Shown: piece by piece, positions 1 through 40,473 of the stretch
How positions within the stretch are numbered: the first letter of the stretch is position 1
Layout of the letters: every line of letters starts with the position of its first letter
From: an uncultured Lachnospiraceae bacterium
Lineage (GTDB): Bacteria > Bacillota > Clostridia > Lachnospirales > Lachnospiraceae
Length of the DNA stretch: 40,473 nt
Assembly (NCBI GenBank): GCA_947626285.1
Contig: CANQRR010000030.1
Coordinates: 1 to 40,473, forward strand
Direction: 5' to 3'
Notes under the pieces: model-generated
Databases searched by the model: none
The model's input: only the letters and a program-made list of their open reading frames with translations
Told to the model about the DNA's origin: nothing
Position numbers and translations under genes: made by a program

Positions 1-57
1 AAGGAGATATAACATTTCTTCATAATGGTCTTTGAAAATCTGTTGAAGTACACTCAT
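1..57 (-). CDS. Transposase N terminus (IS91-like), cut by window edge
   Basis: Reading the minus strand from an ATG at 57-55 gives 19 codons, open to the window edge, beginning MSVLQQIFKDHYEEM. This resembles the start of IS91-family (zinc-binding, Y2/HUH-type) transposases common in gut Clostridia, which usually begin with a similar LQQIF-DHYEE stretch. Only the first 19 residues are visible, so the zinc-finger cysteines and catalytic tyrosines cannot be checked. It points away from the polysaccharide operon and marks its left boundary. The family call comes from memory of the N-terminal pattern and could be wrong. Confidence 0.45.
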   Translation of the reverse strand, partial: MSVLQQIFKDHYEEMLYLL

Positions 58-92
58 AAGACTATTATGCAGGAAAGGGGCACAAAAAGAAA

Positions 93-123
93 CCCCTAAC
101 CCCTCAAGATTGAGGGGCAGGGG
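93..123 (+). other. GC-rich nested stem-loop in leader
   Basis: CCCCTCAA (100-107) pairs with TTGAGGGG (110-117), which in practice leaves a 4-nt loop after the innermost pairs open. CCCC (93-96) can pair with GGGG (120-123) as an outer extension. The hairpin lies 7 bases before a separate terminator stem and about 70 bases before the first gene. It could be a recognition element for processive antitermination, part of the neighbouring mobile element's end, or a dispersed palindromic repeat. The sequence alone does not decide. Confidence 0.6.
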
Positions 124-130
124 AGTTGAG

Positions 131-149
131 GTGCCGAAGGCACTTTTTT
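131..149 (+). terminator. Intrinsic terminator or attenuator before first gene
   Basis: The stem GTGCC (131-135) / GGCAC (139-143) has a GAA loop and is followed directly by six T (144-149), the form of a Rho-independent terminator. It sits 44 bases before the first start codon and faces the operon. Transcripts entering from upstream would stop here unless antiterminated. A weak promoter-like pair (TTGAAA 151-156, TAGAAA 173-178, 16-base spacer) follows it, so the operon may instead start downstream of the terminator. Confidence 0.65.
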
Positions 150-193
150 ATTGAAATGGAAAGCAGATTCAATAGAAATACAGAGGCGTAAAA

Positions 194-1543
194 ATGCAAA
201 CAGAAGCATTTGAAAAAAAGCTCTGGCTCTCGTCCCCGACGATGCATGGGGACGAACTCCGCTATGTAAAGGAAGCCATCGAGACAAATTGGGTCAGTAC
301 GGTCGGGGCGAACATCGATGAGCTGGAACGAATGACTGCGGAGTACCTCGGGATGCAGCACGCTGTGGCTCTGTCCTGCGGGACGGCGGCTCTGCACATG
401 TGCGTGAAGCTGGCGGCGGAGCGTATCAACCCGGGTGCAAAGCCGGGGAACAGCCTGGCGGGGCAGAAAGTATTCTGCTCGGACATGACCTTTGACGCCA
501 GCGTGAACCCCGTGGTCTACGAGGGCGGCGAGCCGATCTTCATCGACACGGAGTACGAGACCTGGAACATGGATCCGGAGGCGCTTGAAAAAGCGTTCGA
601 AATGTACCCGGACGTGAAGCTTGTGGTGCTGGCGCACCTGTACGGTGTCCCGGCAAAGATGGACGAGCTTATCGGCATCTGCCGGAAACACGGCGCACTG
701 ATCGTCGAGGACGCGGCGGAGGCGATGGGGGCGGCATATCTGTCTGCATTCGGAGCGTCAGGGGATTCCCAGCGTCCGGCGGCGGAGCCAGATCGTACGG
801 GGGCTGTACGGCAGTCCAGAACCTTCAGGAAATGCGGCAGCTTCGGGGACTACATCGCGGTCAGCTTCAACGGGAACAAGATCGTGACCGGCAGCTCCGG
901 CGGCATATTCTTGACGAACGACGGGGACGACGCCGACAAGGTCCGCAAGTGGTCGACGCAGAGCCGTGAGGCGGCCCCGTGGTACCAGCATGAGGAGCTG
1001 GGGTACAACTACCGGATGAGCAACATCATCGCAGGGGTCGCGCGGGGCAACATGCTCCATATCGACGAGCACATCGCGCAGAAGAAAGCGGTCTACCTGA
1101 GGTACCGGGAAGGGCTCAGGGACCTGCCGGTGCAGATGAATCCGTATATCGGAGACATCATGGAGCCGAACTTCTGGCTGAGCTGCCTGCTGATCGACCG
1201 GGACGCCATGTGCCGGCAGATGCGGGGCGAGAAAGAATACCTGTATCAGAGCGAGCCGGGGAGATCCTGCCCGCAGGAGATCCTGGACGCGCTGGCTGCG
1301 GTGAATGCGGAAGGACGCCCGATCTGGAAGCCGATGCATATGCAGCCGGTGTACCGGATGAACCCGTTTGTCACGAGGAATGGTAATGGCCGGGCCGGAT
1401 CAAATGCCTATATCGACAGAGAAGCCGTCCCGGATGTGGGAGCGGATATCTTTGAGCGGGGGCTGTGCCTGCCGAGCGACAACAAGATGACGGAAGAAGA
1501 GCAGGACAGGGTGATCGGGATCATAAGAGAGTGTTTTTGGTGA
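194..1543 (+). CDS. DegT/DnrJ/EryC1 sugar aminotransferase (PglE-like)
   Basis: A PLP-dependent aminotransferase that would convert a 4-keto (or 3-keto) nucleotide sugar to an amino sugar in the cytoplasm. Visible signs are the early WLSSPTMHGDELRYV stretch, an EDAAEAMGA segment around residue 174, and FNGNKIVTGSSGG with the probable PLP lysine K229. The C terminus has the LPSDNKMTEEEQDRVI pattern usual for the family. At 449 residues it is longer than the usual 370-400. Much of the excess is an extra, Ser/Arg/Pro-rich segment of about 30 residues between MGAAY and KCGSFGD, just before the PLP lysine. The start has an AGAGGCG ribosome site. It is followed 21 bases later by a PglC-type priming enzyme and then a PglD-type acyltransferase, suggesting a UDP-diacetamido-trideoxyhexose (bacillosamine-like) product. 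No PglF-type dehydratase is in the window. Confidence 0.88.
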   Translation: MQTEAFEKKLWLSSPTMHGDELRYVKEAIETNWVSTVGANIDELERMTAEYLGMQHAVALSCGTAALHMCVKLAAERINPGAKPGNSLAGQKVFCSDMTFDASVNPVVYEGGEPIFIDTEYETWNMDPEALEKAFEMYPDVKLVVLAHLYGVPAKMDELIGICRKHGALIVEDAAEAMGAAYLSAFGASGDSQRPAAEPDRTGAVRQSRTFRKCGSFGDYIAVSFNGNKIVTGSSGGIFLTNDGDDADKVRKWSTQSREAAPWYQHEELGYNYRMSNIIAGVARGNMLHIDEHIAQKKAVYLRYREGLRDLPVQMNPYIGDIMEPNFWLSCLLIDRDAMCRQMRGEKEYLYQSEPGRSCPQEILDALAAVNAEGRPIWKPMHMQPVYRMNPFVTRNGNGRAGSNAYIDREAVPDVGADIFERGLCLPSDNKMTEEEQDRVIGIIRECFW

Positions 1544-1564
1544 ACGGGAGAAAGTATTGGACAG

Positions 1565-2206
1565 ATGATTCATGAACAGGGATTCTATGAAAAGCACATA
1601 AAGCGCCCACAAGATTTTTTGTGTGCTTTCCTGGCGATTATTATTTTATCCCCTGTGATGCTGGTGGTTGCGATGCTTGTCCGAATAAAACTGGGTTCTC
1701 CGATTTTTTTTACACAGGATCGACCGGGGAAAGAAGGAACCATTTTTAGGTTGTACAAGTTTAGGACTATGCTTCCGCCTCGTGCTGGGATCATCGATCC
1801 GTCGCAAGATGCAGAGCGCCTCACAAGCTTTGGAAAAAAGCTGCGTTCCACATCGCTTGATGAGCTTCCGGAGCTTTTTAATATCCTTAAGGGAGATATG
1901 GCGGTTGTGGGACCAAGACCACTGCTGGTTCAATACCTTGAAAGATATTCACCGCGCCAGGCGCGGAGACATGAAGTCCGTCCTGGTTTTACCGGGCTGG
2001 CGCAGGTTCATGGAAGAAATTCCATCAGTTGGGAAGAGAAATTTGAGTGGGATGTTCAGTATGTAGACCATATTACGTTTCTGGGAGACTGGAAAATCAT
2101 ATTTGAAACGGTAAAAACAGTCCTGAAACATGAGGGGATCAGTGCTGCGGGAGAAGCAACGATGAAAGAGTTTATGGGAAATGAAGAAAGTTCGGGAGAG
2201 AATTAA
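1565..2206 (+). CDS. Priming phosphoglycosyl transferase (PglC/WcaJ-type)
   Basis: This monotopic membrane enzyme transfers a sugar-1-phosphate from a UDP-sugar to undecaprenyl phosphate and so starts repeat-unit assembly. The 213 residues match the short PglC form: a single re-entrant hydrophobic helix (about residues 18-40), then YKFRTM, the catalytic Asp-Glu pair D99-E100 in SLDELPELFN, VVGPRPLL, and RPGFTGLAQVHGRN. It lacks the large N-terminal domain of WbaP/WcaJ. It starts 21 bases after the aminotransferase, with GGGAGAAAG upstream. Because PglC enzymes prefer UDP-diNAcBac-like sugars, the neighbouring PglE- and PglD-like genes support that first sugar. The substrate is inferred. Confidence 0.93.
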   Translation: MIHEQGFYEKHIKRPQDFLCAFLAIIILSPVMLVVAMLVRIKLGSPIFFTQDRPGKEGTIFRLYKFRTMLPPRAGIIDPSQDAERLTSFGKKLRSTSLDELPELFNILKGDMAVVGPRPLLVQYLERYSPRQARRHEVRPGFTGLAQVHGRNSISWEEKFEWDVQYVDHITFLGDWKIIFETVKTVLKHEGISAAGEATMKEFMGNEESSGEN

Positions 2207-2223
2207 GGTTTGAAGGTAAGGAA

Positions 2224-2775
2224 ATGGATTGGTACAGAATCAGACATACGATAGGATTATATTTATGCCCTACGGCAATCAAGAGGGCGGAATATATCAA
2301 GAAACATCACATTCTTTTTCATATTGGGGATAATTGTATGACGATGTTCCGAAAGATTCCGTTATATCCGAAACTGATTTCCTTGGGAAACAATGTTTGG
2401 GTTGCTTCTAATGTGAGTTTTATTACCCATGATGTGATACACAGGATGTTGAATAACTCTGTTGAAAATGGAATATTTCAGGAGAATATCGGTTGTATAG
2501 ATATTAAGAATAATGTTTTTATAGGCGCTAACACAACGATTCTGCCAAACGTGAGCATTGGGCCAAATACGATTATTGCGGCGGGTTCTATAGTCAATAA
2601 AAGCCTCCGGGGGGGGGTATACGCCGGGGTGCCGGCAAGATACATTTGCTCTATTGAGGAGTTTATGGAGAAACGTAAAAAAGTACCTTTCGTTGAAATA
2701 AAAGGTGGAAAGGGCGGTTTGTCTCCTGAGACAGTGTCAGCCGCATGGAAACGTTTTACAGGACAAGAGAAATGA
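2224..2775 (+). CDS. Hexapeptide-repeat O/N-acetyltransferase
   Basis: A left-handed beta-helix acyltransferase of the maltose/serine acetyltransferase type (183 residues). Hexapeptide turns are visible from about residue 55 (LGNNVWVASNVSFITHDVIH), with a probable catalytic His in THDVIH. They continue through IDIKNNVFIGANTTILPNV and end in VYAGVPARY, which is characteristic of sugar acetyltransferases. It most likely acetylates a capsule sugar. The G9 run at 2609-2617 encodes the Gly-Gly of the C-terminal coil. In this sequence the frame is open; a one-base change would remove the last part of the helix and the C-terminal tail. Its stop overlaps the next start (ATGA at 2772-2775), so the two are probably translationally coupled. 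Confidence 0.85.
   Translation: MDWYRIRHTIGLYLCPTAIKRAEYIKKHHILFHIGDNCMTMFRKIPLYPKLISLGNNVWVASNVSFITHDVIHRMLNNSVENGIFQENIGCIDIKNNVFIGANTTILPNVSIGPNTIIAAGSIVNKSLRGGVYAGVPARYICSIEEFMEKRKKVPFVEIKGGKGGLSPETVSAAWKRFTGQEK
2609..2617 (+). repeat. Poly-G tract (G9) inside acetyltransferase gene
   Basis: Nine consecutive G lie inside the acetyltransferase reading frame. In this sequence the frame is intact (ON). Gain or loss of one base would shift the frame about 50 codons before the natural stop, so the run is a candidate slippage site. Confidence 0.85.
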
Positions 2776-3422
2776 AAAATGATGATATGAAAAACCTTGT
2801 GATCATCGGCGCAGGAGGCTGTGGGCGCGAAGTCCTGCAGTGGGCTAAAGATATAAATAGGGCTGGGAAACGGTGGGAAATCAAAGGCTTTCTGGACGAT
2901 GACCTCGATGCACTGGATGGTAAGATTTGTAGCGTGAGGGTTTTAGCGAAAGTGGATGAATATGAGATCGCGCCGAATGATGAATTCGTCTGCTGCATTG
3001 GGAACAGCAGTACACGAAAATGCGTGGTTGACAGACTGAAAGCAAAGGGGGCTGCCTTTGCCACGTTGATTCACCCCAATGCCGTGGTTGCCGACAGCAG
3101 CACGGTTGGGGAGGGCACAATCATTTATCCTTATGCACTGATTTCGGATAATGCGGTTGTAGGGGAAGGCTGCATTATCAACATGTATTCATCGGTTGCA
3201 CATGACTCCGTGCTTGGAGAATACTGTACGATCAGTGCCCACTGCGACATTACCGGCATGTGTACATTGGGGGACCGGGTATTTATGGGGACTACGTCCC
3301 ATGTGGTACCTGGCTCAAAGATTGGGGATGACGTATATATCTGTGCCGGGAGTACCGTGATGACGAGAGTCAGGGACGGAAAAAAGATGCTCGGGAACCC
3401 GGCAAAGATCGTTAGGTTCTGA
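2772..3422 (+). CDS. Sugar O/N-acyltransferase, NeuD/PglD family
   Basis: It begins with a Rossmann-like N-terminal domain (VIIGAGGCGREVLQW), followed by a left-handed beta-helix with VVADSSTVGEGTIIYPYA and SVAHDSVLGEYCTISAH. The latter holds the His that acts as base in PglD. The C terminus GSTVMTRVRDGKKMLGNPAK is typical. In the bacillosamine pathway PglD acetylates the C4 amine made by PglE, which fits the aminotransferase four genes upstream of this module. I place the start at the ATG overlapping the previous stop (ATGA). The frame is open to an earlier ATG at 2745, but that would overlap the previous gene by 31 bases, and the next in-frame ATG (2787) is also possible. Confidence 0.9.
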   Translation: MKNDDMKNLVIIGAGGCGREVLQWAKDINRAGKRWEIKGFLDDDLDALDGKICSVRVLAKVDEYEIAPNDEFVCCIGNSSTRKCVVDRLKAKGAAFATLIHPNAVVADSSTVGEGTIIYPYALISDNAVVGEGCIINMYSSVAHDSVLGEYCTISAHCDITGMCTLGDRVFMGTTSHVVPGSKIGDDVYICAGSTVMTRVRDGKKMLGNPAKIVRF

Positions 3423-3462
3423 GCCATAGGACTGGCATGTATGAGCAGAAGGAGGACTGAAA

Positions 3463-3672
3463 ATGGATAAATTCCTTGATTTTGTGGCGGAGATCATGAA
3501 TGTTGACACATCAGATATCAGTATGGATACACGGTATAAAGAAGGAAAATGGGATTCCCTCATGATGCTGACGCTGGTCATGGAGTTGGAGGCAGAATAT
3601 GGAGTTTCCATTCCGATGGAGAGCCTGGGAGATGTCAAGACAATGGCAGACCTCTACGCTCTGATAAAGTGA
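3463..3672 (+). CDS. Acyl carrier protein
   Basis: A 69-residue acidic protein with the ACP fold pattern. S32 in GKWDSLMMLTLVMELE is the predicted 4'-phosphopantetheine attachment site, followed by helix II and the EYGVSIPMESL segment. An excellent AGGAGG-like site precedes the start. A dedicated ACP inside a polysaccharide cluster is normally paired with an enzyme that loads or transfers a special acyl group. The FkbH-like protein next door is such a partner. It is unlikely to be the fatty-acid AcpP, which travels with fab genes. Confidence 0.92.
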   Translation: MDKFLDFVAEIMNVDTSDISMDTRYKEGKWDSLMMLTLVMELEAEYGVSIPMESLGDVKTMADLYALIK

Positions 3673-3726
3673 TCTGTACATTTAAACTAGAGATTGAGAC
3701 GCATCGTGGAGATGGGAGTATAAGAA

Positions 3727-5385
3727 TTGGCTTGTGCAAAGAAAAAGATAGCGCTGCTTTCCAATATCACAGTGGACATGGTGGCGGCAAAGCTGCGTGG
3801 GAAATATGATGTCTATATCCCGGACGGGTTTGACACCTGGGTGCAGGAGACGGTCGATCCCCGATCGGGATTTTATTCGGGAAAGCCGGATGCAGCCATC
3901 ATTCTGCTGGACGGGACGGAGGCGCGTTCCTGGAAGAACAGGGCAGAGGCGTGGGAAAGGCTCAGCCTTTGGAAACAGGCTCTGTCTGCGGCAACTGGGA
4001 ATATCACGGATATTCCGATTTTTTTGACGACCATTGATATCCGTGAGAACAGGATCAAGGCATATTCAGAGAGAAAATACAGGCTTGAGATTGAGGACGA
4101 CTGGTATCAATTTATTCAGGGAAAGGCGGAAGAAAAGGGAAACGTATATATCATCGACCTTGCCGATGTCATTGCGGACATAGGGAGAGAACAGTTCTAT
4201 TCCAATAAAATGTGGTATATGAGCAGCATGCCATATTCCAGGGACGGATTGAACGCGGTCGCAGCAGAGATAGAACGTGCGCTGAATGCGGCGTTTACCG
4301 CAAGGAAGAAAGTCATAGCGCTTGACCTTGACAATACTTTGTGGGGTGGTGTAATTGGCGAAGACGGTTTGGATGGCATCGAGCTTTCCAACCACAAGGA
4401 AGGGCAGAGGTATTATGACTTCCAACGGCAGTTTCTCGAGATGAAGGAACGAGGGATCCTTCTTGCCATTAACAGCAAAAACAATCCGGAAGATGTGGAG
4501 ACTGCCATCCGAAAGCATCCTTTCATGGTTCTCCGGGAAGATGATTTTGTCAGCAGCAAGATCAACTGGGAGAACAAAGCGGTCAATCTGAAGGCAATGG
4601 AAACGGATCTGAACATTACGGAAGGTGGCTTTCTCTTCATTGATGATAACCCGGTGGAGCGGGAGACGGTAAAAGGCGGGTGCCCGGAAACGGCTGTCCC
4701 GGAGTTTCCGGATGATACGGCAGAACTCCTTCCTTTTGCGGAGAAGATATGGGCTGACTATTGCAGACCTCTCCGGGTGCTTGGAGAGGACCGGAAGAAA
4801 ACGGACTTGTACCGGAATGAGGAGAAACGCAGGCAGGAAATGAGCGTGAGCCTGAATCTGGAAGATTACATTGCCCGGCTTGGGATGACAGTAGACATTC
4901 ACAGGATGCGTGAGGACGAGTTGGACCGTGTCGCCCAGCTGTGTGGAAAGACGAACCAGTTCAATCTGACGACAAGGCGTTATACGGCAGCGCAGGTGAG
5001 AGCGTTAGCGGAGAATCCGGACAATGCAGTTTATGCTGTATATTCTTCCGATAAATATGGCGACAATGGCTTGATCAGTGTGGTCATTCTGATCGGTTCT
5101 GAGTGTGGAGTCAAGATTGACACTTTCCTGATGAGCTGCCGGGTAATGGGGAGAAAGCTGGAGGATGTGATTATTGATGAATTGGCATGGCATTACAAGG
5201 ACAGGCAGAAAATGACAGGAGAGTATGTTCCGACAGAGAAGAATGCGCCTGTCAGGGACCTGTACGACCGCCTGGGATTCCGGTTAGTTTCCGGGCAGAG
5301 CAGGGACAGGATATATGAGTTGGACACGTCAGAGTATAAGAAAAAATCTTTTGACAGCTATAAAGAAATAAGATTCAAAGGATGA
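3727..5385 (+). CDS. FkbH-like HAD-IIIC protein
   Basis: FkbH-family proteins use a HAD-IIIC domain to dephosphorylate and load a three-carbon unit (glyceryl from 1,3-bisphosphoglycerate in polyketide pathways) onto an ACP. Here an N-terminal region of about 190 residues leads to HAD motif I, DLDNTLWGGVIGEDG with D200 and D202, then a lysine-containing SSKINWENK segment and motif III/IV FIDDNP with D306 and D307. A C-terminal GNAT-like domain (about 390-540) carries FNLTTRRYT. The 552 residues match the full multidomain family form. The start is TTG with GGGAG upstream, because no ATG fits. It lies directly after the ACP and 4 bases before a VOC protein. That spacing argues for a loading module whose hydroxyacyl group ends on the glycan. 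The identity of the acid is unknown. Confidence 0.9.
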   Translation: MACAKKKIALLSNITVDMVAAKLRGKYDVYIPDGFDTWVQETVDPRSGFYSGKPDAAIILLDGTEARSWKNRAEAWERLSLWKQALSAATGNITDIPIFLTTIDIRENRIKAYSERKYRLEIEDDWYQFIQGKAEEKGNVYIIDLADVIADIGREQFYSNKMWYMSSMPYSRDGLNAVAAEIERALNAAFTARKKVIALDLDNTLWGGVIGEDGLDGIELSNHKEGQRYYDFQRQFLEMKERGILLAINSKNNPEDVETAIRKHPFMVLREDDFVSSKINWENKAVNLKAMETDLNITEGGFLFIDDNPVERETVKGGCPETAVPEFPDDTAELLPFAEKIWADYCRPLRVLGEDRKKTDLYRNEEKRRQEMSVSLNLEDYIARLGMTVDIHRMREDELDRVAQLCGKTNQFNLTTRRYTAAQVRALAENPDNAVYAVYSSDKYGDNGLISVVILIGSECGVKIDTFLMSCRVMGRKLEDVIIDELAWHYKDRQKMTGEYVPTEKNAPVRDLYDRLGFRLVSGQSRDRIYELDTSEYKKKSFDSYKEIRFKG

Positions 5386-5389
5386 TGGC

Positions 5390-5782
5390 ATGCAGATAGA
5401 CCATATAGGTTATGCGGTAAAGCGGCTGGACAGGGCGATAAGCGCATTTGAAAAGCTTGGGTTTTCGCTCGAGCCGATGATTGATGACACAGACCGGAAC
5501 ATCAGGATTGCGTTCGGGGAGAAAGATGGCTACAGGATCGAGCTTGTTTGCCCTCTGGACAGGGAGAAGGAGTCGCCGGTTGACCAGTACCTGAAGAATG
5601 CTGTGGGGACGCCTTACCATATCTGTTACCAGAGCGACAATTTCGACGCTGAAGTGGAATCCCTGAAACGACAGGGGTTCAGGGTGGTTATTGAGCCCAG
5701 ACCAGCGGTAGCGTTTGGCGGAAAACGGGTCGTCTTCCTGATGAGTCTTGGGTTTGGGCTGATGGAGATTGTGGAGATATGA
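5390..5782 (+). CDS. VOC (glyoxalase-fold) protein
   Basis: A 130-residue vicinal-oxygen-chelate protein resembling methylmalonyl-CoA epimerases. It opens with IDHIGYAVKRLDRAISAFEKLGF (first beta-alpha-beta unit, metal ligand His4), has an internal ELVCPL and PYHICY (second His), and ends GLMEIVEI (probable Glu ligand). Such proteins epimerise or isomerise acyl thioesters. Its place 4 bases after the FkbH gene, and its overlap with LicD by ATGA, suggest that it acts on the ACP-bound acid. The exact reaction is not evident. Confidence 0.82.
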   Translation: MQIDHIGYAVKRLDRAISAFEKLGFSLEPMIDDTDRNIRIAFGEKDGYRIELVCPLDREKESPVDQYLKNAVGTPYHICYQSDNFDAEVESLKRQGFRVVIEPRPAVAFGGKRVVFLMSLGFGLMEIVEI

Positions 5783-6582
5783 GTACAAGGCGAATCTTAA
5801 ACAATGAGTATGGTCTGGCAGAGATGCAGGAAAATCTTCTGACAACATTGGATGCACTTGACACGATTTGCAGGAGAAACGATATCTGCTATGCAATCCA
5901 TGGGGGTACATTACTTGGGGCAGAAAGAAATCATCACCTTATCCCGTGGGATGATGATGTTGACATTTCTATGAAAAGATCCGAATTTGAGAAATTAAAA
6001 AAGGTGATATATAATGATGCAATTCCAGAAAAATATTATTTGGACGAGCGTACTATGTGGTTTCCACGTTTTGTCATGAAAAATCAGGACGATCCGGTTT
6101 ATATCGATATTCTTATATGGGATTATATTTCAGAAAATCGCCTTGCACAATGGATGAAGATTACATTGCTTAGGGCAATACAAGGGATGATGAAAGAAGA
6201 CGTTGATTATTCAACATATAACCTTAAAGGGAGATTGCTTGTTGGAGTTACTCAAAGCATAGGGAAGTTAATTAGCACGGATCAGAAATTAAAGATATTT
6301 TATGATATCCAGACTAAAAGATTTCTTGGGAAAAAACAATTTATTCACCGTTCAAATGACTCCTATCGAGGATGTACATATATTCTTGATAACAAATATA
6401 TGGACGGTTATACAGAGATTGAACTTGAAGGAAAGAAATACATGGTAAATAAAAGATATCATGAATTCCTGATTATGGAATATGGGGAGAACTATTTAAC
6501 TCCGCCGCCAATGGAGGATCGGCATCCTGGACATGAGCGGTTTAGAAAATCTATAGAGAAGAAACAGAAAGCGAGAAATTAA
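5779..6582 (+). CDS. LicD-family phosphotransferase
   Basis: LicD proteins move a phospho-headgroup (phosphocholine, ribitol phosphate and others) from a CDP donor to a sugar. The hallmark is GTLLGAERNHHLIPWDDDVDIS, with acidic residues D58, D59, D60 and D62 that bind metal, and a following RFVMKNQDDPVYIDILIWDY segment. The length (267) is normal. It overlaps the VOC gene and is followed 3 bases later by a cytidylyltransferase that could make its CDP donor. The eukaryotic pair ISPD plus fukutin/FKRP uses the same two folds to transfer ribitol phosphate, so a polyol phosphate is the leading guess and phosphocholine the alternative. Confidence 0.93.
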   Translation: MSTRRILNNEYGLAEMQENLLTTLDALDTICRRNDICYAIHGGTLLGAERNHHLIPWDDDVDISMKRSEFEKLKKVIYNDAIPEKYYLDERTMWFPRFVMKNQDDPVYIDILIWDYISENRLAQWMKITLLRAIQGMMKEDVDYSTYNLKGRLLVGVTQSIGKLISTDQKLKIFYDIQTKRFLGKKQFIHRSNDSYRGCTYILDNKYMDGYTEIELEGKKYMVNKRYHEFLIMEYGENYLTPPPMEDRHPGHERFRKSIEKKQKARN

Positions 6583-6585
6583 TTA

Positions 6586-7302
6586 ATGAATATAGCGTTA
6601 ATTATTGCAGGAGGCTCCGGTCACCGTATGGGGCAGGAGATACCAAAACAGTTTATCAATATATACGACAAACCTGTATTGATCTACACACTGGAAGGGT
6701 TCCAAAAACATAGAGAAATAGATGCTATTGAAGTGGTTTGTCTAGATGGCTGGCATGATATTTTATGGGCTTATACAAAGCAGTTTGGCATAACAAAGCT
6801 AAAATGGGTAGTCAGTGGAGGGAACTCCGGACAAGAATCTATACGGAACGGAGTATTCAATCTGGAAGGAAAATGTATGAATGATGACATTATCATTATT
6901 CATGATGGAATACGACCATTGGTAGATGATACCGTACTTTCTGATGTCATTACTAAATGTCATCAGTACGGAAATGCGGTTACTTCTATGCCATACAATG
7001 AACAAATTTTTAAGGTAAAAGACGATATTTCAACAGAAGAATACATACCGAGAGAAACACTGCGACGCGTAGCAACGCCTCAGGCTTATTTTTTTGGGAA
7101 ATTGGACTGGGCGTATCATGAGGCATTTGAAAAAGGGATAGGAATCTATGGTTCTGCTTATACAAATACAATGATGGTGGATCTCGGGGAGACATTGTAT
7201 TTTGCAGCGGGGTCAGATAGGAATATTAAATTGACAACGAAAGATGACCTTGAAATGTTCAAGGCATATTTGAAGATGGAGAAAGATTCATGGCTGAAAT
7301 AA
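6586..7302 (+). CDS. IspD/TarI-type CTP:polyol-phosphate cytidylyltransferase
   Basis: The 238 residues carry the IspD-superfamily signature: LIIAGGSGHRMGQEIPKQF for CTP binding, IIHDGIRPLVDD in the middle and RRVATPQAYFF near residue 160. IspD makes CDP-methylerythritol and TarI makes CDP-ribitol. Placement next to LicD, not next to isoprenoid genes, favours a CDP-polyol or CDP-glycerol-like capsule donor. It overlaps the downstream dehydratase/epimerase gene by 13 bases. No TarJ-like ribitol-phosphate dehydrogenase is visible, so if the product is CDP-ribitol the reductase step must come from elsewhere or from the adjacent SDR. Confidence 0.9.
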   Translation: MNIALIIAGGSGHRMGQEIPKQFINIYDKPVLIYTLEGFQKHREIDAIEVVCLDGWHDILWAYTKQFGITKLKWVVSGGNSGQESIRNGVFNLEGKCMNDDIIIIHDGIRPLVDDTVLSDVITKCHQYGNAVTSMPYNEQIFKVKDDISTEEYIPRETLRRVATPQAYFFGKLDWAYHEAFEKGIGIYGSAYTNTMMVDLGETLYFAAGSDRNIKLTTKDDLEMFKAYLKMEKDSWLK

Positions 7303-8324
7303 AAGTATATCAAGACAGTATTGATTATGTTTGCGGACTGAACCTTCCCTGGGAGAGATTGGAAGGTAAAACGATACTCATTTCTGGGGCGACAGGCATG
7401 ATTGGGAGTTTCTTGATTCATGTGTTGATGCAGCGGAAGGAAGTCAGGAAGATACTGGCTGTGAGCAGGTCAGAGCAGACAGCCCGTGAGAGGCTGGAGG
7501 AATATTGGGATACGGAACGTTTTGTATTTGTGCCGCATGATGTTAATCTTCCTTTGGAAACTAAGCTGAAACCGGATTTTATTATTCATTTGGCGAGCAA
7601 TACTCATCCAGTAGCATATGCCTCCGATCCAATCAGAACGATTACAGCCAATATTATAGGGACACAGAATTTACTGGAATATGCCTGTAATAGAAAAGCG
7701 GAACGATTTTTATTTGCATCTAGTGTGGAGATTTATGGAGAAAATCGAGGAGATATAGAGTATTTTGACGAAAGTTATTGTGGGTATATTGACTGCAATA
7801 CTTTACGTGCTGGATATCCAGAGAGTAAACGAGCGGGTGAAGCATTATGCCAAGCATATCGGAAAGCAAAAGAATTAGATGTTGTGGTTGCCAGATTGTC
7901 GAGGACTTATGGACCGACTATGCTCTTAAACGATACAAAGGCGATTTCTCAGTTTATTAAAAATGGGATTTCAAAACAAGATATTGTTTTGAAAAGTGAG
8001 GGAAATCAGTTGTATTCATATAGCTATGTGGCAGATGCGGTATCAGGATTGTTGACGATCTTAATGAAAGGCAAAAATGGAGAAGCGTATAACATTGCGG
8101 ACAAGGATTCAGATATTACGCTGAAGGAATTGGCGGAACTAATAGCTAAAACGGTAGGAACAAAAGTAATATTTGATTTGCCGAGCGAGACGGAAAAGGC
8201 AGGGTATTCAAAAGCAACAAAGGCAATTATGAGTTCGAATAAATTACGGAAATTAGGATGGAAAGCCCAGTGGGATATATATAATGGTATGATCAGCACA
8301 ATTAGAGCGTTGAGAATAAATTGA
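7290..8324 (+). CDS. NAD-dependent epimerase/dehydratase (extended SDR)
   Basis: An extended short-chain dehydrogenase of 344 residues. The NAD-binding motif is ILISGATGMIGSFL near residue 30, the catalytic pair is Y176/K180 in YPESK, and the active-site serine lies in LFASSVEIYGEN. Such enzymes epimerise, dehydrate or reduce nucleotide sugars. The start ATG lies inside the end of the cytidylyltransferase gene and is preceded by GGAGAAAG, indicating translational coupling. It probably acts on the same CDP-linked substrate, giving a LicD, cytidylyltransferase and SDR trio. The specific reaction is not deducible. Confidence 0.9.
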   Translation: MAEIKVYQDSIDYVCGLNLPWERLEGKTILISGATGMIGSFLIHVLMQRKEVRKILAVSRSEQTARERLEEYWDTERFVFVPHDVNLPLETKLKPDFIIHLASNTHPVAYASDPIRTITANIIGTQNLLEYACNRKAERFLFASSVEIYGENRGDIEYFDESYCGYIDCNTLRAGYPESKRAGEALCQAYRKAKELDVVVARLSRTYGPTMLLNDTKAISQFIKNGISKQDIVLKSEGNQLYSYSYVADAVSGLLTILMKGKNGEAYNIADKDSDITLKELAELIAKTVGTKVIFDLPSETEKAGYSKATKAIMSSNKLRKLGWKAQWDIYNGMISTIRALRIN

Positions 8325-8360
8325 AAGATAGTTGAGTTTTTACTGAAGAAGGAAAATTAG

Positions 8361-9326
8361 ATGAAACCACTAATTAGTCTTGTAATCCCTGTTTATAATG
8401 TTGAAGAATTTTTGCCAAAATGTATGGAAACTGTACTTGCGCAGACTTATGAAAATTTTGAGGTTATTCTTGTAGACGATGGCTCTACGGATGGTAGTGG
8501 TCGGTTATGTGACGATTATGCGGCGAGTGATATGCGCATAAAAGTATTCCATAAAGCAAATGGCGGTCTTTCAGATGCTCGTAATTTTGGTGTACAGCAT
8601 GCAGGAGCGAATTTGATTTCAATTATTGATTCTGATGATTATATAACGGAAGACTATCTTTCATATTTATATGAGTTGATGGAGAAATATGATGCAGATT
8701 TATCATGGGCAAATGCCGCGATAGTGCATGATTTAGAGAATATAAAAGTGGAGAATATTCAACCGCGAGAATGTGTTCTAAACGCAGAACAAGCATTGGA
8801 ACGGGCATGTTACGTGTCCGTTGGCGCAGACACTAAACTATATAAAAAGGAATTACTGCTACAGAATCCTTTTCCGGTAGGTAGGCTTTATGAGGACTTG
8901 GCTACGACATATAAAATATTAGGGGATTGCAAACGTTTAGCGGTTAGTAATAAAGTGCTTTATTTTTGGGTCCAAAGGAGAGGGAGTATTATACACAGTT
9001 CCATCTCTGAAAAACAGTTTGATATTTTTTTGAGTGCAAGCGAATTATGGAGTTTTATTCGCAAAGACTTTCCTAATATAGAAATAGCAGCAAAGACCCG
9101 ATATGTAAGCTCGACAATTAGTTTTATGACGCGACTATTTTTATATAGTGATAGTAAAAATAAAGAATACTTTTATCGTGCTCGTAATTATGCAAAAGAT
9201 TTTTTATGGCCGGTAATATTCAATAAAAGAGCAAAATTTATGACGAAACTTGGAGCTTTTTTTATATGGCTGGGATATACGCCGTCAAGACTCTTGTGGT
9301 CGTTAAAACGTGATACTAGTGTTTAA
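8361..9326 (+). CDS. Glycosyltransferase family 2
   Basis: A cytoplasmic-facing inverting glycosyltransferase with the GT-A fold. It starts ISLVIPVYNVEEFLPKC, has VDDGSTDGSG for nucleotide binding, GLSDARNFG, and the acidic DSDDYI metal site near residue 95. An EDLATTYK segment supplies the likely catalytic acid region. The 321 residues include the usual C-terminal helical tail with WLGYTPSRLLW. It adds one sugar of the repeat unit. The gene is noticeably more AT-rich than the preceding priming module. Confidence 0.93.
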   Translation: MKPLISLVIPVYNVEEFLPKCMETVLAQTYENFEVILVDDGSTDGSGRLCDDYAASDMRIKVFHKANGGLSDARNFGVQHAGANLISIIDSDDYITEDYLSYLYELMEKYDADLSWANAAIVHDLENIKVENIQPRECVLNAEQALERACYVSVGADTKLYKKELLLQNPFPVGRLYEDLATTYKILGDCKRLAVSNKVLYFWVQRRGSIIHSSISEKQFDIFLSASELWSFIRKDFPNIEIAAKTRYVSSTISFMTRLFLYSDSKNKEYFYRARNYAKDFLWPVIFNKRAKFMTKLGAFFIWLGYTPSRLLWSLKRDTSV

Positions 9327-9365
9327 CGGAAGAATATATATTGACGGTTGAGAGGAGAGACTTAT

Positions 9366-10028
9366 ATGAAAATTCTGGCAGTGGGGGCTCACCTTGACGA
9401 TATTGAGATCGCGTGTGGAGGTACGTTGGCGAAGGCGGTTGCTGCAGGGCATCAAGTTAAGGTATTAATTATGAGTAAATCAGGGTACACAAACAAGGAG
9501 GGTAAGGTGCAGCGGGCTGACGACGTGGCGGTGCAGGAGGGCACAAATGCTCTCCATGTGTTGGGAATTCAGGATATAGAGATTTTAGACTTTCCGACGA
9601 AAGATATCCCTTTTGAATCTGACGTTGTAAATGCGATTGATGTATGCATGAGTGCTTATGACCCAGACGTCATTTTTACACATCATCCGTTTGATACACA
9701 TCAAGCTCATGTTGGTGTGAGCAATGCAACAATTGCAGCTGCGCGCCGTAGGAATACGGTCTTTTTTTATGAGCCGATTACCCCATCGGGACGGTCATAC
9801 GTGGCTTTTCGTCCGCAATTGTATGTAGATATTGAGGAGACGATTGACCGGAAAATCGCGTCACTGCGGGAACATAGATCTGAATATAATAAATTTGGTG
9901 CAGAAAATTGGATTGCAGGCGTACATAGCAGATGTGGTTTTCGAGGGTACGAGATCGGAAAGAAGTATGCGGAAGCGTTTGAAGTACTTCGCTTAGAGGC
10001 AAGTTTTTCAATGAATTTTGAGTTATAA
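9366..10028 (+). CDS. PIG-L family N-deacetylase
   Basis: A zinc-dependent de-N-acetylase of the PIG-L/LmbE family, which removes acetyl from GlcNAc-type sugars to expose a free amine. The signature AHLDDIEIACGG provides H9, D11 and D12, and HHPFDTHQAHVG supplies the second zinc-binding His. The frame is open to a TTG at 9348, but the ATG at 9366 has an ideal AGAGGAGAG site at 9351-9359, so I use it (220 residues). It sits directly before the WbqC and ATP-grasp genes, a layout that suggests amine exposure followed by a new linkage. Confidence 0.92.
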   Translation: MKILAVGAHLDDIEIACGGTLAKAVAAGHQVKVLIMSKSGYTNKEGKVQRADDVAVQEGTNALHVLGIQDIEILDFPTKDIPFESDVVNAIDVCMSAYDPDVIFTHHPFDTHQAHVGVSNATIAAARRRNTVFFYEPITPSGRSYVAFRPQLYVDIEETIDRKIASLREHRSEYNKFGAENWIAGVHSRCGFRGYEIGKKYAEAFEVLRLEASFSMNFEL

Positions 10029-10045
10029 ACTGTAGATTTGAACAT

Positions 10046-10054
10046 GGGGGGGGG
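10046..10054 (+). repeat. Poly-G tract (G9) at WbqC ribosome site
   Basis: Nine G lie 6 bases before the TTG start at 10061 and form the only purine-rich Shine-Dalgarno candidate for that gene. An ATG at 10044-10046 runs into the tract but cannot feed the WbqC frame: it either meets TAG right after the G run or is out of frame. Length change would therefore alter initiation strength and spacing, not the protein. Confidence 0.85.
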
Positions 10055-10060
10055 TAGAAG

Positions 10061-10780
10061 TTGATTATTACTATACATCAACCAGAACATCTTCCTTGGC
10101 TGGGCTTATTCAATAAAATTGCAAAAGCAGAGTTGTTTGTTATTCTTGATAGTGTCCAGTATGAGAAGAACTATTTTCAGAACAGGAACAGAATATTAGG
10201 GACTAATGGGATACAGTGGATTAACATTCCTGTATCAGGTAAAGGACATATGGAGAAAAGTATTGCCCAGACTGAGATATCCTTTTCCGGAGGGAATGAA
10301 AACTGGAAAAATAAGTATTTGCAAACAATTACGCAGAGTTATAAAAAATATCCTTTTTTTGCTGAAGTATACCCTATTCTTGAAAGAGCACTTATGATTG
10401 ATACAAAATATTTCTGCGAAATAAATATAGCATTGATTAAAGAGTTTTGCAATAAGCTTTGCATTTTCCCGAAATATATTAGATCTTCAGAACTAAATGT
10501 GACTGGCTTAAAATCAACACTTATCTTTGATATTTGTAAACTTGTACAAGCAGATATCTATATTGCAGGACCGAGTGGTAGAGACTATTTGGATCTGGAT
10601 TCTTTCAAAGAAGCAGGCATTGTAGTGAAATTTAATGATTATAACCACCCGATTTATCCCCAGAGGCGAACGAAGGAATTTGTTTCGAATCTTTCTGCAA
10701 TTGATTTGTTTATGAACTGTGGGTTTACACATAGTAGAGAAATTATTATGAATGGGAACGAGCATCTAAGCGATTTTTAG
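10061..10780 (+). CDS. WbqC-family protein
   Basis: A 239-residue protein beginning with the WbqC signature HQPEHLPWLGLFNKIAKAE, followed by FVILDSVQYEKNYFQNRN and GPSGRDYLD, with YPQRRTKEFVSNLSAID near the C terminus. The family is frequent in O-antigen and capsule clusters and is often near aminoacyl- or amide-forming enzymes; its chemistry is not settled. The start is TTG, with the G9 run as ribosome site. Thirty-one bases separate it from the ATP-grasp gene. Context (PIG-L deacetylase before, ATP-grasp after) suggests a part in modifying an amino sugar. Confidence 0.85.
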   Translation: MIITIHQPEHLPWLGLFNKIAKAELFVILDSVQYEKNYFQNRNRILGTNGIQWINIPVSGKGHMEKSIAQTEISFSGGNENWKNKYLQTITQSYKKYPFFAEVYPILERALMIDTKYFCEINIALIKEFCNKLCIFPKYIRSSELNVTGLKSTLIFDICKLVQADIYIAGPSGRDYLDLDSFKEAGIVVKFNDYNHPIYPQRRTKEFVSNLSAIDLFMNCGFTHSREIIMNGNEHLSDF

Positions 10781-10811
10781 AATGAAAACAAAGCATTCAT
10801 AGGAGAGATTC

Positions 10812-11852
10812 ATGAATAAAGAATTAATGAAACATGAGTATATCATATTTGCAATGGACCATTACAATCCCTTGGGGCTTGTCAGGAGTTTGGGAGAAGA
10901 GGGGATAGCGCCGATTGTGATTGCGGAAAAGAGCAAGACTGATATTTCCTCATACAGCAAATATGTCAAAGAGTATATTCGGGTCGATACAGTGGAAGAA
11001 GGATACCAGATTTTAATGGATCGATTTGCAGTCGGGCATGACTGCAGACCGTTTCTTTTTACCTGTGATGACAGGACGGTCGAATTCCTGGACAGGCACT
11101 ACGATGAGTGGAAAGCTTTTTTCATTGGTTTCAATGCAGGGGAAAACGGGCGCATTGGAAAGTTTATGGACAAGTATGAGATTCTGCAGCTTGCCCAAAA
11201 ACATGGCCTGAAATGTCTTGATACGGTCCTGGCGGAAAGAGGGTCTGTACCGGACGGAATAGAGTACCCGGTCATTACAAAGTCAGTCTCCCCGGTGGTG
11301 GGCGGCTGGAAAGCGGATGTGCATATCTGCCATTCGGAAAAGGAATTATTGGGTGCATATGAGAAGATCAGCGCTCCGCAGGTTGTCATACAGAAATATA
11401 TTGACAAGCAGAACGAGTATTGCATTGATGGGTTCTGTACGGCGAAGGGGAACATCATGTTCAATGCGATTGAATCGACCTACAATTATACAATACCAGG
11501 ATACTACAGCCCCTACATGACGGTGAATAACTTTAGCCAGGAAGGGATAGGGGAAGCCCTTGCGGCGATGATGAGGGAAATTGGGTTCGAAGGGATCTAC
11601 TCGATTGAGTTCCTGATTGATCAGGATGGGACATATTATTTCAGCGAGATTAATTTCCGTAATTCTACATGGAGTTATGCGTCAACAAGAGCTGGGATGA
11701 ATCTGCCGGTCCTGTGGGCGCAGACGATGCTTGAGGGAAAGATTAGGGAAAACACCCGAAAACCGATTGGGGGGGGTATACGGCGATGGTCGAGCCGATC
11801 GATTATGGCAAAAGGGTACCCACCGGCCGCGCAGAGCCTGGTGAGTGGTTGA
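10812..11852 (+). CDS. ATP-grasp ligase, C terminus shifted by poly-G
   Basis: ATP-grasp enzymes join a carboxylate to an amine or thiol through an acyl phosphate. Visible parts are an N-terminal Rossmann-like domain (MDHYNPLGLVRSLGEEG), KYEILQLAQKHGLKC, a VITKSVSPVVGGWKADV lysine strand, VIQKYIDKQNEYCIDGF, and the metal/ATP end YFSEINFRNSTWSYA. A G8 run at 11769-11776 then throws the frame, giving the off-pattern tail GGGIRRWSSRS and a stop at 11850-11852. With one extra G the frame reads GGGYTAMVEPIDYGKR, then EWLRDFKEAG and DDIEPFLFMCRNW, stopping at 11945-11947 (about 378 residues). That tail is family-like, so this copy appears to be in the OFF or truncated state. SD AGGAGAG is good. Confidence 0.85.
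   Translation: MNKELMKHEYIIFAMDHYNPLGLVRSLGEEGIAPIVIAEKSKTDISSYSKYVKEYIRVDTVEEGYQILMDRFAVGHDCRPFLFTCDDRTVEFLDRHYDEWKAFFIGFNAGENGRIGKFMDKYEILQLAQKHGLKCLDTVLAERGSVPDGIEYPVITKSVSPVVGGWKADVHICHSEKELLGAYEKISAPQVVIQKYIDKQNEYCIDGFCTAKGNIMFNAIESTYNYTIPGYYSPYMTVNNFSQEGIGEALAAMMREIGFEGIYSIEFLIDQDGTYYFSEINFRNSTWSYASTRAGMNLPVLWAQTMLEGKIRENTRKPIGGGIRRWSSRSIMAKGYPPAAQSLVSG
11769..11776 (+). repeat. Poly-G tract (G8) shifting the ATP-grasp frame
   Basis: Eight G lie within the ATP-grasp gene. Nine G (or six) would restore the open frame through to 11947; the present eight lead to a stop at 11850. It is the one tract in the window whose current length breaks a gene. A sequencing or assembly error in the homopolymer would look the same. 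Confidence 0.85.
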
Positions 11853-11978
11853 GAGACTTCAAAGAAGCCGGATGCCCGTTTTATTACGATAAGGACGATA
11901 TCGAACCGTTCCTCTTCATGTGCAGAAACTGGCAGAAGATGAGTTGAGGAACATGCGATAAAAAGAAGGAGAAGAAAT

Positions 11979-13148
11979 ATGGACAGGTTTAATTTAATTG
12001 TTTATCTGCTGGGCTCAATAACGACAATAGTGAGCATAGGTTTATGCCTGGTGCTCTTTTTTGCATGCAAAAGCAGGAATGCACATGGCGATAGGCTGGA
12101 GCTAGACAGCGGCTCCACGGAACAGCCGTGGCCGTTGGGGACATGGATCGCAGGCGTCTTTGTTGCCGGAACCGGCGTTGCGCTGATGTATGCGCCGGGT
12201 GATTTGGTGGGCTATATCAGTCAAGGGTTGAACCCGGTGGAGTCTATCACAATGGTTGCACTGCTGAATGGCGCCCCTGTGTGGGCATTGTATTCCATAA
12301 TGGGTCTGTGGTATATGCGGCATATGGATTCGAAAGTCGGGAAACTGGCGGCGATGCTTTCTACTGTTTTGGGAATGTCTATATCATTGTGGACAGGAAT
12401 GAACACAGTCGCAAGGTTTATCGGCTTTGAATTCCCTGGGCTTAAGTTTATGCTTGCGGCGATAACCGTGATGGTAGCTATGATATCCGCAAAAAACAAT
12501 TTGTTGAAAGGGATGTCAAAACTTGCGTTTTTAGTGTTCATGTTCGCATTCCTCGCGGTTCTTTCCACACCATTCACCGATTTTGCCTTCACCCCGATCA
12601 CAGGCAAAATAACAGTCAATTTCTTTAAGGAATATTTCTATGGAGCGACATCGGCAAGCTGGATTTTCTGGTTCCTTTCGTGGACACCCACTGTCTCAAG
12701 GTGGTTGGCGCATATCTCTAAAGGCAGGACAATGAAGGAGTACATTGCCGGCACAATGATTTTGCCAACAGTACTTGCATTTATTTGGATGGCAGTTTCA
12801 TGGATGTACCAGGATGTGATTATAAATTTCAACCTCGCGACGAATATTGTTGCATTTATACCGTGTATTATTTTCATTGCATCAGGGATACTTTTCATGA
12901 CCGGGACGCTGGATTCAGATTGCAAGGTCTTTACTGAAGACTTGGAGTATATCTCTGGCGGAAAATTGAATAGGAGGTCGATGATTCCTTTCTATGGGCT
13001 TTTTGTATTGTTTGTGTTCAGCCTGTTTATCTCAGGGATAATCAAGGAGCCGTTTGCGTTTAATGAGTATTCTTCGCTGATCTTTATGCCGTTGATGGCA
13101 TTAAGCATAATGGATTGTGTAAAGAGATTTAGAGTCAAGCAGAAGTAG
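11979..13148 (+). CDS. Short BCCT-type membrane transporter
   Basis: A polytopic membrane protein of 389 residues, about ten hydrophobic segments. Several stretches match the betaine/carnitine/choline transporter family: TWIAGVFVAGTGVALMY near residue 50, PVWALYSIMGLWYM near 105, and WTPTVSRWLAHISKGRT starting at W235, the last equivalent to the conserved W-SPFVG-F-ARISRGRT region. Typical members have 12 segments and over 500 residues, so this one is short and divergent. It follows the ATP-grasp gene with an AAGGAG site. It may import a quaternary-ammonium or amino-acid-like compound used by the neighbouring ligase. Transport has not been shown for such short forms as far as I know. Confidence 0.75.
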   Translation: MDRFNLIVYLLGSITTIVSIGLCLVLFFACKSRNAHGDRLELDSGSTEQPWPLGTWIAGVFVAGTGVALMYAPGDLVGYISQGLNPVESITMVALLNGAPVWALYSIMGLWYMRHMDSKVGKLAAMLSTVLGMSISLWTGMNTVARFIGFEFPGLKFMLAAITVMVAMISAKNNLLKGMSKLAFLVFMFAFLAVLSTPFTDFAFTPITGKITVNFFKEYFYGATSASWIFWFLSWTPTVSRWLAHISKGRTMKEYIAGTMILPTVLAFIWMAVSWMYQDVIINFNLATNIVAFIPCIIFIASGILFMTGTLDSDCKVFTEDLEYISGGKLNRRSMIPFYGLFVLFVFSLFISGIIKEPFAFNEYSSLIFMPLMALSIMDCVKRFRVKQK

Positions 13149-13176
13149 TAGTAAACGGTGAAAAGGTACATTATTA

Positions 13177-13974
13177 ATGATGATTGAAAAGAAAATTCAT
13201 TATTGCTGGTTTGGCGGATCCCCACTGTCAGAATTGGCGAAAAAATGCATAGAAAGTTGGAAAAGATATTGTCCGGATTATGAGATAGTGCAGTGGGATG
13301 AAACCAATTTTAATATTTCAAGTTGCGATTATGTACATGAGGCATATGAAAAACAGAAATGGGCATTTGTAAGCGATTATGCTCGTTTTATGATTTTATA
13401 TCAATATGGAGGTATCTATTTCGACACAGATGTAGAACTTATAAAACCGATAGACGACATTGTTTCAGAAGGACCGTTTATGGGGTTGGAGGCGGGAAAC
13501 TTGGAATGCCCTGCACCAGGACTTGGAATGGCGTCGTACCCCAAAATGGAAATTTTTCGGGAAATATTAGATTATTATGATTTAGCGCACTTTGAAAAGA
13601 ATGAAAACGGTAGTTATAAAACGGTTGTTGATATTACAACAGAAATACTATTGGAACATGGACGGATATATAGCGATCGAATTTCAGAAATATGTGGCAT
13701 AAAGATATATCCACCAGATTATTTTTGCCCGCTGAATTATTATACGGGAGAACTAAGAATTACAGATAATTCGCATTCGATACATCATTATGCGGCTACA
13801 TGGATTAGTAAAGAAACAAAAAAGATGCTTGAGATTAGAAAAAGAATTTCAGGAAAGAATGAACTGATTCATTTATGCGGCATTTGTCATATCAGTCTGC
13901 TTCACGTTGTTGATGTAATAAAACGAAGGGGGATACGTGGGGCTTTTCTTTGGGGGTTAAAGCGGTTTAGATAG
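13177..13974 (+). CDS. GT32-type capsular glycosyltransferase
   Basis: Glycosyltransferase with DXD-containing sugar-binding region (Gly_transf_sug, related to OCH1). It begins KKIHYCWFGGSPLSE, has WKRYCPDYEIVQWDE, then FVSDYARFMILYQYGGIYFD and the metal site DTDVEL around residue 90, and ends with SIHHYAATW. The 265 residues are normal. Two ATGs (13177 and 13180) are possible with the same weak AAAGG site. A second gene of the same family at 15871 carries a nonsense codon. The gene is AT-rich. Confidence 0.9.
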   Translation: MMIEKKIHYCWFGGSPLSELAKKCIESWKRYCPDYEIVQWDETNFNISSCDYVHEAYEKQKWAFVSDYARFMILYQYGGIYFDTDVELIKPIDDIVSEGPFMGLEAGNLECPAPGLGMASYPKMEIFREILDYYDLAHFEKNENGSYKTVVDITTEILLEHGRIYSDRISEICGIKIYPPDYFCPLNYYTGELRITDNSHSIHHYAATWISKETKKMLEIRKRISGKNELIHLCGICHISLLHVVDVIKRRGIRGAFLWGLKRFR

Positions 13975-14091
13975 GGTAGCACAATTTAAATGGATATTTT
14001 AGAATGGCATGTGTTATAAGTGGAACTATAGTATAATTCCATATCTAATATTATATAACATAAAGCAACATAATTAAAAAGGAAAGATATT

Positions 14092-14415
14092 ATGGATCAT
14101 TGTAAAAAGAGGTTTGCTTTTGAAGGAACATCGAGACAGTTTGTGACGTATATCATCCTATTGACAATCATGTTTGGAACATTCTGTTCTTTTGCTACAG
14201 GCTCGTACGGAACAGAATGCATTGTCCTCTCCATAAGTTTGCTTTTCCTAAATTTGAGCCGGAAAACTGTTATCGATTTTGCACCATTTGGTATAGTAAG
14301 TATAGGGACCTTACTAATTCTGTTATTCTCAGGTCAGATTTCAGCGAGAGGTTTTAACGCGCCGATAGGGCATGTTTTTAAGTTTATACAAGTGAATTTG
14401 AGCTTTCAGTTTTAG
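14092..14415 (+). pseudogene. Wzy-like polymerase, N-terminal remnant
   Basis: A good AAGGA site and ATG open a 107-residue membrane protein with three to four hydrophobic segments (for example FVTYIILLTIMFGTF and ECIVLSISLLFLNL) and then GQISARGFNAPIGHVF. This layout resembles the N terminus of O-antigen polymerases; the intact Wzy at 14735 has a comparable first 90 residues. The protein then stops. From about 14382 another reading frame holds the tail of a GT2 enzyme, so the gene appears cut by a recombination joint. It might still be translated as a short membrane peptide. Confidence 0.5.
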
Positions 14416-14717
14416 ATAAAATAGATGCATACAAATATGTTTATGAGAATGTCATCAATTTTTTTCCTGACTTAGAACGAGAGGCAAAAGTCAGATTAAT
14501 TTGGGCTTATATGTCCGTCTTAGATAAGTCATGTACGCAGGCAGACCAAACAAACCTAAATGTACAATTGCAAAGATATATTAATAATAATATTAGATAT
14601 ATTTTTGATTCGTTTTTTACATTGAAGAGAAAGATGATGGCAATTGTAGCGTGTATCAATCTTAGAGTATACAGAAAGCTAGTCATGAGATATAAGATCA
14701 AAGGAAAAGTAAACTAA
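14382..14717 (+). pseudogene. GT2 glycosyltransferase, C-terminal remnant
   Basis: The third frame is open from 14382 to the stop at 14715-14717 and reads like the helical tail of a capsule GT2 (SEFELSVLDKIDAYKYVYE, then FFPDLEREAKVRLIWAYM, then a basic end). No catalytic domain precedes it; upstream in a different frame is the Wzy-like fragment. The only starts are internal, so it is a remnant and probably not a functional gene. Confidence 0.55.
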
Positions 14718-14726
14718 GGGGGGGGG
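14718..14726 (+). repeat. Poly-G tract (G9) at Wzy ribosome site
   Basis: Nine G lie 8 bases before the ATG at 14735, at ideal Shine-Dalgarno distance. The last G is also the first base of a possible GTG start at 14726. Length change would alter ribosome-site spacing for the polymerase. Confidence 0.85.
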
Positions 14727-14734
14727 TGATGCAA

Positions 14735-15874
14735 ATGAGGCAAAAACAAATTAATGTATGTAATAGGGTATATTTGTTTCTCTATGTTTTTGTTATTCTC
14801 ATGTTTTCATCTCCTATAGTCTATCAGGTTATAAATCCATATTTTTCGTATGTGTACTTTTTGGCAATTTTGATGTTTCTTCTCTGTTCAAATAAGCTCC
14901 GATTACGACGCAGGGATGTGTTGTTTCTTATTCCAGTGGGATTTGCCTCTCTTTCACTGGCAGTAAATCATTCGGGGATAGGCAACTTGCTCCAAATTAT
15001 ATTTATTCTTTCGCTGATAATAATTTTTCAGAATAAATCGATTGATTATACTTTTTTGAACTATATCTCTAGAATTTCAGATTTTTTTATTATCGTATTG
15101 TCACTCAAGTCACTATTTGTGTATGACCTAAATGATCTGTTTTCTTTTATTATGAAGGGCGAGATTAATCCGAATACGACGGCTGAGGTGTTAATCTTTT
15201 TATATTTATTTGCGTGCTTGGAAAGGCGCGGACATATCAGGTGCAGAATGTTTTTACGAACAGCAATAACGGTCATGGCACTTGTGTTTTGCCAGTCAAG
15301 AGTCGGCATATTGTCTTTTTTTATTGTATTAGTGTGCGTGTTCTTATTTCGGAATAATATTTGTAACAGCAAAAAGATAATGACGGGAATGCTCACTGGA
15401 ATTATTGTTGTAGGTGTAACATTACCAATTTTATATGTTTTATTGTTCTCTTTTGCTGACTTGCAATCAGTTACATTCTTTGGAAAATATTTGTTTACTG
15501 GACGTCAATGGATTTGGATGAATTTTTTTGAATACTTAGGACACAATCCTCAAGCGTGGATATTTGGATCCGGGACGCTAACTTCTTTTTATGTAGTTGA
15601 TGGAAACGGTTATTTTAATATGCATAATGCCTATCTTGCACTCTTCGCAACATTTGGGCTGGCAGCGACGGTGACTTATATTTGGCTCATCATATCAGTC
15701 ATCCTTAGAGCTTATAAAGGCAGAAAAATAAGTCAGGAAAAGTTTTATACAGCAATGGTTATGATCGTCTCTTTGGTGAATGGAATTGCGGAAACCACTT
15801 TATCATATTTGCCGATGCTGGTTTTTCCTGGTTTGGCCTTAGTAATTCTTGTAGGTAAGGAGAAGATTTCATGA
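14735..15874 (+). CDS. wzy: O-antigen polymerase-like protein (Wzy)
   Basis: Integral membrane polymerase that would join lipid-linked repeat units outside the cell membrane. About ten to eleven hydrophobic segments are seen. The large periplasm-type loop contains FTGRQWIWMNFFEYLG and FNMHNAYLALFATFG, which are typical of the Wzy_C/O-antigen ligase region, and a CQSRVGILSF segment lies before it. Possible starts are GTG 14726, ATG 14729 and ATG 14735. I choose 14735 because only it has the G9 run at normal spacing. It overlaps the next gene by ATGA at 15871-15874. It is the only full-length Wzy in the window. Confidence 0.85.
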   Translation: MRQKQINVCNRVYLFLYVFVILMFSSPIVYQVINPYFSYVYFLAILMFLLCSNKLRLRRRDVLFLIPVGFASLSLAVNHSGIGNLLQIIFILSLIIIFQNKSIDYTFLNYISRISDFFIIVLSLKSLFVYDLNDLFSFIMKGEINPNTTAEVLIFLYLFACLERRGHIRCRMFLRTAITVMALVFCQSRVGILSFFIVLVCVFLFRNNICNSKKIMTGMLTGIIVVGVTLPILYVLLFSFADLQSVTFFGKYLFTGRQWIWMNFFEYLGHNPQAWIFGSGTLTSFYVVDGNGYFNMHNAYLALFATFGLAATVTYIWLIISVILRAYKGRKISQEKFYTAMVMIVSLVNGIAETTLSYLPMLVFPGLALVILVGKEKIS

Positions 15875-16695
15875 TACCAAAAGTGATTCACTATTGTTGG
15901 TTTGGGAAAAGCTCATTACCAAAGGCGGCGCAGGAATGTATTCAAAGCTGGCGCAAGTTTTGCCCGAATTATCAGATTATTGAATGGAATGAAGACAACT
16001 ATGATATCCATAAAAGCAAGTTTATGGAATAGGCCTACGAAAGGGAAAAGTGGGCTTTCGTTTCGGACTATACTCGTTTGAACATTGTATATCATTATGG
16101 CGGCATTTATCTTGATATAGATGTAGAAATATTAAAAGCGCTTGATAAATTGTTGGGTTATGAAATGTATGCGGGTTTTGAGCATAATGCAGATGGCGAG
16201 TTCGTAGCTCTTGGCCTTGGATTTGGCGCAGTCTATGGGCATCCATATCTAAAAGAAATGATTGATTATTATGATGGTATCGAGTTCCCCAAAGATGACA
16301 GAAATTTATCTGAAATATCATGCCCTGTTATTCAGACAAGGATATTAGAACGACATGGGCTGATTCCGAATGGGCAAAGCCAAGCCCTTAAGCATTGTAA
16401 GGTTTTTAGTTCAGATTATTTTTCTTCAAAGGATTTCCTTTCAGGCACGATTAAAATAACACCTGATACATACAGTGTACATCATTATAATATGTCATGG
16501 TTTGCTAAAGATAAAATGCTGATGCGGCAAAAAGAGTGGGAAATGATGCGTAAGTACAAGTCAAATGAATTTCTTGTAAAATGGTTGATGCTTCCTCAAA
16601 AATTAATGATGTATTATAAAAATGGTGATGTGAAAGGCATAGTTGAATATTTGCAGATTCTTGGTAAGAACAGAAAAAAGCATAAATTTGGATAG
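15871..16695 (+). pseudogene. GT32-type glycosyltransferase with amber stop
   Basis: From the ATG overlapping the Wzy stop, the frame reads IPKVIHYCWFGKSSLP and WRKFCPNYQIIEWNE, then meets TAG at 16030-16032 (codon 54). After it the same frame continues without shift: AYEREKWAFVSDYTRL, YHYGGIYLDIDVEI (DXD) and VHHYNMSW, to a normal stop. Relatives have an amino acid at this point, and CAG (Gln) to TAG would be a single transition. A restart at the TTG 16078 would lose the first strand and is unlikely to be active. It is related to the intact gene at 13177. Confidence 0.85.
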
Positions 16696-16718
16696 GTTTA
16701 TAGAGGAATAGAAAGAAT

Positions 16719-16795
16719 ATGAAATTAAGTATAATAATTCCTGTGTATAATGCTGAAAAACACTGAAACGATGTTTAAGAAAATGAATATAATTA
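16719..16795 (+). pseudogene. GT2 glycosyltransferase, N-terminal remnant
   Basis: An ATG with a modest upstream purine stretch opens MKLSIIIPVYNAEKH, the classic first strand and loop of a GT2 enzyme, then stops at 16764-16766. A second frame continues KRCLRK, as expected of the next helix, before ending. Only about 25 residues of the gene are left. It is too short for standard gene calls. Confidence 0.7.
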
Positions 16796-16804
16796 GGGGA
16801 AATA

Positions 16805-17992
16805 ATGAATAATCAAAATCATTCTATCGCGATTATGACTTGGTATCGATATCAAAATTATGGCACTGCTCTGCAGGCGAGTGCTATTTATTGGCAGATT
16901 AAAAAACTAGGTTATAACCCGACTCTAATACAGTATACTCCAAAAGGAAATACTTATAAAGAAAAAACAACGATACTTATATTTTTGAAAAAAATATGCA
17001 GACGTTTTTTTAGATATTTACTTGGATCTGAGGTTTATCAAACGAAAGAAAGAGACCAATTATTTGATCAATATCTGAAAGAAAGAATTACAGAAACTCT
17101 TCCATGCGAGACGTCAGAAAGTTTAATGAATTTAAATAGGAAATATTCAGCATTTATATGTGGTAGTGATCAGATTTGGTCGCCTATTTGTTTTGATGAG
17201 AATTATTTTTTGATCTTTGTAGAAGAAAAAAGACGTATGATTGCGTACGCTCCCAGCTTTGGCGTTAGTCAAATTAACGACCAGAATATAAGGGTAGTTA
17301 TTCAACAAATGCTACAAAGATTTCAGCATCTATCAGTTCGGGAGCTTCAAGGAGCAAGGATTATTCGCGAACTTACGGGGCAAAAGGTAAAGGTAGTTCT
17401 TGACCCTACTTTATTATTGACATCAGATGAATGGGATAAATATACAGGAATTCAGTCTGTACCCCAAATTGAGGGGAAGTATATGCTTTGCTATTTTTTG
17501 GGAAACGCTGCCAGATATAGAAAATTTGTAAAGAGATGTTCAAAAAGGTGGAAAATTTCTGTCTATGAAATTCCGATAAGACGTGTAAGGGGAAGATATC
17601 CGGATTTCCCTTTTGAAGTTGGGCCTTGTGAGTTTGTATCATTGATTCGTAATGCCGCTTTTGTATTTACTGACTCTTTTCATGGTCTTGCTTTTTCCGT
17701 GAATTATGGAATTCCATTTGTAGTCTTTGAGAGATTTCAGAAAGACGACCCGATCAATCAAAACAGTCGAATCTATAGTTTCTTGGAACTGCTTGGAATT
17801 CAAGAACGATTAATTGACCCCGCATCATCTACGAATATTGATAAATTGCAGAGTTTTAATAATGCTAAGGAAATTCAAGATCGATTAAACGTGATGCGTC
17901 GAGAATCCATAAATTATCTACAAACATCATTGAAAATGGCGACGATGACGGAAGATGCGGAAGGACATGATGTGATTGAAAAAACTTTATGA
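16805..17992 (+). CDS. Polysaccharide pyruvyl transferase family protein
   Basis: Enzymes of this family (CsaB/PssK type) add a pyruvate ketal to a sugar from phosphoenolpyruvate. Features are IAIMTWYRYQNYGTALQA at the N terminus, FICGSDQIWSP near residue 118, LDPTLLLTSDEW, and FTDSFHGLAFSVNYGIPF near residue 290, all standard for the family, in 395 residues. It overlaps the flippase gene by 17 bases. Pyruvylation would give the polymer a negative charge. Some family members have other roles, so the substrate is unknown. Confidence 0.9.
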   Translation: MNNQNHSIAIMTWYRYQNYGTALQASAIYWQIKKLGYNPTLIQYTPKGNTYKEKTTILIFLKKICRRFFRYLLGSEVYQTKERDQLFDQYLKERITETLPCETSESLMNLNRKYSAFICGSDQIWSPICFDENYFLIFVEEKRRMIAYAPSFGVSQINDQNIRVVIQQMLQRFQHLSVRELQGARIIRELTGQKVKVVLDPTLLLTSDEWDKYTGIQSVPQIEGKYMLCYFLGNAARYRKFVKRCSKRWKISVYEIPIRRVRGRYPDFPFEVGPCEFVSLIRNAAFVFTDSFHGLAFSVNYGIPFVVFERFQKDDPINQNSRIYSFLELLGIQERLIDPASSTNIDKLQSFNNAKEIQDRLNVMRRESINYLQTSLKMATMTEDAEGHDVIEKTL

Positions 17993-19445
17993 AAAGTATC
18001 GCAGTCTGCCTGTTCAGGTACGTGCGTCTTTTTGGTTTCTGGTTTGTGGCTTTTTGCAAAGGGGCATTTCTGTCATTACTGTGCCCATCTTTACCAGATT
18101 ATTTACAAGAGCTGAATATGGTCAATTTAGTGTATTTAATTCGTGGCTGGGAATTCTGACGATTTTTGTTTCATTGAATTTATATTCTGGCGTTTATATG
18201 CAGGGTATGGTCAAGTTTGAAAGAGAAAGGCGACAGTTTTCGTCTGCTCTTCAGGGCCTGACATTGGTGCTGACAGCGACATGGCTGGGAGTCTATTTGC
18301 TGTTTCAGGATTTTTGGAATGCGATATTTTCTCTTACAACTGTACAAATGTTGGCGTTGATCACCATGATCTGGACAGCCGCAGTGTATGGGTTCTGGTC
18401 TTCGGAACAACGATTGGAGATGAGATATGGGAAACTGGTGACGGTAACCCTGCTGATATCTATTATAAAACCTGCGTTGGGCATTTGGCTTGTTTTACAT
18501 GCAGACGATAAAGTCACAGCCCGTATTCTGGGCCTGGTGTTTGTAGAGTTGGTCGGATATACCGGACTATTTATCGGCCAGATGTGGAGAGGAAGACAGT
18601 TTTTTTCCAGACGCTTCTGGATCTATGCGCTTAGATTCAACCTTCCATTAGTCCCGCACTATTTGTCGATGTCTGTTCTCAGCGGAGCGGACAGGATCAT
18701 GATCAGCAATATGGTCGGGGATGAGGAGGCAGGCATCTACAGCCTGGCATATTCCGTGTCACTTTTGATGACATTGTTTAACACGGCATTGCTCCAAACT
18801 TGTGAGCCGTGGTTGTATAAAAAGATCAAAGCTGGCGGGTTGCAAGACATTGCTGTAGTAGCGTACCCTGTCTTCATTTTGATTGCTGGTATCAATCTTA
18901 TGCTGATTGCGTTTGCCCCGGAGATTGTTGCTGTGTTTGCGCCTCCGAGCTACAGAGATGCAATATGGGTGATTCCACCGGTGGCGATGAGCGTGTATTT
19001 TATGTTTGCATATTCGTTTTTTGCTACATTTGAATTTTATTATGAAAAAACAGGATATATTGCCAGTGCTAGTGCAATCGGAGCGGTGCTTAATGTTGTG
19101 TTGAATGTTATCTTCATAAAAATATTTGGATATTATGCTGCCGGGTATACAACACTGGCATGTTATATCCTGTATGCGTTGTTCCACTATATTTTTTCGC
19201 GTAGAATTTGTCGCGAATTTTGTAATGGAGAGCAAGCGTATAACGCAACGATTTTGCTTGCCATCACGGGGGCATTTCTTCTGTGCGGGTTTGGGATAAT
19301 GGCGACTTATCGATTTATATTTATTCGGTATATGTTTATATTTTTAATAATTATAAGCGCAATCATATTTGGATGGAGAAAAAAAGAAATTCTTAAAAAC
19401 ATAATGAGGAATCTTCAAAATTCCAGAGAGTTGGGAGAAATTTAA
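17976..19445 (+). CDS. wzx: Polysaccharide flippase (Wzx)
   Basis: A 489-residue protein of the polysaccharide transport/MATE superfamily with about 14 hydrophobic segments. It opens with VRASFWFLVCGFLQRGISVITVPIFTR in pieces typical of Wzx, followed by RAEYGQFSVFNSW, and has ADRIMISNMVGDEEAGIYSL near residue 240. It flips undecaprenyl-linked repeat units across the membrane for Wzy. The start is TTG with AAGGA upstream, inside the end of the pyruvyl transferase gene, which implies coupling. The last 40 residues form a basic cytoplasmic tail. Confidence 0.93.
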   Translation: MKKLYEKYRSLPVQVRASFWFLVCGFLQRGISVITVPIFTRLFTRAEYGQFSVFNSWLGILTIFVSLNLYSGVYMQGMVKFERERRQFSSALQGLTLVLTATWLGVYLLFQDFWNAIFSLTTVQMLALITMIWTAAVYGFWSSEQRLEMRYGKLVTVTLLISIIKPALGIWLVLHADDKVTARILGLVFVELVGYTGLFIGQMWRGRQFFSRRFWIYALRFNLPLVPHYLSMSVLSGADRIMISNMVGDEEAGIYSLAYSVSLLMTLFNTALLQTCEPWLYKKIKAGGLQDIAVVAYPVFILIAGINLMLIAFAPEIVAVFAPPSYRDAIWVIPPVAMSVYFMFAYSFFATFEFYYEKTGYIASASAIGAVLNVVLNVIFIKIFGYYAAGYTTLACYILYALFHYIFSRRICREFCNGEQAYNATILLAITGAFLLCGFGIMATYRFIFIRYMFIFLIIISAIIFGWRKKEILKNIMRNLQNSRELGEI

Positions 19446-20000
19446 TTGATGACATACCTCCTGTTACATGCCGATTGCCTGGTCTGGAATGGTGCTATTA
19501 AGATGGGATGGATGTTAGATGATTACGTTATCCAATCTGCGCGTGGAGCGAATAGAAGATCAGGCATGCCTTGTATGTAATGGATGGGAAGGGGACATAC
19601 ATATGGGCACTGTTCCTGGATACAGAATCAACGCGTTATTTCTCCTTAATGCGGGTACCTACGTTTTTTCTCCGCATCTGATACAGATGTTTGAGACGCA
19701 TTATCATGCTAACAAATGTGCGGCTGATAAGTTGAGGCTACCAGAGTATATCATCTTCTGAATGTTTGGACTGTGACTATGTTTTCTGGTATCTTCGCCT
19801 GGAAGCTCCATTTTGGCATTGAGCTACAGTTCTTAAACGTGGTTGCGGAGAGCGCAGCGATCATGCTGGCTATATGTGTGTTTGTATACTTTTTCGGGCT
19901 TCGAAGGGAAGAAAAGAAGACTGTTTTTGGCTATGTAAATACAGTATTTCAACGGCTGAGAAGACGTAGAAGCCGCTGTGAATGAAGAGGGAGAAAAACT
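19446..20000 (+). other. 555-base stretch without a clear gene
   Basis: Two short open frames lie here: 19519-19761 (80 residues, no domain recognised) and 19773-19985 (70 residues, one hydrophobic segment then an Arg-rich end, FGLRREEKK to RRRRSRCE). Neither has a strong ribosome site. The second looks like the tail of a membrane protein. The stretch probably holds an unidentified gene remnant between the flippase and the ThDP enzyme. I cannot name it. Confidence 0.4.
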
Positions 20001-21761
20001 ATGTCAAATTGTTATTCTGCTGAAAAAAATGTACAAATCCTCATTGCTCTGATGAAAGCTCATGGGGTCAAAAAAGTGGTCGCGAGTCCGGGCGCGACGA
20101 ACGTATGTTTGGTAGCAAGCCTGCAATATGACCCATTTTTTGAAATGTATTCATCTGTGGACGAGCGGTCTGCTGCTTATATGGCATGCGGGCTTGCAGC
20201 GGAAAGCGGAGAGCCTGTTGCGCTTAGCTGTACGCAGGCTACAGCATCGAGAAATTATTTTCCAGGGCTTACGGAAGCATATTATCGGAAGCTTCCGATC
20301 CTTGCTATTACATCAACGCGTGCAGAAGAAGAAGTCGGGCATAAACTTCAGCAGGTTATAGACCGCAGCGTACAGCCGAAAGACACTGTGCGGCTCAGTG
20401 TTTCGTTGCCTGTGATCCATACAGACAAAGAAAAATGGGCGTGCGAGGTTAATGCTAACCGCGCGCTTTTGGAACTGCGTCGACGCGGCGGAGGACCAGT
20501 TCATATCAATCTGGGCACAGAATATACACAGGATTTCACAGTGGAGAAGCTCCCGGAAGTTCGTGTGATTCGGCGGTACTTTCCGAAGGACACATTTCCA
20601 GAAATTAAGCCGGGGCGTGTTGCCATCTTTGTGGCGTCTCACATTGCGTGGAGCGACCGGCTTACGGCTGCGGTAGATTCGTTTTGTGAAAAATACGATG
20701 CAGTGGTTCTTTGTGACCAGACCAGCAATTACTGCGGAAAGTACGGCATGATGGAAAAAATCGTAACACAACAGAAACGGTATAGCGCTCCCTGCAATCA
20801 GATCAGTCTGCTTATCCATATGGGAAATATGTCTGGTTCTTATCTGAATTTCCATACGGATTCGGTGTGGCGCGTGAACCCTGATGGGGAATTGCAGGAT
20901 CCATTTGAAAAGTTACGCTGTGTCTTTGAGATGGAGGAGGCAGAGTTTTTCGAGAGATATCTGGAGATGGGGAAAGGGCAAGCTGTGAAGACAGGATTTT
21001 ATGAGAGCTGGCACACAGAGTTTGTGCGGCTGGAGCAGGATGCGAGGGAAAAGAGTGATGCGATTCCGTTCTCAAACATCTGGATTGCGCAGCAGACGCT
21101 CCCGAAACTGCCGGAGAACAGTGTCTTGCATCTAGGGATTTATAACACGTTGCGCTCCTGGAGTTTTTTTGAGAGATCCAAGACCATTCGCGGGTATGCA
21201 AATGTCGGCGGTTTTGGCATAGACGGGAATGTTTCTTCACTATTGGGGGCGTCTTTGGCGGATAAGGACAGGCTTTATTTTGGTGTTGTGGGAGACCTGT
21301 CATTTTTTTATGATATGAATGCGCTCGGGAACCGCCATCTGGGGAAAAACATTCGTCTGATGATCATAAATAATGGGCGAGGTACGGAGTTCACCAATCG
21401 GGACAATTTTACGTTTCAAGCCGGGATCGATCCTGGCGCTGTATCCTATATTTCTGCGGAAGGGCACTACGGGAAACAGTCGCGGAAATTGGTGCGCCAT
21501 TATGCTGAGGATCTTGGTTTTGCATATCTCTCAGCGTCCAATAAAGAAGAATATCTAAAATGTCTGTCACGCTTTGTCACCCCGGAGGTCGGAGATGAAC
21601 CAGTTCTTCTGGAAGTGTTTACGGACAGTGCTGATGAGCGAGATGCTCTGGAGTTGATGTACACGTTGGAAGAATCCGTGCAGGGTAAGATGAAGCAAGC
21701 CGCGAGGGACATTCTGGGGGATAAGGGCGTGCAGTTTGTCAAAAAGATCATCCGAAACTAA
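20001..21761 (+). CDS. ThDP-dependent enzyme, MenD-like
   Basis: A 586-residue thiamine-diphosphate enzyme. The N-terminal domain holds VVASPGATN and the conserved activating glutamate E55 in SVDERSAAYMACG. The C-terminal cofactor motif runs from G431-D432 to the paired Asn near 457-458 (GDLSFFYDMNALG to MIINN). The order of domains and several strings resemble MenD, but no menaquinone gene is near. An SDR with an excellent ribosome site follows 13 bases later. In yersiniose synthesis a ThDP enzyme adds a two-carbon branch to a keto sugar and a reductase follows. A similar carbon-carbon step on a capsule sugar is plausible here, but the donor and acceptor are unknown. Confidence 0.82.
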   Translation: MSNCYSAEKNVQILIALMKAHGVKKVVASPGATNVCLVASLQYDPFFEMYSSVDERSAAYMACGLAAESGEPVALSCTQATASRNYFPGLTEAYYRKLPILAITSTRAEEEVGHKLQQVIDRSVQPKDTVRLSVSLPVIHTDKEKWACEVNANRALLELRRRGGGPVHINLGTEYTQDFTVEKLPEVRVIRRYFPKDTFPEIKPGRVAIFVASHIAWSDRLTAAVDSFCEKYDAVVLCDQTSNYCGKYGMMEKIVTQQKRYSAPCNQISLLIHMGNMSGSYLNFHTDSVWRVNPDGELQDPFEKLRCVFEMEEAEFFERYLEMGKGQAVKTGFYESWHTEFVRLEQDAREKSDAIPFSNIWIAQQTLPKLPENSVLHLGIYNTLRSWSFFERSKTIRGYANVGGFGIDGNVSSLLGASLADKDRLYFGVVGDLSFFYDMNALGNRHLGKNIRLMIINNGRGTEFTNRDNFTFQAGIDPGAVSYISAEGHYGKQSRKLVRHYAEDLGFAYLSASNKEEYLKCLSRFVTPEVGDEPVLLEVFTDSADERDALELMYTLEESVQGKMKQAARDILGDKGVQFVKKIIRN

Positions 21762-21774
21762 GGGAGGTTCAGAT

Positions 21775-22632
21775 ATGGGACTTGTGAAAAAAATGAAGAG
21801 CGCCATTCGATGGCTCTATTTATTGACAAAAGAAGAAAAAATGGTGAAGGTCCCTGTTCCAGTAAATACCAATGAACTGCTGAAAGGCAAGGTGGCATTG
21901 ATCACCGGCGGCAGTAGCGGGATTGGCCTGGCAATTGGAGAGGCGTTTTTAAATAGCGGCTGTAAGGTGATCCTTGCGGGTACGTCAGAGGAGAAATTAA
22001 AAGATGTTGTGGAAAAAATTCAAACAGATAAGAAAGACGGTCGTGTTGTTGGTACAGTGATTAATGTGCTGGATACAGCTGCTCTTCCATCGAAGATTCG
22101 TTCCGCTGCTGAATTGTTTGAGGAAGGTCGAATCGATATTTTGGTAAATTCTGCCGGGGTGCTTAATAAGTCTGATTATTTTCATATGACGGAAGAGGAA
22201 TATGATCAGATTATGGATACTAATGTAAAAGGGACTTTTTTTATGTGTCAGGCAATGGCAGATTATATGATTGAGAAAAAAGTGCACGGACATATCCTGA
22301 ATGTATCTTCATCATCTGCACTTCGTCCGGCGTGGACGCCGTATCAGATATCAAAATGGGCGGTTCGGGGGTTTACGCTTGGGCTGGCGGATTTGCTTCT
22401 TCCGCATGGCATCGTGGTAAATGCGATTGCGCCTGGTCCAGTTGCGACACCCATGCAACGCATAGGGGAAGATGAGAATCTGTTTCTGCTTGGACAGCCA
22501 TCGAAAAGGTTCGCAGTACCCAGCGAGATAGCAAACTTGGCTGTATTTATGGTGAGCGATATGGGAGATTTAATTGTTGGTGATTCTTTCTATATTACTG
22601 GGGGAAGCGGAACAGTCTCATTACACAACTGA
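21775..22632 (+). CDS. Short-chain dehydrogenase/reductase
   Basis: Classical SDR of 285 residues. The cofactor motif is ALITGGSSGIGLAIG, then NSAGV, the serine-rich NVSSSSALRPAW, the catalytic pair Y190/K194 in YQISK, and PGPVATPM. A preceding basic segment of about 40 residues is unusual for a small SDR. The frame is open to an earlier ATG at 21736, inside the previous gene; the ATG at 21775 has AGGGAGG at perfect spacing and is preferred. It would reduce a keto product of the ThDP enzyme upstream, by context. Confidence 0.9.
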   Translation: MGLVKKMKSAIRWLYLLTKEEKMVKVPVPVNTNELLKGKVALITGGSSGIGLAIGEAFLNSGCKVILAGTSEEKLKDVVEKIQTDKKDGRVVGTVINVLDTAALPSKIRSAAELFEEGRIDILVNSAGVLNKSDYFHMTEEEYDQIMDTNVKGTFFMCQAMADYMIEKKVHGHILNVSSSSALRPAWTPYQISKWAVRGFTLGLADLLLPHGIVVNAIAPGPVATPMQRIGEDENLFLLGQPSKRFAVPSEIANLAVFMVSDMGDLIVGDSFYITGGSGTVSLHN

Positions 22633-22713
22633 TATAGATTCGGTAGAAGAATATCAGATGAAATATGATACTTAGTATGGTCTCACAAGAAGGATTAAAA
22701 TGTTGGGTTTTAT

Positions 22714-23721
22714 GTGTTTGTTCTTACCCAGGCGCTACTGGCTTATATGTGGGATCGATTTGTTTGTTCTGTTAAATCTTTAAATATTTGGGCAAGGAAT
22801 TATGTTTTTTCGTTTTTATATTTGAATGGGATTGCAATATCGGTTGTCACTTTTATCTTCAAGCATACTGAGAATTTGGTTTATAAGCTAAATGCGTATA
22901 ATTCTTTTGCATTGAAATATTTTTGTGTTCACTTCTGTTTGCGACCCTGACAATTGGAGTCAAAATTTATTTGTTGCAGCGTTTTCGGTTGGAAATAAGT
23001 GTATCAGGGATTCGACCATTTCAGTATTGGCATACAATAGCAGTAGTATATGCGTTTTTCCTTTTTCTTTTTAATTTTATTTTAATCTTTGACAGCAATT
23101 TTTGGGGTGATGAAACATATTCGATAATGCTTGCGAAAAAATCCATATATTCAATAATTAATGGGACAGCAAACGATGTGCACCTACCACTTTATTATTT
23201 GATATTAAAGCTAATATGTAGCTTGGCAGGATTAAAGGAAGTGTTTATCATTTTGCGTCTCTATTGTCATATATGTTTCTTATGGGTTTGTCCCTGACCT
23301 ATATATGGAAACGTTATGGAAAAGAAACCTTATTCATTTTAATGACAATGGCCTCACTGATGCCCAATGCAGTTGTATACAATATGGAAGTCAGGCTGTA
23401 TTTACTGGGGAAATCGATTAGGATAGTATCATATGGACTGATGTAGGTGACACCGCTGGTACAGTATCAAAATACTATTATCCAGAAGTAAAATGTAGAC
23501 TAATAGATTTAGATGCATTGCCTGATTTTGAAAGAGGAAAAGAAAATTGGATTTTTTCATCTTCAAAATTTGATATGTCGGAATTTGAGAAGAAATATAA
23601 CATTGAGGAGATTGTAAATGGCAGAGTTCTTGGCACGCATAGGGTATATATATCATTTGAAAATGTAGAAAACTTAACTGCCTATTTTTATAGAGTAAAA
23701 CGAAAAAGGAATAAAGAATAA
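22714..23721 (+). pseudogene. GT39/PMT-type membrane glycosyltransferase, broken
   Basis: Four pieces in shifting frames make up one decayed gene. Piece two (22923-23297) contains NFWGDETYSIMLAKKSIYS and NDVHLPLYYLILKL, the acidic first loop and His-Pro-type loop of PMT/ArnT-like GT-C enzymes. Piece three (23264-23446) contains SLMPNAVVYNMEVRLY, which is typical of the same family. Piece four (23518-23721) is a soluble C-terminal tail ending FYRVKRKRNKE. Frames change near 22930 and 23265, and a large deletion falls near 23440, since most of the central membrane segments are missing. It is a remnant with no plausible product. Confidence 0.72.
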
Positions 23722-23724
23722 ACA

Positions 23725-25320
23725 ATGGACTTTCTAAAAAAATGTGTAAATTGGGATGGAGATAGCAATTCAAGCGTTTATATAAGAGCAGGGATATCAT
23801 CATTAATGCTATACCTTTGGGCGTTGATTTCTACTAATATTGCATTTCAGAGAATTACATTGACGGTTTTTGGCTGTCGTATCATATATGCAATTATAGT
23901 ATTTATTGCATCGTTGTATATTCAGGATGTGATACGGAAAAGTAGTTGGTTATCTGTAAAACATGCGGTTATTGCATTCCTGGTGTATGAAGTGTTAAAT
24001 ATGCTTATTTTTCGGCTCATATATCCAGGAGCATGGAAATGGGATGATATCAATGTATTTAACAGTCTAATGTCAAGTGGACATTTAAACTACTGGCAGC
24101 ATTATCTGACGATTGTGTTTTATATTTTATGCTTGTGTCTGTTTCCTTTTCCAGCGGGAATTGTGATGGTTCAGTTTACAATTGTCGCTGTGATTTTTGG
24201 GTATTGTTTTTATGTACTATCAGCGATTCCTAAAGGAGGCAGGTGCAAATATCTGATACTGGCACCGTTTTTCTTTATCCCGACATTAGACTTTAATCAG
24301 TGGCCCTTGCGTCTGTCTTTGTACTGCATGTTGGAGATTCTTCTGGTGGTACTGATTGTCGAACCAAGGATAAAAGGAAAGACTATATGGGAATTCCACA
24401 GAAGATGCGTATTTATTGTGTTCCTTACGGCTGTTCTGTCGAATTGGAGAACCGAAGGGCTGTTATATGTGATTATGATTCCATGTTGTCTTCTGCTTTT
24501 GTACAATAAACCGTTACAATGGAGGAAGGCGGCGGGGCTGTTTGTTTCGGCGGCGATGCTGACAGGAATTCTCAGTGTTCCTCAAAGGATTGGCATGAGT
24601 ACAAGTGAGGATTATGATCTTACAGGGTTGCTGCTGCCAATTACTCCTTTGTGTGCAGAGGCGGTAAACAATCAGGACAAAGAAATTATTGAGCCAATAG
24701 ATAAGGTATTGAACGTTAATGAGATTGCCAAAAGCTATCAGGAAGGGAGTGATGCGATGGTATTATTTTGGTCAGACCGGGCATCACTGATTCGCTATGG
24801 GTTTGATGATGAAGACTATAACGAAATGAAAAAAGGCTATCTTAAATTAATATTAAAATATCCCACTGTTTATTTGCGGGAGCGGATTCAATGTTTTTTA
24901 TCCACATGGAGAACCCCAGGAACCGGAAGTATTGGTTGGCTGTATACGACAGACAATCCAAACGTACAGTATTTTGCGACGCATTATTGCATGAACCGCC
25001 CAATCAGCAATCCTGTTCGTATGAAGGTGGGCGAGATATTAAATGCGGAAGGAAATAAGGACACTTTATGGGCTTTTAATTACTACGCGCAGACCATAGC
25101 AGTTGTGCTGTTTACATTTTATCTTTTGTTGAAACGAAGCAAATGGCTGCTGCTTGCTCTTATGATGGAGGTGCGGATGATCCTGACTTTCTTAACGGCA
25201 CCAGGGCGGATTTTCATGTATTATTATAATCTCTGGTTGTTTGGCAGTTTTATTATATGCGGAGTGCTTGCATACCTGCTGTTTAGGAGAACTCGCTGTA
25301 GCCTGTGCAGTAAGAAATAA
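23725..25320 (+). CDS. Polytopic membrane protein, possible GT-C
   Basis: A 531-residue protein with about 11-12 hydrophobic segments. A first exterior loop contains YPGAWKWDDINVFNSL, where the paired Asp after the aromatic residues could serve as the GT-C catalytic acid. A soluble stretch of about 130 residues sits between segments (roughly 300-430) with YPTVYLRERIQCFLSTW. I do not recognise a named family with certainty; similar proteins are common in clostridial surface-glycan clusters. The gene starts 3 bases after the broken GT-C gene, has AAAAGGA upstream and is intact. It may glycosylate a lipid-linked intermediate or polymer outside the membrane. Confidence 0.7.
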   Translation: MDFLKKCVNWDGDSNSSVYIRAGISSLMLYLWALISTNIAFQRITLTVFGCRIIYAIIVFIASLYIQDVIRKSSWLSVKHAVIAFLVYEVLNMLIFRLIYPGAWKWDDINVFNSLMSSGHLNYWQHYLTIVFYILCLCLFPFPAGIVMVQFTIVAVIFGYCFYVLSAIPKGGRCKYLILAPFFFIPTLDFNQWPLRLSLYCMLEILLVVLIVEPRIKGKTIWEFHRRCVFIVFLTAVLSNWRTEGLLYVIMIPCCLLLLYNKPLQWRKAAGLFVSAAMLTGILSVPQRIGMSTSEDYDLTGLLLPITPLCAEAVNNQDKEIIEPIDKVLNVNEIAKSYQEGSDAMVLFWSDRASLIRYGFDDEDYNEMKKGYLKLILKYPTVYLRERIQCFLSTWRTPGTGSIGWLYTTDNPNVQYFATHYCMNRPISNPVRMKVGEILNAEGNKDTLWAFNYYAQTIAVVLFTFYLLLKRSKWLLLALMMEVRMILTFLTAPGRIFMYYYNLWLFGSFIICGVLAYLLFRRTRCSLCSKK

Positions 25321-25389
25321 TTAGTATTTTTTTAGCCTATTTTATAATATCTAATTATCCGTTTAGTCAGCTGAGGAGCAGGAAAACTC

Positions 25390-26193
25390 ATGAGTGATAG
25401 AAAAAATAGAATACTGTTATTCATTCCCATGTACAATTGTGAAAGACAAATCGTCCGTGTTTTAAGACAACTTACGCCGGATGTCTGCAGATATCTGTCG
25501 GAAGTAATCATAGTGAACAACCGAAGCACAGACAACAGCGAACGGGCAGTTCTGGATTACCTGAATGAAAATGAGGTTCCAATCCAGGTCAAGCTACTGA
25601 GAAACAGGCAGAACTATGGTTTAGGCGGCTCGCATAAGGTCGCCTTTCATTATGCCATTGAGCATGGAGTTGATTACGTCATTGTATTACATGGAGATGA
25701 CCAGGGCAGGGTCGCTGATTTTGTCCCATTGCTGGAGAACCGGGCGTATGAAAGATATGACTGCTGCCTGGGGGCGAGGTTTATGAAAGGCTCACGTCTG
25801 CAGGGGTATTCCAAAGTGCGGATATGGGGAAATTATGGGTTCAATTTGCTTTTCTCCGCGGTAGTCCACAAGTGGGTCTATGACCTTGGCTCCGGGCTGA
25901 ACCTATATAAAGTGGAGACTCTCAGGTCGGGGTATTTCATGAAATATCCGGACACGCTGTATTTTAATGACTGTATGATATTGGCGTCCTGCTATTATGA
26001 GCAAAAAATGCTTTTTTACCCGATCAGCTGGCGTGAAGAGGACCAGGTGTCGAATAACAGGATCATGAAGTTTGCCTGCTCACTCCTTAAGATGCTGTGG
26101 AAATACGTCTATGACAGAAAAGCGTTTATGGAGTCAGATATGAGGAAAGAGCAGATAGCTGAGTACAAGGCGGATATAATAAACGAAATCTGA
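25390..26193 (+). CDS. GT2 glycosyltransferase, polyprenyl-phosphate type
   Basis: Related to dolichyl-phosphate mannose synthase and GtrB. It starts LLFIPMYNCERQIVRV, with IIVNNRSTDNSE, NYGLGGSHKVAFHYA and the metal site HGDDQ near residue 103, then YDLGSGLNLY, which in this family marks the acceptor region. At 267 residues it lacks the C-terminal membrane helices of GtrB. It would make polyprenyl-phosphate-sugar or add a sugar directly. It has a clear GAGGAG site, opens a GC-richer block, and shares that block with GtrA at 30561, which typically flips such lipid-linked sugars. Confidence 0.88.
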   Translation: MSDRKNRILLFIPMYNCERQIVRVLRQLTPDVCRYLSEVIIVNNRSTDNSERAVLDYLNENEVPIQVKLLRNRQNYGLGGSHKVAFHYAIEHGVDYVIVLHGDDQGRVADFVPLLENRAYERYDCCLGARFMKGSRLQGYSKVRIWGNYGFNLLFSAVVHKWVYDLGSGLNLYKVETLRSGYFMKYPDTLYFNDCMILASCYYEQKMLFYPISWREEDQVSNNRIMKFACSLLKMLWKYVYDRKAFMESDMRKEQIAEYKADIINEI

Positions 26194-26206
26194 GGAGGCT
26201 GAGAAG

Positions 26207-27235
26207 ATGAAGATCATGATTACCGGGGCGGCTGGATTTATTGGCTCGCAGCTTGCCTATGATCTGTGGAAGAAGAAAACGGAGCTGGTTTTAGTGGACA
26301 ACTTTTCCTATGGCTCATTGGACAACCTGACATTTCCAGAGCATGACTTCACAGACGAGGTCCTTCACCTGGACATTCGGGATCGGGAAGGGATTGGAAG
26401 TCTGCTGATGGCGGGGGATGTGGACTACATTTACCATTTGGCGGGGATCGCGCCGCTGCCGGACTGCCAGACAGACCCGCAGGAGGCTGTGTCCGTGAAT
26501 GTAGGGGGGACTGTCAATATTCTGGAGAACGCGAGGCGCTATGGCGTCAGGAAGGTTATCTTTGCAAGCACCAATGCCATGTATGAGAATGCGGAGGTGT
26601 TCCCCACGGCAGAGACAGGGTTTGGACTGCCGTCCTTGATCTATCCGAACACCAAGTACGCAGCGGAACGGTTTTGCCAGTCATATTGCGACACTTATGG
26701 GATGAATGTGACCTGCCTCCGGTTTGCGAATGTATATGGGCCCCACATTGACTGCCTGAGAAAACAACCTCCTTTTGTAGGCTACATGATACGCGAGCTG
26801 TATTATGGGAGGACCCCGGTGTTCCATTCCGATGGCAGCCAGAAACGGGATTATGTTTATGTCCAGGATCTGATCGACCTGGCTTTGCTGGCTCAGGAGG
26901 GGAACGGGTTTGACTGCGTGAACGTATGCTCCAACCATTCCTATTCGGTCAATGAACTATATGGGATCGCCCAGGAGATTATGGGGAAACAGATTGGGGC
27001 GGAGTATGCGTCATCTGACAACTATTGGAAGAAATATCCGCAGCTGTATGAGGGGGCATATGCGATCCGCCCGGAAGTGCTTGAGAAGGAAGTGACGAAA
27101 TATACCCTTTGCTCTTATGGGCATGCCAAGGAGAAATACAATTGGGAGCCGAAGATATCGATTTATGAGGGCCTGAGACGTTCGATCGAGTACGAGGTTT
27201 CGTTATTTGAAAAAATGGGGAAGGGGAAAGAGTAG
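26207..27235 (+). CDS. NAD-dependent sugar epimerase/dehydratase
   Basis: Extended SDR of 342 residues. NAD motif ITGAAGFIGSQL at the N terminus, VDNFSYGSLDNL for the adenine ribose, FASTNAMYE with the active-site Ser/Thr, catalytic Y146/K150 in YPNTKYAAE, and HSDGSQKRDYVYVQDL in the substrate domain, as in UDP-sugar 4-epimerases. A very strong GAGGAGG site precedes it. It likely prepares a nucleotide sugar for the GT2 upstream or the nucleotidyltransferase 5 bases downstream. Epimerase versus dehydratase cannot be decided from the motifs. Confidence 0.92.
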   Translation: MKIMITGAAGFIGSQLAYDLWKKKTELVLVDNFSYGSLDNLTFPEHDFTDEVLHLDIRDREGIGSLLMAGDVDYIYHLAGIAPLPDCQTDPQEAVSVNVGGTVNILENARRYGVRKVIFASTNAMYENAEVFPTAETGFGLPSLIYPNTKYAAERFCQSYCDTYGMNVTCLRFANVYGPHIDCLRKQPPFVGYMIRELYYGRTPVFHSDGSQKRDYVYVQDLIDLALLAQEGNGFDCVNVCSNHSYSVNELYGIAQEIMGKQIGAEYASSDNYWKKYPQLYEGAYAIRPEVLEKEVTKYTLCSYGHAKEKYNWEPKISIYEGLRRSIEYEVSLFEKMGKGKE

Positions 27236-27239
27236 GACA

Positions 27240-27992
27240 ATGAAACGGAAGATCCATTTGGTCATGCCGATGGGAGGCAAAGGGCTGCGTTTCTTTAACG
27301 ACGGGTTTGCAGTCCCAAAACCATTGATCATGCTTGCCGGGAGGCCTTTTTTTTATTGGGCGGTTCAGTCAGTTGTCCATTATATTGATGTGGCGGATAT
27401 CACGTTTGTGGTGTTGCGGGAGCATGTCGACGGTTTCCGGATAGATATGGAGATCAGGAAATATTACCCGGACGCCAGGATCGTGGAGATCCCGGACGTG
27501 CTGGCGGGGGCGGTCCTGACCTGTATGGAGGGGATAAGGACGATAAAGGATGATTCCCCGGTTCTGTTCAATGACTGCGATCATATGTTCGTAAGCAGTG
27601 GGTTCAATGATTTCTGCTCTGCCGGTGCCTTTAGCAGCCCGGATGGGGCGCTCCTGACATTCGAGTCTGACGAGCCACGGTACAGCTTCCTGGAGTATGA
27701 TGTGTCAGGGCGCGTCATTAGGACAGCGGAAAAAGAGGCAGTGAGCAGCCACGCGGTCTGTGGCGCATATTACTTTAAGGACTGCGGTATCTTCCGGGAT
27801 GGCGTGGAGGGATACCTGAAAGAATGCAGTTACAACGAGTTCTACGTGAGCGGCGTCTACAACATACTATCCCGTGAGGGAAAAGACATCCGTGGCTTTG
27901 AGACGGATGTCCATATCCCTTTCGGCACCCCGGAGGAGTACCATGCTGCGGGGCAGGATAGCAGACTATATATGGTGGAAGGGACGGCATGA
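27240..27992 (+). CDS. Sugar-phosphate/headgroup nucleotidyltransferase
   Basis: The 250-residue protein has the pyrophosphorylase fold start VMPMGGKGLRF and VPKPLIMLAGRPFFYW, then LFNDCDHMF around residue 115 with metal-binding Asp, and ends with FGTPEEYHAA. It transfers a nucleotide to a phosphorylated sugar or headgroup. The ATG at 27240 is preferred (GGGGAAAGAG upstream); the frame is also open to 27207. The stop overlaps the next start by ATGA. With the kinase domain of the next protein and the HAD phosphatase after it, this looks like an activation set. Confidence 0.87.
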   Translation: MKRKIHLVMPMGGKGLRFFNDGFAVPKPLIMLAGRPFFYWAVQSVVHYIDVADITFVVLREHVDGFRIDMEIRKYYPDARIVEIPDVLAGAVLTCMEGIRTIKDDSPVLFNDCDHMFVSSGFNDFCSAGAFSSPDGALLTFESDEPRYSFLEYDVSGRVIRTAEKEAVSSHAVCGAYYFKDCGIFRDGVEGYLKECSYNEFYVSGVYNILSREGKDIRGFETDVHIPFGTPEEYHAAGQDSRLYMVEGTA

Positions 27993-29959
27993 CAGATTGG
28001 GGGTTTCTTGCAGGGGCGATCCTGCTCCTGCTGCTGGGGCATTACCTTCGGATCCTGCGGTGGGGGAAGCTCATAAAGCCGTATGAGAAACCGCCGGTGA
28101 GCACACTGTTCCGTTCCCTTTCTTTGGGATATGCCCTGAACCTGGTCCTTCCGGTGCGTGCAGGGGATGTGGTTCGCACTGCTTACGTGGGGCGCCGGCT
28201 GAGGAATGGGCCGGGCTTTGCTCTGGCTACGGTCATCCTGGACCGTTTCCTGGACATCGTTGCGGTCGCCGTGATCTTTGTGGTTTTTATGGCGACAGGG
28301 TTGACTGGGGATGCCGTGGAAGGCTCTATAGTGTTGTATGAGATGGCAGTTGTCACTATTGGGGCGGGACTGATCATCAGCAGGCTTTTCAGCACTCAGA
28401 TTAAAAAGGCGGCTGCGGGCATATGCTCAGTGTTCAATGACAACATCCGGCTGGAAGGGATGAAATTCTTCTGGTCATTGATCAATACGTTCCGTGACCT
28501 GAGCAGGATAGACATTGCAGGGGTATTCGCTGTCACTGTAGCCATGTGGGCGGCTTACCTTGCGTCCTATGGTCTGTTTGCATTGTCTTTCACTGGAAGT
28601 GTGGGATTCACAAAGGTATTCATCAACCTGTTTTCCAGTTCCAGCCTTGGTTTGAACACATTGGATAGCATGCGCGCACTGGAGGGTAGTGCTGTCTCTG
28701 CCGGCATGGTGGGGAGCCTTGCCTATATGGTTGCCCCTGTCGTTATTCTCTATGCCGTGACGCTCCTCCCGGATTCGTTCCGGAGATTGCTGGGGAAGAC
28801 AGCGGCCTTAAACGATGCCAGGGAAGATGCGGACCATCTTAGTGTCCTTCCGCAGATAGATCCCAGGGATCAGATGCGGTTCCTGGATGATTACTTCAGC
28901 TCATCAAAGAGGGAGTTCATCAGGAAGTTCATTGAGCTGAACCGGGACATCAGTATCCTGCGGGACTATTCGGCAGGATCAAACGCCACGACGATGCTGT
29001 GCATGGATCGTGAAAGGACATTCTATCGGAAGTATACCTTTGGGGAAGATGGGGAGAAACTGAAGGCCCAGCTGGCATGGCTGGAAGGGCATAAGGATAT
29101 CATACCCGTGTGCAGGGTCATCCACAAAGACTGTGGGGAAGGGTTCTGCTGCTATGATATGAATTACGACAGCGGCGCATATAATATGTTCCGGTATATG
29201 CATGCCCAACCATTGGATCAGTCATGGGCTATCCTGCGGGCAGTCCTCGATGACCTGCGGGAAAACCTATATACCAGAAATAGAAGGGTTCCTGCGAGGG
29301 AGGATCTGGAAAGGTATCTGGAAGAAAAGGTGGATAAGAACCTGGAGAGGATAAAGGGGTCCCGGCTGTTGGCAGATATCGAAAAACAGAGGCACATCAT
29401 AATCAATGGGAGGAAATATAAAAACCTGTCCAGACTGGATAGGCTTTTTGATCATGAATATTTAAAGGAAATCTTTTCCCATGACAGGTATAGTGATATA
29501 CACGGGGATCTGACAGTTGAGAATATTATCTGCCTGGATGGTGAACCGGACTTGTCAAAGGCATATTATCTGATCGACCCGAATACAGGGAACATCCATG
29601 AATCACCTTTCCTGGATTTTGGGAAACTGATGCAGTCCCTTCATGGTGGGTATGAGTTCCTGATGATGACGAAAACGGTGAGGGTGGAAGGGAACCGCGT
29701 GGATTTTCTTTATACCCGCTCAGCCGTATATGATGGGATGCTGGAGAAAGTCAGGGGATACCTGCAAGGGCACTTTACGCCGGAGGAGGTGCGCAGCATC
29801 TTCCACCATGAGCTGGTGCATTGGCTGAGGCTGATGCCGTACAAGCTGGAAAAGGACAGGAAGAGGGCGGTCATGTTCTACGCAGGGCTTATCATGGTTG
29901 CGAATGACCTGGACGGCTGGTATGGCGGGGCTGTTCCATACAGGGATGGGCGTAAATAG
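27989..29959 (+). CDS. Fusion: YbhN/AglD-type flippase domain plus APH-type kinase
   Basis: A 656-residue two-part protein. Residues 1 to about 275 form a polytopic domain of the LPG-synthase-TM/UPF0104 kind: GHYLRILRWGKLIKPYEKPP, then LGYALNLVLPVRAGDVVRT and VILDRFLDIVAV, the standard family landmarks. Residues about 320-650 form a phosphotransferase of the aminoglycoside/choline kinase fold: catalytic loop HGDLTVEN with H505, D507 and N512, and the metal loop IDPN with D530. UPF0104 domains are usually separate or fused to glycosyltransferases or esterases. A kinase partner is unusual and could couple phosphorylation of a headgroup or lipid-linked sugar to membrane passage. It is cotranscribed with the nucleotidyltransferase. 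Confidence 0.87.
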   Translation: MTDWGFLAGAILLLLLGHYLRILRWGKLIKPYEKPPVSTLFRSLSLGYALNLVLPVRAGDVVRTAYVGRRLRNGPGFALATVILDRFLDIVAVAVIFVVFMATGLTGDAVEGSIVLYEMAVVTIGAGLIISRLFSTQIKKAAAGICSVFNDNIRLEGMKFFWSLINTFRDLSRIDIAGVFAVTVAMWAAYLASYGLFALSFTGSVGFTKVFINLFSSSSLGLNTLDSMRALEGSAVSAGMVGSLAYMVAPVVILYAVTLLPDSFRRLLGKTAALNDAREDADHLSVLPQIDPRDQMRFLDDYFSSSKREFIRKFIELNRDISILRDYSAGSNATTMLCMDRERTFYRKYTFGEDGEKLKAQLAWLEGHKDIIPVCRVIHKDCGEGFCCYDMNYDSGAYNMFRYMHAQPLDQSWAILRAVLDDLRENLYTRNRRVPAREDLERYLEEKVDKNLERIKGSRLLADIEKQRHIIINGRKYKNLSRLDRLFDHEYLKEIFSHDRYSDIHGDLTVENIICLDGEPDLSKAYYLIDPNTGNIHESPFLDFGKLMQSLHGGYEFLMMTKTVRVEGNRVDFLYTRSAVYDGMLEKVRGYLQGHFTPEEVRSIFHHELVHWLRLMPYKLEKDRKRAVMFYAGLIMVANDLDGWYGGAVPYRDGRK

Positions 29960-29973
29960 AGGGTACAGGAATT

Positions 29974-30558
29974 ATGGGAGAAAAAAGAAAACTTGTAATG
30001 GTGGACCTTGACGGGACTTTGGTGGACACACTGGTGGCAAATTACCGTGCTTACAGCAGGGCCTTGAATGAACATGGATATGGTCTCTCCCTGGAAACTT
30101 ACGCGAGGCAGTGCGACGGGAGGTCCTATAAGGATTTTTTGCCGGAGCTGCTGGGTGGTGGCACGGAACTCATGGAAGAGATCCACGAGAAGAAGAAACG
30201 GTATTATCCTGACTGCCTGAAGTATGCCGTGGTGAACGGGAACCTGGTGGCGATGCTGAAGGCTATGAGGGGTGAGTACCATACTGCGTTGGTGACAACT
30301 GCCTCCCGGGCAAATGTGGAAAGCATTCTCGGGTATTTTGGCTTACAAAGCTTGTTTGACCTGGTAGTGACACAGGAGGATGTGAAAAAGAGCAAACCGG
30401 ATCCGACCTGTTATCTCAAGGCGAGGGAACATTTTGGGATGAAGGCAGAGGATGCAGTCATTTTTGAGGATTCATCTGCTGGGCTGAAGGCCGCGCTGGC
30501 AAGCGGCAGTGATGTGTATATGTTTCGGAAGGCGGAAATCGGGGGAGGGGAAAGGTAA
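29974..30558 (+). CDS. HAD-superfamily phosphatase
   Basis: A 194-residue HAD hydrolase of the phosphoglycolate/beta-phosphoglucomutase kind. Motif I is VDLDGTLVD with D11 and D13, an alpha-helical cap follows, motif II is VTTASRANV, motif III KKSKPDP and motif IV IFEDSSAGLKAA. It removes phosphate from a small molecule or sugar phosphate. It lies between the flippase-kinase fusion and GtrA with short gaps, so it may work on the same intermediate. No residue identifies the substrate. Confidence 0.92.
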   Translation: MGEKRKLVMVDLDGTLVDTLVANYRAYSRALNEHGYGLSLETYARQCDGRSYKDFLPELLGGGTELMEEIHEKKKRYYPDCLKYAVVNGNLVAMLKAMRGEYHTALVTTASRANVESILGYFGLQSLFDLVVTQEDVKKSKPDPTCYLKAREHFGMKAEDAVIFEDSSAGLKAALASGSDVYMFRKAEIGGGER

Positions 30559-30560
30559 GA

Positions 30561-30983
30561 ATGAAGAAATTGTTCATTCAGTTCATCAGGTTCATTGGCA
30601 TATCCGGCATAGGCTGGTGTATCGATTTCTCCTTGTATGTAGTCCTCACAGCGGTTTTCCGATGGCAGGTGTTTATTTCCAACTGCATGAGCGCGGTTCC
30701 AGCAGTGACGTTGGTTTTTATCGTGTCCACGTCAAAGATCTTCAAGAGGAAGCCAGGGAGAATTCCGGTGTATGCAAAGTATATTATCTACTTGCTGTAT
30801 CAGCTGCTCCTTTTGCTTGTCGTGTCATCGCTTGGGCAATGGCTGGCAGATGTGATCATGCTCAGGGCAGGAAGCGTAGAGTCGATAGCAAGGCTCTCGA
30901 AGGTAATCGCCAAGGTGATGATCACACCGGTAACGATGGTGATGAACTTTTGGGTGATGAAACTATTGTCAGAAAATATTTAA
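30561..30983 (+). CDS. GtrA-like membrane protein
   Basis: A 140-residue protein with four hydrophobic helices and the GtrA start FIRFIGISGIGWCIDFSLYV, plus a basic TSKIFKRK loop. GtrA-family proteins are thought to flip polyprenyl-phosphate-linked single sugars so that a GT-C enzyme can use them outside. The gene lies 2 bases after the HAD gene and just before two GT-C-like proteins, reproducing a GtrA/GtrB/Gtr(type) side-chain decoration system together with the GT2 at 25390. Confidence 0.9.
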   Translation: MKKLFIQFIRFIGISGIGWCIDFSLYVVLTAVFRWQVFISNCMSAVPAVTLVFIVSTSKIFKRKPGRIPVYAKYIIYLLYQLLLLLVVSSLGQWLADVIMLRAGSVESIARLSKVIAKVMITPVTMVMNFWVMKLLSENI

Positions 30984-30998
30984 TGGGAGGAGCTACAG

Positions 30999-32219
30999 AT
31001 GGACAGTAGCAAACGGAACAGATATTTTGATAAATATACGATTATTTTTCCTATTTGCTTTACAGTGACAGTTGTGCGGTTGCTGTGGAATTTTCTGTTT
31101 GGGTTTCGCTGGCCGTCTGCTTGGGTTTTGACCAGTAATGTTTTTACATATGACTCTGGTTTTATGCCCAGGGCATTCGTTGCTAGTGTATTAAAGTTGT
31201 TTGTTGGAAATCATATTTATAGTTTGAAATTTCTTTATATACTAATTATTGGAACAAACATGTTGATATTTGCATTCTTAATTTATATGTCTTATTATTA
31301 TAATATTAAGACAAGAAATATAATTGGAGGAATAATAATTTTATGGTATTCTTTAAGCATATACAGTGCATATCTGAGTTATGAGGCAGGATATTTTGAA
31401 CAATATGGTTATGTATTGCTATTCTTGTTGCTATTATTACCAATTAAGATAAAAAATCCAATGGCTTTTTCTATTATATGTACAGTGACCAATTTTATTA
31501 TACTGCTAATATCTGAAACGAACGCTTTTTTGGTATGCCCAATATTATTTTTTGCTTCGCTATTGAGACTTTATAATGATGATAAAAAAGGTTTGAATCT
31601 CGGATTTTTAAAAAAATTAGTAATCCTAATATTGATGAATATTCCTTGCCTCATATATTGTTTTCACGTGGGATCAACGTTAATTCCTGAATCAACTATA
31701 TTAAATCAAATAAATATGATTCGAAGTCATGCTAACTATTTTGAAAGATTAGATGAGATAGGCGGATATTTTTATAAAGGCAGAATTCCAGGTTATGCTT
31801 CTAATATAGAGTTTAAAGTTTGGAACTGGCAGCTAAAACTATACTTATTCTTAATAGTTTCTGTAGTAGCCATGATTTTATATTCTATAGGATATTATCG
31901 AAAGGTGATATGCTATATTGGCTCATGCATTTTTATATTGGCTCTTATATATTGTTTGAATTTTATTGCATGGGATACAGACAGGTTTAAATTTTGCGCA
32001 GCAACTGCTATTACATTTTTTAGTATGTGGATTGTAAAGGAAATTGATATTCGGAGAATTGTCTTAAGAAAAGATGTTGTATACGTATGTATAATAGGAA
32101 CAATGCTTTTGATTATGATTATGGATTATCGTCTGGAGCTATTTGATGGGGCAATGTGGAATAATAGTTATGGTCAGTTCAAGGAAAATCTGCAGAGTAC
32201 CTGGAGAATAACTTATTAG
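30999..32219 (+). CDS. GT-C-like polytopic membrane protein, copy 1
   Basis: A 406-residue, about 10-helix membrane protein that is much more AT-rich than the genes before it. The first loop after helix 1 reads FGFRWPSAWVL and NVFTYDSGFMPRAF, with a possible catalytic Asp. The middle has SLSIYSAYLSYEAGYFEQY and a late LNFIAWDTDRFKF motif. I do not recognise a named family; the pattern and the neighbour GtrA fit a GT-C transferase that uses polyprenyl-phosphate sugars. A GGGAGG site precedes the start. It is clearly paralogous to the next gene over its whole length. Confidence 0.72.
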   Translation: MDSSKRNRYFDKYTIIFPICFTVTVVRLLWNFLFGFRWPSAWVLTSNVFTYDSGFMPRAFVASVLKLFVGNHIYSLKFLYILIIGTNMLIFAFLIYMSYYYNIKTRNIIGGIIILWYSLSIYSAYLSYEAGYFEQYGYVLLFLLLLLPIKIKNPMAFSIICTVTNFIILLISETNAFLVCPILFFASLLRLYNDDKKGLNLGFLKKLVILILMNIPCLIYCFHVGSTLIPESTILNQINMIRSHANYFERLDEIGGYFYKGRIPGYASNIEFKVWNWQLKLYLFLIVSVVAMILYSIGYYRKVICYIGSCIFILALIYCLNFIAWDTDRFKFCAATAITFFSMWIVKEIDIRRIVLRKDVVYVCIIGTMLLIMIMDYRLELFDGAMWNNSYGQFKENLQSTWRITY

Positions 32220-32270
32220 TCTATTATATGAATTGATATTTATTGTTTATGTTAATAGGGAGGCTTTTGA

Positions 32271-33503
32271 TTGAAAAAAGTAGCTGGTAAACTAAATAAT
32301 TCGACGTATGAACCTTTTTTAAAGCGCAATATGATTTATATAGTTGTTCTTTTTATCACAGAAATTAGATTAATATGGAATTATTTGTTTGGATTTCGCT
32401 GGCCATCGTCGTATGTATTATCATGCAATGTTTTTACATATGATTTTGGCTTTATGCCAAGGGCTTTTATAGCTAGCGCAGTTAAATTAGTTTTTGGAAA
32501 TCATATTTATAGCTTGAAATTTCTCTATATTCTAATTATTGGCAGTTCTTTGCTGATTCTGTTCTTTTTTATGTATATGTCGTACTATTTTAATATTAGA
32601 ACGAGAAATATTGTGGGGGGGGTGTTAATTTTATGGTATTCTTTAAGTATTTACAGTGCATATATAAGTTATGAAATGGGCTACTTCGAACAATATGCAT
32701 ACGCATTATTATGTATATTCATATTGCTTGCAAAAAAAATAAAATCGCCCGACTATTTTACATTTTTATGTTCAGCATTAAGTCTTGTAATCCTATTAAT
32801 TTCCGAGACAAATGCTTTTTTTATTTGCCCGATCCTTTTTTTTATGAACCTAAAGAAACTCATAAAAAAGCCATATAAAAAAAGTCGGTTCGAAAGCTGG
32901 TTGATTTTTCTTTTTGGATATCTTTTCAGTATAATTTATTGTATTGCAATAGGTATGACGTCAGTACCAAAGGCACAAATAGAAAAATTGTTGACGCTAA
33001 TCAAAAACCATGCTAGTTATTTTGAGAACTTGGATGAAATAGGTGAGTATTTTTACAATGGCAGGATATATGAATCTTATTCGAATAAAATAGAATTTAA
33101 GGTATGGGAGTGGCAGCTAAAGTTTTATATGTTCTTAATTCTCTTGACGGTGAGCATAATATTTATGTCAGCAAAGCAATATCAAAAGGCAATATATTAT
33201 ATTGTTGCTGTGATAATAATGATGTTATGCCTTTATAGCTTGAACTTTATTGCTTGGGATACAGATCGGTTCAAATTTGGCGCTGCAATGGCGGTTACTT
33301 TTTTTAGTATATGGATTATATCTGAATCGGAGATAAAAATTACGGCTATAAATAGAGAAATGTTTTATATACTCATTATTGGTACAATGGGTATGATAAT
33401 GATTATGGATTACCGTTTGGGAGAACCTGAAGGAGTAACATATAATAATAGCTTGGCCCAGTTTATAAGCACATTGAGAAATACTTGGCAAATTAATTAT
33501 TAG
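32271..33503 (+). CDS. GT-C-like polytopic membrane protein, copy 2
   Basis: A 410-residue paralogue of the gene before it, with identical landmarks FGFRWPSSYVL, NVFTYDFGFMPRAF, NHIYSLKFLYILIIG, SLSIYSAYISYE and LNFIAWDTDRFKF. The start is TTG with AGGGAGG at 7-base spacing. Inside RNIVGGVLILWYS the Gly-Gly is coded by a G8 run (32615-32622); copy 1 codes the matching RNIIGG with broken G/A codons. The frame is open here, but a one-base slip would truncate the protein after about 117 residues. Tandem duplication with one slippage-prone copy suggests variable side-chain addition. Confidence 0.75.
   Translation: MKKVAGKLNNSTYEPFLKRNMIYIVVLFITEIRLIWNYLFGFRWPSSYVLSCNVFTYDFGFMPRAFIASAVKLVFGNHIYSLKFLYILIIGSSLLILFFFMYMSYYFNIRTRNIVGGVLILWYSLSIYSAYISYEMGYFEQYAYALLCIFILLAKKIKSPDYFTFLCSALSLVILLISETNAFFICPILFFMNLKKLIKKPYKKSRFESWLIFLFGYLFSIIYCIAIGMTSVPKAQIEKLLTLIKNHASYFENLDEIGEYFYNGRIYESYSNKIEFKVWEWQLKFYMFLILLTVSIIFMSAKQYQKAIYYIVAVIIMMLCLYSLNFIAWDTDRFKFGAAMAVTFFSIWIISESEIKITAINREMFYILIIGTMGMIMIMDYRLGEPEGVTYNNSLAQFISTLRNTWQINY
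32615..32622 (+). repeat. Poly-G tract (G8) in GT-C-like copy 2
   Basis: Eight G sit in an otherwise AT-rich gene, coding Val-Gly-Gly-Val around residues 115-118. The sister copy has GGAGGA at the matching place. The contrast with local composition makes chance less likely. Confidence 0.85.
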
Positions 33504-33545
33504 TTCATGAATTTAATATAAATAGTAGTAGGAAATGGAGAAGAA

Positions 33546-34070
33546 ATATTTATAGAAACAGTATATAGAAATACGAGCATTATCCTTCCGGCAATCAATG
33601 AAACATTTTCTTTTGAACAGACAGTTGATGTTATTCTGCGGACCTGCAGCAGGCAGGACCTGTGTGAGCTGATCGCAGTCGTCTGTGAACGGACGACAGA
33701 AGAATGCCTGGCAGCCATTGAAAGAGCAAAGGACAGGTGCAGGACGGAGGAGATTCCATTCACTGTCCTCTGGCAGAAACGTCCGTATGCAGGAGGGGCT
33801 TACCAGGATGCCATCGATATATGCAGCGGCTCGCATCTGGTCATCATGTCGACGGATCTTGAGACAGACCCCCTTTCGGTCCATGAGCTGATCGAGAAGG
33901 AGAAGAAACACCCGGGAGACATCACCACGGCATCCCGCTGGCTGCAGGGTGGCTCCTTCAGTGGGTACAGCAGGAAGAAAGAGATCCTGAACTTCATCTT
34001 TCAACATATGTTTTATTTGTATTACGGCGTAAAGATGACGGACATGACCTACGGATTCCGTATTTTCTAG
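33546..34070 (+). pseudogene. GT2 remnant, related to the intact GT2 at 39242
   Basis: The frame reads NTSIILPAINETFSFEQTV, CSRQDLCELI, KRPYAGGAYQDA and STDLETDP, and stops at TYGFRIF. Aligned with the intact enzyme at 39242-40015 it matches from the first strand to about residue 184 of 257 and lacks the end. It also lacks a start codon: where the intact gene has ATG this one has GAA, and only ATA codons follow. An AGGAAATGGAGAAG stretch that would serve as ribosome site is still there. Both start and end are damaged. Confidence 0.8.
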
Positions 34071-34321
34071 CCCAATTTTTTTATAGGGAATCTCACGGCC
34101 CAAATTTTGGTTGCAACGGTTTTCTGGAAGATATTTGAGGACATTGTTCCCCAAAGACTGAAAAGAAAATATCTGCCGGACTGAACGATATTTGGCGAGG
34201 ATGAATATATAACTTCTGCTCTCCCCCAATATTTGCTTTGATATTCCCATCGCCATTTCTGACAAGGCTCAGAAGATGCTGGGAAATTGAAAATACTGAT
34301 TTAGTAAGGATATTTATTTTT
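34071..34321. other. 251-base spacer with no identified gene
   Basis: Between the GT2 remnant and the FAD enzyme lies sequence unlike the missing end of the GT2. The minus strand is open across it and on into the remnant, with a segment reading FSFQSLGNNVLKYLPENRC, but I recognise no family and it shares its frame with the antisense of the GT2 remnant. It may be debris from the event that truncated the GT2. Confidence 0.35.
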
Positions 34322-35542
34322 ATGAAAACAAAATATCTCATTTTAGGTGCCGGACCTGCCGGCCTTACTTTTGCAAACGTACTAAAAGAGCGGGGAGAGA
34401 CTTCTTTCCTGGTGCTGGAAAAGGAAGCGGAAGCCGGTGGCCTGTGCCGCTCGGTGGAAGTGGACGGTTCGCCGTTTGACATTGGCGGCGGACATTTCCT
34501 TGATGTAAAACGGCCGAAAGTGAATGAATTCCTGTTTCGGTTTATGCCGGAGGAGGAATGGGACAGGTATACCAGGGACTCCCGGATTGAAGTCAATGGG
34601 GAGCTGATTTCCCATCCGATTGAAGCCAATATCTGGCAGATGAGTCTAAATCTGCAGGTGGAATATCTGAAAGCGATTGCCAGGGCCGGTTGCAGCCAGG
34701 GGACTCCGAAGCCCGAAAGCTTTGTCGACTGGATCTATTGGAAGCTCGGAGACAGGATCGCGGAAGACTATATGCTTCCATACAACCGGAAGATGTTTGG
34801 GGAGGACCTGAATGCACTGGGAACATACTGGCTGGAAAAACTTCCGAATGTTTCATTTGAGGAAACTCTGAAGAGCTGTTTGGCGAGGAAAGCATATGGG
34901 ACGCAGCCAGGTCATGCGGAATTTTATTATCCCCGGAGATATGGATATGGGGAACTCTGGCGCAGAATGGCGGAAACAGTGGCTCCGAATATTATCTATA
35001 ATACCGCTGTATCAGGCATAGATTTTGAAGCATGTGCTGTCGTGACGGAACAGCAGGAGAAATATGAGGCGGAGCACATTGTTACAACAATCCCATGGGC
35101 AGAATTGACAGAGAACACAAGCATGCCCCGGGAGCTGGAGGAAAAGGTGGCAGAATTAAAATACAGTTCTGTGGAGACACGGTATTACGGGGAGAACCTG
35201 GATACGGCGGCCCACTGGATCTATTATCCGGATAATCGGAAGGCGTACCACAGGATTCTGGTACGCCATAATTTTTGCCCGGGAAGCAGAGGGTACTGGA
35301 CAGAGACGAACTGCACCCGTATAGGACTGCTTCCTGAAAGCGAGAAGGGGAATTATCATTATATGAATAAATACGCATATCCCCTGAATACGCTGGACAA
35401 GCCGGGCATCATGAGAGAGCTTCTGGTCTGGGCGAAGGAACATCATGTATTTGGCCTGGGAAGATGGGGAGAGCATCAACACTATAATTCTGATGTGACG
35501 GTAGAACGGGCCATGGGGCTTGTAAATGAAATGCTGTCATGA
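34322..35542 (+). CDS. FAD-dependent oxidoreductase, UDP-galactopyranose mutase-like
   Basis: The 406-residue protein begins with the dinucleotide-binding motif YLILGAGPAGLTFANVL, followed by the acidic adenine-ribose site VLEKEAEAGGLC and FDIGGGHFLD. Middle landmarks LPYNRKMFGEDL and YYPRRYGYGELWRRMAE, and the C-terminal FAD contact GLGRWGEHQHYNSD, match amine-oxidase/UDP-galactopyranose-mutase-like proteins of surface-glycan clusters. It could interconvert a pyranose and furanose form of a nucleotide sugar. The ATG at 34322 is chosen because it begins directly before the FAD motif; an upstream in-frame ATG at 34238 would add an unlikely leader. It has only a weak ribosome site. Confidence 0.8.
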   Translation: MKTKYLILGAGPAGLTFANVLKERGETSFLVLEKEAEAGGLCRSVEVDGSPFDIGGGHFLDVKRPKVNEFLFRFMPEEEWDRYTRDSRIEVNGELISHPIEANIWQMSLNLQVEYLKAIARAGCSQGTPKPESFVDWIYWKLGDRIAEDYMLPYNRKMFGEDLNALGTYWLEKLPNVSFEETLKSCLARKAYGTQPGHAEFYYPRRYGYGELWRRMAETVAPNIIYNTAVSGIDFEACAVVTEQQEKYEAEHIVTTIPWAELTENTSMPRELEEKVAELKYSSVETRYYGENLDTAAHWIYYPDNRKAYHRILVRHNFCPGSRGYWTETNCTRIGLLPESEKGNYHYMNKYAYPLNTLDKPGIMRELLVWAKEHHVFGLGRWGEHQHYNSDVTVERAMGLVNEMLS

Positions 35543-35600
35543 GCTGGGAACGGCAAGGCTGTTCCATACGGATATCAAGCGAAAAGAGTGCAGATTATTT

Positions 35601-38600
35601 ATGAATAAACAATACAAACGAATTAAAAATTTGTTTTTACAGCAAAGCTATCTGGATTCCTGGGAGGACTATGCCCGGAGTCTCAGAAAGGTTTCTTTCA
35701 TCAAATGGGATTATCTGCTTCTGACAGCGTCTAATGAAGCGCAGGCAGAGAGCTACCGGAGGCAGATACAGCTGCGTCTGGAAAATCATCAGCTGCCGGA
35801 TACGACGGAATATATTGTTCTGCCAGATCCGGACGGGAAGCGTGTGGGCTCAGGAGGTGCCACGATAAATGCACTGTGCTGTATCGCAGGGAAGGAAAAG
35901 GCTAAATGCAGGGAAAAAAGGAACCCGTTCAAAAACAGGCGGATACTGGTTATCCATTCCGGAGGCGACAGTAAACGGGTTCCGCAATATTCTGTATGCG
36001 GAAAGCTTTTTTCACCGATCCCGCGGGAACTCCCGGATGGGCGCCCCTCGACTTTGTTTGATGAACTGGTTATCGGTTTGTCCGGGGTGCCATCCAGGAT
36101 AAAAGACGGGATGCTGATTCTCTCCGGAGATGTGCTGCTGCTGTTCAATCCTTTGCAGATTGACTTCCAGTTCTGTGGTGCGGCGGGGATCACTATGAAA
36201 CAGCCGGCGGATGTCGGGAAGGAACATGGCGTATTCCTTAATGACGGAGAGAATTATGTGCGGCGCTTTTTGCACAAGCATACGGTGGCTGATCTTGGCA
36301 GGGTAGGGGCCATTGATGGGCAGGGGACAGTTGATCTGGATACCGGGGCGGTGCTGTGCGACTGTGATCTGCTGGCCGCGCTGTACTCCCTGGTCTGTAC
36401 GGATGGTGTATTTGACCAGGAGAAGTTTGACCGGTTTGTCAATGAAGATACACGGATCAGCTTCTATGGAGACTTTCTGTATCCGCTGGCAAGGGATTCA
36501 ACTCTGGAGGAATATTACCGCCAGGAACCGGAAGGTGATTTCACGGAAAGTCTGCACAGGTGTCGTACAGAGATTTGGAATGCATTGCGCGGGTTTTCCA
36601 TGAAATTATTTACGGTATCTCCGGCGGAGTTTATCCATTTCGGGACAACCAGGGAACTCCTGAAATTAGTCGCAGAGGCGGTTGATTCGTATGAATTTCT
36701 AGGCTGGAAACGATCAGTCCTGTCAACGACAGATGGTGGCATCGATTTTGCTGCAAACAACAGTGTGATTGAACACCCGGACCGGGTGGGCAGCGGGGCT
36801 TATGTTGAAAACAGTTTTTTGAAGGGTGGAGTATTATCCGGAGCCGGGATTGGAAAAAGGACGATCCTTTCGAACGTTGTGCTGAGCAGAACAGATATTC
36901 CAGAGGATTGTGTATTGAGCGGCATATGGCTGAAAGACGGGGGATGTGTGGTTCGTATTTATGGAGTCTGCGATAATCCCAAACAGCCTTTACTCTTGGA
37001 TGCTGGACTTGACATATTTGCGAAAAAGAATAATCTGACGCAGGCTATGATCTGGAAAGAGGACGATCAAAAAAAGCTTTGGACTGCGTTGCTCTATCCG
37101 GTGGGTAAAACCATGGATGAAGCTGTAGGCTTCGCGATGACCGTATACCGCATGGCAAAGGGAACTGCAACGGCAGAGGAGGTCGAATCCTGGAAAAACA
37201 CAAAAAGGGAAAGTCTGTGCAGCAGTTTCAACAATGCGGACAATCAGAGGATGCTCGACTGGAGATTGCAGCTGGAAAATTATATTCTTGTCGACAAGTT
37301 TGCCAATGCACTCAAAAGAGGCGAAGATTATAAAGATGCCCTTGGGATCTTCGGAAACAATGGTATTAATGAAGAGCAGTACCGTCTTCTGCTGGATATT
37401 TCAGAGAAAGCATCCTTTTATGAGAGGATTAAGATTCTGTACAGTTTCTCCAGATATATGAAGGATCAGAACAAAAGGTATGGGCAGATGTCCTACGATG
37501 AAATCGAGAGGCTATGCTTTAAAGAGATCAGGGACACGGTTTGTTCTAATAACAGTGCTGAAACAGGGGCAGGCTCTTTTCAAATCCGTGAAGATACAGT
37601 TTCTGTGGATCTGCCGGTGAGAGTCAACTGGGGTGGTGGCTGGACGGATACACCGCCGTATTGCAATGAGCATGGAGGAGTCGTTATAAATGCGGCGATC
37701 AAGCTGAAAGGGGTTCTTCCGATCCAGGCCCGTGCCAGAAGGCTCCGGGATATCCGGGTAGAATTTGAAAGTGAGGATATTGGGGCGTTTGGCAGGATCA
37801 ACAGTCTGGAGGAGATCAGGAGCTGCCATGATCCGTATGACTCTTTTGCTCTTCATAAAGCGGCTCTGCTTGCATACGGCGTGATTCCGCCGGAAGGCGG
37901 GGAGACGCTGGAGGATATCCTGCGACAGCTGGGCGGCGGGATCTATCTGTCGACGCGGGTCGTAGGGGTGCCGAAAGGATCCGGGCTTGGGACAAGCAGC
38001 ATCCTGGCCGGAGCGTGCGTGATGGCTCTGGGAAGGCTGTTCGGAGAAGATTTGTCTGACAATGAAATTTATGAAAAGGTTCTATGCATGGAACAGATCA
38101 TGAGCACCGGAGGTGGGTGGCAGGATCAGGTGGGCGGCATTACCCCGGGTATCAAGTTCATCAGCACAGAGCCAGGGCTGGCGCAGAGGATCCGAGTGGA
38201 GCCGGTCAGGCTGTCGGAAAGGACAAAGAAGGAACTGCAGGAGCGGTTCGCCCTGATTTATACGGGCCAGAGACGACTTGCGCGAAACTTGTTGCGGAAA
38301 GTCCTTGGAGGCTACCTTTCCGGACGCAGGGATTCTGTTCTTGCTTTGAAAAAAATGCCGGAGGTAGCGGCATTGATGCGGTTTGAGCTTGAAAGAGGAA
38401 ATCTGGATGCGTTTGCTGAACTGCTGAACAAGCACTGGGATCTGTCCGTACAGCTTGACCCCGGAACGACAAACACCTGCATAGACCAGATTTTTATGAC
38501 CTGTGAGGATATGATCGATGGAAAGTTTATAGCAGGAGCCGGGGGGGGCGGGTTTCTCATGGTCGTCCTGAAGAAGGGGGTGACCAGGGCGATGCTGCGG

Positions 38601-38666
38601 GAACGGCTCTGCGAAGTGTTCCATGACAACGGCGTAGAGGTATGGGATTCGGAATTTGTATACTGA
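35601..38666 (+). CDS. fkp: Bifunctional L-fucokinase/GDP-fucose pyrophosphorylase
   Basis: This 1021-residue protein combines an N-terminal nucleotidyltransferase (KRVGSGGATINAL near residue 85, then a beta-helix around 400-460) with a C-terminal GHMP kinase: VNWGGGWTDTPPYCNEHGG near 675, the ATP loop PKGSGLGTSSILAG near 790, and GAGGGGFLMV near 980. This is the domain order of Fkp, which phosphorylates free L-fucose and makes GDP-L-fucose, letting gut bacteria coat themselves with host-derived fucose. The third kinase motif is coded by a G8 run (38541-38548), in frame here. Start ATG 35601; the frame is open to 35526 inside the previous gene. A related sugar such as arabinose cannot be excluded. 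Confidence 0.88.
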   Translation: MNKQYKRIKNLFLQQSYLDSWEDYARSLRKVSFIKWDYLLLTASNEAQAESYRRQIQLRLENHQLPDTTEYIVLPDPDGKRVGSGGATINALCCIAGKEKAKCREKRNPFKNRRILVIHSGGDSKRVPQYSVCGKLFSPIPRELPDGRPSTLFDELVIGLSGVPSRIKDGMLILSGDVLLLFNPLQIDFQFCGAAGITMKQPADVGKEHGVFLNDGENYVRRFLHKHTVADLGRVGAIDGQGTVDLDTGAVLCDCDLLAALYSLVCTDGVFDQEKFDRFVNEDTRISFYGDFLYPLARDSTLEEYYRQEPEGDFTESLHRCRTEIWNALRGFSMKLFTVSPAEFIHFGTTRELLKLVAEAVDSYEFLGWKRSVLSTTDGGIDFAANNSVIEHPDRVGSGAYVENSFLKGGVLSGAGIGKRTILSNVVLSRTDIPEDCVLSGIWLKDGGCVVRIYGVCDNPKQPLLLDAGLDIFAKKNNLTQAMIWKEDDQKKLWTALLYPVGKTMDEAVGFAMTVYRMAKGTATAEEVESWKNTKRESLCSSFNNADNQRMLDWRLQLENYILVDKFANALKRGEDYKDALGIFGNNGINEEQYRLLLDISEKASFYERIKILYSFSRYMKDQNKRYGQMSYDEIERLCFKEIRDTVCSNNSAETGAGSFQIREDTVSVDLPVRVNWGGGWTDTPPYCNEHGGVVINAAIKLKGVLPIQARARRLRDIRVEFESEDIGAFGRINSLEEIRSCHDPYDSFALHKAALLAYGVIPPEGGETLEDILRQLGGGIYLSTRVVGVPKGSGLGTSSILAGACVMALGRLFGEDLSDNEIYEKVLCMEQIMSTGGGWQDQVGGITPGIKFISTEPGLAQRIRVEPVRLSERTKKELQERFALIYTGQRRLARNLLRKVLGGYLSGRRDSVLALKKMPEVAALMRFELERGNLDAFAELLNKHWDLSVQLDPGTTNTCIDQIFMTCEDMIDGKFIAGAGGGGFLMVVLKKGVTRAMLRERLCEVFHDNGVEVWDSEFVY
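38541..38548 (+). repeat. Poly-G tract (G8) in fucokinase domain
   Basis: Eight G encode the glycines of the conserved GHMP motif GAGGGGFL. The frame is open. A slip would remove the last 40 residues, including most of the final strand and helix of the kinase. Because the motif itself demands glycine codons, part of this run may be explained by protein constraint. Confidence 0.8.
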
Positions 38667-39242
38667 TGTACCATATGCCCCGGAGGATTGTCCGCTTGAA
38701 GAGGATCGACTGCTGCGGCCGCATACCCCGTACGGTGTCTCGAAAGCCGGTACAGAGATGCTGGAATATCAGTATTATTGCAACTATGGATTAAAAGTAT
38801 TTTTGCCAAGAATGTTTATTCATGTCGGAACAGGTCATCCGCCGGCAACAGCGATCCAGAATTTTGCCAGACAGCTTGCCTTGTTAAAGCAGGCAGGATT
38901 GCTCCTGAAATACATGTTGGAAACCTTGAGAGCGCCAGAGATTTCATAGATGCAAGAGATGGGGTGGTGGCCATGAAATTGTTAGCAGAACAGGGAGAGC
39001 CGGGTGTTGCCACAAATATCTGCACGGGGCATGCATATAAGATACAGGAAGTATTGGATATGCTGATAGAAATATCCGGGATGGATGTAAACGTGGTTTC
39101 GGATCCGGCGCTGATGCGGGTGGCGGATGAGCCGTTGCTTCTCGGGGATAATTCCAGAATTTCGGCCCTGGGTTTTAAACCCCGATATACCTTACGGGAG
39201 ACCCTTCAAGACGTATTTGAAGATTGGATGAGGAGAATATAA
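38656..39242 (+). pseudogene. GDP-mannose dehydratase/Rmd-like epimerase, broken
   Basis: The first part (to 38949) reads EDCPLEEDRLLRPHTPYGVSKAG, the YGVSK active-site region of GDP-4-keto-6-deoxymannose reductase-like SDRs, then NYGLKVFLPRMF and QNFARQLALLKQAG. A one-base shift near 38900 moves the rest to another frame, VGNLESARDFIDARDGVVAM and NICTGHAYKIQEVLDMLI, ending RETLQDVFEDWM. The NAD-binding N terminus (about 110 residues) is missing, because the gene fragment is joined to the end of the fucokinase gene. It is a 5'-deleted, frameshifted remnant of a GDP-sugar enzyme. Confidence 0.8.
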
Positions 39243-40015
39243 TGATTGCGATAACTGGTAAATATTCCAATGTAACAATTTGCCTTCCCGCGATGGATGA
39301 GACTTACTCACTGCGTTGGACGGTAGAAGAGATATTAGAGACCTGCGACAGGAAAGATCTGTGTGAGCTTATTATTTTACTGTGCGACAGGAGTACTTCT
39401 GAGTGCAAGCGTACTGCGGAAAAATTGTGCAGGAAGCATGAGGCAGAAATACCGATCTATATCCATTATCAGAAGATGCCGTTTGTTGGAGGAGCGATCC
39501 GGGAGGGATTTGAGCTTGCCCAAGGAAGCCATGTCATTCTGATGTCATCGGATCTGGAAACAGATCCAATGACAGTCCGGCAATTTATTGAGCAGGCAAA
39601 GGCCAACCCGGATTGTGTGATTACAGCATCCCGTTGGAAAAAAGGGGTAGGCTTTGAAGGATATAATAAAGTAAAATTAGTGGCAAATTTCATTTTTCAA
39701 AAAATAATTGCACTTCTGTTTCTGACGAGAATGACAGATATTACTTATGGGTACCGGATATTCCCGACCAGGCTGGTACAAAGCATTCGATGGGAAGAAC
39801 TGAAACATCCCTTTTTCCTGGAGACTGCATTGAAGCCGTTGCGTCTCGGAGTAAGATTTATCGAGGTGCCCTCGCCCTGGAAAGCGAGGACGGAGGGGAA
39901 TTCCGTGAATTCCTTTTGGGCGAATTTTGCATATTTTAAAACGGCATGGCATGTGCGCTGGATGGCGAAGGAAAATATATTGCTGGATGGTCAAAGAACA
40001 GATAAAGAAATATGA
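39242..40015 (+). CDS. GT2 glycosyltransferase
   Basis: A 257-residue GT2 with VTICLPAMDETYSLRWTVE, ELIILLCDRSTSECK, VGGAIREGFELAQGS, the acidic metal site SSDLETDP near residue 105, RMTDITYGYRIFPT, and a C-terminal HPFFLETALKPLRLG. The start overlaps the stop of the epimerase remnant by one base, with GAGGAGAAT upstream; an in-frame ATG at 39224 is less well placed. It is a close relative of the damaged gene at 33546-34070. It ends the operon as seen here. Confidence 0.9.
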   Translation: MIAITGKYSNVTICLPAMDETYSLRWTVEEILETCDRKDLCELIILLCDRSTSECKRTAEKLCRKHEAEIPIYIHYQKMPFVGGAIREGFELAQGSHVILMSSDLETDPMTVRQFIEQAKANPDCVITASRWKKGVGFEGYNKVKLVANFIFQKIIALLFLTRMTDITYGYRIFPTRLVQSIRWEELKHPFFLETALKPLRLGVRFIEVPSPWKARTEGNSVNSFWANFAYFKTAWHVRWMAKENILLDGQRTDKEI

Positions 40016-40401
40016 GTAAAACCGGAGGGGACTCGGAAAAAGAACCGGGGCTCTTGTCAGCTTTTTGAAATATATGGAATCCAATCTACAGGAAAGCGCG
40101 GAAGAATCTGAGGATGACTATGTGCGCCGCCACATCCGTGGAGGATTTCTTGCAGAACATACCCGATACCACACAGCCATAAAAAACTGTGACCGGGAAG
40201 GGAGATGAGATATAAATGTGACAGAAAATCAAGTGAGATACGGATGCCTCTGAGAAGCCGGTGATACACGAACCAAAATATATATGAGAAACGTCTATAT
40301 TCAAATTTAAGATGTTGTTTACGTCGATTCTGGCGGAATTCATCATAAAATAGTACGGGGGAATTCTATACGTAGAATGAACTGAAAGAGTACAAAAATC
40401 G
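40016..40401. other. Noncoding stretch at operon end
   Basis: No open frame on either strand looks like a protein, and I see no strong intrinsic terminator for the operon. The region contains two GAATTC copies about 35 bases apart and otherwise low-information sequence. It separates the last GT2 from the intron end. Confidence 0.5.
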
Positions 40402-40473
40402 AGTAGGGCGGATTTTCTCCGCCCTCTCACACCACCGTACGTGCCGTTCGGCATACGGCGGTTCAACATAACT
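40402..40473 (-). mobile_element. Group II intron 3' end (domains V-VI), partial
   Basis: On the minus strand, from the window edge inward, the sequence shows CCGCCGTATGCCGAACGGCA then CGTACGGTGG, the domain V hairpin with its GNRA-like CGAA loop as in bacterial group II introns. It is followed by GTGTGAG and a GGGCGGAG/CTCCGCCC-type stem, and CCTACTC, the domain VI hairpin with the branch-point A. The 3' boundary falls near 40402. The catalytic RNA core and reverse transcriptase, if present, lie beyond the window. The intron is antisense to the polysaccharide genes. Confidence 0.75.

Follow-up and report, generated by a model that had tools for sequence, protein, structure and literature searches.

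Poly-G tracts in a glycan operon of an uncultured Lachnospiraceae bacterium as candidate phase-variation loci

The stretch of DNA analyzed here (the window) comprises the 40,473 nt of contig CANQRR010000030.1 in the assembly GCA_947626285.1 of an uncultured Lachnospiraceae bacterium and carries a glycan operon with six G tracts in or next to its genes (Table 1). All six were located where an earlier note on this DNA had placed them, and each consists of G residues on the plus strand, the coding strand of the respective gene, as that note had stated. Their lengths in positional order (9, 9, 8, 9, 8, and 8) are those of the assembly consensus, in which the call of G8 versus G9 may be wrong. The only other G run of at least 6 bases in the window is a G6 at position 26504; there is no G7 in the window, and the longest C run has 5 bases, in line with the claim that C runs stay below six.

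Table 1. Poly-G tracts of the window, the genes that carry or follow them, and promoter-spacer tracts elsewhere in the same genome
Feature	Position	Strand	Remarks
Sugar acetyltransferase, hexapeptide family	2224..2775	+	Pfam Hexapep PF00132
G9 tract in hexapeptide acetyltransferase gene	2609..2617	+	In frame (ON); frame continues RGGVYAGVPARYI
G9 tract at WbqC-like translation start	10046..10054	+	Candidate ribosome-site tract
WbqC-like protein gene	10061..10780	+	Pfam WbqC 1e-67
ATP-grasp ligase-like gene, truncated at tract	10812..11852	+	Pfam CPSase_L_D2 / ATPgrasp_Ter
G8 tract in ATP-grasp gene	11769..11776	+	Out of frame (OFF)
G9 tract at wzy-like ribosome-site position	14718..14726	+	Directly 3' of stop codon
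Wzy/O-antigen-ligase-like polymerase	14729..15874	+	Pfam Wzy_C 2.5e-9
Unknown-family protein, 410 aa, tandem paralog of 30999-32219	32271..33503	+	No family match
G8 tract in 32271 gene	32615..32622	+	In frame (ON)
Bifunctional fucokinase / fucose-1-phosphate guanylyltransferase (Fkp-like)	35526..38666	+	Pfam Fucose_pyrophosphorylase 2.5e-86, GHMP kinase N
G8 tract in GAGGGGF motif codons of Fkp-like gene	38541..38548	+	In frame (ON)
Promoter-spacer tracts, own genome	C4:107785, C4:109554, C5:78, C103:4500		G run between -35 and -10

Four of the six tracts are coding, three of them in frame and one, in the ATP-grasp gene, out of frame, and the remaining two are found at the translation starts of the WbqC and wzy-like genes; the frame reading agrees in this respect with the states assigned earlier. 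None of the six is of the promoter-spacer (-35/-10) type. Among the previously proposed gene roles, those of acetyltransferase, WbqC, ATP-grasp, polymerase, and Fkp are backed by Pfam matches, whereas "side-chain transfer" for the gene with the tract at 32615 is not, its product having no match in Pfam or NCBIfam. Further matches fall under the respective cut-offs: all NCBIfam acetyltransferase matches of the 2224..2775 product, the EpaQ family match of the polymerase, and the match of the Fkp-like product to NF009948 (465 bits; cut-off, 721).

In the tract upstream of the WbqC gene, the first G completes an ATG, and the tract ends 6 nt 5' of the TTG start. In silico, the resulting leader frame and the position of its stop shift with tract length: with G9 the stop and the start overlap, whereas with G8 or G10 they do not. 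The wzy-like gene can start at the ATG at 14729 (+2 from the tract) or at 14735 (+8), and in silico its start frame stays the same at any tract length. The G8 copy of the ATP-grasp gene is considered out of frame because two intact paralogs in the same genome (on C117 and C12) pass the place of the tract in a single frame; the downstream ATP-grasp piece in the window matches the C-terminal part of these paralogs in another frame. In a search for orthologs within the genus, the only strong matches were these own-genome paralogs, the remaining ones being weak. The 32271 product is identical to its tandem paralog at 220 of 403 aligned residues; since the paralog has ATTGGAGGAATA at the corresponding place, without a tract, the G8 run is not demanded by the protein sequence. 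Among Fkp homologs with the GAGGGGF motif (78 homologs; 80 loci), a run of 8 is seen in 1 of the 78, and the others have runs of 5 at most. The nearest Fkp relatives are labelled Lachnospiraceae and show no more than 60% identity.

Order-1 Markov simulation gives 1.3 to 1.5 runs of G≥8 expected in the window, against an initial estimate of about one chance run per 40 kb, and order 2-3 simulation gives 0.35 to 0.57. The expectation from the rest of the genome is 0.47, with P(≥6) of ~1e-5; the window makes up 1.1% of the genome yet holds 6 of its 49 tracts. These 49 distinct G≥8 tracts in the 3.73-Mb genome, 43 of them outside the window, are long enough to slip and exceed expectation, and the run lengths are bimodal: the counts drop from 79 (G6) to 13 (G7) and rise again at G8 to G10 (17, 24, and 7; mode 9), followed by a single G12. 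Equal density of such runs in housekeeping genes had been named as a finding that would speak against switching; such equality was not seen, as nine random stretches of the same genome (36 kb) contained no run longer than 5.

Heavy use of GGG glycine codons on a G-rich coding strand could produce tracts of this kind without selection or switching. Of the 758 glycine codons of the operon, 275 are GGG, the most used type, and permutation of synonymous codons in 30 window ORFs (33,345 coding bases, 500 permutations) yielded 1.8 coding G≥8 runs versus four observed (P = 0.10); taken alone, this count is weak evidence for switching. However, the same null predicts 10.9 coding G6-7 runs versus one observed, with 0 of 500 permutations as low. 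The shape of the run-length distribution is thus more unusual than the count. Besides, G8+ runs outnumber G7 runs in the genome (49 versus 13), and promoter and ribosome-site tracts involve no codons. The bimodal distribution argues against GGG-codon chance as the sole cause, and this explanation is very improbable overall. The case for switching rests on the depletion of G6-7 runs and on the genome context.

Elsewhere in the genome and genus, G tracts are also found at ribosome-binding sites and in -35/-10 spacers 5' of secreted-looking proteins. Of 47 genomes, 11 contained the pattern TTGACA-N-G8+-TANNNT, with 20 distinct sites among them; the reversed pattern gave no match. Tracts at the Shine-Dalgarno position are likewise present in the same genus. 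Orthologs of a LytTR regulator encoded outside the window carry G8 in this genome and G9 in three relatives of 93 to 94% identity, so that at this one locus outside the window the length varies between species at a conserved position. An HD/GGDEF gene has G9 in two genomes, and five orthologs have GGCGGAGGA at that place. The ratio of G9 to G7 counts is 139/450 in genus relatives and 35/548 in other families; 19 of the 60 genomes in the set of relatives have no exact G9. A sequencing artefact as the source of the tracts was set aside, given the homologous tracts in separately assembled species.

The 43 tracts outside the window are found in part in non-glycan genes. Scanning of 38 of them (all except C1:789, C5:78, C18:46305, C96:4937, and C116:77) showed that 15 of the 38 genes, by a strict count, and up to 18 belong to glycan-type Pfam families, that 9 have no Pfam family, and that 11 have families other than glycan enzymes. 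The tract at C1:789 sits within an 882-codon frame on the opposite strand. Among control genes, a glycan family was seen in at least 1 of 70 (among the best 25 of 116 families listed) and, in a second control set with all families counted, in 0 of 10. In the genus, 58 of 67 tract-bearing pieces were included in the main scan, and glycan-type families were again the commonest among the best 25 of 84 families listed. The other nine pieces, seven from G045 (a member of another family) and two short ones, were scanned later and showed no glycan family; three of them matched a transposase, DUF6273, and, weakly, a pectate lyase, and six had no family. An association with surface structures or regulation holds in part: glycan families are seen in tract genes versus controls, and some tract genes have no known function or a different one. 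A change in length is expected to alter expression at the four coding tracts of the window and at promoter spacers elsewhere.

Runs of G8-G9 are potentially slippery for polymerases, and transcriptional slippage or ribosomal frameshifting might give a fixed mixture of products in each cell with no change in DNA. It could partly rescue the out-of-frame ATP-grasp gene but leaves unexplained the promoter-spacer tracts and the length difference between species at a fixed position, and is thus hardly probable. Recombination joints between genes, rather than slippage switches, are a still fainter prospect: contig ends C20, C27, and C64 do have 68 bases in common up to the tract, followed by three different genes (the shared flank reads into an acyltransferase frame at C27), but this is the only such flank, a second one (C4/C5) being a promoter region, contig ends that overlap by 77 bases point to chimeras from the assembly or library, and the window's coding tracts are located in continuous genes.

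The six tracts are very probably contingency loci for slippage-driven phase variation of surface glycans. Multiple poly-G switches within one glycan operon, as initially proposed, agree with the comparative evidence, and this proposal gains from the bimodal lengths, the glycan tract genes versus controls, the ATP-grasp frameshift, the LytTR length difference, and the promoter and Shine-Dalgarno tracts. Replication slippage would add or remove a G at high frequency at each tract, and a single lineage would give rise to mixed cells differing in acetylation, WbqC, ATP-grasp ligation, polymerization, the 32271 product, and GDP-fucose supply, and hence in their surface glycans. Slippage within the population, its rate, and its effect on glycan structure are inferred here, as is the mode of action of the two ribosome-site tracts, which may alter Shine-Dalgarno pairing or, for WbqC, the short leader frame with its stop overlapping the start. 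Nine of the 49 tracts are ≤200 bases from a contig end (P = 7e-8), at most an indirect sign of length change; compared with G7 runs alone (0 of 13), the excess is not significant (Fisher, 0.18). Points against switching are the location of the Fkp tract in a glycine motif, the insensitivity of the wzy start frame to length, and the presence of mutS1. Loss of mutS was looked for and not found.

The prospects are evenly balanced for a three-layer contingency system across the genus in these Lachnospiraceae-type bacteria, with the host keeping MutS. Promoter-spacer tracts would switch secreted surface proteins, Shine-Dalgarno-replacing tracts would tune the LytTR response regulator, the HD/GGDEF protein, and chain-building genes, and intragenic tracts would switch glycan enzymes; if so, very many surface types would be reachable from one cell line. 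With switching in Lachnospiraceae glycan operons, if true, a single lineage could quickly come to differ in glycans and phage receptors at the strain level, and the on/off state of genes in consensus genomes would be misleading.

Poly-G phase variation is best known from Campylobacter, Helicobacter, and Neisseria; no report of it in Lachnospiraceae was found among the listed matches in the open-licence PMC literature. It seems to be a known kind of switch in a new lineage. The Neisseria genes porA, opc, and fetA are switched by promoter-spacer homopolymers; a homopolymer between -35 and -10 is also seen at the four promoter-spacer sites in Table 1, whereas the window's six tracts are all of other kinds. 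The Campylobacter phasome is similar in its intragenic and intergenic G tracts, mode of 9, and surface-glycan genes, but represents a different phylum and is said to lack mutS1, unlike the Lachnospiraceae genome, where switching is predicted. Bifidobacterium breve (Actinomycetota) is likewise a gut commensal with an intragenic G tract controlling the frame, in two pilus loci rather than in a multi-tract glycan operon. The Campylobacter literature gives a modal length of 9 for intragenic and intergenic poly-G/C tracts, a cut-off of G≥7, and 18 to 39 phase-variable genes per C. jejuni strain (PMC6321876), with capsule and lipooligosaccharide genes among the phase-variable ones (PMC8437040). In B. 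breve, a G11/G12 tract within a sortase pilus gene decides read-through of one frame, and its slippage was measured by maximum depth sequencing (PMC9187656). Phase variation in Clostridioides difficile, as outlined in a review, proceeds by invertible promoters and reaches c-di-GMP genes (PMC11868660); stochastic switching that involves c-di-GMP genes is a common element, but it is achieved there by site-specific recombination and not by repeat slippage.

Runs of at least eight guanines (tracts) in the window are, on sequence grounds, candidate phase-variable contingency loci, a reading well supported by comparative evidence from tract lengths, gene families, reading frames and relatives. This is how the earlier note had interpreted six G8-G9 runs in a glycan operon; all six are present at the positions it had claimed, and no C run in the window exceeds five. 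The 30 window proteins scanned for families can be described as products of such an operon (aminotransferase, sugar transferase, acetyltransferases, FkbH-like, LicD, IspD-like, epimerases, glycosyltransferases, PIG-L, WbqC, ATP-grasp, Wzy, pyruvyl transferase, flippase, MenD-like, Fkp-like and others).

The window's other G runs are a single G6 and no G7, leaving a gap between ordinary runs and tracts. Markov simulations predict 0.35 to 1.5 tracts, depending on order, for the six seen. When synonymous codons were permuted in 30 of the window's ORFs, the four coding tracts did not significantly exceed the mean of 1.8 (P 0.10), while G6-7 runs were strongly depleted (1 seen versus 10.9 expected; 0/500 permutations). 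The window thus has no stock of incidental runs and retains a few long ones. The whole genome (147 contigs, 3.73 Mb), of which the window is C30:1-40473, contains 79 G6, 13 G7 and 49 tracts (17 G8, 24 G9, 7 G10 and 1 G12), with six of the 49 in the window versus 0.47 predicted from the rest of the genome (P about 1e-5). Nine random stretches of this genome (36 kb) contained no G or C run longer than five. The modal length of 9 is shared with the poly-G/C tracts of Campylobacter, for which PMC6321876 reports 53% at length 9 and 26% at length 10. A T directly follows 35 of the 49 tracts.

Tracts and associated features (C, contig of this genome; L, extracted locus)
Feature	Position	Description
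G9 tract	window 2609	acetyltransferase gene; frame open through run
G9 tract	window 10046	first G is last base of ATG; run ends 6 nt before WbqC TTG start
G8 tract	window 11769	ATP-grasp gene; frame broken at run
G9 tract	window 14718	directly after stop codon; 2 or 8 nt before candidate wzy starts
G8 tract	window 32615	frame open through run
G8 tract	window 38541	Fkp-like gene, within GAGGGGF motif; frame open through run
BCCT-transporter-like gene	window 11979-13148	inside glycan operon
Two partial frames	window 13975-14717	between glycosyltransferase and wzy; hydrophobic piece and 111-aa piece, the latter ending just before 14718 tract
MenD-like gene	window 20001-21761	inside glycan operon
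Start-less fragment	window 38778-39242	behind Fkp-like gene; resembles sugar epimerase/dehydratase (by eye)
LytTR response regulator	C4:68836 (L034; orthologs L260-L285)	G8 at translation start
HD/GGDEF protein gene	C45:12224 (L050; L286-L292)	G9
Promoter-spacer tracts	C4:107785, C4:109554, C5:78, C103:4500	
ATP-grasp paralog regions	C12:1-5000 (L039), C117:1-5394 (L066)	each also with G9 tract in SSF-like gene
Contig ends with common 68 bases	C20:56334, C27:46468, C64:18134 (L046, L048, L056)	
mutS1	C9:7342-9957	

Frames and paralogs bear out the proposed division of the six into three coding tracts ON, one OFF and two at ribosome sites. The tandem paralog of the 32615 gene encodes nearly the same residues with mixed codons at the tract place; therefore, the run is not required by the protein. 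The GAGGGGF motif occurs in 78 of 80 Fkp-like homolog loci; the G run there reaches 8 in one of the 78 and at most 5 in the rest. The window ATP-grasp copy reads as OFF, because its intact paralogs on C117 (53% identical) and C12 (43%), which differ by one codon in length at the tract place, cross it in a single frame, and the stretch of the window that follows the tract aligns with them in a different one (29/55 and 20/57 identities). The two paralog regions, 97-98% identical in their flanks and diverged in the middle, may be alleles or duplicates.

At the WbqC gene, the stop of a short leader frame would, in silico, shift with run length: with G9 or G12 it overlaps the TTG start, with G7 or G10 it lies six bases upstream of that codon, and with G8 or G11 it falls 53 bases beyond; the start frame of wzy shows no in silico dependence on run length. 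The two partial frames upstream of wzy look like remnants of lost genes. The HD/GGDEF protein gene was found in seven of the 47 genomes. Two of these, the present one and the related G005, carry G9 at a place that reads GGCGGAGGA in the five remaining orthologs, which supports the view that poly-G runs can stand for Shine-Dalgarno sequences. Length changes at such sites may affect translation.

A third placement, seen in none of the six window tracts, is the promoter spacer. The pattern TTGACA-N4..13-G8-N0..3-TANNNT was found at 20 distinct sites (22 rows; L293-L314), spread over 11 of the 47 genus genomes; reversed, it has no match. Taking the nearest TANNNT, the spacers measure 14, 15, 16, 18, 19 or 20, never 17. 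Fifteen sites precede an ORF with a signal-peptide-like start (by eye), four another ORF and one none. Poly-G contingency loci are a known kind of system; searches of open-licence papers found no report of them in this lineage (Lachnospiraceae type), at such density within a single operon or in three placements in one genus.

Length differences at a fixed position are exemplified by the LytTR regulator, possibly the head of a phase-variable regulon, whose run, G8 here, is G9 in three relatives that are 93-94% identical and closely resemble it in the near flanks. Among its orthologs (21 of 26 matches examined, one not placed), 8 of the 20 placed have at least G7 at the ribosome site and the rest shorter runs, one being placed with only 3 bases upstream. 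Run length differs within paralog pairs as well (TupA, G9/G8; sugar transferase, G9/G12). All this variation separates species or paralogs rather than members of one population.

Contig ends offer an indirect sign of length heterogeneity: 9 of the 49 tracts are no more than 200 bases from one (P 7e-8, against an expected share of about 1.6%). Such an excess could have other causes, namely repeats, loss of coverage or chimeras. None of the 13 G7 runs is so placed, which is not a significant difference from the tracts (Fisher 0.18). At three contig ends the 68 bases leading up to the tract are the same, and past it each end runs into a different gene; these joints may reflect chimera/assembly or recombination. 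Loss of MutS as the cause of the tracts is ruled out, since mutS1, the only repair gene searched, matches over its whole length.

Outside the window the genome has 43 tract genes, of which 38 were scanned as pieces; 15 match glycan-type families (three TupA ATP-grasp, MBOAT, two Acyl_transf_3, pyruvyl transferase, Polysacc_synt_2, two sugar transferases, Wzy_C, two FkbM, GDP_Man_Dehyd and cytidylyltransferase); two short-chain dehydrogenases and a formyltransferase may also be of this type. Eleven match other families (three surface proteins with Ig-like or repeat domains, the LytTR regulator, the HD/GGDEF protein, AI-2E transporter, PPDK-like, two SSF-like, HGD-D and, weakly, PAPS reductase), and nine match none. 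Among 58 tract pieces from the genus, the commonest of the best 25 of 84 families were Acyl_transf_3 (6), short-chain dehydrogenases (5), epimerases (3) and hexapeptide transferases (3), followed by glycosyltransferases and sugar transferases. No glycan family came from nine additional pieces, of which seven are from G045, a genome of another family. The 70 control genes at G7 sites and in random stretches gave one glycan-type match, GDP_Man_Dehyd, among the best 25 of 116 families, and ten of these genes with full family lists gave none.

The G9:G7 ratio is 139:450 in 35 genus relatives versus 35:548 in 24 genomes of other families. Exact G9 occurs in 84 of 245 genomes of the class, 56 of which have one or two, and the present genome has the most (24). 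In another Clostridia genus (family f41, genus g47), exact G9 runs number 7 to 17 per genome in G086, G121, G175, G265 and G307, and G221, the sixth genome drawn, has none; those listed are mostly CG9T and may represent a different repeat or promoter element.
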